From the NCBI GenBank assembly GCA_023213315.1, contig JAKCPI010006239.1, positions 211,501 to 275,500 of the forward strand: a stretch of DNA of 64,000 bases, written 5' to 3'. A program made the position numbers and the translations under genes. Positions 1-64,000 of this stretch are shown one piece after another. The notes beneath the pieces were generated by a model. The model was given only the letters and a program-made list of their open reading frames with translations, was not told the DNA's origin and made no database searches. Origin of the DNA: Euborellia annulipes (Eukaryota; Arthropoda; Insecta; Dermaptera; Anisolabididae). The first letter of the stretch is position 1, and every line of letters begins with the position of its first letter.

Positions 1-610
1 TAAAATGATTTATTACTTAGTAGAAAGAGAGAAAAGATAATGAGAGAGAGTCTGATTTCAACCAATGGGTAAAGTAACGTCATCCATTTTCTCAGAAACA
101 ATTAAAGAAATAAAAATATTTTTTTTATCAAATAAAAAAAAAAAAAGATAAATTATTTTAATAATGGAAAAATATTTTAATTAAACTTTTTGATTAATTA
201 AAGAGGTGGGATTTATTTTTTTCTTCGTGAGATGGGTTATAAAGTATATATATATTACTTTTTTTTTTTTAATTTATATTTTAAAAGACTTCCCGGCATG
301 TGACAGACAGTTCAACACTCCGCGGGTCACCTATCCATGGTTAAGCAGTCCTTGGCTTTGCTTAACCAAAGGTTCTCAATATTTTTTATATTTATAAAAT
401 TTTCTAGAAAAGTTCCATGACTCGTATCTATATTTGTATAATTATCTCATCATCTATCAAGATATATATCTTTTTCCCGACCAACTTTTTAAAATAAATT
501 TTACATTTCTATAAGAAAGAGTTTAAATAGGCTTTAAAAATAAAAGGAATGAAATTATAATTTAGCTTTAAAATAAAAGGAAATTGATAATAATAAGAAT
601 GAAAAAAAAA

Positions 611-940
611 GTGCAAGAGGTGGATTTGAACTCGCAATGTTTGGTAAAGCGAGGATGGAAAAAATATAATGTATGTTGACCACTTTAACGATTCAGCTAA
701 CTTTGATTTAATCAAGTTAGGGAAAAATAGACCATATAAGAAACAGTAAATAAAAGACTAATTAAAAAAATTTTAATTTTAGGCCTATACATATGATATA
801 TCATTTTTTACTATATTTAATGCAGATTAATAATTTATAATGAAAATTTCAATATATTTCCATAGTTTTCAAATTATTCAATGGGCAAAGGTCACATTGT
901 GAATGCCTTAATGTAATTAAACCAAAAACTCTATATGAGT
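611..940 (-). repeat. Truncated copy of tRNA-ended foldback arm
   Basis: This stretch matches the left arm of the foldback at 55026-56345 over about 320 bp, including the segment around 730-840 with TATGATATATCA and the segment ending CCAAAAACTCTATAT. The 5' part read on the minus strand has a tRNA-like B box (GAGTTCAAATCC) and A-box-like sequence separated by a long insert. Confidence 0.75.
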
Positions 941-1232
941 TATTTACGTAAATTACAGTTATTTACGAGAAAATAACTGCAAAATCGTGTAAATAACACA
1001 ATTCTGTTGGCAAGCAATCAACATGGAGAGAAATAATACCAAACGACATGAATCATTAATAATTAAGGAAAGGAGAAAATAAAATAAATAAGGGGATATA
1101 CCACTGTCCAAAAGTATTTTCCAGGTATTTTCATGAGATTTTATTAAATTAAATATTACATTTACGTCAAATTATTTAAAGTTTTGACGCTTTTGACATC
1201 ATGTCAATGATGTCAATGTCAACGAGGAGCAA

Positions 1233-1248
1233 TCACGTGATCTCGCGA
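1233..1248. promoter_or_regulatory. Candidate promoter motifs (E-box plus TCTCGCGA)
   Basis: The palindrome TCACGTGA (1233-1240) abuts TCTCGCGA (1241-1248) in otherwise AT-dominated DNA, 1.2 kb upstream of the carrier start codon. E-box palindromes of this type bind bHLH-zip factors, and TCTCGCGA-type motifs are known in metazoan housekeeping promoters. Assignment to the carrier gene is inference; a noncoding first exon would be needed to bridge the distance. Confidence 0.25.
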
Positions 1249-2454
1249 TGAAAAGGGAGATTGAAAACTCTTTGATCTCTCTTATGAAATTTATTATATT
1301 CTTTAGAATAATATTAAATAAAAAAAGTTTTATTAAAAAATTTTAAAATTAAAATTGTTTTAGTAGAATACACGTATAATTTTGACTATATAATAAAAAT
1401 ATTTAATTTTTGGCACCAAGTTTGAAAAAATGTCACTTTTGAAAAAAAAATGTTTTCTATTTAATTTTAAAATTCAATTATATATAATAATATTTATAAT
1501 AAATAAACACAATAATAGAAAAATATTTTATTTTATTTTAATCTATGTCTCTCCCTGAATAATAGATAAAAATTCTATTTAAAAAAAAAAATAATATTTC
1601 TTCATTTTATTTCCATTTGCATTTCTATATTTTTATTTTAGAGAAATTATAATATAGAAAAATAATTAAATCCACTAAATAATAATAAATAAATTGTATA
1701 TAAATATAAATATAAATAAACAATAAATTATTTTTGTTTGTTTAAACAAGTTGCACTTCTGATTTGACTTACTTCTGTGAAATTTACTTGAATAAGAAAT
1801 AGGTTGAAATATTAAAAACGTAATTTCTAAAACCAAAACAAAATTAAAATGTTAAATTTGTATAATCAACAAAATTGATTAAATCTTTTATTGTAGTGAG
1901 ATTTTGATTATTTAACAACCTCTATCTTGAATACGTAATGACTTTTGGGATCGAGTTGTTATTTTTAGTCCCTCGTTAACATAACAACCTGATTTAACGC
2001 CCTTTAAAATGTAATGTCAAATTCTTAACATTTTCAATCATTTATTTTTTTAATTTAATATTTTTTAATGACATATAAAGATTTTCCTTATTTATAACCA
2101 AACAAGACTGATGGCTTATTAATAAACTAATATACCAATAGATGGTGCAAATTGAAAGAGTTAAGCAAACCGGTAAATTTCATTTCATTACGCACAATCA
2201 CGCACATCAAACATGGTTGAAATTATGCCGTGTAAACAATATGACGTCGTTTTGCTTCGTTATTATTAATAGGCGAATCACGTCTTCCATGTGATTGACT
2301 ATAATTTAACTAAATGGTTCAGTCTTGATTGCCTAGGTAGACCTTAGCTTGTGTCATAATCATATTGCGTATTATTCAATCATTTACAGCTGTCTAAGTT
2401 TACATATTTTTTTTATTTCAAATTCCTGTGAATAGCCTGTTATAATGAGATAAT

Positions 2455-2495
2455 ATGACTCAAAATGATGCACTTATTCATCTTGTGGCAGGAGG
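2455..2495 (+). CDS. Rim2: Carrier gene exon 1
   Basis: Encodes [13 protein letters not shown] and the first two bases of a Gly codon, the start of transmembrane helix 1. Donor GTAAG at 2496. An in-frame stop three codons upstream fixes the ATG, and A at -3 gives a reasonable start context. The following intron is only 63 bp. Confidence 0.92.
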
Positions 2496-3097
2496 GTAAG
2501 AACTATATATTATATATTTAATTATCGTCGTGTAAATTTTCCGGCTTTGTTTTTTTAGTGTGGCTGGAACCGTTGGAGCCATAGTCACTTGTCCTTTGGA
2601 GGTAGTTAAAACACGAATGCAATCATCCCAATATGGATTTCCAGTGGACGAAAAGGAAAAGGTACAGAAAAGTTCATCTTGTAAAAAAAACACAGCCCCA
2701 TCCAAGAACATGTTTTCACACCAGAGGAGAAAGCTCAGCATCAGTAGCCTGCCAAGATCGCCTGCACATGTCGTCGAACTATCGCCCTGTGGAGTGGCAG
2801 CCCGGCAGTCGATGGGCCTGGTCCAGTGTCTCCGGTAGGGCAGCATCCTTCCTCCTCTTCTTCGAGTGATGATCACAAAAACATCAGCTGTATTGTCGGT
2901 ACACTTTTCCGTGATGTAGCCATCCTCTCTCCTCTGAAACTTCATTAATTGCGGATTATATCATTTATCTCAAGGTCGTTTTCCAAATTTGAAAGATTTC
3001 GTTTTTACCATTATTTATTCAAAAAAGCTTCTTCAAAGCCTATTTTTATGCAATTTATTAAAAATAATATTTCTCTGAGGGTGTCGTAACAGGAAAT

Positions 3098-3134
<37 letters not shown>

Positions 3135-6100
3135 TTAGGAGAATTTATCAAGGTGAATAAGACCCTATTCAGGATTTTCGGCAAAATTTAATTAAAGAAT
3201 TTTTAATGCTTAAAGACATTTAGAGTTGTCACTATTTACATTATCCTTAAGGATTGACGGCTGCATGGGTATTTCGTCGGGATTAATCAGAGAGATGTGC
3301 TTGTGTTATTTTATTTCTTTTAAAAATCAAACTTTGAGGGGTTTCCCCTAGACTATTTCGGAGAGAATCCTCCCAAGAGGATGGGGAAGTCCTTTAATAA
3401 TATTCTTCCTTACCATATCGAGTTATACTTAAAGGAGAGTCACATCCTTATATGAGAGCCTTGACTGATACTAGTAGGTATCAATTTTATTAAAAGCTAA
3501 TTTTTAAAATTTATATATCTCTCTCTCATTCCATATTCTGGCTCCACAACATATATTGTTATAATCTCTCTCCCTCTCTTCAGTCATTAGTGTCAGACCT
3601 GACACGTTGTGGTTACTCTAGGGAGTAATTTATATGGGAATAATACTGGGGTGGGTTCCCTATTCATTCCTCAGGAGGAGGCATCTCAAATTAAGTTGGA
3701 TAATTCATTGCCATGTATATTATATTATATTTAATTAATTATCGTCGAGGTGGATTTGAACTCGAGTTGCCTTCAATTCAGGATTATAAGCTTAGCTGCT
3801 TTATCACCTCTGCTAATCGCATCTAGCTATTGTTATAATATTATAGTATTATAACAATATTAATGAATGAGAATATAATATACCTGGTATATACTGTTCG
3901 ATAAAGGAGTTTAAACGATGCATTTTTCGATTCGCATTTTACATTTATTTTTTATTTATAAATTTATTTAATAGTTATTATCAATTTTAACAAGGTTTTG
4001 TTCTATTATTTTCTTATTTTTTTAAAATACGGGCCCCACCACCCACCCATCTTCCTGCAGCCCTGTCCCCTTCCTATCTTAGATGAGATACCAAATTCAG
4101 TTCACTTGAGTCGGAGCAAGTGCACAGTACTTGAAAACGACTGTAGAATAACCAGTCGGAACGTTGTATGGTACAGTATTTATATTTCTAATAAATAATT
4201 AATACAAAATGTGGTCTATAATTAGAAACTCCCATAATACAAACTACAAAAGCTCTAATAAATCCAAACCAACATCTCACAGTTATTTATTTGTAGAGAT
4301 AAATTCAAAGAATAACATTTGGCCTGCACGAATCTAATTCTTATGGATATATTAATAATGACAATTCTTCCAAAGTCTTTAAAAGGGTTCATATGGTATG
4401 TTAATTAAATTTTGGGAAAATATTAAAAAAAGAAAAGATGTTTTTACCAGTTCGGGTCCATATTAATTTATTTACAGGTAATGGTGGTAGAGAGGAAGTT
4501 AAGCATATTTTGTAAGGTTGTATCTATCGAATAAAACTCCCAATAAAAGAGACGTTTCTGCTTTAATTTTGTAATACCATTATTAAAAAGTTTTATTCGA
4601 TAAATACAACCCTACTGGTTGATGTCGTTAATATGAATCAGAATCCAACCAGAAAGCATCTTTGTTTTTAAAATATTTCCTGACCGCTTCACCTTTCGTA
4701 TGCTCACAGGCTCTACCTCATCATTTATTTACATTTCTTAATATATTTTTTTTCTCATAATTTATTCTATTAAAATTTATCGTAAACCATTATTTACTCT
4801 TGCTATGCTATGATCCCTTGATTTGATTCTTATTAACAAAATAAAAGTTGAATATATTTAAATTCTATAGTGAATTTGGTAAAATATTTCAAGGCTTTTT
4901 TCTGATTAGATAATTAAATGTATAAATTATAATACAAATTTGATTCAAGATTGAAATGGGACGAAATCAAAAATTCCTTTAATTTGAGCATTGCATTTGG
5001 GTTTCAAAATCACTTCTATATTTAGAGGTGCTGTTGAGTTGCCATGAAATAGAAAGTAATATAATTAAAAAATTAATTCTTATTATTTGATTATGCTTAT
5101 TATGTTACTTTATTCAAAAACAAATCTAAGCCTTTTATCTTTTAAATTCATTGATTAAAGATAACAAGGTTGAAATTTTATTATTTAATTGTCTGGCAAA
5201 AGAAAGATTTCGAATTTATTTATTAATCTTTTCTTTTAAAAATTTATCATCTTTAAAAGAATAAAATTTATTTTTTAAATATTAAATATTTTTAAAAGCA
5301 AGCATTAAATAAATGAGACACCCTTTTTCGCTCCCCAATATACCCAGGAGTTACTCGCGAGGTTATTTAAGAGTGTACAGTCACCATCATATTATATGCA
5401 TATTCGCATTTCACTTGTAAACTGTACACGAAAAAGGTTTTAGAAATGAATACCATCCCAGAAAGAGTCAGCCTCACACAAGAGCTTGCCAGGGATTGAG
5501 CCAGGGTTTTGTAGCGAGAAGTCTCTGCGATTATTGACCACCGACATCAAGAGACAAGCAAGAGTCTGATAGATCGGGGCCATTTCACATCGGAACGATC
5601 TTTTAGTTGCACAATCGTCCCCCCACTGGCCTTCCAATGCAGATGCTGTTATATGAGGCGAAATGGAAAGTCAAATGAAAAAACTGAGATTGTTTTGACC
5701 TGGTGAAACTAGACATCTTCACTGCAACTTCCCCCTATACTTGGGGGAAGACGCCACTTAGTTCAGAAACAAATCGGATCAACTTCAAAATTTGTTTTAT
5801 TTTATTTTTTTTATAACACTAAATTATCGTATAAAATATAAATGCAATTATTAATATTATTATAATTAATAGTAAAAAAATCCAATTAATGATAAGAATA
5901 AAAATGATAATTAAAACCAATAATAATGAAAATTAATAAAAGAACGTAATAATAAATTATTAATGAAAAATCTAAAGTTTGACAAAATATGAAAAAAACT
6001 TTATTTTTGCGATTATTATTTTATTTTTTGAATTAGATGTTTTCGTAATGTAATAGTTTGCAAAGTCTTCAAAAAGAGCCTAAATACATTGTGTTTTAAT

Positions 6101-9100
6101 TTGGTTTAGGTCATTGGATATCTTCCAGTCACGCATAAGCCCCAAAATTTCACAAAATAATGAAAAGTTACATTTTTATGAGTTTTTTTATATCTTTAAT
6201 ATAATTTATTTTTACTTTTTTTTAACGTAATAGTTACAGTATTTTTATTTTTTAACATAAGAACATTGTGTTTTATTATGGAGTGAATTCAAAAATGAAA
6301 AAAATAATCGCAAAAATGCCTTTGCGTGACCGGAAGATGTCAATCGAATTTGATAATTTTTTTTATTTTTTTTTTTTTTTTGTCTATATAATTCTCAACT
6401 TTTCCCCTCTATTACAACTTCGAAATAAAAAATGATTTTTTCGGCCCACCCAAATATATATGTATAGGTCTATATATAGATTGTAGTGTTATATAGGCCT
6501 ACATGTATATATGAAATACTGGAATTCCTTTTGGCATATCTATCATGAATTTAGGATTTAACCAGTAATTTATATTGACTTAAACAATGTTACAAAATTA
6601 ACACTAGCTTAGATAATGTTTACTAGCTCTGCTGGGCCACCTTTTAGTAAATCTATATAATTCTTTACATTTTGTGCTGTATGTGTGTGTAAATAAGTTT
6701 CTATATTTATTTAAAATTTTTGGAATTATTAATCATACATTAAAAAAAATAAAAAATGAGGAATTTATTTTTGTTCATCATGATATAAGATTTTCTTTTT
6801 GAAATGATTTGCATTTATGTATGAATTCGAGATCGCACTTTATTTGAGCATCTAACTATATTTTACATGAAAAGCTTATGTCTTCGTAATTTTAAGACCT
6901 TGCTGAAAGCTAATTTATAATAGAATGTAAACAAACATCTTTGCTTTAGGTATTCGAACTCTGGTCCGTGTGAATGACTCACTCTGTTCACTAGACCAAG
7001 GTCGCTTTTTTATTTTTGATCTTTTTTAGCTTATTTAAATCGTATTTAATAATACAAAATATTTTTTATTAACTTTGATAATACAAATTATTTTTTATAA
7101 TAATTGTTTGTTTATGGTTTTTTAAATCAATTTAATCTCAAAATAAAAAATCTATAGATAAGAGAGATAGCAATTAAATTGATTGATTTATTTCAATAAA
7201 AAATATACACGATACTATATATATTTTGAAAGGTGGATTAGATTTTTCTTTTTATATGCAAATATCAATATTAAAGAAAAATCAATAGAATTTAAAATAA
7301 TTTTTGACCTTTCTCAAGCTTCTAACTTAAAAAGTACATAGCAATTTAAGCTTTATTTTCTCTTTGCAAGAAAAAAGTGAGGGAATATCATTTTGCCAAT
7401 ATACTTCGATCTAACACTGCTGGGTCTTTCAATTAAACTATTTTTAAAGAGACTGTGAGGGGCAATATTAGAGCATCTCCATACGTTTTTTATGTGATTA
7501 TTTCATTGTTTTTTTTTTTTTTTTTAATATTTATGAAATATTTTTAATGGGAACTTATCTAGTTCAAACATAGAAAAGAATTTCAAAAGAGATTTTCATC
7601 TTCTTTTATAAATACAATGAAATAATCACATGGGAAAACGGGGTTCTTCAATATTGACCCTCGTTGTATGAGGAGTAGTTAAAAGTACTGAGTAATATTA
7701 ATACTGAATACTGCAGCTCCTTATCGGTGGCAAAAATGGCTGGTGGCCTAATGTTAACATCCTATTGAAATAAATAAATAAATAACGCAGCTCTGATTTA
7801 TTTATTTATAGATCACGGGTCCAATTTACATAGTTATACAGTATATTGAAATATACAATGAATGAAAAAGAAAAGAAAAAAGACACAATCCCCACTAAGA
7901 GTGTTCACATCCGGCTCAGACTAGTTTTGGTGTTTGGTGTTCCTTATTGTAGAAGTAAATATGTCCAGGGGTTCGCAACATTGATTCCCCAGCCTATGCA
8001 TTCTAACCAACGCGGCATTATAGGCATAATTCCTCTGACATATAGCCTCGTGGAAGATTCCCGAACTTCTGCTGTTGCAGGCTGGTACCTTGAAATTAAG
8101 CAGTTTGAGTAGTTCAGGGCAATTAAAAGTGAATAAAATCTTGTGCAGAGTGATCAGGTCATTCACGACACGTCTTTCATTAAATGAACTCATGCCCAAA
8201 CAGTCCCGCAGCTGTTCATATGAGATTCCTCAATCTCTCACCAGTTCTGAATCGGACGTAACGCGGAAACCTGTTCTCGACCGACTGCAGACAATCGGAG
8301 TGATTTTTTTTTTTTTTTTTGGAATGGGTGCAAGACCTATAATGACCAATAGTCACATGCAGCCAGGAAGAAAATAAAAACAAAAGGAGAAGCATAAAAG
8401 AGAAACTCAACTGCGGGAACTGAGAAGATGCCTGTTGAGGTTAGACTTGAAAGTCTGAAGATTGTGGGTTTTGGGGAAGATAGACGCAGGGAGCTTGTTC
8501 CAATCACGGGAGGTCATGGGGACAAAGGAAGAATGAAATTGATTAGTTCTGTTAGTCGTGATCTGAACAGCATAGGGATGCTGGGAAGATGCATCTCTTG
8601 TGTTCCGTGAATATGTTGCATTGGGTGGGATAATTGATTTTAATTCAGCAGAGCATTGACCATGGTAATACCTGTAGAAGAGAAAGATTTGTATAGCTGA
8701 TTGTGACTATGTACTAGTACAGTACGAGATTTATTCTTCCCTTCCTTGTTTATTTTTGATTAAGGACTATTAATACGACTATAGAGAAAAATTCGTTATA
8801 AAAGAGGATGGACAAAATGTGTTGTAGACGTCAATATAACACTTTGCCACCTAACCTTATGGTTTCGGCAGGACTATGCCCACCTTCATCAAAGGTGTGA
8901 GGAGGCACTATTAAATTTTATGATTACAATAAATAAATCTCATCCAAAAACATTGGAGATGCAAAAGGGGCGCCTCGCATTATTTTTGCCTAGACTCGAG
9001 GTGAAATAAAAAAATGCGCCTCGCTTTTCTGAGTTATATACAAGCGAGGAAATATTTTCACTTAAATAAAACCCCTACAGAATTTTATTTGTTTCATATT

Positions 9101-12100
9101 TCCTCGCTTTTATATAACTCAGAAAAGCGTGGCGCATTTTTTTGATTTCACCTCGACTCTAGGCAAAAATAATGTGAGGCCCCTTTTTGCATCTCTGATG
9201 TTTTTGGTTAAGATTTCACTTCTTTTTGTGAAATATTACATTTAAATATTATTTAACAGTTGTTTTTTTTTAATTAAATATGAAGCTATCCCATGAATGG
9301 ATCATTTATTATGCATTCAAAACTATAAACAATGTAAATACCTCGTTTATCCATTCGAAACAATAAAAATAGGATTTGTCCAAATTTTATAAAATTTTAG
9401 GGTTTTTATTTTTGTTATGTTGGTGCGTTAAAATAAGGATAACAAAAATGAATTATCCAAGAAAATAATTTTCCATGAAATTGAGGAAAGTTTTTCTTAC
9501 CAAATTCTCAAAATAAGTGCTAAATTTGTTTTTAGTTGTATTTGTTATTAATTATTATTATTTGTAGGCATATCATCGAAACAGAGGGGCCTCGAGCACT
9601 CTTCAAAGGTCTCGGTCCAAATTTGGTCGGCGTCGCGCCTTCAAGAGCAATTTATTTTTCCTCCTATCAACACTCGAAGAAAATCTTCAACTCTTTCCTC
9701 ACTCCAGACACTGCACTAGTTCATGTTTGCTCAGCGTCTGCAGCTGGTATGCATTTTATAATTTTATTATATCAATTCAATATATATTAGGATTAGGATG
9801 TGCCATGTCAAGTCTTATAGATGAGGATTTTTAATTAATTAAAATTCTTCCAAATATTCTTGTAAAAATTATGCAATATTTAAATATAAATAATGAGATT
9901 AATAGCATAATAAGCTAGTTGACTAGCCGCGAAACGCATTCCTTTTTCTTAGTATGGGAGGCCGAGAATTAGGTAAAACCCAACCCCCAGTTTATTGATC
10001 TCATTTTTTTTTAATACATAAAATAATGTAAACTCCCCTGCCAAGCGAACAATAAGAGTTCCCAACAAGTGAGACATCTTGTAGATATTTAATGCATTGT
10101 CGACGCACTGCCCTCAGCCGCAAAATCTAACTATTGACTGACTTATTTGAGCGTTGATTGAAAGAAATTCCATCAATAAATAAAGAATTATATATATATC
10201 ATTTATTGATCCATGAAGTAATTATGAAAAACATATAACCAAGTATTTATTAATTTAAATAAGCGAAAAATGTAGGTACCGCCGGGATTCGCATCACGGA
10301 TCTGTCGATTTGTACTCAACATGCCCTACCACTGGACAACAGTACCGCACTCGCTGTTGAGTAAAAATCGACATTTCGCCTATTTCAATTAATAAATTTT
10401 TGGTCATATGTTTTTAGAATTACCATCTTTTTTCAAACAAAACTCTACCTAGAAAATATTATAGTTTCTTATAGGTTATGCAGAAAATACATTAGCGGTT
10501 GCTTTCCACATTAAAATAATTAATTTGGCAAATATTTCTGATTGCCTACGCAATCCATCCTCAGTGCATCAAATTATACATATGTGGAGCGTGATTTAAA
10601 TGATAAAATTTAACATGACTAGCCATTCTACAATTAGTGAGGACGTTTTGATGAGCAAGCCTCTGAGGGAAAAATTACATCCATTATATCTGATATAATT
10701 GGTTAAAATTCATTTTACAAAAAACAATTTTTCACAGTGACCCGCTTGGCGCGCGCAATTTCTTCAGTTGCTTGTCCTCTCTTATTGTAGAATGGCTTCT
10801 CATATTAAATTTTATCATTTAAAACACGCTCCACATATGTATAATTTGATGCACTAAGGATGGATTGCGTAGGCAATCAGAAATATTTGCCAAATTAATT
10901 ATTTTAAAGTGGAAAGCAAGCGCTGGTTTATTTTCTCCATAACCTTAACGATGTATCCCAGCATTTTTAACTTCCAATAGTTTCTTATAGAAACCCAAGG
11001 TATTGTTTTTATGGAGTATAACATAATCTTAGCTGAATTGTACCTGAAGAAGGCCACAGAATGAGTGACCGCAACATTGTAATTTTGACAAATAAACCAC
11101 AGTTAAACCGAAAATCAAATTCTTTTACTAATCAAACATGTTAGTTAATTATTTTAAATCATTTATAAACAAAAAATTGTTTATTTGTCAGATGGAAAGT
11201 TAGAAATTAAAAAATAAATAATATACTCGTATTTGCTGATGTCCTATTTAAAAATTGCATAATCTTTTGAAGATTCAATTAATATTTTAAAATTTTTATT
11301 ATCTCAGATTGTTTTTTTTTTTGTTAATATATAATTGAGTGATAAATAAATTGAAGTTTATCCTGAACATGATAAGAAAAATAATATAATATTTACTATA
11401 TAATAGTGTTTTTGATAAGAACAAACAGAATTCAAATTCTGAATGATGAAGCCTTGAAATCATCTTTGTTTTTGCTATTATATAAAGATATCTAACTCCG
11501 GAACTTTTAACATAATATTTCTATAATTCTTTAGATGTTGATTAAAAGAATAGATCTTTTTTCTACTGTCTTGTCTAATTCTGTTTCTGGCTAAAAGCCA
11601 ATATAATCCCTTGGTTCATCTTGCCAACTCGAGTGCCAATTGATTTTTATTTGGAATATTGACAAATATTACCCTCTCTTTAGTTACTATTAATTTTAAT
11701 TGTATAATTAATTTATATTTTCATTAATAATTTAGCAAATATTTATTATACAATTAAAATTAATAATAACGAAAGAGAGGGTAATATTTGTTAATATTAT
11801 TAATTGGCACAAATTGGGGCAAAATGCGGCGCTTGACCTCCCCTCCTCCTGCCCCGTCCCCCATGGGGGTCACAGCGGTAATCACGTATGTCTGTTATTT
11901 TGTCCTTTTGAGACTATTCATTAATTAATAAGGAATTTATCAAAAATACTTTTAGTATTTATTATCTTAAATAGTTTACTAAAATGAAAAGAATTTAATC
12001 TCATTAATCATCGGCAAAGTATCACCTAAAATCACTATTGTATGTTTTTTTTTTTTTTTTTGAAGGTCATTTTATTTTCTTTCCCAATACGTAGGCAGGC

Positions 12101-15100
12101 CGAGAACCAATTTCCTTTATTTTCTTTCCTCGTCAAGGATTTTACTCTTTTGATACGTATAATTAAACTTGAAATATATTTTTGTTGATGCTGTTTTTTT
12201 TTAAATCTATTTCGCATAGCCATAAAGATAAACTTGTCAAACCGTTTCTTTTAGTACTTTATCAAAAATCCAATCAGGGAATTATTAAAATAAACTATGA
12301 TAAAATATTTATATTTAATAGGAAATACTGAATAAGTTTTGCCCTGATATTAGTAAATTATAAATCCTCAATTGTTACAAAGTGTGAAGGGGTTAAAAAA
12401 TGGGCCAATTCCTCCTCTGAAATGAACCATTTGAAAATTAGCTTATCCCGGACTTGGGATTGAACATATACTCCTATTTTTTTTTTTTTTTGAACTGAGA
12501 GAGGACGAGATTAATCATACAGCCTTTCTTTAAGGTGGTTACTCGTCGAACAGCGTTGCTGTTTTTCAAGTTGGTGTTTGAAATAAATTTTCTTAAAACA
12601 CAACTGTATAGTTAAATTATTCTTTTTTTTTTTTTTTTTTTTGGCCAATATTAAAAAAAAAATAATTCAACTACACAGTTGTGTTTTAAAAAAATTTATT
12701 TCCAACACCAACTTGGAAAAACAGCAACGCTGTTCGACGAGTAACCACCTTAAAGAAAGGCTGTATATACTCCTATTTAATCATTATAATCATCTGTAAC
12801 ATTTTGGCTACCTCGGGACCACCGCCCTTCTTCCCCCTCTTCGACAATTCTTCTTGCCAACTTTAATATGTAAATGATTTCTAGCGACAACATTGATTGT
12901 AATTTCATATACATTAACATGACGTATGAGAGCTTTGATAACCTTAGAAAAATTCTCCCAAGCATTATAATATCTTATAACAGCTGGCATATTTATTTTT
13001 ATCCTAATCTATTTCCGCCTTCCTGAGATTATTTGCCAATTAAAAATAAAGATAAAAAAATCTCACACTGATTTTAAGTTAATTTATTTATAAAATAAAA
13101 ACAATATGTCATTATAAAATAGTAAAATATTATAAAAGTTATCTAATAAAAAAACATTCATATGTAAAATTGTAAATAATAAAAACAATATGGCTTTCAG
13201 AAAAATAATATTGTTTAAGCATATTTAGAGATTTTTGTCTCTCATTTGTTGACAAATTAAGAAATAAACGAGGAAAGTCAAAGTTAAAATTAATTCTAAA
13301 AGGCAACCGAATTAGATTTAGTGTGGATTACTTAGAAAAAAATCTTTGGTTGAACAGAACAATAAGTTTGAAGTATATGAAAAATTACTGACTAGTTCTT
13401 CGTTTTCGCGTTCTTTAAGACTATTTAAAGCTATCAAGCACAAGATATTATATTTCAGCTTTTTACAGCATATTTTGCGAATTTTTAGTGCATTTCGATC
13501 CTAATCCTAGAGAGTTGGGAAATTCAGTATGAGGGGAATCATTTTAATGACTAGTTGAAAGTTTATTAATAAAAAATTTAGAAATTTTTGCGGATGTTCA
13601 TGTTAAAGATTTTAACGAAAATGAATCATCCTGAATGGCTTTCGTGAAAGATAGATTGATTTTATTTTAAAGACTAGTTCTGTCTCACAGGGCTATCACG
13701 AATTGGAACCCTTTGTGCCTAATAGTGCTCAGTTTCTACTTTCCCCCTGGCAAGATGAGATAAGCATTGAAGAATAAGAATGTTGGATAATTATGTGGGT
13801 TCTGGTAGCTCTCATCCTCTTAGCCACCCGATACTTAAAACAAAGCAACAGTTGAAAAGAATGCTCTTTTTTTTAATGCAAATATTAATTGCTATTTTTT
13901 AGGGTTTTGTGCTAGCACATTAACAAACCCAATATGGTTTGTTAAAACTCGACTACAACTTGACTATAGGAAACATGGTCAGAGAATGACTGCTATAGAG
14001 TGCGTCAAGAGGATATATTCTAAAAATGTTAGTTAATTTTTTATTTAAAGATTAAAGATATTTTATTAAAAAATTTAAAAAATTGTTTTTTTATTTCCAT
14101 TTTTTAGGGACTACTAGGTTTTTATAAAGGAATTACAGCTTCATATTTTGGAATATCAGAAACTGTTATCCATTTTGTCATCTACGAAGCCATCAAGGCA
14201 AAATTAATGGCTGATCGAACACGACATGGAGATGATAAAAAATCCTCAAAAGATTTCCTAGAATTCATGATGGCTGGTGCTTGTTCAAAGACGATCGCCT
14301 CCATTCTAACATATCCTCATGGTAACTTTTTTTATTAAATAGTTTAATAAATCATATATTATATATGCTACTCGACTGTGTATATGCGAAGATAAGTTTT
14401 CTTTTGTGGTCTCGTAAAAAAATGTTTTCCATAAGTCTCAAATCCAACGCGACTTAACCCGAGAAAACATCTTTGCATTTACATATATACTCGTATATAT
14501 TCACCGGCACAATTAACCGACCACCCTGTTTTTATTTTCTGAAAACACCTCGAATTTAATAATAAGCTGTATTTCAATTTTAATATGATAATTATTCAAT
14601 AAATAATTACCTGTATTTAATATTATTTTGACACATGGAAGAAACGTTTTTAAATCATTTGATATACTTTGAGCAGGGCCTCAGACAGACTTGACGCGCC
14701 CCGGGATATAGCCCCCCTGCCCCCCCCCCCCCCTGTCTGCGCCCCTGACTTTGAGCATATAAATTTCAAAATTATAAGAATTTTTGTGCGGTTAATTGTG
14801 CCGATGAGAAGTGTAGGTATATAGTAAGAAATTTTTTGAAAACAATAATTAATATTTATTAATAATCACTATAAAAAATTGTCTAGACCGGCATACAAAT
14901 CCATTTTTCATTTTCCGGTCAATATAATTTTTTTTCATATATGTGGATTAATAAATATAAATTATATTTTTATTAAAATTAATACTATTTAAAATATCCC
15001 AATTTTTTCAGGAATAATTAATAAATATTTTGCCCTGATTTTTTATGGGAAATTAATGATTTTTACTGAACCTTTTAAATGCAAATATTTCAATTATAAA

Positions 15101-16799
15101 TTTATTATTAAGCTCTGTCGAATTTTATAATTTCTTCAAGATTTGAGAAATGAGAAGTGCAAATAAAATCAAAGTCGAAAAAATAAATTTCTATGCCTAG
15201 AGTAGCCAGAATATTTTTTTTTCCTTTGAGGGAAGTGGAGGTTATAAAGAATAATTTATCAATAAATCAATGGAAAAAGATCATTAAATATGGGTCCATT
15301 AATTTGTTTAATTTTTTTATATATATATTTTTGAGATTTTTTAGGGGATACCCCATATACCCTTCTGGCTACAGACTTTAGTAAGCTTCAATACTAACTT
15401 CGTCGTCTCGTTAGATATTTTTGATTTAAAATTTTTTTAAGCAAAGTTTTATTGTGAAGGCCACAATTGAATTGGTCTAAATAAAAAAACGATTTTTTTT
15501 TCTGTTTGCAAGTTTATTTATTAGGCATGAGCGACTAGGCTAGCATACAGTTTCGATGGCTTGATCCATCATCATCATCAGGCCTGAATATATATCAGAA
15601 AATAAATTTAAAAAAAAAAATTAATTCTTTAAACAATTGAATACATTTTTATATAGGCATTTATGGTATTTTTTGTATAAAAAAATTAATTCTAATTTTT
15701 TAGCGATAAGAAGTGACTGTAGACTTTGAATTGGATCTAGGAGACTTTGCAGCCAAGGAATTAAATAAAAAAACTTATTTAATTGTTAACCGTCGATGTT
15801 TCGGTCGCAAATCACGACCTTCCTCAAGACGATTAATTGTTAAAATATAAGATTAACAGTATATCTTAATACATATAGCTTAAATAATAATAATATTGTA
15901 TAATTTGCAATGATAATTAAAAATAATACTGTTAATCTTGTATTCTAACAATTAATGGTCCTGAGGAAGGTCGTGATTGCGACCGAAACGTCGACGATTA
16001 ACAAATAAATAAGTTTTTTATTTAATTCCTTGGCTGCAAAGTCTCTAGATTCAATTCTAATTTTTTTTTTTTTTTTTTTTAATTATGCATTATATTTGCC
16101 TAAAAATCTGTAAATATTATTAAAAAGATTAGAATTAAGTTTTTTTTATATATAAAATACCATCATCATTATCATTACCATATATAAAGCGCTAGTCATT
16201 CACTTCCAGTCTATGGTTTATGTACGTAAGAGGGAAATTTAAAACTTTAAAATTTTGCAAATGCTCGCCGAAGGTCCAAAATTTCCAAAAAGTGAGCAGC
16301 AATAATAATAATAAATTTGATGCATTTGCTCGCCGAAGGCGATTGAAAATTTGTTGGTTTCAATTTCGCAATGATTTTTTGATGTATTTTCAGGCCTGAT
16401 GATGATGGACCAAGGCATCGAAACTGTATCCTAGTGCAAACAGAAAAAAACAATCATTTTTTATTTAAACCAATTCAATGGTGGTCCTCACAATAAAACT
16501 TCCCCTAACAAAATTTTAAATAATTATCAATTGTGCAAATTGATAGGCCTATTTAGGATATTTTTGGTTTTGCAGAAGTTGCCCGGACTAGATTGAGAGA
16601 AGAGGGCAATAAGTACTGCTCTTTCTGCCAAACACTGACTACTGTCTACCGAGAAGAGGGCTATCGAGGTCTCTACCGAGGCCTAGCAACTCAACTCATT
16701 CGCCAAATACCTAACACAGCCATCATCATGGCTACCTACGAGGCAGTGGTCTACACCCTCACCAAATATGGACATGCTGGTTTCTATCAATCCACTTGA
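2455..16799 (+). CDS. Rim2: Mitochondrial pyrimidine nucleotide carrier, complete six-exon gene
   Basis: Exons 2455-2495, 2559-2834, 9568-9746, 13903-14027, 14108-14321 and 16576-16799 join to 1059 nt, giving 352 residues plus TGA, all with GT-AG introns and consistent phases. The start is the first ATG after an in-frame TGA at 2446-2448. Three mitochondrial-carrier repeats are visible, with signature motifs PLEVVK (residues 26-31), PIWFVK (175-180) and PHEVAR (277-282); the Trp in the second motif is typical of this subfamily. [17 protein letters not shown] and QIPNTAI blocks are also present. Family members exchange pyrimidine (deoxy)nucleotides across the inner mitochondrial membrane for mtDNA and RNA synthesis. 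The loop after the first motif, with RRKLS and a VQCLRHI block, resembles insect Rim2 more than vertebrate SLC25A36. Nothing is missing or frameshifted, so the gene looks functional. Confidence 0.97.
2559..2834 (+). CDS. Rim2: Carrier gene exon 2
   Basis: Runs from helix 1 ([10 protein letters not shown]) through PLEVVKTR into a long polar matrix loop and ends in VQCLR before a GTAGGG donor at 2835. Reading on through the donor gives an immediate TAG at 2836-2838, which confirms the splice. The loop (about residues 37-95) is Lys/Ser-rich with RRKLS, a feature of insect-type Rim2. The antisense open frame covering 2478-2945 is a shadow. Confidence 0.96.
3100..3132. repeat. (AT)n microsatellite
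   Basis: Uninterrupted AT dinucleotides. Confidence 0.95.
3747..3815 (-). ncRNA. tRNA-like remnant
   Basis: Read on the minus strand this has AGGTGATAAAGCAGCTAAGC (A-box-like) and CGAGTTCAAATCCACC (B-box-like) at tRNA spacing. The acceptor ends do not form a clean seven-pair stem, so it is more likely a SINE or foldback head than a working tRNA. Confidence 0.4.
4513..4611. repeat. Decayed foldback of the 17.5-kb family
   Basis: Inverted arms around TCTATCGAATAAAACT and its complement at 4590-4605. The interior shows, on the minus strand, a degraded version of the hammerhead-like segment intact at 17811-17843 (the CTGATGA box is lost, GAAACG is kept). Confidence 0.6.
6950..7010 (-). ncRNA. 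tRNA-like sequence
   Basis: Minus strand reads TTGGTCTAGTGAACAGAG (A-box region) then GACCAGAGTTCGAATAC (B-box region), with a GTGA/TCAC hairpin between them in the anticodon position. Acceptor pairing is poor. Probably a tRNA-derived repeat head or pseudogene. Confidence 0.45.
7921..8300 (-). mobile_element. Non-LTR retrotransposon reverse-transcriptase tail, frameshifted
   Basis: On the minus strand a frame from 8199 to 7921 encodes [36 protein letters not shown] and [20 protein letters not shown], the typical C-terminal region of jockey/CR1-like reverse transcriptases. The block just upstream ([17 protein letters not shown], about 8290-8235) is in another frame, so the copy is broken. Only the 3' end of the element is present, as expected of a 5'-truncated insertion. 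Confidence 0.75.
8407..8715 (-). mobile_element. Non-LTR retrotransposon reverse-transcriptase C-terminus
   Basis: One uninterrupted minus-strand frame ends at a TGA (8409-8407) and includes [35 protein letters not shown], then [19 protein letters not shown] and [15 protein letters not shown]. The order HPY - RT - SF.P - WN.LP - LQ.FK..LN.HL is characteristic of the tail of jockey/CR1-type open reading frame 2. A stop lies just upstream, and no catalytic core is present. Confidence 0.8.
8862..8892 (-). ncRNA. Hammerhead-like motif, first core base changed
   Basis: Minus strand: TTGATGA, A, GGTGGG - CATAGT - CCTGCC, GAAAC. The stem closes with two G-T wobbles. C3 of the usual CTGANGA is T, so cleavage activity is doubtful. 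Confidence 0.45.
8940..9430. repeat. Foldback repeat family A, copy 1
   Basis: Arms of about 110 bp (8945-9060 and 9100-9212) are inverted copies that include CCTCGCTTTTCTGAGTTATA and the segment AAAAACATTGGAGATGC. Their loop is about 43 bp. A non-palindromic tail (9212-9430) follows. The same loop, right arm and tail recur at 26290-26730. Confidence 0.85.
9568..9746 (+). CDS. Rim2: Carrier gene exon 3
   Basis: Begins with the last base of Arg106 and encodes [20 protein letters not shown], then [12 protein letters not shown] and the start of repeat 2, ending in SASAA plus one base before a GTATGC donor. [14 protein letters not shown] is the conserved short matrix helix and loop of carrier repeat 1. 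The exon follows a 6.7-kb intron full of repeats. Confidence 0.97.
10225..10430. repeat. Foldback with tRNA-like apex
   Basis: About 45-bp arms (AAAAACATATAACCAAG at 10226 and its diverged complement ending near 10427) enclose a 72-nt tRNA-like sequence at 10275-10346. Arms differ at several positions, so this is not a sequencing hairpin artefact. Confidence 0.8.
10275..10346 (-). ncRNA. tRNA-like cloverleaf at foldback apex
   Basis: The minus strand folds with a seven-pair acceptor stem (GGTACTG / CGGTACC, one G-T), a four-pair D stem (GTCC / GGGC) with AGTGGTA loop, and a five-pair anticodon-like stem (TGTTG / CGACA) with a nine-base loop AGTACAAAT. The T arm (GCGAATCCCGG) is imperfect. 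The enlarged anticodon loop and weak T stem argue against a normal tRNA. The same family appears at 47785-47885 with compensating changes. Confidence 0.6.
10472..10949. repeat. Long foldback
   Basis: Arms of about 170-180 bp (10472-10650 and 10780-10949) share, in inverted form, GCCTACGCAATCCATCCT, CACATATGTATAATTTGATG and TTTTATCATTTAAA. The centre (about 10650-10780) is unpaired and slightly GC-richer. No coding content was recognised. Confidence 0.85.
11044..11075 (+). ncRNA. Hammerhead-like motif, decayed
   Basis: CTGAAGA box intact and stem mostly kept (GGCCAC / GTGACC), but the second box reads GCAAC instead of GAAAC. It belongs to the family intact at 24389-24420. Downstream sequence (TAAACCACAGTTAAACCG) matches the same family. 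Confidence 0.5.
11631..11815. repeat. Foldback
   Basis: GTGCCAATT at the left end pairs with AATTGGCAC at the right. The arms (about 70 bp) include CAAATATTACCCTCTCTTT and its complement. Short AT loop. Confidence 0.8.
12520..12763. mobile_element. Foldback MITE with TA target duplication
   Basis: Starts CAGCCTTTCTTTAAGGTGG and ends with its complement, flanked on both sides by TA (12518-12519 and 12764-12765), as for Tc1/mariner-type insertions. The arms pair for about 110 bp up to a poly-T / poly-A apex near 12620-12660. No transposase. Confidence 0.8.
13903..14027 (+). CDS. Rim2: Carrier gene exon 4
   Basis: Completes a Gly codon and encodes [20 protein letters not shown] and the following loop to KRIYSKN, with a GTTAGT donor. 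It holds the second signature motif PIWFVK, where Trp replaces the usual acidic residue as in other SLC25A33/36 proteins. Confidence 0.97.
14108..14321 (+). CDS. Rim2: Carrier gene exon 5
   Basis: Encodes [20 protein letters not shown], then [10 protein letters not shown], a hydrophilic linker and [20 protein letters not shown], ending in PH plus one base before GTAACT. It covers the end of repeat 2 and the fifth helix. It is separated from exon 4 by an 80-bp intron. Confidence 0.97.
14674..14747. mobile_element. 74-bp hAT-type MITE with perfect 8-bp duplication
   Basis: Ends CAGGGCCTCAGACAG and CTGTCTGCGCCCCTG are inverted repeats. The insert is flanked on both sides by ACTTTGAG (14666-14673 and 14748-14755). 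The interior is mostly a long C run. The size leaves room for little beyond the terminal repeats. Confidence 0.9.
15550..15581 (-). ncRNA. Hammerhead-like motif
   Basis: Minus strand: CTGATGA, T, then GATGATGG - ATCAAG - CCATC, GAAAC. It pairs in inverted orientation with the copy at 16396-16424. Confidence 0.5.
15798..15827 (-). ncRNA. Hammerhead-like motif, decayed
   Basis: Minus strand: TTGAGGA, A, GGTCG - TGATTTG - CGACC, GAAAC, followed by ATC instead of GTC. The first core base is changed. It is the inverted partner of 15961-15992. Confidence 0.45.
15961..15992 (+). ncRNA. Hammerhead-ribozyme-like motif (best candidate)
   Basis: CTGAGGA (15961-15967), one A, stem GGTCG (15969-15973) / CGACC (15980-15984), then GAAAC and GTC (15990-15992). 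Sequence before the core (TTAATGGTC) pairs 8 of 9 with that after the GTC (GACGATTAA), as stem I of a type I hammerhead would. The deviation from the textbook core is one extra A between CTGANGA and stem II. ACGT after GAA could form a two-pair stem III or a dimer, as described for hammerheads in Penelope-like elements. Confidence 0.6.
16396..16424 (+). ncRNA. Hammerhead-like motif
   Basis: CTGATGA, T, GATG - GACCAAGG - CATC, GAAAC. Inverted partner of 15550-15581, with altered loop and retained stem. Confidence 0.5.
16576..16799 (+). CDS. Rim2: Carrier gene exon 6 (last)
   Basis: Starts by completing Glu of [16 protein letters not shown] and encodes [40 protein letters not shown] and a short tail, ending at TGA 16797-16799. 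This carries the third signature motif and the sixth helix. The C-terminal tail (HAGFYQST) is short. Confidence 0.97.
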
Positions 16800-16889
16800 C
16801 TTCTCTACAACTGAAGTACATCACAACCATTTAAGACTGAACTTGTTTATATATATTATTCAGTCTCCCTATATTTTATTATATTGGTT

Positions 16890-16954
16890 AATAAATACAA
16901 GTCAAAATTATTATATATATAATGTTATTATGTTAACCAAAATTACTAAATAAA
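16890..16954 (+). other. Candidate polyadenylation signals of the carrier gene
   Basis: AATAAA hexamers at 16890-16895 and 16949-16954, 91 and 150 nt after the stop codon. These are the natural candidates for 3' end formation, though AT-richness makes chance hexamers common. Confidence 0.5.
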
Positions 16955-17523
16955 TATATCAAAAATTATTTAGTCAACAAGTCCAAAAAAAAAAACATTT
17001 TCTACAAAAAGCCTCTACGATTTTGTTAAATAAGTTTCAAACTATTCATTATATTTGTTTGAAGGTTAATTAATAAAATAGTATCTAAGAAATTATATAC
17101 TCGTATATCACGTATGGGTCCGTGATGAAAATTCATATAATTAATATTTATTAATTCTAACAGCCGACTACTATAGTTAGTTTATATTTTTGACAAATTT
17201 GGTTTTACATAGAAAGAGTTAATTATTTTTTATGTTGGTATTACACATTGGAATTTTTATTTTTTTCATCTTTTCAAAATTTAGAATTGAAAAGAAATTT
17301 AGTTTATTATTTCATTTAAGTTTTTGCTACATTAATGATGTTTATTAATGTTGTAATAAAATCAAAAATTTGTTGTAATCAAGGAAAGATGTTTTTAATG
17401 TCAAACATTTAAATATACAAAAATGTTGATAATAGAAGTGGCTGTTCAGCAATTAGAATGAAGGAAGAGAGGATGTCAGCCAAAAAGGAGCCTCTATCGA
17501 ATAAAAATCTCCAATCAGAAAAC

Positions 17524-17556
17524 GTTTCGGGTTTAATTAGATAAAACCATCATCAG
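17524..17556 (-). ncRNA. Hammerhead-like motif
   Basis: Minus strand: CTGATGA, T, GGTTT - TATCTAATT - AAACC, C, GAAAC, GTT. AGAA before the core pairs with TTCT after GTT (short stem I). Confidence 0.55.
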
Positions 17557-17810
17557 TTCTTTAGAGATTATTGGCAATCTCAAGATGCACACCATTGAGA
17601 TGCAGATAGAGTTGTTATATATATATAAACATATACAAAATTGTCTATATCATATAGACATTTGAGACTTGGCCGTGTTGACTGATGAGCATCTGACAAC
17701 TGATATGCAAATTTTGTATTTTTTATATAATTTTGTATATGTTTATATATAACAACTCTATCTGCATCTCAATGGTGTGCATCTTGAGATTGCCAATAAT
17801 CTCTAAAGAA

Positions 17811-17843
17811 CTGATGATGGTTTTATCTAATTAAACCCGAAAC
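17811..17843 (+). ncRNA. Hammerhead-like motif
   Basis: CTGATGA, T, GGTTT - TATCTAATT - AAACC, C, GAAAC, GTT: identical in the core to its inverted partner at 17524-17556. Confidence 0.55.
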
Positions 17844-18102
17844 GTTTTCTGATTGGAGATTTTTATTCGATAGAGGCTCCTTTTTTTGGCTGACATCCTC
17901 TCTTCCTTCATTCTAAATATACAAAATTAATAATAGTGTTGCCATAGAGCGATGTTTCCCAACAGGTGGTCCGATGACGATGTCTTAGGAGTCTGCGAAA
18001 TGTCACTGAGAAATTAATTAAATTAGTTTGTGTTTAACTTGACTTGCAGTAGCAGATTTCGAGCTCAAAGAACCTTATCCTTTTTAAACATCAAGAGTAA
18101 CA

Positions 18103-18350
18103 ATTGAATCGTTTATTTCAGAAACCACCTAAGCGACAAAATTTCAAATCATGTGTTTTTGGTGCTACTGTACAATTTAAAGGTAAATACATCTTTTAGA
18201 TCATCCCAATAACATGTTTTTGATTTGGTAAAAAAATATTTGAAAGAGACTAGACCTATACTTAAGCTGCAAAACAGTTTTCTTTAGTTTTCCGAAAGTT
18301 GAAAAAAGCGCACTTAGGTGGTTTCTGAAATAAACGATTCAATTTAGTTT
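18103..18350. repeat. Short-armed foldback
   Basis: AATTGAATCGTTTATTTCAG and CCACCTAAG at 18112-18133 recur inverted at about 18316-18345. The loop is about 180 bp. Confidence 0.7.
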
Positions 18351-18385
18351 TTTGTTTTCAAGAGAATTGGATAAATGATATATAT

Positions 18386-18986
18386 GTTAGGCCGAATCGA
18401 CGAAATTGCTTATTTCATGAAATATGCAAAATTTTGCCGTTTTCGTGAAATCGGCAAGCCCCCTGCCGAGTTCACGTATTAGGTATTATTTTTTCTTAGT
18501 TTTGCCTTTTTCACGAAAAAAGCAGCCATTTGCTTTTTCGGGTTTTTCATTTCTCGATTATATTTATCACCTAAAGAAACTTGTAAATAAAGTAAAATTA
18601 ATTAAAATTTATTTATTTATTTATCAGACAACCGATCAAGTCCCCTAGTGTCGACCTTCGGTTCGGTTAGCACGGTCCAAAACCATTCAGCTCGAAGCGA
18701 TTGGATATTACTTAAAATTGCAGCAAAATTAAATTGAATGCACTGTCAGTGCTAGAGGCTAAGTTCAATAAACAAAAAGTAATTTCTCGGCTGGGGATTC
18801 GGCTGCTTATTTTTATTTTTTAAATAATATCCACTCGTTTCGAACTGAATGTTTTTGGACCGAAGCCAAGAAAATGCCCTAGTTTTAAATTTTACTTGTC
18901 TCGCTATCCTTTACTAGCATAATTGATAATATCACAAAATTTTTGCCGATTTCATGAAATAAGCAATTTCGTCAATTCGGCGTAAC
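18386..18986. repeat. Nested foldback
   Basis: Left GTTAGGCCGAATCGACG and right CGTCAATTCGGCGTAAC ends plus about 60 bp of arm pair. Inside, a second inverted pair holds ACCTTCGGTTCGG / CCGAAG and GGATATTACTTAAAA / TTTTTTAAATAATATCC. Confidence 0.7.
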
Positions 18987-19524
18987 ATATACATATTTAT
19001 TATATCTACTTTTGTATAGGCACACTTGCTCTTAGCAACACTATTATGAATTTTATTTGTATATTTAAATGTTTGATATTAAAAACATCTTTCACACGTT
19101 CACAACAAATTTTTGATTTTATTTCAATTTAATATATAAATACACCAATTAGTATATCTATTTTTATAGTGATCTCTCCCATTTTATCCAGAGGAAAAAA
19201 AATGGAGTTGTGGTTCGAGAGCAGCGGGCGAGATATGCCCAACAAACACAAACTCACCCCGCAAAATAGCTTTATCTTAAATCATTAAGTTTATACAGAC
19301 AAAAATTTTTGTAAAATTGTTTAAACTTAAAATTTAATTTCAAATTAAAAATGAAAATACCGTATTTTTTTTTAATTTAATGTTTTTACGAGAAAAAATG
19401 CTTATTAAATGGCACTCGATTAGGGCCAAAGAGAGAGACGATTATTCCTTCATTTATACCTATTATATTTTAGAATTTTTAGGACTATACATTTCAGAAA
19501 GATTATTTTAAAAAAAGACCAACA

Positions 19525-20021
19525 CACCTTAAATTACTTTTCGACATATTCATCGTGCAAATAATTTGTCATATCTTGTCACAAATTGCAACCGAGAATT
19601 CTGCCGTCTGCGACTGAATCAGTTCTGGAAGTTTATCTTGATCTCACCTTAACTTGACAAGTGCTGGCCGACAAGAAATTTCATTCGCAAAGAGAAAACA
19701 AATAGAAGTCAATTGGAGCTAGTTCCTGACCGTTGTCGTGCATGACAATTCGCGAACGCAAACCGCAATCGCTAGATTCATTTAGTGGGATCATCTCTGT
19801 TATCCTCCTTCAAGTTCCATTCTAGCTCCAACAGATTCCCATTTGTTTTCTCATCTCAAGAAATTTCTTGTCTGCCAGCACTTGACAAGGGATGATGTGA
19901 TCAAAATAAACGTCGCAGACGGCCCAGTGTGTACCGACCGTTTCAATGTTTCATTTAGTGCCAAGATATGAGACATCCCTTAATTCGATTGGTAAATATG
20001 TCAAAAATTAATTTAAGGTAT
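19525..20021. repeat. Diverged foldback
   Basis: Inverted arms share GCCGTCTGCGAC, TTGATC, CAAGTGCTGGCCGACAAG (one mismatch), AAATTTC and GTTTTCTC. The arms have drifted more than in other foldbacks, suggesting an older insertion. Confidence 0.75.
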
Positions 20022-20122
20022 ATTTTCTATAATTAGAGATGGAAAATTCTTGAGAATAAAAAATTCTCGAGAATATGCTCCATTTTGAGAATTTTTTGAG
20101 AACAAGCCAGGGGAGTTTTGAG

Positions 20123-20448
20123 TAGGGCTGCGCAAAATAATCGATTATTCATCGATTATTTCTTCAAAAATAATCGATTATTTTTCATAATCGATTTTTT
20201 AAGGAAATATGCGTTTGAAAAGAAAGGATGAGACTCGTATGCTAAAAAAAAAGTTAAATGATTTTCACGAGAGGGAAAAAAATGAAAATTTTAAGGAAAA
20301 TAATTTTCGTTTTACTAAAAAAAAAAGGTCAAATGCTTTTCGCTAGAGGGAAAAATGGAAATTTTACCAGAGAAAAAAAGGTATAATCAATCATTTTTTT
20401 TTTTCATAATCGATAATCGATTATTTTTCCCATAATCGAACACACCTA
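20123..20448. mobile_element. hAT-type MITE with perfect 8-bp duplication
   Basis: Starts TAGGGCTGCGCAAAATAATC and ends AATCGAACACACCTA. GTTTTGAG flanks both sides (20115-20122 and 20449-20456). Several ATAATCGATTAT palindromes lie at both ends. No transposase coding. Confidence 0.85.
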
Positions 20449-23114
20449 GTTTTGAGTAGTTTACACATAACATGCCACCTGCCAGAAACATGATATATCG
20501 CTAGCGGTCACGGGCCCTCACCCCCTGTGGGGGGGGGGTATATGTATAAACCCCTCTCGTGTCCTTATATATTTTTTTCTTTTTATATGAATATCAAATG
20601 AATTTGTCCTTGCATTTTTAATTACCTTTTGTTACTTTTTTGACAAAATCGTATGGTTTCCTTGTTACTTAATATATCTATATTTTTATTATTATTTCAA
20701 TAGAAATGGATTGTGATTTAATTTTATAACACAAATCACAACCTTAATTTTTTAAACGATTGTGACAGAACTAGTCATTTAGACAGACATGATTAATCAA
20801 TCACAGAATATTTCAATTGTATGTTAATCTTATATATAGAATATATATATTAAAGTACAACAAAATACGCTTTCGGAATTTTTTTAATATTACAAACTTG
20901 ATTTGTTTTAAACTCATTTTAGTTAGATTTTCTTATGTAGAAATTGTATTAGTAGTAAAATAAAAATTAACTCTTTCCGAGATGATTAAAAAAATTACAA
21001 AATACGCACCAAAATATGAAAAAAAAATTACGAGATTATAGGGAAGGCCAGCATTTTATTAAACCTAATTCTTTTATGCTATTGAATTAGCAAGCTTTTA
21101 AGCTCACTATTTTGGTATTACATTGAAATGAAAATAAAAAGAAAAGAATCTCCGTATATAAAATTAACATTAAAACCAATCAAGTTTGACATCCTCTTTT
21201 ATAAAGATTTTGAATTGTTATAAAATTTGTTTAGATTTTGTTCATTCAATAGAAATTTTTTCGTTGTTAGTCATCGTGTGAAAGAATTTAGCAAGTGTGA
21301 AAGAATTGTAGTATATGTTCTTTAAGAAATAAAAGTTGGCCTCCTTATCTATTTTATAATTATTTTCTCTTAGGGGTGCTAGATTAAATAAAAAAAAATA
21401 GAAAAAAGCTCTGCTTTCCACTCATTTTATGATTATTGTTATTATTATATTATCATTATTATTATTACAAAAAAAAGAATTCTAAAATTCCTCAACATAA
21501 ATATAGCTAATAATAATTTTAAAATTGCCAAATTAATGTTAATCGCAATTAATTTTAAAAAAATGCAGGCTGTTCTTATTAACTTGAAAACTTTTACGAG
21601 GTAACTATTTTAACAAAATAAAAAAACAAAACTAATTCCCCATTTAATTTTATATATTTTAGTTATTTTTTATAAAATTGAAAAATTTTAATTCATTCAA
21701 GATTTTTACGGCCGTTATTATTTGTATAGTAAAATAGAAAATATTTATATGTATTTATAAGAAAGAAATGTTTAGTCAGCCTTAAAATACAAAAACTGAG
21801 AGTTCAATTATTTATATTTATTTAATGAAAATAAATATAAAAAAAAGGATATTAAAAAAAGGCATGCAATTCCTAATTTCTTAATTTGCGTCCTATACAT
21901 TTCTTTATTATATTGATACAATAACATCTCAAAGCCAAATTTTTATATTAAAAATTGGCAAAAATTTTATACTTGTTATTCTTTTATTTTTATTTTTTTT
22001 AAATATTAAATTAGTTTATTTATTTTTTTTATAAATGTTGAATAATAATATTAAAAGTATAAAAAAAAAGTTTCAGTCATCAAAAAAAGATGTTTATGAA
22101 TTTAGTGAAAAGATAATCTTATCTTATATTTAATATATTCACGAAATATAGACCCCTACTATAAATGTATAAATATAGATCTTTGAATACTGCACGTAGA
22201 AAAATAAATTTATTTTATTATACAGTAAATGGGGTGACTTTTTCCTTTATTGAATTTCAAATATTAATTTAGTTTTTTTTTATTAATTAGTTTATATAAA
22301 TTATAATTATAGGCCTACAGCATGATCCATAGAGAGGTTTTGTAATGAACATACTGTGCCTATCGAATATCCCACAAATACGCAAAGTAGTAAGAGACCT
22401 GAACCATTTATCCAATAGAAGCGTTTGAAAGTCATTTGGCGTAACTTACGTTAATTTTGATTAATTTCTTAATGAAAATCATTGCAAATTCTTAATTATA
22501 AAAGACATTATAGTTTAGTTTTTGGACCAAATATTGTATTTAGTCAAAAACCTATTGAAAGGCCTTAGGCTTATAGATTTTTTGGATAAACATAAAAGTT
22601 TAGCTAAAAAACTCAAATATGATGTTTTTCATCATTAAGAATTTGCGATGATTTGCATTAAGAAATTGAAGTTTATGGCAAATGATTAACAGACATGACG
22701 GTTTTATTAAAGATAAGGTCCTAATGGGTTCGTGTCTCACATAGTTTGTGAATTAATGAAGGATTAATATTAAATAGGCGCAGAAAATTCAGCGAGTCAT
22801 CGCAAAATCTCTCGGTGCTACATCTTTCAATTTCTATTTTATTCGAAAAACTTTTACAAGATGATTAATATTCACGTTGATAATTTCTAATAATATTAAT
22901 ATTTTGTAACCTCTATTTTTTTTAAATTAAGAGAAGAAAGAATTAATTATCTTTTCCTGGCCGGTGATGTACATGTTCATATTTAATTTGGCTAATCTAG
23001 AGAGACATATATATATATAGAAAACCAGTTTTCAGTGCCCAATTTTTAGATTTAATTAAGATATTATACGTATATAAGCTGCTCTTCAATAAATTAAATA
23101 ACAACCATTGATTT

Positions 23115-23363
23115 CAGGGGCGTTTTAAGGGGGGCCGAGGGGCCCGGGCCCCCGAAATTTCCCAAACACATATACATATATAGGGATATACAGACATCAG
23201 CACAACAAATTTTTCCGCAGGATGGACAACTTTGGTTCCGCAATAGAAAAAATGTTCCTCAAAAAATTTCGTGTGAAAAAAAGTAGTTTCTTAAAAAAAA
23301 ATTTTCCTCAGAAAAATTTTTGAGTTTGAGCCCCCCCGAAAAAAATTTCTATATACGCCCCTG
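23115..23363. mobile_element. hAT-type MITE with perfect 8-bp duplication
   Basis: Ends CAGGGGCGT and ACGCCCCTG. ATTGATTT flanks both sides (23107-23114 and 23364-23371). The 249-bp interior has GGGGCCCGGGCCCCC near the left end and repeated TTCCGCA and TTTCCTCA blocks. Confidence 0.92.
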
Positions 23364-23536
23364 ATTGATTTATATATTCAACTTTATCTAAAAAGTTTAT
23401 ATATCAACCTTATCACTGAAGAAGCTAAGAGAATTAATTTTTTTCTCTTATAAATTGGCTAAAAATATTTTTTAAAATAGATGTTACAAAATATTAATAT
23501 CAACTACTTAATTTATTGCTGATTTTTCGAGCAAGT

Positions 23537-23540
<4 letters not shown>

Positions 23541-23582
<42 letters not shown>
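23541..23582. repeat. (AT)n microsatellite
   Basis: Uninterrupted AT run next to the left end of the 23.6-kb element. Confidence 0.95.
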
Positions 23583-23585
<3 letters not shown>

Positions 23586-24261
23586 TGGTTCAAAGCAAAA
23601 GTGGACCAAATAAACAATTTTCTTATTTTTCCCTTTTTGGATAGTAAATTATGGTAGTTATTCGGTGTAATAATGAACCATGTCAAAATTTCAATACTAA
23701 TCCTCCAGAGTGCAAAAGTTCCTTAAGGTGCGCGTCTCGGAAAACCGTTAAACCACGATTGACTCGAGGGGCACCAGATGGCGTTAGTGTTCCCCCATTA
23801 GAATACACACAACTTGATCCATTTCATTCTAGACTTTCCAGCTAATTAATTAAAGGCAAAAAATTAATTATTTTTTAACACAATGATTACTAATTTAATT
23901 ATATATACGATATAGAGCGGATTTTTTTAAATATCTTTTATTTAATGCGATTAATCAAAAAAAAATTTTTTTTTTGAAAATCAAAAAAGGGCTTCTATAA
24001 GTTGTAGATATTTTAAATAGCTTTAATTTAAAAAAAAATTTGAGGTCGATAGCTTCAAAATTATGGCCGCTGGAAAGTCCCAAAATTAGCACCCCGAGAC
24101 CGCACCTTAATGCAAGAAAAGAAAAATATCTGAAAAAAATTCTAAAAATCCAAGAATATGAATGATAAAATTTAAAATGTGTACTTAGATAAAGTATAAT
24201 ATAAGTTAGTAAAAGAATTAGATTTTCGGTTTAACTGTGATTTATTTGTAAAAATTACAAC

Positions 24262-24293
24262 GTTTCGGCCACACATTCTGTGGCCTTCTTCAG
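24262..24293 (-). ncRNA. Hammerhead-like motif
   Basis: Minus strand: CTGAAGA, A, GGCCAC - AGAATGT - GTGGCC, GAAAC, GTT. GTAC before the core and GTAA after it allow only about three pairs next to the core, then an internal loop. Confidence 0.55.
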
Positions 24294-24388
24294 GTACAAT
24301 TCCACTAAGATTATAAAGGTTGTTACATCTGTGATAATCTCAATTGAATTCAATTGTAATAACCTTTATAAACTTAGCTGAATTGTAC

Positions 24389-24420
24389 CTGAAGAGGGCC
24401 ACAGAATGAGTGGCCGAAAC
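24389..24420 (+). ncRNA. Hammerhead-like motif
   Basis: CTGAAGA, G, GGCCAC - AGAATGA - GTGGCC, GAAAC, GTT. The single base after CTGAAGA is G here, so GGGCCAC/GTGGCCG-type pairing of position 10.1 differs from the sister copies. Six-pair perfect stem. Confidence 0.55.
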
Positions 24421-26289
24421 GTTGTAATTTTTACAATAAACCACCGTTAAACCGAAAATCTAATTCTTTTACTAATGATAACTGTGAAAGCCTAAACTCC
24501 AAAATATAATTTAAGTTCTTAATGATTGCTGAGATGTAAAATAAATAAATGTTGTATATTTTAAGAGGAATTAAATATAAGGCTTTAATTCATTAATAAT
24601 TCATTTTTTCTCAAAACAATAAAAAGTGGACTTGGCACACTTTTGCTCTGAACCCTTCATATATATATATATTGCAATATATATCTGAAATAAATTAAGC
24701 AGTAACGGAGTAAACATTTTGCGGTTTTTCTCTCTAACTTCACCTCGACCCACTTTTTAAAACAATAGTTTAAGTAATTTATTTAGATTTATGACTTTAA
24801 AATAGGCACTAGAAAGCCCTTATTAAGCAATAGATAATATTTGTAGCAATTATTAAATTATATTCTATATTATGTTTAATTGTTAAATTATATTTTCATG
24901 ATGTTTAAGATCACTAATTTTCAGAGATAAAGATTATCTTTTCCTTAAATGTCTATAAAAATCTCTATAAAAAATCGTAGAAGCCTTTTATTTATGTAAT
25001 TTAATTTGGTTATTCCAACTTGTAAAGGTTATTGAGGTTGTTTTAAACATCCTGTAGAGTTAAAAAAAAAGCTTTTCACAAGATATTTCTAGAAAAAAAA
25101 TTAATATCCATTTAATATTGAAAAAGTGGAAATTTTTATAAATTACATTTAAGAATGTTGTGAAAAAAATCCCGTCCTCAAATGATAGTTTTACAATGAA
25201 TTTGTAAGCTGGGCTTTCTTTATTTTAAAATCTCAAAAAAATATAATTTTTAATTTCATTAACATTTTATTTTGTAGAGATTTGCTCAAAAATCGCTCAA
25301 CCAATTTAGAAAAAAAAAACCCATTTAATGAAAATGCATATTAATTTAAATTTTATTTAAAGTTTTTTTGTATTATTACCTAAATTCAGTTTAATTAAAT
25401 TAAAGACATAAAGTGAAATAAATTTTCTAAAATTGATATTTTAACTTTGCTATGTATTTTTTTAGAAGGTGATATATCTATGAATTGAAATGAATGGCTA
25501 AAAGTATTTTAAACAACGAAAGAAAATATAAATGAGCACATTTTTCCATAAGAAATTGATATTTAAAGAGATACTCGACTTAAGATACATTTATTTTTAA
25601 GAACAAGGACTGTTAGGAAAAGATGAAGTCAATCAATTAATTAGAAGTTAGAATTTGTTTATATTTAAATTAGTTAAATATATGATCAAATTGTTTCATC
25701 ACAAATTCGCTCACAGGATATCCTGTGATAATCATTTTTTATAAATGAAACATATTTACATCATATATTTTACTAATACTTCAACTCTCATATATTCGCA
25801 GATTCTAGCAGCATTGTTAAACATTTATATAAGTCTTTCCTATACTCAAATTTTAATAAAAGAATTTTGAACATTAAAAATTTTATTATTCATTAGAATG
25901 TATAGGAACATACAATTTTGATTGTGCGAGTTCCTTTAAGAGCGAATCATAATAAAATTTTGATTCAATAAATATGACTTAGAATTTTTCTATAGTTTTT
26001 TTTTTTAGTTCATATTTTTGATTGTTGAACAATTTTCAATGAAAAAAAAGATTCCTTTACAATTAGTTTTTTATTATCTTTAGATTATATTTTAAATTAG
26101 TTGAAATTTTTTAAGATATCATGTGTTATCATTATAAATAGAAATAATTTGTGTTAGAAAAAATTAATAAAAACTTGTTTATATATATATATATATACAT
26201 TTGTATATAAATATCTAATTATCCTGTTTATTATCCTTCATCCAGAAATATAATAACAACTAGCCAGGGAGCTTTCCTCCCCTGGACTC

Positions 26290-26730
26290 TCCGCCAGCCT
26301 TTCATTATCAAAAAAATGCCCCGCCCTTTTTTGAGTTATATAAAAGCGAGGAAATATTTCCACTTAAATAAAACCCCTACAGAATTTTATTTGTTTCATA
26401 TTTCCTCTCTTTTATATAACTCAGAAAAGCGAGGCGCTTTTTTACTTTTTTTGATTTCACCTCGACTCTGGGCAAAAATAATGCGAAGCGCCCCATTTTG
26501 CATCTCCGATGTTTTTGGATGAGATTTCACTTCTTTTTGTGAAATATTGCATTTAAATATTATTTAATCATTGGTTTTTTTATTAAATATTAACCTATTC
26601 CATGAATAGATCATTTATTGTGCATTCATACGATAAAGAATGTAAATACATTATTCATTCGATACAATAAGATTTGACCAAATTTTATAAAATTTTAGGA
26701 TTTTTATTTTTTATATTGGTATAATGTAAA
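26290..26730. repeat. Foldback repeat family A, copy 2
   Basis: Shares with 8940-9430 the loop (CACTTAAATAAAACCCCTAC), the right arm with CACCTCGACTC and the tail TTTCACTTCTTTTTGTGAAA. The left arm is truncated at about 26300. Confidence 0.85.
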
Positions 26731-28517
26731 TTTGGATCTATCCTAAAAAATTTAATTCCATTAGGAATGAGAATTACTAATATCCTTGATATTAATGAAT
26801 TTGTTCATATATGACGTCATCAGGGTACAATATAGTCAGAAATTTCGCCATGTTAAATTAAAGGTAGAAAAAAATTTGAAATTTTGTTGTCTTATCAAAA
26901 AGTCACTTTTGCTCCAAAATTAAATTTTATATCAAAGGTATCGGGTTTCCATGTATTTTAAATTTCATCCAAATCGGTCCAGCAGGGAAACCTGTAGCTT
27001 TGTCTAAAAATTTGAAAATTGAAGAAAAGAATTAAGAAAAAGGGAAGAAAAAAAAAATCTGCCCCCTCCCTAGATCCGGCCCATATTGTCATATATCCCT
27101 CATAATTTATTCCCTTGGGTTTATTCTTTTTATTTTATCTGATTCTGAAAAAAACTCACAGTGACTGCTTTCAATCAGCGGGCCCATTATGTTTTTGTCC
27201 TATTGATTTCCTTTTTTCGAATATGCTTACTAAAATTATTTCATCAAATTATTTTATAAATTCAAAATGTTTTAATAAAATATTATTTAATAAATTATAA
27301 GAGACACTTATCCTTTGTTTAGTAAATGAATGAAATGACAATTTCTAATATACAATGGACTAAATTTTCCTTTTAAAAGAATATAATATCTAATCTTAAT
27401 AAAAATTAATATATAGATATTATTTACCTTGATATATGAAGATTTATAAGATAAGGGGAGAACACAAGTAGAATTTCACAAAAAAAGGCTTCGATGCTTT
27501 GACGGGAGAGCAGCTCGACGTTTGCCGCCAAGGGGGGGGGGGGGGTCCTTGGCAACAATCGCTTGCATTGTTTGAAAATAGACGAAAATCCATAATTTCT
27601 TTAGATGACTAGTTTTTAAAACTTTTCCAATTTTTTCTCGGAGGGGGGGGGGGGGTCGTCCCCTCCGCCCCCTCCCCTCTTAAAATCCTTCCCTGGTTGG
27701 TAAGTCCCCCTCAGGGGGCCCTGGGTATAATCTGGCGCAGTCACTGGGAAAAGGAGTTAGGCAGAGAATACATTTTATTTATATTATTTATCAAAATTTA
27801 TTATAATCATTATTTACATAAATAAGTATTTCTATTTAAATATATTAAGTGAATAAGGTCTTAAAAAAACTATTTAAAATAATTCTCAACAAATAATGAA
27901 TGATAGATATATATTTAATATATATCAAAATAAAAATCAACAATTTCTTATCTTATTATTTGTTAAGTCCTGATTATTAACATTAAGAAAAAGACATACA
28001 TATATATATATATATATGATAGTGATATATATAAATCAAAATTAAATGTCTTTATTTATAAAATTCTTTTAATAATAAATTGAATATAAATTGCCTTCAG
28101 AGGGAAATGTAAATCAATTTTGAGTTAATAAATAAATTAATAGTAAATTTATTTTTCTAAATGTATATATAATATGTATGTATGAATTTCCGAGATTTGC
28201 AATTATATATATATATATATATTGTTGTTTGCAAATACCCTTTGTTTTACATTTATTATAATTTTCTATGAATGTGTGTAATTTTTTTCTATGTTTATAT
28301 ATATAAATAAATGACGAATATAATTGCATCTTTATACAAAATAGATATACATATTTATCTAAGAAATGATAAATGATGTGTTTACAAACACTCAGTCTAA
28401 TGGATGTTTGATACGATTAATAAATACATTTTGAATATAACACAAGTGAGATCAATGTATTTATACATAAATAAAAGATAGGGAGGAGTGATGATAAAGA
28501 CTATTTACAAATAAACA

Positions 28518-28518
28518 A

Positions 28519-28543
<25 letters not shown>
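28518..28543. repeat. Poly-T tract
   Basis: Homopolymer T run of about 25 bases in AT-rich DNA; similar tracts occur at 36448-36473 and (as A) 57348-57376. Confidence 0.9.
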
Positions 28544-28549
<6 letters not shown>

Positions 28550-29320
28550 TTCATTTTTAAATTTTTTATATTAAAACAATTATGTACTAAATGCATATAT
28601 TATAAATTTTCTATTGCTTTGTTTTCTTTTCTAATTTAGTAAACAAATAAAAACCAAGTGGCGGATTAAAAAAAAAAATAAATTTGTTTTATTTTTATAA
28701 ATATATAGTAGATTTTAACTAACAAAATAGTCATAATATCGTAAATTATAAAAAGATTTTGTTTAGATCTTTTTCGGGATCTAAGGCCTTTTAATTGGTA
28801 GCCATTTTTATCGCTCAGGACGGGACCACAGAGCCTTAGATCATAGAGCAAGACCTCTGCTCCAAGGAACAAAGAAATATTAGTAATTCAATTTAAAATA
28901 ATTAATAGAAAACCTCAAATTTTATCAAATGAGCATTAATCATAGTTGTTTATTTTTAAAGGTGATATTAAAATATTTAAATGCAAATAATCATAAAAAT
29001 AAATAAAATTTCTTTATGTTTATAAAATATATTATATAAAAAAAAGAAATAAAATTCACAATATACACATATAAAATTATGAATCAAATTTAAACAGGCT
29101 TTAATTTTTAGAGTTTTTATATCCACATTATAATAAATGTTATTTTCCGCATACATTTATCTTTAGCTAAGAATTTTTTCACGCGTATTGAACGTGAAAA
29201 AGGAAATTTTTGTAATATTGATTTTGTAAAAAATATTGAAAATTAAAATGTTTAAAGTGGATTCATATATAGTATAAACTTATATATCATCTGTTTTACA
29301 ACGGCATAGACTAAAGATAT

Positions 29321-29457
29321 TTTAGTTAAAAGGTGTTCTGGATTTTTCTTTCGAGTGGGGAAGCAGGCGGTTTGGGTGGCAGTCGCTCGATCAGACTGAC
29401 ACGATGATGAGGGGAGACTCTCTCTCAAGTTACACCAAAAGAACACCGTTTAACTAA
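29321..29457. mobile_element. Short MITE
   Basis: TTAGTTAAAAGGTGTTCT at the left and AGAACACCGTTTAACTAA at the right are inverted repeats with one mismatch around a GC-richer interior of about 100 bp. No coding potential. Confidence 0.75.
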
Positions 29458-30918
29458 TATTCCAATAGTCTGCGTTCACCTTACTAGATTTTTATATGAT
29501 AAGAAAAAAAAATTAAAAAATTTGGAATTTTCTAATATGAAAAAGATTTAAAAATTGTTTTTATCTGAAGAATAAACTTTTAAGGTAAACACGGTGTTAT
29601 CTTCACGCGCATAACAAATGATATAATAAGGGTTTTTATATACAAGGTACATTTCGGTTTATATTATAAATACAATAAACGAAACAACATTACATTAAAT
29701 CATTGATTTAATTTATATTATTGGATCTTCAATTAATGAAAATTTTTTGATTTTTATATTTAATAATGTGAAGGTTGGAAATCCGCCGCTGGTAAATAAA
29801 ATTTGATTAATACTACAAATCAAAAAATTTTAGATAAAGTGTACAGAAATAATTAAATTTTATTTTAGGACTTTCTTGTTCCATTATTTTATTAATATAC
29901 TATGTATATTTTCAGAAAATTTGATATAAATCAATAATTATCACAAATTAATTAACATTATTAAAAAAATGTCGATTAAAATATGGCATCTATAGAGAGA
30001 AAAAGAAAAAAAAAACAATTGTTCTAAGATCTTTCTTAAGTACGAACACGAGGACATAAAGAAACAAAAATCAAAATGCGTTTAGCATTCAACATTATAC
30101 ATACTTGGTGTTTAATTGTCACCTACAATGACAACATATAAAATTTTTTTGTTAATCAACAAATAACAGTCAACAATATTTTAGAAATTCTTAAATAATA
30201 AAACAATTCATCATATGTCGTCTCTATCTTGGAGAGGAATTGATTATGATTATTATTCAGATCTATCATTTATAATGAATAAATAATAAATAGTCTGTGA
30301 GATGAGAGGGGCAGCCTTTAGTTGAAAAGAATATTTATGTGACAATCCCAATTCTTTAAAATAATTGATGGACTTTTTTCAAATGTCATTTTCGCTATTT
30401 TTTGACAATAAATATATATATATAATTTCAGGGTGAGGCATAAATATTTAGACGATTTAAGAAGGTCAAAATTGTTTACATAATAAAAGTTACATGATAG
30501 GCAAGTCCATCAAAAAGCTTTTTATGTGAGTGCTCTGCACGCCGCTTGAAAGAATCAAAAGTATTCGTCAACATTTCTGATGGAATCTGTTGAATAGCAG
30601 TCGTGATTATTCCTTTAAATCTCCTTTGCTGCGAGGTTTTGTCTCATACACTTTATGTTTTAAATCTCCGCATAAGAAAAAGTCGCATGCCGACAAGTCA
30701 AGTCGCACCATCTTGTTGAAACCACAACGAGCTTAAGTCAGCGTCTCGTTGTCGAAGCATCGGTATATCGGACTTTTTCTTATGGGGACATTTAAAACAT
30801 AAATTTTTGGAGAAAAAATAAAGTAGTATTTGTAATTGTATTCAAACACTAAGAGACGGAAGGAGCGGGCAGCCAAGTAGTTAGTCTCTACGAAATGAAA
30901 CTCTCTATTTAGTAGACA

Positions 30919-30951
30919 GTTTCAGTTTTAGTGAAATATAACCATCATCAG
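30919..30951 (-). ncRNA. Hammerhead-like motif
   Basis: Minus strand: CTGATGA, T, GGTT - ATATTTCACTAAA - AACT (one G-T), GAAAC, then TGTC. Confidence 0.45.
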
Positions 30952-31085
30952 TCCATTTATCGAGAGTGTGAGCTCAAATGACAAAGCAGTGAGTCATATT
31001 GCAGAGTTGTCAGTAGGTGTGTATTATACATAAATTATTTGTATAAAACGCTTTGTCATTTCATTTCACACTCTAGATAAATGGA

Positions 31086-31118
31086 CTGATGATGGTCATA
31101 TTTCATTAAAACCGAAAC
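31086..31118 (+). ncRNA. Hammerhead-like motif
   Basis: CTGATGA, T, GGT - CATATTTCATTAAA - ACC, GAAAC. Stem short. Inverted partner of 30919-30951. Confidence 0.45.
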
Positions 31119-31938
31119 TGATTCCCAAATAGAGAGTTTCATTTCGTGGGCTGCCCGCTCCTTCCGCCTCTTATTGTTCAAAACAAAGTGTACGAGACAA
31201 AACCTGGCAGCATTTAAAGGAATCAATCACGACTGCTATTCAACAGATTCCATTAGGAATGCTGACGAATACTTTTTAATATCTTTCAAGCGACATGCAG
31301 AAATTGGCATTGAGAAGAATGGAGTCCATCTCAGTGATGTTATTTTTAAACAATAGCACTCACATAAAAAGCTTTTGATGGACTTCCCTATCATGTAACT
31401 TTTATTATGTAAACAATAAAATGAATTACTTTTTTGACCTTCTTAAATCATCTAAATATTTATGCCTCACCTTTATTATTCGGCATCTTTAGGCTCCATT
31501 TATAATTAAATTAAATGATATCAATATTAAAAATAAGGACATTTTTGGCATTAATCCTAATTTATAATACAAAAAAAAAAAAAAATGTTTAAATCTACAG
31601 TTTCGGACATCAAATAAACCACGATTACTGACAAAATGTGTTTTCTTTCTAATAATAACAATCGATAAAGTCTAAATCAATTAATAACCAATATAATTTA
31701 AATAAATTTATCGCTCATGACGGGAAGCGAAATACTGTCCAAACGACACTGGTTAGTCTACGCAAAAAAGAAATTGCATGAAAAAATACCATTTTATCAA
31801 ATATCGAAAATAATTTCTTTTGAAAATAAACCCAAAGATTTTTATTTGATATTTCGGATGAGGTATTCTTGGCAGCCCAAAAGAGAAGTAGAAGGGAGAA
31901 ATTAAAATTATATATACAAATTAATCAGTAGTCTATTT

Positions 31939-31965
31939 GTTTCGACAATTACTTGTCTTCATCAG
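31939..31965 (-). ncRNA. Hammerhead-like motif
   Basis: Minus strand: CTGATGA, A, GACAA - GTAA - TTGTC, GAAAC. A compact five-pair stem with tetraloop. The sequence after it (AAATAGACTA) lacks the GTC/GTT seen elsewhere. Confidence 0.5.
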
Positions 31966-32193
31966 AAGTGATTCAATTCTGAATGTAATCGAAATACGTA
32001 TCTGGTATTAATAAAACTTTTGAAACAAATAGGCTACAGTTTTTCCGGTTTGCGTGTTCATTTTAAGACTGATTTAAAGATTTTAAATCAACACTGATTT
32101 GTAACATTGCTCTAATGTTGAGGCAGGGGATACCAGTACTTCAATAAAATATAAATCTTAAAATTCTTTTCTTTTTAGCTGGTGGTTGCCTCT

Positions 32194-32694
32194 CAGTGGC
32201 GTACCGAGGGGGGGGGGCGGTCCGCCCCAGGCCCCGAGCCGGCATGGGCCCCCATATATTTATAAAAAAAAATTTAATGAAAATTTCCCTTTTAGAGGTC
32301 CCGGGGCCCTCAGGGCTCGAGTAAAAATGGGAAAATTTAGATGAAAAAAAGAAAATTTAATGAAAATTTCTCTTTGAGAGGCCCCGGGGCCCTTAGGGCT
32401 CAAGTAAAAACAAAATTTAATGAAAATTTCCCTTTGAGAGGCCCCGGGGCCTTCAGGGCTCAAGTAAAAATGGAAAAATTTAGATAAAAAAAAGAAAATT
32501 TAATGAAAATTTCCCTTTGAGAGGCCCCGGGGCCCTTGGGGTTCAGGGATATACGGTATTTTAAAAATATTTTTGTGTATGGAGGAGAGGGATATTTAAA
32601 GATGAGCACCCCCCCCAAAAAAAAAAAAAAATTCAATATAAGGCCCCCTCTTCTAGTGCCGCCCCAGGCCCCCAACTGCCTCGGTACGCCTCTG
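32194..32694. mobile_element. hAT-type element with perfect duplication and internal tandem repeat
   Basis: Starts CAGTGGCGTACCGAGG and ends CCTCGGTACGCCTCTG. TTGCCTCT flanks both sides (32186-32193 and 32695-32702). The interior (about 32278-32545) carries four tandem copies of a 62-82-bp unit containing GAGGCCCCGGGGCC. The long minus-strand frames through it (32260-32675) only reflect this repetition. Confidence 0.92.
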
Positions 32695-34640
32695 TTGCCT
32701 CTCTCTCTGTCGAAAAAAGTACAGCAAGAATTCTTTATTTAATATAATCAAAAATAATAATAAATATTAAATTCTAGTCAAAATAAATATTTTTTATATA
32801 TATAAAAAAAAATATTTACTCGATGTTTGTTAATTATAAAGAGAATTTCATATTAAATATTTTTTTAAGTTTTTAACTTAAAATAAAAAATATTTTATTC
32901 ATTTCAATTTCTAATTTGGATTGTTTTTAAATAAAAAATATTACAAATTCATATACTTATTCCTTTACAATAAAAATGTTTATGACACGTGATTTTACTT
33001 TATCCATTTTTTACTTTTTTTTAATAAATTTGTTTTTATTCGAATTTTTAATTCAACAATCGTTACAATTATTTTGATGGATATTTATTTTCTTGTAATA
33101 TACATCAAAATAGATTTATTGATAAAGGATTTGTAGAAAGTTAGTTTTAATTTAAGAGGTCTCTACTTATTAGGTGAAATTTTGGTCCTATAATAGTTAA
33201 ATGTTTTTAATTAAAAAAAGTAAAAATGAATGGGGAAAGATAGTTTTGTAAGAATTGTTGAAATGAAAAAATTTTCGAATTTAAAATTAAACAAAAACAA
33301 CAGGTACCAATTAGAATTCTATATTTAAAATAGTTATTCATTATTAATGAAGTTTATACAAACATGATGCAAAGTATCTAATAAATAGTAGACACAAATT
33401 AATTTATTGAAAGTTGTTTTTTGCAGAACACGGCACACACCATCTAAACTATTTAAAAACATTAATATGTGTAAAGTGACACGAAAAATTAGTATACATT
33501 TTTTATATCTAAGTGCTCTGCTTTTTTCTCTACATTTTATTTAAAATTGTTGAATTCCTTTTTAAAACAAATTTATATTCTACTCTTGTAAATACGTTGT
33601 TTTATAATTGCAAAAGTAGATAAATATAATTTAATAATCGACAATCTAATTTGCAAATGAATAACCAGGAATTGATTTTTATAACAATTGTTTAGGTTCT
33701 GGTAAAATTAAAATAAATTAAAAATTAATAAGGACGGTTTTCCTGGTTTTTCTTTTGCCAATAATAATTTAAGTTTAGATCAAATAAAATCTTGATAGGA
33801 ATGTTTTGTTTTTTAAATTTAGAAATGTAGCGAAATTTAAAAAATTAAAATTCATATAAAGCCTTGACCCTAAGACATGGTCCATTTAAAAAATTTTGTA
33901 AAACTTCAACTCAATTTTTAAATAGGGGATTAATTTTTGTTTTTAAAACTAACCAGAAATATAATCCCAAAATTATTTGGGTGGGAGGAGACCAAATATG
34001 AAATCCACAAGATTTCGTAAAAAATATTTCCTAAAGTAATAAAAAAAAAAAAATAGAAATTCAAATTTAGCAAGGAAAGAAATTTTTTTAGGGCCACTAG
34101 AAAATCTGTTTATTATACGAAAAAGACAAGTCGCGTTTACTTTTAATATTTTAGACAAATTTTATTTAATAAAAACTAAATCATTATATGATAAAAATTA
34201 AATTAAAAATAATTTATGTAAATTTCTTCTGGACTGTTCGATAAATTTGGTATAATAGTGTCAAGGTCTTTAAAATATTTTTGAAAAAATGTATAATGAA
34301 TTTAAGAATAAAAACAAAAAACTTCATTAATAAATAAATAATGAATCTAATATAGTGACCAATAATTATTAGTCAATAAAAAGTAAATAAAAATCCTTTA
34401 TATAGAAATATTAATTTATATATCTTAGCATGAACGGGAAAGAAAGCGAGACAGAGCAGAGGCAAGCAACTGATAATCGAACTCGGAATCGTTGGCTCGT
34501 GCCATCTTCTAATTTAATTGCTAGAGCTCATTATAGAACCTTCTACAGGGCTGGCAAAAAGTCTTTCTAATTGTGCCATGGTGGATTTTATACATTTTTA
34601 GAACCAATTTATTTATCTATATCTATATATATATAATATA

Positions 34641-35371
34641 CAGCCTTGGCCAAAAGTATGAAGCACCCCTATAAAGTGTGCATATCATATTTATTTCTTA
34701 AAATAAGCTAAAATTTATTTTATAAATGTTAAATTAATTTAATAAAATGTTTATTTAACGCGTGATTATCTTATTTTAAAAGACGAAATACAATAGGTGT
34801 GTAAAATATAAAATTAATGTTATTTTTTCAATTTCTTTAAATAGCGTAAACGTCTTGATACTTAGGAAAAAGTTTAAAAAATGGTGTGGGATTGACTTAT
34901 TTGTTTAAAAAAAATTATTTTGCTTGAAAATGCCAAAAACTTTCAAAAAAAAATTATGAAAATACAAGTGCTTCACGAACAAGGCAAGTCCCAAGTAGAA
35001 ATTGCCAAAATAGCGAAGTTTTTCCGATTTTTTAGCGAGTCTCACAAAGTATTCTATCTTGGAGCTTGGTGGTGACACGCTTTCGACCCCGATCTTAATT
35101 TATTTTTATGAAAACCAGTCTCTGAAAATCGTTTAAGTGCAGATTGTACTGGATTTCGTGAATATCTCGCTATTTTGGCAATTTCTACTTGGGACTTGTC
35201 TTGTTCGTGAAGCATTTGTATTTTCACACTTTTTTTGGAAATTTTTTGGCATTTTCAAACAAAATAATTTTTTTTTAAACAAATAAATCAATCCCACACA
35301 TTTTTTTAAACTTTTTCCTATGTATCAAGACGTTTACTTTATTTAAAGAAATTGAAAAAATAACAAGGCTG
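34641..35371. mobile_element. Tc1-like element folded back on its transposase N-terminus
   Basis: CAGCCTTGGCCAAAAGTATG is a Tc1-type end; CAAGGCTG closes the right side, with TA on both flanks (34639-34640 and 35372-35373). The right arm, minus strand, about 35245-35075, encodes VKIQMLHEQDKSQVEIAKIA, then VQSALKRFSETGFHKNKLRS: the helix-turn-helix start of a Tc1 transposase. The left arm holds the same start on the + strand (KIMKIQVLHEQGKSQVEIAK). No catalytic DDE part remains. Confidence 0.75.
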
Positions 35372-35372
35372 T

Positions 35373-35790
35373 ATATATAAAAATGAAATGGAAAAATGTA
35401 TGTATAAGTTCTATAGAAATCCACAATTTTCAATGAATCTATTTGAAATTAAGTAAACATATAGTACTTGGACCAGGTAGTAACGTAGTAATAATTTGAA
35501 TCTCTTAAATTTAAATTAATTATAATCTAATTTCTTCAATATGGGAACACAAAAACTACAAGTTGGCTTGTATAATAAATTAGAGAGCGTCCTTTGTGCT
35601 CTGTGACCAGCTTTCTGGTTGTACGACTAGGCGCTGTGAGAGGAGCTACGCAGCAGTTGAAAAAAAAGAAGAGAGCACGCAACGACTGACCCTTTAAACC
35701 CGCCGGAAGCGGGCAAGGAGGCCCAGGGGGCGCAATCCCCTGGCTAGACGGAAAGCCTGCCTTCCGGAGGGTTATATAATAATATGATAA
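35373..35790. mobile_element. Helitron-like segment
   Basis: TATATATAAAAATGAAATGG followed by ATGTATGTATAAGTTCTATA resembles the left ends of Helentron-type elements. Near the other end GC hairpins (CCCGC / GCGGG and CCAGGGG / CCCCTGG) resemble Helitron 3' structures. The left 230 bp recurs at 58180-58410. Confidence 0.4.
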
Positions 35791-35845
35791 GGTTCTAAAA
35801 ATGTATAAAATCCACTACGACATACTTATAGACTTTTTACCAGCT

Positions 35846-35875
35846 CTGAAGATAGTTCAAACACAGAATCGAAAC
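35846..35875 (+). ncRNA. Hammerhead-like motif, weak stem
   Basis: CTGAAGA, T, AGTTC - AAACACA - GAATC (one mismatch, one G-T), GAAAC, GTC. Both boxes intact. Confidence 0.4.
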
Positions 35876-36060
35876 GTCAGATGTGCAAATAAAATAAAGA
35901 AATAAATAAAGGAAAAAAATATAGCTGCTCTCATTTTGCTGCTACCCTCTAAAAATATAAATGAATTTTTTTAGCTTTTTAGAAAGAAAAGTTTGAAAGA
36001 AAATTAAAAATTGTATTTCTAATGAATTTAAATATCTATTAAAATTATCTTAAAATTATT

Positions 36061-36128
36061 CTTAGGCTTAACGGGCCAGATTCAAAAGTGTCTGGAAAAG
36101 TCGTCGCGGGCCGAAGGTTGCACATGCC
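36061..36128. mobile_element. Fragment of an hAT terminus
   Basis: GGGCCGAAGGTTGCACATGC followed by CTG is the complement of a common hAT end (CAGGCATGTGCAACC). The other end was not found, so this is a solo fragment. Confidence 0.4.
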
Positions 36129-37078
36129 TGATGTATACTGATGTTTAATCCCTCACCTTCATCTTCCAAGTTACATTACTTAATTATTTTTTTTTAAATA
36201 TGAAAATTATTGATACAACTAATCTTTGCGTAGTATATATATTTTGAACCTTAAATTTGAGAATTTCTTATCAAAATAATAAGGTAATGAGATTTGGAAA
36301 ATTTAAGATCTTTTCATTAAAGTTCCTCGTAATAAATAGATCTTTTTTTTAATGAACGTGATAATTTTGGGTATGAGTGGGATTAATAACAAAAGATCCT
36401 GGTCCGACTAATTTAGTTTATCAAATCTATCAGAAACAAATGCTTCTTTTTTTTTTTTTTTTTTTTTTTTTTTGACCACGTAAGCTCTCAGTTTAAACCC
36501 TAAATACGGAGAACTCTTTAGTAATCTCATTTAAATAATAAAACGTAAATTATTTTCCTTAATTCTATCTCCTAATATTTAGGAAATAAATATGTGCCAT
36601 AGCTCGGATATCCAGAATTTTTGGATATTCCAAAGTCCTTTTCCACGCATTCCCTGGACATGCTCAGATATATACAAAATATAAATAATATTATTATTAT
36701 TATTTAAGATATTCATAAATTAATTTAAAATAGTTTTAAAATTTATAAAATAACCAACAATCGTGGTCATAAAAATAGATTAATATATAGGTATATATAA
36801 ATATATTTATAAAATTATATGTATATATATGGTACATATATATATATATAAACCAAATAAAATAGTTGGGAATAAGTGTATTTCATATAGCATACACCTA
36901 TCCTCACCTATAAGACTTGACACGCCTTATCCTTACTCAAATAAAATAGACTTTTAAATATTTTTAAAAGAACCTAATTAAACTTTAACAAAAGATAAAT
37001 TATGGAAGAAAATAAAATTGTTTTTTTTTTTTTTTTAATAAAATTATTTTAAAATTAAATAGGCCTCTTTAAAATATT

Positions 37079-37084
37079 TTTATT
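37079..37084 (-). other. Candidate polyadenylation signal of the AF9/ENL gene
   Basis: AATAAA on the minus strand, 32 nt after the stop codon. The short distance is acceptable for a compact 3' UTR, but other hexamers lie further downstream. Confidence 0.45.
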
Positions 37085-37115
37085 AATGTAAAAATATATT
37101 TTAAAAATAAGATTA

Positions 37116-38798
37116 TCAAGATGCTGCAAAAAAATCTTGTAATCTTTTGACGGTGGTTCGATCAAGTGCGCAGAGATCAAAATCAAATGTGTGGTTGGTG
37201 ATCTCGTAGAGTCCTGTTTCCGTGATAACAGCAACAAGGCGTTGAAGTTCAACGCTGTCGTCCAGAGTCATAATCTTTTGTTGAAGCTCCTTCAATTGAG
37301 TGAGATAATCGTGATTATATGGAGCTACCACGGCTGAGTTACACCCACCAACAGCTGCGCTTTCGCTGACTTCAGCTTTATTCTCTTCAATACTCCCCTC
37401 TTCAACTGAGTCTTCATGTGAAGCTAATTCGCCCTCTTCTTCTTCTTCACTTCCTGTTTCCATAGGTACAGGTTCGAATGGAACATTTGAAGCTGGTTTA
37501 GTTTCAACTTTTGGTTCCTCATTATCTAATTTTAATGACTTATTATTAATTATTTCAGATTTTTCATCTTTTGATTTCGAGCTAATTTTTCTTTTTCGTT
37601 TTTTAATATCTTTATCATCCTTAGTTGTTGGCTCTTTAGATTTCGGCGTTTCTTTTTTATCTTTCTTTTTTTGAATATATTTATCTTTTTTCGATTTGGA
37701 ATTATTATTATTTCTTTCATTCACTTCCGGTTTATGAACAGGCTTTTCAACAACTTCTTCAGCTTTGGTTTTCGTTTGTTTAGATGATTGTATGTTTATA
37801 AAATCATCTAAAGATATCGATTGGTTGCTATCACTAGAATTCGGATCTGTCATTTCGTCATAAAGTTTTTTAAGAGGATTACGATTTTGCTTTTCAGTGT
37901 CTATTATAGGACGTATTGGACTTGGATCTGGTTCAGTTTTTGCAACTTTTGTTGACGATTCATTTCCTAGGCCATTTCGATCTTTATCTTTTACTTCAGT
38001 TTTTACTTCTTTCTTAATTTTTTCTTTTTCTTTATCATATTTTTCTTTTTTCTCATCTTCATGTCGTTTCTTTTTATGCTTATGTCTAGATTTATCTTTG
38101 TCAGTGGAAGATTTTTCCTTTTCTTTTGGTTTTTCTTCTTTTACAGGTTCTTTATCTTTAGGTTTTTTCTCTTCTTTAATTTCTTTCTTCTCAACTTTAA
38201 TATTATTTTTATCATGTTCCTTGTGTTTATCCCTACTAGGTTTTTCTTCCTTACTTTTTCGTTCCTTCCTTTTCTTTTCTTTATCACTTTTAAGTATTTC
38301 ATTCTTCAAGTCTCTAAATTTATTTTCTTCTACAGATCTTTTGGACTCATCCTTTTCCGGTTTGGATATGGTTTTTGTTGGTGTTGGTGGTCTTTTAGTT
38401 GGAGAATGTTTGGGAGAGGGCGCTCTAATTTTAATAGGGGGAGTAGGAGGTCGTTTTGGAGAGGTTCTTCTTGGTGACAGTGATCTTGGTTTACTTGGTG
38501 AACTCGATCTCTTAGTACTTTTCTCTTTTTTCTCCTTCTCCCTATTTCTCTCCTTCTCTTTTGAAGATACTCGCTCAGATTCAGTTTTTTCTTTATGATG
38601 ATGTTTAGAATATTTAGTCTTATCACTTGATTTTTCAGTGGAAGACTTTTCGGGTTTTGATTTTGGGCTAGGTGGTACCTTTGGCGAAGAAGATGGTTTT
38701 TTGGAATCTGGTGATACCTTCTTAATAGGTGTTCCGAATAACTCAGAGAAATCATTTGTACTAGTTTGACGAGGCTCTTTATCTTCCCTGATCTCCAC
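37116..38798 (-). CDS. AF9/ENL terminal exon: charged linker and AHD
   Basis: Starts after TTATTAATAG (the TAG is in frame, so the acceptor is required) with VEIREDKEPRQTSTNDFSEL and runs 560 residues to TGA at 37118-37116. It holds a Ser/Pro segment (PPTPPIKIRAPSPKHSPTKR), long Lys/Glu repeats, an acidic SEEEEEGEL patch and finally the AHD: YLTQLKELQQKIMTL, LVAVITETGLYEIT and the FDFDLCALDRTTVKRLQ signature. The plus-strand frames over 37897-38598 are antisense shadows of the Lys/Glu repeats. Confidence 0.97.
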   Translation of the reverse strand: MEIREDKEPRQTSTNDFSELFGTPIKKVSPDSKKPSSSPKVPPSPKSKPEKSSTEKSSDKTKYSKHHHKEKTESERVSSKEKERNREKEKKEKSTKRSSSPSKPRSLSPRRTSPKRPPTPPIKIRAPSPKHSPTKRPPTPTKTISKPEKDESKRSVEENKFRDLKNEILKSDKEKKRKERKSKEEKPSRDKHKEHDKNNIKVEKKEIKEEKKPKDKEPVKEEKPKEKEKSSTDKDKSRHKHKKKRHEDEKKEKYDKEKEKIKKEVKTEVKDKDRNGLGNESSTKVAKTEPDPSPIRPIIDTEKQNRNPLKKLYDEMTDPNSSDSNQSISLDDFINIQSSKQTKTKAEEVVEKPVHKPEVNERNNNNSKSKKDKYIQKKKDKKETPKSKEPTTKDDKDIKKRKRKISSKSKDEKSEIINNKSLKLDNEEPKVETKPASNVPFEPVPMETGSEEEEEGELASHEDSVEEGSIEENKAEVSESAAVGGCNSAVVAPYNHDYLTQLKELQQKIMTLDDSVELQRLVAVITETGLYEITNHTFDFDLCALDRTTVKRLQDFFAAS

Positions 38799-41737
38799 CT
38801 ATTAATAAGTGAAAAAATAAAGATTAATAAAAATTTTTTTTTTAATTTAATAATTAAAATATTATTACATTTAAATCAATTTTCATCTTTTTTTATAAAT
38901 ATAAAATTCAAATCAATTTTTATTAATATTTAAAGAAAAATGCAGCTATAGTGAAAATTATAAATTATATATCTTTTTATTGCAAATCTAAGAGTCTTAT
39001 ATTATATAAATAAATAAACAAAGCCAAAATGTGTTTAATTATTATTTATGTGTTACTTCTTTGTCATTTGTTACGAAGGCTAGTCAAATTACTTGAAACA
39101 ATTAAAAGAGATTTATCTTAATTTAGGAATTTCTGTGGTAGAATTTTTTTTCATGTCGTAGTGTGAATTAAAAACAGAATTAAATACTAGCAAGTGAGTG
39201 AGTTTGAAAAGATTAGTGCAAATAACTTTTAGTTGTGCTAGTTACTACTAAATTGCAAAACCTAAAACGCTCAAGAGTAGAGAGGGGGCTTCTAAAAAAT
39301 AAATGATATATGAATTTTAATTAAAATGTGAGAAAATAAATAAAACTTAAAAAATATGCTGACACAAAAAAAGCAAAATATGAAATTTCATTCACTCCAC
39401 CTAATGCTTTTCACAGACCGACAGACCGACAATTCATTAGATTAATTTCATGCTAAGATATATTTAGTATACTACTGTAGTAGTTAATTAATATATAATA
39501 AATATAGTTAATAAATATATATATACTAAATATAAAAATATATATATATATATATATATTCTAGTAGTTAATAAATAAAAAATAAAGGTTTTTTAGTACA
39601 TCAGTAATTATCAGTGAAATTCGAGTAGTTTCTTTCTTGAACTGTCCTAAACAGGTAAAATGGGATGTAGAATTTTAATAAAACAAAATAAATTTTATTT
39701 TATTTAAGAGAGAAGTAGTGGTAGGATATCCTATAAGCATGGTTAACGTTTCGCCATAATCTGACGGCTTCTTAATTATAAATTTTAGACAAAATTTATT
39801 ATTAACAATGTTGAAGAGAAGCCTCTTTGTCCGAATTAGTAAAAAGGTAAATAACATTTTTGTAATAATATATATATATGGGTCATTCTATAAAAATGGG
39901 TTAACTTTCGGCACAATTTGTAACTTTGATTTCAATTGATTGTAATGATTTTGATTGACAATAAGTTAATTTTATTGTATCCATATAGTAACACTCAGAT
40001 TTTTTTATTTTATAATATATAAGCTCATCAACCTCTTAGCTTTACGGTTGAAAAACTTGCAAGGGACTGATGTTTTTGATAGACACAAAAAAATATGCTA
40101 AATGATATGGGATACTTTTTTTTCTTTTATGTATTAAATATAACAATGAAAAGACAGCAAATCTAGTATATTGTTGAAATAATTATTAATAAATTTCCAA
40201 AATATTACTTAGCTAGGGACTGAAATGATTGAATTGAGTGTTTACATGCTGATTTTCGACACAGAAATAACAATAAAAGTATAGAAAAGATGGATAACGC
40301 CCGGTATTTGGCCACCAATGCCATCTTTAAACCCTAAACTTATATAAAACAGATAATTATTTTATCAACAGCGTATATTATCAGATATTTTTCAAATTTA
40401 ACATAAGAAGCTCTGATTGAGTACGGGATTTTAAATAGTTTAAAATAAATTTGAATTTAAATGTTCACTTTTTGAGCTGGTACATCCCAAGGGATTCACT
40501 TTTTAGGGTTAAAAAGACGAATATTTTCATTACATTTTTTAAAATTTCAATATTTATCATGTGTGCCCAAAAATTATTAACTTTTTCTATTACCTGATGA
40601 TTTAAAAAAGTCAATACGCACAAAGAGAAGGTCTTCTCTTCATCATTATTAATAATAAATTTTGTTCTAAAATTTATAGTTGAAGACGGCAGGATATACC
40701 GAAACAAATGTGAACTGCGCATGCTTATAAGTAGAGACCGGACAAAAAGCATAAAAATGGAAAAAAGTGCTTAAAAAGCATAAAAATCTTGAATAAAAAG
40801 CTGTTAAATAAGCATAAAAGCTGAAAAAAGCATCTCATAAGCAACTTCTACTCATACCAATGGAGGATGGGGGGGGGGGTAAGGGAGGTAATTAATTTTA
40901 ATATAAAATTTTAAAAATTAATACTTAAAAATTTTATTTGTATATATATTCTAGTAAACAAGTACAGAATGCAACTTTAAATTAACGAAAGTGTGCGGCC
41001 ACTCCCACCAGATTACCACCCCCTGCGAGGGTCCGCCGCAGTCCGCCCCAAGTAGGGGGTCCAGGCGGGCCCGAGCCAGAGTAGGGAAGGGGCGATTTGC
41101 GCAGTTGACGAAGGATTTGCTTTACATGAACGTTTTGCTGAATAATGTTTTGAATGATTTTTAAAAATAGCCCTCGGGCTTGGCGTAGTTAATAGCGCCT
41201 GCCTTGTATACCAATGGTCGAGGGTTCGGATCCCAGGCAGTCCGATTATTTTATTTAAGCCATTTGGATACCAAAGGGTTTGAATAAGAATGCCTGGACC
41301 AGACAAATAACGAGTATCGTTTAAAGTCTTAAATGGATAAATTTTTTTCGGGGGGGAGCCTGAACTCAAAAATTTTTCTGCGGAAAATTTTTTTAACGAA
41401 ACTAAATTTTTTCCACTACTTTTGTTTTTGCTGAACCAAAATTTTCCGCCCCGCGGAAAAATTTTTTCCCGTCCCGGCCGTGAAAATCATTTTACCTTTT
41501 TTTAGAGATACGAAAATTTTGCCGCTCCGCGAAACATTTTCCCTTTTTTTTTACAGGGCTATATTTTTTCCCACTGCGGGGCCGATCAAGCATTTGTGGG
41601 GGGGGCGGGGGGCGAGATCCCTAAATGTCTGTATATCTCTATATATGCATTTGGAAAATTTGTGGGGGCGGGCCCCCTCCTCTTATATACGCCCCTTGTG
41701 TATGCGTGTGTGAATGGGAAAAAGTGTTTTTTAATAA

Positions 41738-41768
<31 letters not shown>

Positions 41769-44700
41769 TTCGTAAAATAAGCATAAAAACTCAAAATAAG
41801 CAAAAAAAGCATAAAAAATGGAATCTCATTGGACTTAGTTTTTCGTAATTCGTGTAGAAATTAAATATATAATGGTTGCTTATAAAATTGAGCAATAAGC
41901 ATTTTGCTTAAAATCCGGTCTCTACTTATAAGTCAAAATAAATTCCCTGAAAAATAATTTTTTTAGATTTTTTATTAAAATTCTACATTCCATCTTAAGA
42001 CATATCAAGAAAGAAGATTTTTGCAGATAAAAAATTATATATACAGTCAACTCTCGATAATTCGAAATTCAAGGAACCACAAGAAAAATTCTAAATATCG
42101 AGTTTTTGAATTATTAAGAGTTTTTATTATATTTTGAAAAATATGAGGTTGTATAAATTTTATATAGTCCCTATAGCCTAAAGCAAAAAAGCAGCCCTTG
42201 GGCCATGGCTTTCTGCCTCTTGTGTCAAGGGATCATGCGACAAAAATTTATTTCATTTAGGGAATATCTTGGCTACCAATCAAATGAAATAGAGACGGGG
42301 TCTAAATGGCCTCGGATGCCTACAAAGGCCTTAAATAAAATTAAAAAAAAAAAGCAAATAGGTAAAAATAATGATATTTTTTTATTTTTCAGAACTGTAG
42401 ACAGCATTGATAGAGAAATATTGAAAGTTTTAGGGGTAATTTTTTTTTTCGAACCACTTTTTACGGAATGTACTTTTGCCTTGTACTCATCGTGACAAAC
42501 CAAAGATAATTGGGAAGTTAAGCTAGGCTGATAGGAGGGGAACATTACGCGGAAAATGAGGAAAATATTGCTAGGAAAAATTCGAATTATAGGGAGGGTG
42601 AGTGGCCTAGTTCGAATTATAGAACGTTCTCTTTTACTGTTTTTTTCTTATTTCCAAAAATATTTCGAGTTAGTGAGTGTATCTAAATACACAGCATTTT
42701 TTAGATTTACCGAAGTTTACAGCTTAAGAATTCTGATTATTGAAAAATTCGAATTATCGAGAGTGGGCTGTATCTAGTAAATACCGGTATATCATACAGA
42801 GTCTATGAATAATATGTTAATACAGTATATTCATTATCTAAAAATAAGTATATTACTAAATTTTTTTAACATCATCAAGAATTGTTAAATTTATTTAAAA
42901 ATAATATGTTTTTCTAGAAAAGATTAGAAAAGAATAATTTATAAAAAATAAAATATTTATATACAGTAGATAGTAAATAAGAAAAAGTAAAAATTAAAAT
43001 AAGAAATGTCATCTTTTAAATTGAAAATAATTAGGTTTCAAATAACATGCCAACTATTTCTAAATTTCTAAACAATTAAGAAAGTAGATTTCAAAAAAAA
43101 AAAAAAAAAAACTAAAAATGAGAATTAAAATTAAAAAAATAAATAAATTCAAAATGCTTAATTGGGTGGGTGTCCACCTGGGTTGACAATTTAAGAAATC
43201 CGTTGGAGAAAACTTCATTAAACAAACAAGAAATTCTACCAAGTGGCACTATATTCCTCCTTTTTCTAAAATGCATTTCTCTTAAGTCTACGAGTAATAG
43301 AGTATTAGTCCCCAGGATGCAAAAGAAAAATGTGATTTAATTTTTGAAAATTTATTAAATATTATCTTATTATTAAATTAAATTATTATTAAAGATTAAT
43401 ATGCTTGAAGCAAAATTATTTGGATGAAAGTAGATAAAGTCTGACACCAAGTTTAGAAATTATAAAATATAAAGTATATTGTCCGCTGAATAAAATTGCA
43501 AGATAATTTTGGCCTTTTCCATTTTAAGTAGTGTTTTAAAAAATAGGAGAAAGGCATCACATCATATTTTCGATATATGTATTAATTTTAATATAATTTG
43601 GAAATTTATTTTTAAATATTATTTTTTCATGAACCAAATTTTAAAAAAAGTTTAAGAATGTTGGTAATTTTAAAGAAAGAGATACAGCTATCTTTGTATT
43701 TTATATCATTCAAAGATTTTAGAAATTTTCAAGAGGTCGGATAAGAAACTAAGGGTCCGTTTCTTCATCCATGATCAAGAATCTGGTACTTGGTTAGTTT
43801 TGTAATGAAGAAACTTCCTTCACTACTAAAACTTAGTGTAAAATTTTCCTTTTGATTCTATTTCTTTTAATAATAAAGGATATATTTTACAATAAGATTT
43901 AGTATTAAAAGGGTCTTCTTCATTACAAGGCTAAATCGATTAACCTAAGGCCAGTTAAATGTGGAGACTAAAAGGAAAGCTATGGCCTGGAGTGTAAGGT
44001 TTACATATCCGATCTTTTGAAAGTCCAGTCCAATTGCAACTTGGGATTATTTAATTGAATAACTTAGAGCAGGGGTTCCAGGAGTGAGGGTGCTGGTAAA
44101 AAAATAATTTTCACGATGCAAGGAAAAGTTAGAGCAATTAATATTGATTGAAATTAATTCTGAAATAACGGGGTATTTTTATCACCAAAATTAAAAAAAA
44201 AAAGTTATTAAAATTAGATATTTTTGAGGTGGTATGGAGATTCATTAATAAACTATTAGGGGTACAAAGTACAAAAAAAAAAAAAAGAACTCTTTCTAAA
44301 CTCATCTTAGTATCCTTGAAAAGCGGTATTATCTTTAGGAATCACTGCTCTAAAGAGAATTATCTTATATATATATAAACTTAAATAATTATTTAATTAT
44401 CCATTAAGAAGTAAAAGAATAAAGGGATTGAAAAATAATTCAGATATATGATAATTACAAAGATATCAAAATAGCTGCATTCCTATTTTCTTTAGTAATA
44501 TTAATAATTAGGCAAAATTTATTTTTCTTCCTTTTAGATAGGAAATAAAATATATATAATTTGTTTTATATTAATTAGTATAAATAAAATTAAATATAGT
44601 TTTTATTTTTTAAATAATATACGTATTTGTATATAATTAAAAAAAAAAATATTTTGAAGTAAAAAATATTATTTGAATTAATTGATAAGAAATGATGAAA

Positions 44701-47700
44701 AAGATGAAAATGAAAAAAAGGACCCAATGCATTGTGAGGGGAGACCTGAACTGGATACCTTGGGTTTGGGCATCTTCTTCCCTGATTCATTGGAGAGCTT
44801 TGTGGGTCTTGCCATCGTCGAGTTTGTAGGTCCCTCGAACTGTCTGTCCCCTGTGATGTCCGAGCCTACTACACCCACCTGCACACAGCCCCCGGGGGAC
44901 AAATTTGTAAAAATAAAAATATAACTCTCCAGACAAGTAACCCACCCCTGATTAATTCCCGAGATCTAATCAACCGACTAAACGATTTCTAATTAAAGTA
45001 TCACGCAGCAGCAAGGGTGGTTGGGGTCTCGGAATTTATTTAATCCCAAATCTATTCAAAAACAGGAGTTTGCATAAGGATTAATGAATGGTTATGAATA
45101 AAATGCTTGTTAATAAACAAAAATCTATGATCAATTTTTGAGTCCGAGAGGCTAAGTTTTTTCTAAAATATATCAAATTGAGTTTGTGCTTCTTTTGTTT
45201 TGTGGTACTATACTGCATGTTTTTAACAAAGTTAAAAGGTTTAATCATCTCTTCTCTGTCCAGTAAATTTGCTCTCTCTTTATGTCTTCTAATCATTTTG
45301 CGGTTTCTTATTAAAAAAAGAACAAAGCTTGTCCCAATATCAAGAGCCAAAAATATTAACGACTGTTATTCATTCAACATCATCATCATAAGTTTTCTGC
45401 TTTATTTTCGCAGGTCTTTTAGTGGCGATTCTTCCTTCTCCATTCACCCCTTTCCTGAGCTAATCTTTTCATCCCTTCGTATCCATCTTCCTCCTTCAAT
45501 TCATTATTCATTAAATGCTTTTATTTCGTTAAATAAATATCCCCTCCCCCCCCTGTTTATACTATCGGAAAAAAATTCATTACAAGTGGAACGCCAGCGG
45601 AGACAGAAGCGGATGAAAAAAGAAATTTTCTTTGGAAGAAGGGGGCAGGGAGAAAGCGTAGCGTATTTTCTTTATTTCCATGAACTGTATTATAAACAGA
45701 AATTTTTCTTAAGAGAAGGGGGGACAAAATTTGTTTTAAAAATTTGTCCAAGATCTAAAGATTGAGAATGACCAGTAAGTGGACACATAAAAGCATCAAA
45801 AAGAACATTTCTATTATTAATTTATTTTTAAAATTTATTATATTAATTTTTTCTGTCAGATCAGTAGTTATTGATTTTCTGGGCGAGGGGGGGGGTCAAA
45901 AGATGCCGCTTGCTTGGGGGGCTGAGGCTTGTACACACCCTCCCCCTCTGAAATCAATAAATCAATAAATGCTATAGAAAAAATATAGATTTAAAAATAA
46001 TTATATAATAGAAATGTTCTTTCTGATTAGTTGTTTTTGCTCCCCTCCCAGGAAAGTTTCTATGGACGCTCATAACTCTGATACTGCTAGGTTTTTTTAT
46101 ACATAGAAAAAATGCAATAAATAAAAATAAAAAATATTTTTGGTGAATCATGAAAAAAAGTTCATACAAGTCTTAAGAAAAGTTTCTTAAATTGAATTTA
46201 TAATATATGCTTGAAAATTTCACAGATTAAATAGAAAATAGGAAAATAGCTCAAATATATAGTTGAAATAAGTAGACCTGAAGGAATTTTATCCTTGGAT
46301 TTTTAAATAAACTATCAATACTATCTCCAGTGAAAAAAAAATCAGAAAAATCAATCAACGAATTTATTAATTTATTAATTCTGGGTGGGATTTTTAAGTA
46401 AAATTCAATGCTTAGTTACAGCCATTTATAAGAAAATTTATAAGAAAATTTCAAAACTATATTGTTGCATCCCACTTATTTGAAATTCCTTCATCTTAAA
46501 ATTGCATCTGAAATTGATAATTGAAGACAAGTTTTTTGAAAGAATTTTTCTTATAAGCCTACTATACTAATTAAAAACCTCAACGAAAAGGGCTTATAAT
46601 AGCGTCATATTTGACAAGAAGAACACTTAGGGTTAAAGTGAATAATTTCCTATAACTTGCGCAATCTATCAATAATCGTCTCTGAGATTTCTCTTTTTCA
46701 GTTTATTCATTAACGCTTTTGGTAATGAAGTTAATTTATTATTTTTTTTGCAGATACCCTTAAAATCTAAAAGATTTTGCAGATAACTAGTTTCGCAAGA
46801 AAAACTTACAATAAATAAATACACTGTATATATATATATTTAAATAAATCGGAAACACTTGCCATCAATGTTAATTAAATATTTTTTAAGGATTTTAAAT
46901 CCAGGAACTTAATCCCTTTGGAAAAGGATCTCAGATCTTAGATCTCAAGAGAGAATTTGGATTTCAAACCAAATCCAAAATCCTGGATCGGATCGGATCG
47001 GATTTAGGGATTTAAATTCAAAATAGGAGCGACCCTGTCAATCCCTATATATATAAATATATATATATTGTTAGTACTTGTTGGAAATCATGAACTTTAG
47101 ACTTGGGAATTTATTTTGATTAAGAGCTCCATTTTCTTTTCACTCTAGTTGAACGTGTTTTCAAGTGTTCAAAAAATGATAATTATATTACAACAGAAAA
47201 TACAGAAGCAATATAATAAGAGAAGAAATATTCCATGACTGGTCTATGATACTAAGACATCTCAGAGATATGAAGCTTCTTTATTTGACAATCCAGAGCT
47301 TGAATCATATAAACTGCGAACAAATAAAAAAATTAGAGCGCTTAGGCCTGGAGACATATCATGGTTGAAGAGAGTGAGATTTTATCTAACTACCTAATCA
47401 AGTTAAATTAAAAAATTACTAATTGCACACCAAAACCTTTTCAAAATACGAAGACACATAAATAATTTTTGAAATATTTTTAAAAACATAGCTCACATTT
47501 AAAATAACAAATTATAGTAGTTGTTGAGAAATTATATGCAAAGGTCGAACACGCAATAAGTTTTTTAGTCAAAGATAAAAAAAAAAGATATTTATTCAAA
47601 TGTTAATAAAAAAATAGTTTTCTTTTCTTATCCCTAGCTGCTGGTTGGATCTTTAAGAAGAGATCATTTCTTTTTATTTTTTAATTTAATTTATTATTTA

Positions 47701-50700
47701 CTTAATTTATATAAAAATTAAAAATTATTTATATAATTAGATATTACTTCATGTACCCGAAAAAAGATATAAGGGTGTGCCGCCGGGAGTTGAACCACGG
47801 ATCCACCGATTTGCGCTCAGTGTGCCCTTACCAAGGGCCCCTTATCAATCGGTGGATCCGTGGTTCGACTCCCGGCGGCACACCCTTACATCTTTTTTCG
47901 GGTACATGAAGTAATATCTAATTATATAAATTTCCGTTTCGCGGCTTATCTACGCGATATATATAATATCTTAAATATTATATATAATTTCTTATTTAAA
48001 AATTATTTTACAAAGGGTGTGTTACTTGATTAATAATTTTAAAAAATATATTTTTACAAAATAAATAAAAATTAATTAAAAGATATTTTTATCAAATAGG
48101 CCCTATGCTTTTTAACAAGTTTGTTATTTAGCATCTTTAAAAAAAAAATATGAATAATCTATCGGTTTTATAAGGAATAAAACCATGATGGTATCAACTT
48201 TTTGAAATAGCAATAGTATTACAAAGAGAATAATACAGTGTCTAATATTGTTGTCCTGGCTTTGTATTGAAAACATTTATCAAATATTAATTTTTATTAT
48301 ATTATTATTTCCTTGAATATTATCTAGTCAAATATTTTTATTTTCATTACAATAATAAAAATAAAAATAATGTTTATTTATTATATATATATATATATAA
48401 AAAAAAACACATTACATTCTATAACAGGTAGAGAGTTTATTTATCATTTAGTAATTGAGGAAAATATATTTTATAATAAAATATTTTAAAATTTTGGTAT
48501 TAAAAAAAAATATATATATTATATATATATTTTGACTGACCAAAAAGTTTAGTAGGTTGTCCCAGAAAGAAAGCAATGACTCATTTTAAAATGAAAAAAA
48601 TAAAATGACAACTTTTGTTGTTTAATTGGTTGAAAAGAATTCTAATTAAGATTTTCATCTCTTTTTATAAAAAAAAAAGTGAGTGGCATAATTAAGAACT
48701 ACACTTGAGTTTTCTACATGTGATTATTTCATTGTTTTTTTTTTTTTAATATGAACAAATTTTAATAGAAATTATGGTCCGAAACTTGGAAATTTTTCAT
48801 TAAAGAATTCCATCTAAGTCGCGTGGGATGTTGAGATTTGCTCGACGTTTCGGTTCTCCTTTTGGAGCCTTTTTCAAAAGAGAAGGGGGTTAGGAGGTAA
48901 TGATGGAAGGAGGGTTGTTTACGGGGTCGCAGTCCTGCTGGTCCCCAGGTCTGTTTGGTGGATGCCTCAGAGGTTTGGGTTTGTCTCTGAGATCTGAACG
49001 AAGATTGTTTGGATGTAATCGGTTTTGTGTTTGTTGGAGTCTCCGAGGCTTCTGCTTGCTCTAAGTATCGATCGGATCTTACCAGCAAGCAGAAGCTTCT
49101 AAGAACACGATTACACCCAGCCAATCTTCCTTCAGATCTCAGAGACAAACCCAAACCTCTGAGGCATCCACCAAACAGACCTGGGGACCAGCAGGACTGC
49201 GACCCCGTAAACAACCCTCCTCCATCATTACCTCCTAACTCCCTTCTCTCTTGGAAATGTCGAAAAAACTTATCTTCGCAATATATATGGTATTATAATA
49301 TTTCATAAAGTATTCAGGATTTCAAAGAAGAATTGTTCAGCCTTTTTTATATAATATATTTTAATTTTTTAACTTTTTTTATGATTTCGCCCTTCAAAGT
49401 CATACAATCAAACTGTTTTGTCAGAGGATAAGATGAATGTGTGCTAGACAAGATATCATGAAGAAAGGTCAACCCGCATTTACAAAGATTAAATAAAATA
49501 TTTTATTTAAAAAAAGCTGCAATTTTTTTTTTAAATGATGTAATCAACAAATAGCTTAAATCAATACTAAAAAAACTTTCATTGAACATCAGATTCAGTT
49601 GCGCTTTTTCATGGTAATCTTCTAATCGAAGATTTGATATAAAATTAGAGCTCAACATTTTTCTGTTCCAAGGAGGGTGAAATAATGAAGAAAAATTAGT
49701 TTAATAAAGTAAAAAAACAAAAACAATGCCCATTAAATATAAAAATTTAAGGTATTTTCATACATTATATATAAAAGAGATCTTAATTTTATGGTTTAGA
49801 ATGTATAGAACCTTAATATTTGTCATTTATAAATTCTTCCAAGTTATAGAATGTAAATGAATATTTATGATTAAAAATTTTTTATGCAAAAATTGAAGTG
49901 AATTGCAAGAATTGAAAGAAAATATTAAAATATAATCAATCTTATTGGTCACATAAAATGGAGTACTTTTAAAAGATGTGTTATTTTTTCAATTTATTAG
50001 CATGTTTGATGGAAAAGGCCAAATATATTAACGGCGTAAAATTAGAAGTGTAGAAAAATTAAAAATTAAAGAATAAATATTCAAAATGCATTAGTATAAG
50101 CAAGCAAGAAACCAAAACAATCAATAAAAATATAAAAATATTATTACTTACCCCTCCTCCTCTTATAAGTTTTCTTCTCAACTCTTCGGATGGATTTTTG
50201 AAAATATGTTCTTGAGATATGACCTTTTTAATGGGTGGACCACCTGGTTGTAGATACAGATCATATGTGAGATGAAGCTTTCTTGGTTCATCGTGGCCTT
50301 TGAAATAGATGTCGATGGGCATGTTAAATCCTGCATAGCCGGATTCCTTGACACTATACGGAGGCTCTTTAATAACTATAAATATAATAAAATATATTAA
50401 TAAAATACTGTATATAGTCTAAAATATTTTTTTTAGAATGATATTCAAATTCTTCCCTTTTGCTGAATTAAATCATATGAGAAGATACTGTCACAATTGC
50501 AGAATCTTTTTTATAAATAAATATATAATATAATTAAGTAATAGGGAGGAAAGTAAAAAGGCTGCCCTTCGCTTATTTTCTTAATCATTCGCATTAAGCT
50601 TTAGTCCCACCTTAAGTCAAAATATATATATATATATATATAAGTTACTCTATACTCTATATGTCAGTTACTCTCGGCCTGGGGAGTAGGCAGGTTGAGC

Positions 50701-51663
50701 CCCGGGAACCAAGAGCTAACACCCCGACTTGGGGAGTGGGCAGATTGAGGCCCCAAAGTCAACCCAAACCAAACACAAACCCGATTACACAGAACCAACC
50801 ACTGTCCATTCCTCAGAGACAAACCCAGACCTCTGAGGCATCCACCAAACACACCACCAATACACCGACTTGGGGAGTAGGCAGATTGAGGCCCCGTAGT
50901 CAACCTAAACCGAACACAATTACACACAACAGACCTTCCTCCAGCTCTCAGAGACCAATCCACGCCTCTGAGTCATCCACCAAATTGACCTGGGGACCAG
51001 GAAGACTGCGACCACGTAAACAACCCCCTCCACCATTACCTCCTAACTTCCTTCTCTCTTGAAAATGGCTCCAAAAGGAGAGCCGAAACGTCGAGTAGGT
51101 CTCAGCACCCCACGCGACTTAACCCGAGAAAACTTGTCTTCGCATATATAAATATATATATATACAGGGTGTCTCGGAAGTGGCGGGAGTAATTGTTGGG
51201 GTCGATAGAGGAAAAAAATTCTGAATCGAAAGTTCCTGAGCCAAAAATTTTTTTGGGCCTTAGAAAATTAGTTATTAATTAAAAACGATAGCCAATCAGG
51301 AGCACGCTACAAGAGAATCACAAGTGAGTGGGATATTTCATTAATTACACTAATTAATAAAATATTTCGAATAAAACCAAAGCTCTGTCTAATGTCAGGG
51401 GAAATTCACTTTCTTTGTTTGTAATTAATATTTTATTAATTATGTAATTAATGAAATATCCCCACTCACTTGTGATTCTTATCTTTATATATATATAGGG
51501 TAAGAGCTCGTGGTGCCATCCAAGTACCCACAAGATGTGGGCCCCTGAGCGAAAAGTAAAAAGTAAAAAACCCAATAAAACCCAAATAACAGTGGGTTTT
51601 ATTAATTGAAAACCTCAAAAAACCCACTGGGTTTTGCCCACCTGGGGAAATTTTATGCCAACC

Positions 51664-51715
<52 letters not shown>

Positions 51716-51919
51716 GGTTGGCATAAAATTCCCAGGTGGGCAAAACCCAGTGGGTTTGAGGTTTTCAATTAATAAAACCCACTGTTATTTGGGTTTTATT
51801 GGGTTTTTACTTTACTTTTCGCTCGGGGCCCACATCTTGTGGGTACTTGGATGACCACGAGCTCTTACCCTATATATATATAAAGATAAGAATCACAAGT
51901 GAGTGGGGATATTTCATTA

Positions 51920-51958
<39 letters not shown>

Positions 51959-52363
51959 ATGTTTCAACTAGTGTCCAAGGTAATCAGTTTAAATCCAAAA
52001 GTCAAAACTTATAAGCAAACGAGAAAATATAAGATAAACGAAATAAAGTTAGCTAAATTTGATTCATCTATCAGAACAAAATTAACAATTTTGATTAATG
52101 AGATAGTAAATAATATTTAAGTAGAAGAAATGTATCACCTTGACATCAAATATTTGTAAAAATCAAAACATTTTGGTTACTAAGGAGTCAGATGATTGGA
52201 ACAATAGCAATAGTGACTATTGTTGCCTTTGTTACTATCATCACAAAAAATATTTAATTTTCCAACAATTTCGTAATAGAGAGATGATAAATACTTAACT
52301 CTTCAATTTTACTTTAGTTAAATATATTTCGAGATCTATATATTTGAAGAAGAGAGTAGTATT

Positions 52364-52403
<40 letters not shown>

Positions 52404-53924
52404 GAAGACAAGTTTTCTCGGGTTAAGTCGCGTGGGGTGCTGAGATTTACTCGACGTTTCGGCTCTCCTTTTGGAGCCATTTTCAAGAGAGAAGGAAGTT
52501 AGGAGGTAATGGTGGAGGGGGGTTGTGTCCCCCCGGCACCCCCTAGTTACGCCCATTACCCCCTAAAATATTTACCATATATATAATATAGGTACATATA
52601 CATATATATTACAGTTTCAGGAGGAATGGTAAATATTTTAGGGGGTAATGGGCGTAACTAGGGGGTGCCGGGGGGCGCCCCTCCCCCCTCCCAGCGAGGA
52701 TGGCTGGCCCCATGGCCCCCCAGCAGCCAAATTCTCTAGTTACGCCTATGGTGATAGTATAAACGAATTGCAATACAAATTTCATATAACATGTGTCAAA
52801 TTTTTAATGAGTCCAGAGATACAGTTATTAGTATTACACCGTTTGCTATGTGAATTTAACGATTGTCAAGAGTAGTGTTTTGTTGTTGACATTGAATGTT
52901 TTCAACTGACATCGTGATTTGTTGGCCAATTGTACTGTACTGTATCGGTTAAACATGCCGCACGAACTTGCACATACCATATCGGTATAGTCAGCATGTG
53001 TAAAAAAGTGCGGCATGTTTAAACGATACAGTACAATACAATTGGCCAACAAATCACAATCTCATTTGAAGACATTCAATATCAACAACAAAACAACTGT
53101 TACAATCATTAAATTCTCATAGCAAACGGTGTAATACTAATAACTGTATCTCTGGACTCATTAAAAATTTGACACATGTTATATGAAATTTGTATTGCAA
53201 TTCGTTTATACTATCAAAAAAGAGACGTTACCACAGACTAGCTTAAAGGACTCAAGACAAAGGTAACCATCAAGGAAAGGAAAGAGTCAGACGAAACACT
53301 AAGACAAGACAAGTAGTAGAAAAATTTACAAAGAAATGGATCCAAAAAAAATTTATGAAAACTTTGAAATAAATGAGAATTAATGATGAACGATAAACTC
53401 AATAAAGTATGGAAAAATACTATTTCCTTCTGTGTTTATTATGTTGTGAGCTAGACCTATAAGAAAACAATCGGCTAAAACTGAGAGAGGAATCTAATAT
53501 ATAATATAATAAACAATAATTTTGAAAAAAATTTAAACAAAATACATTATTAAAACTTGCCATTACTCTACAATAAAAAGGTCGACAAGAGAGATGTGTG
53601 ATTAACTTTTTTAAATAAGATGTTTAAAGTTTCAAATTATAAACTGGTGAAAAAGAAAAACATAAAACATCCTATCATTAATCTATATAAGTTTAAAGAA
53701 AAGTAGTTTAAATGTATAATTATAAAATTATAAAAAATGATCTTACCTCTCTTTGGTTTTGAAAATGTTTCATGGAGATGAAAAACTACTTTATCCACGA
53801 AATGGCTGATATTTGTATTATCTGTCCCTTTAACAAATACTTCCCAATCATGGGTAAAACCCTCAGAAGTACTTTTATTTCGAATAGATGCGTGATGGCC
53901 AATATCAAACGATACTTTAACACA
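37116..53924 (-). CDS. MLLT3/MLLT1 (ear) homologue: AF9/ENL-family YEATS-domain protein, N-terminus missing
   Basis: Confident exons 53924-53747, 50375-50152 and 38798-37116 join in phase (694 residues); a candidate exon 44878-44759 would add 40. The YEATS domain (first about 135 residues) keeps GFTHDW, a HETF loop and ESGYAGF, so the aromatic cage equivalents of human AF9 F28, F59 and Y78 are present and acyl-lysine binding is expected. Then a 480-residue Lys/Ser/Glu-rich linker with basic stretches such as KKRKRK. The last 66 residues are the AHD (TFDFDLCALDRTTVKRLQDF), which in the family binds AF4, DOT1L, BCOR and CBX8. The protein should act in nuclear transcription elongation (super elongation complex / DotCom). 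The start codon lies upstream at higher coordinates or outside the window; Drosophila ear begins almost exactly where exon 53924 starts, so the missing part may be only a few codons. Confidence 0.95.
40732..41924. mobile_element. hAT-type element with perfect 8-bp duplication
   Basis: Begins TAGAGACCGGAC and ends ATCCGGTCTCTA. CTTATAAG flanks both sides (40724-40731 and 41925-41932). The ends have repeated AAGCATAAAAA blocks. The middle contains a tRNA-like sequence (41175-41243) and another GC-rich element fragment (41335-41700) ending TATACGCCCCTTG. No transposase was recognised. Confidence 0.88.
41175..41243 (+). ncRNA. tRNA-like sequence inside the hAT element
   Basis: GGCTTGGCGTAGTTAATAGC (A box) and GAGGGTTCGGATCCC (B box) at normal tRNA distance. 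The T stem is good, the anticodon stem weak, and acceptor pairing not clean. Likely a tRNA-derived SINE head or captured pseudogene. Confidence 0.5.
42044..42770. mobile_element. Pogo/Tigger-like element, non-autonomous
   Basis: Left end CAGTCAACTCTCGATAATTC and right end GAATTATCGAGAGTGGGCTG are inverted repeats of the Tigger type, with TA on both sides (42042-42043 and 42771-42772). The interior has no DDE transposase frame. Confidence 0.8.
44064..44353. mobile_element. MITE with hAT-like ends
   Basis: TTAGAGCAGGGGTTCC and GGAATCACTGCTCTAA are inverted repeats bounding about 290 bp of AT-rich DNA. No clear 8-bp duplication, so the superfamily is uncertain. Confidence 0.6.
44759..44878 (-). 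CDS. Candidate AF9/ENL linker exon (40 codons)
   Basis: Between a TGTGTGCAG acceptor and an AAG|GTATCC donor on the minus strand lie 120 nt, open and in phase 0 at both ends, as the neighbouring exons require. It encodes VGVVGSDITGDRQFEGPTNS and TMARPTKLSNESGKKMPKPK, a Ser/Lys-rich linker-like peptide. The stretch is clearly GC-richer than the surrounding intron and is not part of any recognised repeat. The donor is weak (GTATCC), and an unrecognised repeat could explain the composition. If real it directly follows the YEATS domain. Confidence 0.5.
47727..47932. repeat. Foldback with tRNA-like sequence in its arms
   Basis: Near-perfect arms from ATATAATTAGATATTACTTC inward. The inner part of each arm is a tRNA 3' half (GGTTCGACTCCCGGCGGCAC and its complement), and the loop supplies an A-box-side fragment (GTGTGCCCTTACC read on the plus strand). 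Confidence 0.85.
47785..47850 (-). ncRNA. tRNA-like sequence, same family as 10275-10346
   Basis: Minus strand reads AAGGGCA, stem CACTG - loop AGCGCAAAT - stem CGGTG, then GATCCGTGGTTCAACTCCCGG. It shares the nine-base loop with 10275-10346 while the first three pairs of the stem are all changed and still complementary. Confidence 0.5.
48775..49265. repeat. Foldback of the TWG-repeat family
   Basis: Arms 48870-49060 and 49080-49260 share CTGGTCCCCAGGTCTG, GCCTCAGAGGTTTGGG and GGAGGTAATGATGG in inverted form. At 48843-48885 the minus strand has a decayed hammerhead-like segment (GGCTCC / GGAGAACC, GAAACGTC, with CTGANGA altered). Confidence 0.85.
50152..50375 (-). CDS. AF9/ENL exon: YEATS part 2
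   Basis: Completes Val and encodes IKEPPYSVKESGYAGFNMPI, DIYFKGHDEPRKLHLTYDLY, then NPSEELRRKLIRGGG, ending exactly on a codon before GTAAGT. This is the second half of the YEATS domain including the reader tyrosine in SGYAGF and the closing helix RRKL. Confidence 0.97.
50655..51130 (+). repeat. Minisatellite-like tandem region with open frame, TWG-repeat family
   Basis: Three to four copies of a unit starting GACTTGGGGAGTAGGCAG are spaced 45-140 bp apart, interleaved with copies of CTCAGAGACAAACCC. One plus-strand frame (50661-51062) stays open through all and encodes repeated TPTWGVGRLRPQSQP-like peptides. It ends beside a decayed hammerhead-like segment (51064-51105). It matches the arms at 48870-49260 and 52400-52530. 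Confidence 0.7.
51064..51105 (+). ncRNA. Decayed hammerhead-like motif of the TWG-repeat family
   Basis: TTGAAAA, T, GGCTCC - AAAA - GGAGAGCC (one bulge), GAAAC, GTC. C3 and G8 of the core are changed, so cleavage is unlikely. Sister copies at 48843-48885 and 52449-52490 (minus strand) share these changes. Confidence 0.4.
51480..51935. repeat. Foldback with (AT)n at the apex
   Basis: Arms of about 185 bp (51480-51666 and 51712-51900) share GGGTAAGAGCTCGTGG, GGGTTTTATTGGG and GGGAAATTTTATGCC in inverted form. The loop is an AT dinucleotide run (51667-51711). Flanking this, 51300-51480 is a separate palindrome around AATCACAAGTGAGTGGG, repeated again at 51890-51920. Confidence 0.88.
51667..51711. 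repeat. (AT)n microsatellite at foldback apex
   Basis: About 22 AT dinucleotides. Similar runs at 51925-51953 and 52367-52402. Confidence 0.95.
52530..52690. repeat. GC-ended palindrome, hAT-like
   Basis: CACCCCCTAGTTACGCCC at 52539 pairs with GGGCGTAACTAGGGGGTG at 52648. GTAACTAG and CTAGTTAC are typical hAT terminal sequences, and a further CTAGTTACGCCTATGG lies at 52737-52752. Confidence 0.6.
52752..53216. repeat. Near-perfect long foldback
   Basis: Arms of about 230 bp starting TGATAGTATAAACGAATTGC. The outer 110 bp of the two arms are identical, the inner part has scattered differences. The apex is near 52980 (CATATCGGTATAG). No coding content or target duplication was found. Confidence 0.92.
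53747..53924 (-). CDS. AF9/ENL exon: YEATS part 1
   Basis: Follows a TTTTAG acceptor and encodes CVKVSFDIGHHAS, then EGFTHDWEVFVKG and ISHFVDKVVFHLHETFSKPK, R, plus one base, before a GTAAGA donor. It corresponds to strands 1-4 of the YEATS fold with two of the three cage aromatics. The frame is open from the first base, in phase 0. Confidence 0.97.
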
Positions 53925-55029
53925 CTAAAACAACAAAAAATCAAGTGATTAGTTTGGAAAAAAATCATCATAAGAAACATTGAATTTCTTTGAATATACA
54001 TATATATATATATATATTTGTACGTATACAAACCGAATATGCCATAGCCTGTTTATATCCATAAACTTGATATGAACATGATTAATTTAATTTTGATAAA
54101 AGACATAATATAGATGATTTAATAATGGAATTATATCCTATATTATGTTTAATATTTAATCATCTTTTTTAATAAATATATGAAAAATTACACATATAAT
54201 ACTTATAATATATAATTTACATTAAAATTGAGTATAGTTTCAAGAGTTGTGTACTATTTGAAGAGATTAAAAATCTTAAATGTTGAATAACATCGAAAAA
54301 CTAATGATCTGAATGAAGTCAGCTACAGTCGCTCTTCCTAATTTGCATGTTTGGCCAACATTTGAAATTGCACTTTTTTTAATTATGATGAAGATAATAA
54401 TTTTATTTAAACATATATTGAAATTATAATTAAAATATACTTTGTTTACATCTATATTTTTGTTTAAATATATTTACTTTTAATTTTTTTTTCTAGAAGC
54501 TTGGAAGCAGAGTTGGGTTTTATACATGATTTTGCCGTTTTATCGGAGTTGGGTTTTATACATGATTTTCCAGTTTTATACAAAAATCGCGGATAAAACT
54601 GTTTAAAACGTATAAAAAGTATAATATGTATAAAACTGGGATGCGTATGCGCAAACCCAACGAGAAAAGAAATTCAAAAAAAAAAATCATTTATGACTAG
54701 AATGAGTCCTATTTTTTATTATTTATATATAAAAACAAATTTTCAAAAATGCCATTTGGCAAATGATTGACCTTTATAATCTTAGCTAAATAGCAGGGAA
54801 CAGGGCCGTAACGAGGGCGTGGCAAAACAGGCGCCCGCCACGGGCTCAACTGGGCTGGGGGCGCAAAACAAAGGGGTCCGACCTAGTTGTGAGCTGCACG
54901 AGGTTTTTATTATTTTGGGAATTAAATTTTATTTTGAATATAAAATTTTAAAAATTAATACGCCAGCCCCCCCCCCTCTGCCCCTCACATGAGGTATGAA
55001 AAACAGTTAAGAATAAAAAAAAAAAGTGC

Positions 55030-55125
55030 AGGAGGTGGATTTGAACTCACGACGTTTGGTTACTTGAGAATGGAAAAAAAATATAGAAATATTAAGGACG
55101 AATTAACCAACTGAGCTATCGTTTA
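55030..55125 (-). ncRNA. tRNA-like end, left
   Basis: Minus strand: GATAGCTCAGTTGGTTAA (A box), an insert of about 50 bp containing a T run, then GTGAGTTCAAATCCACC (B box). The long insert is like an intron or extra arm; not a functional tRNA as it stands. Confidence 0.5.
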
Positions 55126-55664
55126 TCTAATCTTTATAAAGAAATATAAGCCATATAAGAAACAGTAAATAAAAGACTTATTAAAAAAATTTTAATTTTG
55201 TACATATGATATATCATTTTTTTACTAGGTTTAATGCAGATTAATAATTTATTATTAAAATTTTAATTGCATGCATAGTTTTCAAATTATTCAATGGGCA
55301 AACGTCACATTGTGAATGCCTTAATATAATTAAACCAAAAACTCTATATAACATTTGACACATGTTATTAATTCTTAAATTTCCCCTGATTCCAAATAAC
55401 TAAACCCCTTTTAATTATATGATCTAATTTTAGAGTTATTGACGATCAAACATAAGCCAAACTCGGGCCTAAAGGCCTGACCACCAAATTCTATATTATC
55501 GAAAAAGCTTATTTAGCATTGTCTGATTAAAACCAAATTTTTACCAGAGATTTATAATTAAAAAATGAGTTTTTTTCTAAAGTTTCATTGAGATTGGTAA
55601 AGAAATAAATAAAATATTGACTATTTTGTAAATTGAGTTTTAGAATTCGGGATTCCGAATTGGT

Positions 55665-55725
55665 AAAGAGAGCGCTCTGTGAACCGGGTCTAGGCTTGAA
55701 TCTGAGATCCCAATTCTAAAACTCA
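55665..55725 (+). ncRNA. tRNA-like apex of the 1.3-kb foldback
   Basis: GGGATTCCGAATTGGTAAAG and CTAGGCTTGAATCTGAGATC resemble A- and B-box halves and form the unpaired loop of the foldback. Weak similarity. Confidence 0.3.
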
Positions 55726-56239
55726 ATTTACAAAATCGTCAATATTTTATTTATTTCTTTACCAATCTCAATGAAACTTTAGAAAAAAACTCATTTTTTA
55801 ATTATAAATCTCTGGTAAAAATTTGGTTTTAATCAGACAATGCTAAATAAGTTTTTTCATATATATGGAATTGGGTGTTGATGTCATTAAGGTCGAAAAT
55901 AAGCTTAACTTTGATCGTCAATAACTCAAAAATTAGATCATATAATTAAAAGGGCTTTAGTTCTCTGGAATCAGGGGAAATTCAAGAATTAATGACATGT
56001 ATCATATGTTAGATAAAGTTTTTGGTTTAATTACATTAAGGCATAAACAATCTGACGTTTGCCCATTGAATTATTTGAAAACTAGGCATGCTATTGATAT
56101 TTTTATTATAAATTATTAATCCGCATAAAAATTAATGAAAAATGATATATCATATGTGGAATATTAAAATTTTTTTAATACTTCTTTTATTTCATGTTTC
56201 TTATATGGCTTTATTTTAACTTAAAAAAAATAACTAAAG

Positions 56240-56335
56240 CGTGGCTCAAGTGGTTAATGAGTCCGCAAACAAACTATATTTTTTTCCATTCCCACGTAAA
56301 CAAACTTCGCGAGTTCAAATCCACCACCTGCACTT
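56240..56335 (+). ncRNA. tRNA-like end, right
   Basis: GCGTGGCTCAAGTGGTTAAT (A box), an insert with a T run, then GCGAGTTCAAATCCACCACC (B box and acceptor side). Inverted partner of 55030-55125. Confidence 0.5.
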
Positions 56336-56709
56336 TTTTTTTTAATCATATTATCCATTTTCATTTTATTTTTAATTCTAACTTATAATTTCATTTATCT
56401 GTCATTATAACGAGAGAAAGGATTTGTGGAATATAAATTTTGGTAACCCTATGTTTAGGGAATTTTGACAAATTTTTAAATAACTTTTTTTATTTATGTT
56501 GGCATGAAGCAATTACGCTGGCTGGAGTTGGAGAAAGAATCTGGAGGAGCAAATGAGCAGGATATTATCACAGATTAATGATATATCATTAATGAGGAAC
56601 TTGGCCAAAAAAAGGTTAGGAAACACTGGATTATGGGGGGGGGGGGCGCAAGTTAGACGCTTGCCACAGGCGCTTCATACCCTTGTTACGGCACTGCCAG
56701 GGAATTTCA

Positions 56710-56800
56710 ATTGTTACAAATAAACCACAGTTAAACCGAAAATCAAATTCTTTTACTAATGATAACAACTGTGAAAGCCTAAACTTCAAAATTCTAAAAT
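56710..56800 (+). repeat. Fragment of the 24.3-kb foldback family
   Basis: AAACCACAGTTAAACCGAAA and GTGAAAGCCTAAACTTC match the outer right arm of 24345-24500, directly next to the hAT right end. Confidence 0.7.
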
Positions 56801-57118
56801 TTACCTTTTTAAATAATATTTTTTATAAAGTTTTTTCTATAAAAATGTAAATATACGGTATAATGATTGGGTCCAAAAAGATTAAAACGCAGGAAATTGT
56901 TATTATCTTAGGAATAAATGAGTAAGACTGAACGCAAGCCGGTCGAGCAAAAGCGTTTTCGATCAAAATGTTTTGCCCAAGAGGAAAACATTTTGTTCCA
57001 TGCCAACGCACATTGATGGAGCAAAAACGATTTCGGACAAAGCATTTTGTTCGATGATGTGATAATAATGGAGGAATGGAGATTTGGCTGATATCTCCAT
57101 TCCTCCATTATTATTACA

Positions 57119-57122
<4 letters not shown>

Positions 57123-57175
<53 letters not shown>
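57123..57175. repeat. (AT)n microsatellite
   Basis: About 26 AT dinucleotides. Just left of it a short palindrome GGAGGAATGGAGATTTGG / CCATTCCTCC (57070-57110). Confidence 0.95.
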
Positions 57176-57181
<6 letters not shown>

Positions 57182-57345
57182 TTTGCTTATATATTTATTC
57201 AACTACAAGTTATTTATTTTTAATTGATTTTGATAAATTCATTTTCTTACCTTTCACATTAGAAAAATCTTCTTTTATTTAATCATCTCCTCTCACATTT
57301 ACAGTCGATATCCTTTATTTTAAACATGAAAATTTATTTTCTTTA

Positions 57346-57381
<36 letters not shown>

Positions 57382-57573
57382 GTGAGTTCTACAAATGTTG
57401 AATGGAGAAAAGATCCCAAAATGAAGTAAAAACTATTTGGAAATTTATGTTTTGGATTTAATATCAAATAAGAGAGAATGTGGGAATAAGGGACTGGAAT
57501 TAAAAATATAAATATATTTAATTAAATGTTAAATAATACAAGATACAATATATTAACTGTGTCATAAAAAAAA

Positions 57574-57592
57574 ACACACACACACACACACA
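57574..57592. repeat. (AC)n microsatellite
   Basis: AC dinucleotide run after a poly-A stretch. Confidence 0.9.
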
Positions 57593-57604
57593 TTGAGATC
57601 TCAA

Positions 57605-57780
57605 ATCAATATTTTGGAGTTTAGACTTTCACAGTTGTTATCAATAATAAAATAATTTGATTTTCGGTTTAACTGTTGTTTACTTTTAAGAGTTATAACG
57701 TTTCGGCTACTCATTCTGTGGCCTTCTTCAGGTGCAATTCAGCTTAGATTACAAAGGTTGTCACATCTGTGACATCACAA
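57605..57780 (-). repeat. Left arm of the 24.3-kb foldback family
   Basis: Matches 24200-24335, including TTGATTTTCGGTTTAACTGT and the motif segment at 57700-57731. The partner arm is absent. Confidence 0.75.
57700..57731 (-). ncRNA. Hammerhead-like motif
   Basis: Minus strand: CTGAAGA, A, GGCCAC - AGAATGA - GTAGCC (one mismatch), GAAAC, GTT. Confidence 0.5.
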
Positions 57781-58179
57781 TCATTTTTGGAAAATTTCGA
57801 TTTCTCAATGGGATCAAAGTAAATTTAAAGATTTTCAGAATTTAATTTATTTTTAGGGCAACTGATAGATAGTTTAAAATTTTTTTAAAAACATTTTCCA
57901 AGGATATATATCTAAATAATTGCAGGATGGTCTGGCCTGTTTGTCACCCTCTGTTTGACGGACTTCCCTTTAAATGAAATTTTTTTGCACCTTTTTAGAG
58001 GACATTATAATGTCCTGCCCATATATGGGCATCCCAGGAAATCCCCAAATTGGGAGGCTAAAAATATTTTTGAAAAATCGAGGATTTTCATATTGGAAAG
58101 CATTGGGTCTAGAGCTTTTTGTCCCAAGTATGCTAAATATTCAAAAAAATATTTACTATGTCTGTGTATATATATATAT

Positions 58180-58410
58180 ATAAATGAAATGGGAAAAACG
58201 TATGTATGTATGTTCTAGAGAAATCCACAGTTTTCACTGAATCTATTTGAAATTAAGTACACAAGTACATGGACCAGGGAGTAACGTAGTAATAATTTGA
58301 ATCTCTTAAATATTTTGGAAAATTAATTATAAATAAATTTCTTCAATATGGGAACACAAAATCGACAAGTTGGCTTGGAAATTAGAGAGGCAGGTAGTTG
58401 CTCCTTTTAT
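58180..58410. mobile_element. Helitron-like left end, second copy
   Basis: TATATAAATGAAATGGG to TTGGCTTGGAAATTAGAG matches 35376-35590, including ATGGACCAGGGAGTAACG. Beyond this the copies differ. 58440-58690 is GC-richer unknown repeat. Confidence 0.45.
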
Positions 58411-58734
58411 AGACGTTATTTAAAATTTTCAGTGTTTCCAACCTTGGATTGAGTTGAACTGCAGATTTTTTAAAATTTTCGAATACGTGAGAGCTCTGTC
58501 CCCTATGCTAAATCGGCATCTCTCCAAGTTTTTTACTGCTGCTACGGCAGACATTGTTAGTAAATAAAACATATGTCTTTCCGAGGTTCATCTGCCTCCC
58601 TCTGGCCTCTGGCTCCGGACCCCGCATCTTCGCTCTCTTCATCTGTTTGTTAAAAGACCTACGGAAACGCTTTGCTACTAGCAAACAGCACTAGGATGCT
58701 GCCTTATTTATATATACGTATATATGTATATATA

Positions 58735-59015
58735 TTAGGGTGGTCCAAGTTTATAGATGGCTAAAAATAAAAATCTGAAATCTGAAAACACGTGCCCCTC
58801 ATTTTGTTCCTTTATTTAAGTAAAATTTAACTGCGAAATTTTAGACCGATTGGACAACGTTTACCTGGCCCGCCAGAATGTCAAAGTTCATCGGAGTCAT
58901 CAGTAATTTTATTTATTTATTATTATTTTGTAGGTAAATTTTACTTAAATAGAGGAACAAAATGAGGGGTACGAGTTTTCAGATTTCAGACATCACATTT
59001 TTTGGACCAACCTAA
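58735..59015. mobile_element. MITE with TA duplication
   Basis: Ends TTAGGGTGGTCCAA and TTGGACCAACCTAA, with TA on both sides. About 100-bp inverted arms include CTCATTTTGTTCC and AAGTAAAATTTA. Confidence 0.75.
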
Positions 59016-60419
59016 TATATATATACTGTATATATATATATATATATAGGATATAATTAGGCTTATATTACTAAAATCCAGTAATAAGTATTTTATGTTT
59101 TTATTTCATTTTGTAAAAAAAAGAAATAGAAATGATATATTTTTTTACAAATACATTTTATCCTTTTTTTAGCTCGCTTTTATTCTATTTAGAAAAAACA
59201 AATGAAAACTATTATTCTTTCAAAAATCAAATGTTATAATCCATCTACCTGGTATAATTTCTTATAACTAAGCAATTTTTTTTTTTTTATCTATATATAT
59301 ATATAATTTTAATACGATATATATGTATAAGTTTATTAAATAAAAAAAAGGTTATCTTTTAAAATATTTATTAATTTGTTTAAAAAATAATGCTGAACCT
59401 CTAAACTGGGTGCAATTTTTTTTTTTTTTTTAATTTTATTTATTTTTTTTTATTAAATAAACAAAAAGCAAAAGCGGACTAGACTTATAAACAAATTTAA
59501 TATTAATAAAAAAATAAAAGTAATCACTTTACTCAGTCAACTCGACAAGATTCTTTTCGAGTGAATTAGATCAGTTCTTTTTTGGAAAAGGCTTTTTTAA
59601 TTTCCATTGCATTCGGTAAAAAAAGTGATTTCTCTGACTCAAGATGCAATGATAATTGCTATATATTAATAAAACAAATTTTTACATGGAGTATTTATCT
59701 CCTCTAGCTTCATCACGTTTATATGCATCTCTTATTATTTAGAACGTGATAGCAGATAAGAGAATTATTTCTCAATGAATTGCATAATATATTTCCGTGA
59801 ATGGGAATGATACAGGAATATATTCTAGAAATAGTAAATAAAAGATTTCCTTTGATAATTTAAATAAATGTATTATATGCATTAAAAATAATTTATTATT
59901 TTATTCTTCTTTATAAAAATATTTCTTATTACATTTATTTAGATTAAACTTGATAATATATGAATTTATAAACATTTGGTCGAGAATATTAAGAATGTTT
60001 ATAGACTATTATTATTTATAATATCAAGTTCAATAGAATAAAGTAATATTTTCATATAATTTTATAAAGTATTAATTTATTTAAATTATCATAATAACTT
60101 ATAAATTAAAAAAGAAAGTTTTTTTGACTTGCTTTTATTTTTGGTATTTTAATTTTTTTGAGTTAGGGATAATCCTAACTTTTATTTTTTTGATGGAGAT
60201 TTTCAAAACAGAGTTTTACAATTAGCAAAGCAATCATACAAGCCGAATTATTAGCATTTTGATATTTTTAAATAAATATTAAGCTTAATAAATAATTGTC
60301 TTTTATTATAAATTTCTTTAATGAAAAAAAAAAAAAATTTTATTGATAATTTTTAAATAAATTTCAGAGGGGAAAAGCTGGATTTGTTTTTCAGATGAGA
60401 TGATGGACTATAAGGCCAG

Positions 60420-60791
60420 CAGTGCCGTAACGGGGGTATGAAGCGCCTGTGGCAAGTGTCTAACTTCCCCCCCCCCCGTAATTCAATGTTTCCCAAACTT
60501 TTTTATGCCAAGGCTCAACTTTTTTAGAGTTAGGGTGCTGCCTATGTAATGTAGATATAATTTTTGTAAAATATATAAAGTGAAATGTGAGGAGCTACGG
60601 GAAAGGGAAGGGGGGGAATTGCCTTCTATAATTATAACGTCCCCCCCTCCCGCATAGCGCCTCACTGATTAAATGAGGTAAATAAAATCCACGTGCAACT
60701 CCCAACTTGGTCTGTCTCCTTAGTTTTGAGCCCCCACCCCAGTTACGCCCGTGGCGGGCGCCTGTTTCGCTACGCCCTCGTTACGGTCCTG
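60420..60791. mobile_element. hAT-type MITE, reversed relative of 54801-56696
   Basis: Ends CAGTGCCGTAACGGGGG and CCCTCGTTACGGTCCTG, with AAGGCCAG / TAGGCCAG on the flanks (7 of 8). The right 40 bp matches the left end of the 54801 element in reverse orientation. Confidence 0.85.
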
Positions 60792-60894
60792 TAGGCCAGA
60801 TCATTTAGACCATGCTTACAGTCTCTTGATAGCAAATATTTGAACTGTGGCGCTGGGTTTGATAATCGGTGGCTTTAACTCACAGTCACAGGGG

Positions 60895-61080
60895 GGTTGT
60901 TGAACTATTCTTATTTAACAAGACCTTGAGTATGTTTTTTGTTAGTGAGGCCAAGCGCCCCATGACCCTCTGGAATCGAACCCAGGATCTCCAGCCTTTC
61001 CGGGGCATCGGTGTGCGCTTGGCCTCACCAACAAAAAACATACTCAAGGTCTTGTTAAATATATCAATGACTCAGTTAAA
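60895..61080. repeat. Foldback with tRNA T-arm at apex, copy 1
   Basis: Arms AACAAGACCTTGAGTATG through GAGGCCAAGCGC (60918-60958) pair perfectly or nearly so with 61014-61055. The loop is a tRNA-like segment. The sequence to the right (GTCCGAATCGAGGTAT, then ATATCTTATTCA) recurs after the copy at 63560-63700. Confidence 0.88.
60959..61013 (-). ncRNA. tRNA-like loop
   Basis: Minus strand contains CTGGGTTCGATTCCAG, a perfect T-arm hairpin with consensus B box, next to GATGCCCCGG. D and anticodon arms are not recognisable. Confidence 0.5.
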
Positions 61081-61685
61081 GTCCGAATCGAGGTATATTG
61101 AATACTAATATCTTATTCACATATATAGATCTTGAAAAATAATTTATCTATTGTCTTATTAGCTAATTTATTTGTAGTAAAAACCAGTCGAAAGCAAAGC
61201 ACAGTTTTTGCAAAAAAACGCCCAAACAATATCGATTATGTTTCTTTTTAATTCTTTAGATTCATTTAATGAATCCGAACCACCTGATGCACTATAATGA
61301 CTTAGTTCAGTAGGTCTAAATAAAAAAAATGGGCCAAAACTATATTTTTACCCTATTAGAAATATATACAATGGATCATTCATATTCATATGTTCTTCAA
61401 CACCAAGCTAAAGGAAAAAAAAATTATCTAATTTTATATAGTATAATCAGCGGTAGGGCTTAATTTTAACGGGAGCGGCCCCAACTGGCGTTCCAGTTCT
61501 TTTCATTTTCAGATAGTTCTCGACTAAACATACATTTTATTTATCAATATTTAACATGATTGCATTTAATTCCCCAATTTCAGTGTTGCTTTTTCTTGTG
61601 GAGCTGAGTACCCTACTGAGATGCTCGATCCAATTATAAATTGTTTAGTTGCATAGTTCAAGATTACATTGTCTGTGCATATCGG

Positions 61686-62225
61686 CAGGGGGGGGGGGGG
61701 GACTATATCCCCGGGGCTCGGGCCCTTTGAGCCCCAAACTTAAAATACTAATTAAAAATAATTTTCATGGTTAAAATTTCCATTAAAAAAAAAATTTTCA
61801 TGAAGTTTTTTCCTTAGGGAACTTTTTTAAGGGGCTGGGCTCTTTAAGCTCAAATCTTAAAATTATAATTAAAAAAATCATTTTCTTGATCTACTATGTG
61901 TCAGGACAGATTATCAAGTCTGGGTGTTCTAACTGTTGAAAGAGAATTAATTAGGAACCCTGACTTGAAATCTATAATTGACAATTTTGCATCACTCAAG
62001 ACAAACAAGGCGAGGAGAGAAATTTTATAAAAACTGTTTAGGTATTATTATTATTTCTGTTTAGGGAATTTTAATGTTTAAATAACTTTTTTTTATTATG
62101 TATAACTGTGTAAAAAATTGTTGGCTATAATAACCTTTTGCATTATAATAAAAAACTTATAGGGAGGGGGGGGGGGGGGGCATTTTTATGTAGTCCCGGG
62201 GCCCGTCAGTCTAACTGCGGCCCTG
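61686..62225. mobile_element. Probable hAT-type element
   Basis: Flanks CATATCGG (61678-61685) and CACATCGG (62226-62233) match 7 of 8. The right end CTAACTGCGGCCCTG is hAT-like; the left begins CAGGGGGG and has been altered by a G run. The interior has two CCCGGGGC-type blocks resembling the 32194 element. Confidence 0.6.
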
Positions 62226-63559
62226 CACATCGGTTAACATATCAACATAGCCTATGTAACAATTTACAATAATAATAAAAATGCACTGATGAACTGATCC
62301 AGTTGAAATATTTGCAATAAACAAGAGGTAAACGTGGACTAAATGAACACCAAGTTTTGATCTCCTTCATTTCTTTAATAAAATTTATTTAAGAGATGAT
62401 AGTATTTTTAAATACATCAATTTGCCTTTTAAATTGATGATTAAGTTATGAAATTTTTTAATGCAGGTCACTATAGTCATTTGATTATAATAAAATACGA
62501 GAATAATTTCTTAAAAACTCAAAGATTTTTTTGAAATAATATTCATGAAATGATCTAGTCTAACTTAAATATGTTTAAAATAAGCTTTAAATGTCCGTGT
62601 ATGTTTCCATAAAAATAATTTCTTATAATAATAATAATTTAAAAATTAATTTAGTCCAAATTTATAAATATTAAGAATTTTGTAGTCATAAATTTTATTT
62701 CGTTAAATGCCTTTTTTTGAAATAATTTAAAAAAATAAACTTATAATTGTTTTTTTTTTTTTTTAATGTTGAGTTTTTTTCACAATTCCCTCAATTAAAA
62801 AAAATATATCTAAGAAAATTCTGTAAAATCAATAAAAAATGCGTGAGAGTCTTCCAATTTTTGTCATTGAAAAAGGATTTACACAAGTGTTATTAAAATT
62901 AGCCTTCTCTTTTAGGCAAATCAATTTTATACAGGCATTAATTTTAAAATTTATATTAATAAACCACAATTAATGGCAAAAATGTTATTTATTTCCAATA
63001 AAAAAAATTGGAAGAGTATAAATCAATTAATTAAATTGGATTCATTCATATAAATTGAATAAAAATTTCCAAAACCATTTTAAAATATGAAATGTTTACT
63101 AATGTGATAAAAAATTTTAATCAAATTTATGAGAAATATCTTAAAAGTGAAATGAAAATTAGATGGGGAAATAAAAATAACAGTCAATATGCAGTTTTTT
63201 CAGATCTTTTTTGGGATTATTATAGTATATATATATATATTAATTTAAATCTAAAATATTTATTCTTTTTTTAAAGATATAGTATAGATACATATTTTTT
63301 TTTATTTCATTTGTTATCAAATGAAAAATATTTTTATTAAATTAAATCGCTTTTGGATGACTTTTATTATCTTTCGTAATTCAAAACCCTGCGATATTTT
63401 TTTTCAACCTAAATTTGGTGGAAATAAAAATAAATATATTTATATATATACATGAACATTAATTTTACCATTTTTTTTAATTTAGTTGTCATCACAAATC
63501 CCTTTTTGCTATAAATTAGAAATAAAGCTATTAGGCAATTCTAGAGAAAAATAAAAATT

Positions 63560-63700
63560 GATATTTTGATTTAACAATTTTGTGGGTATGTTTTTTTGTT
63601 GGTGGGCCAAACGTCCCCCGGGAATCGAATCCAGGGTCACGTTTGGCCGACCAACAAATAAACATATTCACAAAATTGTTAAATATACCTATGACTTGTC
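63560..63700. repeat. Foldback with tRNA T-arm at apex, copy 2
   Basis: AACAATTTTGTGGGTATG and GTTGGTGGGCCAAACGT (63572-63613) pair with 63637-63681. The loop holds CCCGGGAATCGAATCCAGGG. Same family as 60895-61080, with arms and loop both changed. Confidence 0.85.
63613..63637 (-). ncRNA. tRNA T-arm-like loop
   Basis: Minus strand CCTGGATTCGATTCCCGGG: B-box consensus with a T-arm-like hairpin as the loop of the foldback. Confidence 0.45.
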
Positions 63701-64000
63701 AAGTCCGAATCGAGGTATTCATTGAATATTAATATCTTATTCAAATAAATAAATCTCGAAAATTATTTAATTGGTAGATTAAGTTCGATATTTTTTTCAA
63801 CCAAATACTCAAAATGAGAAATTTAAAATATTTTAAAACATAAAGGCATAATTTGCTCTATAGAAGAGTAGAGAAAAGCTTTAATAAAAAATAATTGGTA
63901 TATTATTGTATCTTCATAAAAAGTAAATCCATCAAATTAGATAGTTAGTATTCATAATAATATGATCCAATTAGCCAGATGGTATATTTATACTTTATTT

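Follow-up and report, generated by a model that had tools for sequence, protein, structure and literature searches.

The DNA analysed here, called the window, is a 64,000-nt stretch of the Euborellia annulipes genome (assembly GCA_023213315.1, contig JAKCPI010006239.1, positions 211,501–275,500). It carries six foldbacks, in each of which a minus-strand copy of a short hammerhead-like motif lies on the left and a plus-strand copy on the right (the left copies in foldbacks C and E are decayed), as well as single copies. The features, in window coordinates and grouped by family, are the following.

24206–24504: foldback A, two head-to-head ends read as pseudo-LTRs of a Penelope-like element (PLE); the left arm extends only to the short site (..CTTTTACTAA), the right arm has a tail of ~29 nt (..CTAAACTCCAAAA)
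24195–24205, plus strand: left target-site duplication of A, TATAATATAAG
24505–24515, plus strand: right target-site duplication of A, TATAATTTAAG
24259–24293, minus strand: putative minimal hammerhead, A left arm (CTGAAGA-A-GGCCACA..TGTGGCC-GAA-ACGU-U)
24389–24423, plus strand: putative minimal hammerhead, A right arm
11008–11146, plus strand: family A single copy, 5′-truncated, with short 3′ end and decayed core (motif at 11044)
56705–56791, plus strand: family A copy with a tail, truncated at its 5′ end within the ribozyme or immediately after it
57697–57731, minus strand: motif of a tailed family A single copy (about 57605–57781)
17436–17914: foldback B1, tail on the left arm, none on the right (boundaries by eye)
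17411–17435, plus strand: target duplication to the left of B1 (its right counterpart at 17915–17936)
17521–17556, minus strand: putative minimal hammerhead, B1
17811–17846, plus strand: putative minimal hammerhead, B1 (AGAA/TTCT as stem I; GGTTT/AAACC with an additional C as stem II; ACGU-U)
19028–19121, minus strand: empty site, an uninterrupted relative of the B1 target
30819–31178: foldback B2, AC-rich tail of ~26 nt on the left arm, none on the right (boundaries by eye)
30915–30951, minus strand: putative decaying hammerhead, B2 (ACUGU-C)
31086–31122, plus strand: putative decaying hammerhead, B2 (ACUGA-U)
30557–30684, minus strand: empty site, an uninterrupted relative of the B2 target
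4479–4613, minus strand: decayed single copy of family B
15702–16057: foldback C, left tail of ~25 nt, none on the right, TAATTTTTT flanking both sides (boundaries by eye)
15961–15992, plus strand: putative minimal hammerhead, C (stem I GTC/GAC then TTAAT/ATTAA; stem II GGTCG/CGACC; ACGU-C)
15795–15827, minus strand: decayed partner of the 15961 motif (TTGAGGA, ACAU)
15424–15603, minus strand: D left arm, putative hammerhead at 15581–15546
16374–16521, plus strand: D right arm, putative hammerhead at 16396–16428 (ACUGU-A)
35846–35878, plus strand: family E motif with ACGU-C and a decayed stem II (its inverted partner at 34534–34589 is decayed)
31939–31965, minus strand: family F motif, present as a single copy, with intact GACAA/TTGTC in stem II and a decayed cleavage site

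Foldback C sits between the arms of foldback D, and the region near B2 is one that we take to be mariner-like.

A preliminary description of the window had listed twelve sites at which CTGANGA is followed by one additional base, a hairpin and GAAAC, and all twelve are found where it placed them, six on each strand; the true 5′ ends of the minus-strand motifs are 15581, 17556, 24293, 30951, 31965 and 57731. The CUGANGA and GAAA core is present in 12/12 sites by construction of this set. A strict scan (CTGANGA, 0–2 bases, a stem with 4 or more consecutive pairs, G–U allowed, and GAAAC/T) recovered seven of the twelve, against a chance expectation of 0.15 (the mean when the window was simulated 60 times by a first-order Markov model); the sites at 57731, 17811, 17556, 31086 and 35846 were not recovered because they carry a mismatch or an additional C ahead of GAAA, or are decayed. 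Stem II does not directly follow A9 (in the usual hammerhead numbering), and the intervening base, to which the earlier reading had drawn attention, is real, being exactly one in 7/7 strict sites. Decayed copies exist as well, although BLAST and nhmmer recovered five (4613–4479, minus; 11008–11146, plus; 56705–56773, plus, 3′ part only; 15827, minus; 34589–34534, minus) rather than the roughly seven of the preliminary description. Arms within one foldback are copies of each other, and the twelve sites fall into about seven groups, representing six families at most because B1 and B2 are related subfamilies.

Pairing was assessed by permutation on one hand-picked, better-kept copy per group (A, B1, B2, C, D, E and F), leaving out the copies at 11044 and ~4583; B2 was represented by 31086 for stems I and II and by 30951 for the cleavage triplet; of the two B2 copies, these are the more favourable ones as regards stem I and the triplet. 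The covariation of stem II between families, seen at the outset, was upheld, with 25/28 pairs against a permutation mean of 19.4 and 16/5040 permutations as good, and it rests on few families because the twelve sites are non-independent. Stem I, which lay outside the pattern first used, paired at 18/21 test positions (mean 9.0; 2/5040 permutations as good). Here stem III was taken as five bases where it reads ACTG, and taking four throughout again gave 18/21. Alternative representatives gave 17, 16 or, with the worst copies, 14 of 21 (5, 10 and 12 of 5040 as good), and the set without B2 gave 15/18 (1/720). Directly 3′ of GAAAC, a (U)GUH cleavage triplet is found in 10/12 sites versus 9/98 other GAAAC occurrences (P=1e-7); at the level of representatives the count is 6/7 (P=2e-5), or 5/7 if 31086 represents B2. 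Because stem I pairs and the cleavage triplet directly adjoins GAAAC, kinship with hammerheads is supported. The looped helix III is missing, its place being occupied by self-complementary ACGU or, in groups B2 and D, ACUGU, in agreement with what reviews report of minimal PLE hammerheads; ACGU-H or ACUGU-H directly follows GAA in 10/12 sites. Judged by sequence, the absence of helix III nucleotides places the motifs in the minimal type, as defined in the available text of PMC7761336.

For both copies of the family A foldback, the unconstrained MFE structure consists of stem I and stem II with an open core, and in family C the hammerhead fold lies 0.8 kcal/mol off the MFE, whereas it is not favoured in B2, E and F. 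The original alternative of a variant or a relic thus resolves into both: a minimal variant that has decayed in the copies of B2, E and F, if not in others. The predicted cut in the RNA lies after ACGU-H and would probably require two copies that form helix III with each other through ACGU or ACUGU, and/or the help of a PLE protein. Foldback copies are probably poor ribozymes, because the two hammerheads of one transcript, being complementary, would mostly anneal to one another.

An Rfam search, which the preliminary description had proposed, returned no hammerhead in the window or in two motif regions; miRNA-family matches in the window, none of which reached its gathering score, coincide with foldbacks and AT repeats. 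Viral contigs, presumed to be phages, contain type I hammerhead-like motifs in which, as here, a single base separates CUGANGA from stem II (a U in most of them); unlike the motifs here, they have a looped helix III, and the search pattern itself required the extra position. By our own geometric test of completeness (stem II of at least 4, looped stem III of at least 3 and stem I of at least 3), 18/44 viral matches passed, as against 2 among the 120 matches listed from bacterial genome contigs (at least 120 came from scanning bacterial and archaeal genome contigs). One of the 18 (L007) reads canonical, leaving 17/44 complete with the inserted base, in 13 distinct cores. Because these 17 have one, an inserted base need not mean decay. 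The short ORFs of one possible animal contig (L001) look phage- or bacteria-like by eye, and another contig (L036) had no match among phage records. Shark repeats with CTGATGA-A-hairpin-GAAACGTC had given an initial hint of a widespread repeat.

As a control, Rfam models were applied at gathering thresholds to 15 loci, of which 12 have complete inserted-base motifs, and yielded no hammerhead; at E values up to 2 they gave none at the pattern sites of seven loci (five complete). A type II match in L034 lies away from its pattern site. Among eight loci with complete canonical motifs there was one sub-gathering match at the pattern site (L175, HH9, 26 bits). This control leans on our own geometric test and is no independent proof. 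Since most control motifs were missed too, we do not hold the silence of Rfam against the hammerhead reading; as three-helix motifs of viral contigs, with or without the extra base, mostly go uncalled, a hammerhead scan by Rfam that comes back negative counts for little as evidence.

The ends of the elements are patterned relative to the ribozyme. A tail of about 19–30 nt is present on one arm only in 4/4 resolvable foldbacks (A, B1, B2 and C) of the six. Measured from A9, short and long 3′ ends lie at +81/82 and +110/114 in family A, at +96 to 98 and +115 (to 123 with a later boundary) in B1, and at +91 to 94 and +119 in C; in B2 the long end is at +127 and the short ends are unlike (+87, +101), and family D ends at +120 and +152. 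Two alternative 3′ ends thus occur in three to four families, with similar geometry in A, B1 and C. Single copies of family A include short- and long-ended kinds, and have common 3′ ends and different 5′ truncations. Target duplications exceed chance in A (0.65% of 2000 random flank pairs as good), B1 (0.3%) and C (0.3%), and flank-to-flank alignments of B2 and D do not (28% and 27%); the B2 duplication is read solely from its uninterrupted relative, and B1 has such a relative too. Duplication length varies from about 9–13 up to about 25 bp (about 22–26 bp in B1 and B2, by eye). The B1 arms are 97–100% identical, yet its target copies differ, which points to gene conversion or a misplaced boundary.

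Recurrent 3′ ends, one-arm tails, truncated 5′ ends, duplicated targets and uninterrupted relatives of the targets bear out an early lead towards Penelope-like elements, and the location of the motifs in foldback arms matches the head-to-head inverted pseudo-LTRs of PLEs described in the available text of PMC3846280. No ORF for a PLE reverse transcriptase or GIY-YIG endonuclease was recognised in the window (34 ORFs of at least 90 aa by eye, five via Pfam). Because surroundings and end distances fit PLEs, we read the foldbacks as inverted PLE pseudo-LTRs with minimal hammerheads, some of them decayed. We are confident of a PLE origin together with hammerhead descent of the motifs, which are very probably minimal type I hammerheads in the pseudo-LTR or ORF-start segment of several PLE families in an animal genome.

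Other origins account for parts of this picture. That the hairpins are chance formations, or that pairing persists only through common descent of the repeats, draws on the small number of groups and the copying of arms described above; group-level permutation speaks against it on all three counts (both stems and the cleavage triplet), and we consider it extremely unlikely unless every group stems from a single recent source. Retrozymes, small non-autonomous elements spreading in metazoans by circular RNAs from type I hammerheads, had been named beside PLEs as possible carriers. They share a type I-like layout and AT-rich, non-coding DNA, and PLE enzymes may serve them (PMC7229834 and PMC7761336, in their available parts); those parts describe tandem repeats yielding circular RNAs of about 170–400 nt, whereas BLAST of the twelve regions against the window returned inverted partners, dispersed copies and low-complexity matches, with no adjacent direct tandem copy, and the looped helix III is absent. 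On the tandem-repeat evidence from the window we rejected this candidate as most unlikely. Foldback or MITE-type DNA transposons that captured a hammerhead-like hairpin would explain inverted arms, short size and the absence of a recognised ORF; we rejected them as very unlikely, given terminal inverted repeats unequal by about 20–30 nt, target duplications of inconstant length, the single family A copies with shared 3′ ends and variable 5′ truncation, and the similar 3′ geometry, relative to the ribozyme, of A, B1 and C.

A closer competitor keeps the same PLEs but derives the foldbacks from self-priming (snapback) on the antisense template, as the Adineta vaga authors proposed (PMC3846280, available text). 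It gains from arms that are closer to each other than to other copies (notably in B1) and from a palindrome at the family A junction (CAATTGAATTCAATTG, 24341–24356). A self-copied molecule would be expected to have equal outer ends, whereas the tail is unequal in each of the four resolvable foldbacks, a small sample; the centres of B2 and C lack a palindrome with arms of at least 7, of which the window holds 102 entries. We regard self-priming as possible but improbable.

For the PLE reading with initiation on both sides, we put the chances at about even. The elements would be short copies without a recognised ORF, most of them two 5′-truncated pseudo-LTRs joined head to head, each arm with its own hammerhead and with 3′ ends facing outward. 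The PLE endonuclease may have made a staggered cut in both strands, after which each end would prime reverse transcription on its own, from either of two internal template sites, and the two cDNAs would meet in the middle. A broader proposal, which we offer as doubtful, combines this with the inserted base: the foldbacks would be fossils of two-sided integration, in which one end used the proximal and the other the distal template site before the cDNAs joined head to head, and the base between A9 and stem II would mark a distinct, recurrent hammerhead subclass in animal PLEs and phages, whose helix III (ACGU or ACUGU) may form only in dimers and which current Rfam models would hardly detect. 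If the PLE reading holds, one known element type accounts for a cluster of odd foldbacks, and their mirror-image arrangement may record how PLE copies inserted; a choice between self-priming and two-sided integration could then be made from genome sequence alone, by counting the foldbacks in which the two arms have different start sites.

Minimal type I hammerheads of PLEs were reportedly described by Cervera and de la Pena in 2014 and by Lunse, Weinberg and Breaker in 2017, as cited in later papers. In the available parts of PMC7761336 and PMC6155905, such hammerheads have no helix III nucleotides beyond the core and are dispersed in non-coding DNA and pseudo-LTRs; CUGANGA, stem I, stem II and GAAA are common to them and the motifs here. 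The pseudo-LTRs of Penelope families in Adineta vaga (PMC3846280, available text) are inverted head to head with palindromic junctions, a 31-bp tail that is optional on one of them, and target-site duplications of 8–10 bp. One-arm tail, head-to-head arrangement, palindromic junction and target-site duplication recur here; the Adineta vaga elements mostly contain an ORF, whereas here the arms are joined directly, the duplications of B1 and B2 are longer (about 22–26 bp, by eye), and that text makes no mention of hammerheads (0 matches). Within the literature consulted in part, we found no published account of inverted or non-autonomous PLEs in this arrangement with their hammerheads. Poseidon of Anolis carolinensis (PMC11167929, available text) has a hammerhead at the start of its ORF and two 3′ ends 30–40 nt apart; counted from the start of this ORF, which coincides with stem II, the cut lies at 26 nt and the RT start at 111–118 nt, compared with tailed ends 110–127 nt from A9 here. 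Both DNA strands are cut and extended in that system, and its hammerhead requires protein. Poseidon encodes reverse transcriptase and endonuclease in tandem copies, whereas the copies here have no recognised ORF and form mostly inverted pairs, and our tails (about 19–30 nt) are slightly shorter than those in Anolis (30–40 nt) and Adineta (31 nt).

The window is animal DNA of 71% AT in which Pfam recognizes exons of a gene resembling AF9/ENL (AHD at 37116–38798, minus strand; YEATS pieces at 50059–50418 and 53637–53924, both minus) and a mitochondrial carrier piece (2536–2838). All twelve hammerhead-like sites of the preliminary description (CTGANGA, one base, a hairpin and GAAAC) were present, six per strand. 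A strict scan (CTGANGA followed by 0–2 bases, a stem of 4 or more uninterrupted pairs, and GAAAC/T) returned seven matches in the window, against a mean of 0.15 expected by chance for this form in Markov simulations of the window, and each of the seven carried exactly one inserted base, bearing out the shared insertion after CTGANGA described earlier. Decayed or partial copies were also confirmed, although we found five rather than approximately seven. The twelve sites are not independent, and BLAST and alignment grouped them into families, with B1 and B2 ranking as subfamilies.

Hammerhead-like motif sites in the window (5′ start, strand), grouped by BLAST and alignment
Family A: 24293 (−), 24389 (+), 57731 (−)
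Family B1: 17556 (−), 17811 (+)
Family B2: 30951 (−), 31086 (+)
Family C: 15961 (+)
Family D: 15581 (−), 16396 (+)
Family E: 35846 (+)
Family F: 31965 (−)

A hammerhead lacking the helix III loop is expected to read GAA-A-C-G-U-H at its cleavage site. GT[ACT] or TGT[ACT] directly followed GAAAC at all sites except 31086 and 31965 (10 of 12), compared with 9 of 98 GAAAC occurrences elsewhere in the window (Fisher P = 1e-7; for the representatives alone, 6 of 7, P = 2e-5). Stem I, like the cleavage site a feature unused by the preliminary description, was scored by matching the 3 bases before CTGANGA with the 3 after the cleavage base. Seven hand-picked representatives paired at 18 of 21 positions (permuted-partner mean, 9.0), and 2 of 5040 permutations were as good; less favourable copies gave 17, 16 and 14 of 21 (5, 10 and 12 of 5040 permutations), and omission of B2 gave 15 of 18 (1 of 720). 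Stem II had been said to pair in all families; over seven representatives the excess of pairing held (25 of 28 versus a mean of 19.4, reached by 16 of 5040 permutations when one inserted base was assumed). Unconstrained minimum free energy (MFE) folding of both family A foldback copies produced stem I (with an internal loop) and stem II with an open core. The hammerhead fold lay 0.8 kcal/mol above the MFE in C, 2.3 in B1, and 0.9 (16396) and 3.0 (15581, stem II shifted) in D, and was not favoured in B2, E and F. Judged by these folding energies, the putative hammerheads of families A, B1 and C have been well preserved, and that of D less clearly so, and the B2, E and F motifs are decaying.

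The Rfam search suggested in the preliminary description, run on the window, called no hammerhead. Hammerhead core insertions have been reported after A6, at 13a and near C3, along with a U10.1–U11.1 mismatch; the portions of that text available to us do not mention an insertion after A9, the last core A of CTGANGA (Perreault et al. 2011, PMC3088659). We scanned viral contigs for the motif pattern in two forms, one carrying the extra base and one lacking it. By our own geometric test, complete type I motifs made up 18 of the 44 matches that have the base and 17 of the 38 that lack it, and 2 of 120 among the matches listed for bacterial contigs. One of the 18 (locus L007) reads as canonical, leaving 17 inserted-base motifs with 13 distinct cores, in which the base between CUGANGA and stem II is U in 16 and C in 1.

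Complete inserted-base motifs in viral contigs (loci)
L002, L012–L014, L016, L017, L019–L021, L023–L026, L036, L038, L040, L041

Because complete three-helix motifs carry the extra base, the insertion is compatible with a predicted three-helix hammerhead. Were a start codon to begin at A9, the core would continue as A9-U-G and its insertion would match that of groups B and D (CTGATGATGG). Rfam gave one sub-gathering match among the complete viral-contig motifs searched (14 with the extra base, 8 without), and Rfam 15 called no hammerhead in any of the 13 inserted-base loci, out of the 17, that were submitted to it. Type-P5 twister ribozymes that score above the gathering threshold share viral contigs with hammerhead-like motifs (L025, 675–741, minus; L178, 1318–1377 and 1810–1867, both minus), and a Type II hammerhead just below it (L034, 6159–6220, plus; 34.2 of 37 bits) shares its contig with an incomplete type I-like match.

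Helix III is absent from these motifs. At its position, ACGU is self-complementary, as is ACUGU around a U–U mismatch, so that two RNAs could together form a candidate four-pair helix III through ACGU. Thousands of minimal type I hammerheads without the non-conserved helix III nucleotides are described in animal genomes, some in the pseudo-LTRs (pLTRs) of Penelope-like elements (PLEs), with cleavage through dimers (PMC7761336, PMC6155905); the hammerhead of the Anolis PLE Poseidon is reported to have cut only in the presence of added PLE protein (PMC11167929).

The foldback-arm setting described earlier was upheld: the window holds six foldbacks, each with a minus-strand copy on the left and a plus-strand copy on the right, their heads meeting centrally and their 3′ ends facing outward. 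Both C and E have a decayed left copy, and C sits between the arms of D. Family A copies have common 3′ ends and differing 5′ cut points (11008+, 56705+, 57731−); this family shows the anatomy of a retroelement. Its short 3′ end (..CTTTTACTAA) occurs in 24293− and 11044+, and its long one (..CTAAACTCCAAAA), ~29 nt further, in 24389+, 57731− and 56705+ (one change). Counted from A9, ends fall at +81/82 and +110/114 in A, +96/98 and +115 (+123 with the later boundary) in B1, and +91/94 and +119 in C. B2 has a long end at +127 and unequal short ends (+87 and +101), and the D arms end at +120 and +152. In all four foldbacks with resolvable ends (A, B1, B2 and C), a tail is present on one arm and absent from the other.

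Flank alignments for A (TATAATATAAG/TATAATTTAAG), C (TAATTTTTT) and B1 (~22–25 bp) had scores reached by 0.65%, 0.3% and 0.3%, respectively, of 2000 random flank pairs; for B2 and D, 28% and 27% of random pairs scored as high. Uninterrupted relatives of the B1 target (19028–19121, minus) and B2 target (30557–30684, minus, part of a larger inverted repeat around B2) lie in the window, and their overlap with the left and right flanks makes the duplicated part of these targets visible. The B1 arms are 97–100% identical, yet the target copies (17411–17435 and 17915–17936) differ by one indel and one mismatch; gene conversion between the palindrome arms is possible.

Other inverted repeats were also seen. 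Nested repeats surround the B2 foldback (30432–31471; outer 40 bp 98% complementary), and the DNA beside it, read by eye, resembles a mariner-type transposase relic. A further foldback lies between the family E arms (34818–35365; 210-nt arms, 85% complementary), and a pattern scan found no CTGANGA..GAAA match inside it. Strong foldbacks with sub-gathering Rfam miRNA-family matches (51607–51768, 52532–52672 and 55564–55795) are probably other inverted-repeat elements.

How the foldbacks formed was judged on four of them. Copying of one molecule back on itself (self-priming) would make a foldback but should yield equal outer arm ends, and the observed ends are unequal, which leaves it a rather doubtful explanation. 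Unequal ends point instead to two starts, and the Anolis PLE protein is reported to cut and extend both strands in vitro, with an apparently similar start site on each (PMC11167929). We therefore favour two-sided initiation, in which reverse transcription would start separately at two ends, and give it about an even chance. Transcription through an entire foldback would yield an RNA containing both the ribozyme and its complement, so foldback copies are probably poor ribozymes.

Among the 34 ORFs of 90 aa or longer in the window, 5 of them Pfam-tested, no PLE ORF that could anchor the families was recognized. The shorter tails and the ends of B2 and D make the match to known PLEs non-uniform, and this looser fit slightly lowers the probability of a PLE origin together with hammerhead descent, which we still regard as high. 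Reverse transcription of the Anolis PLE is reported to begin 111–118 nt into an ORF that starts at stem II, and the interval that separates two start sites makes up its 30–40 bp tail (PMC11167929). The tails in the window measure ~19–30 nt, compared with that 30–40 bp and with 31 bp in Adineta vaga, in which one of a pair of inverted pLTRs is described as either carrying or lacking the tail, and target-site duplications of such elements are 9–10 bp (PMC3846280).
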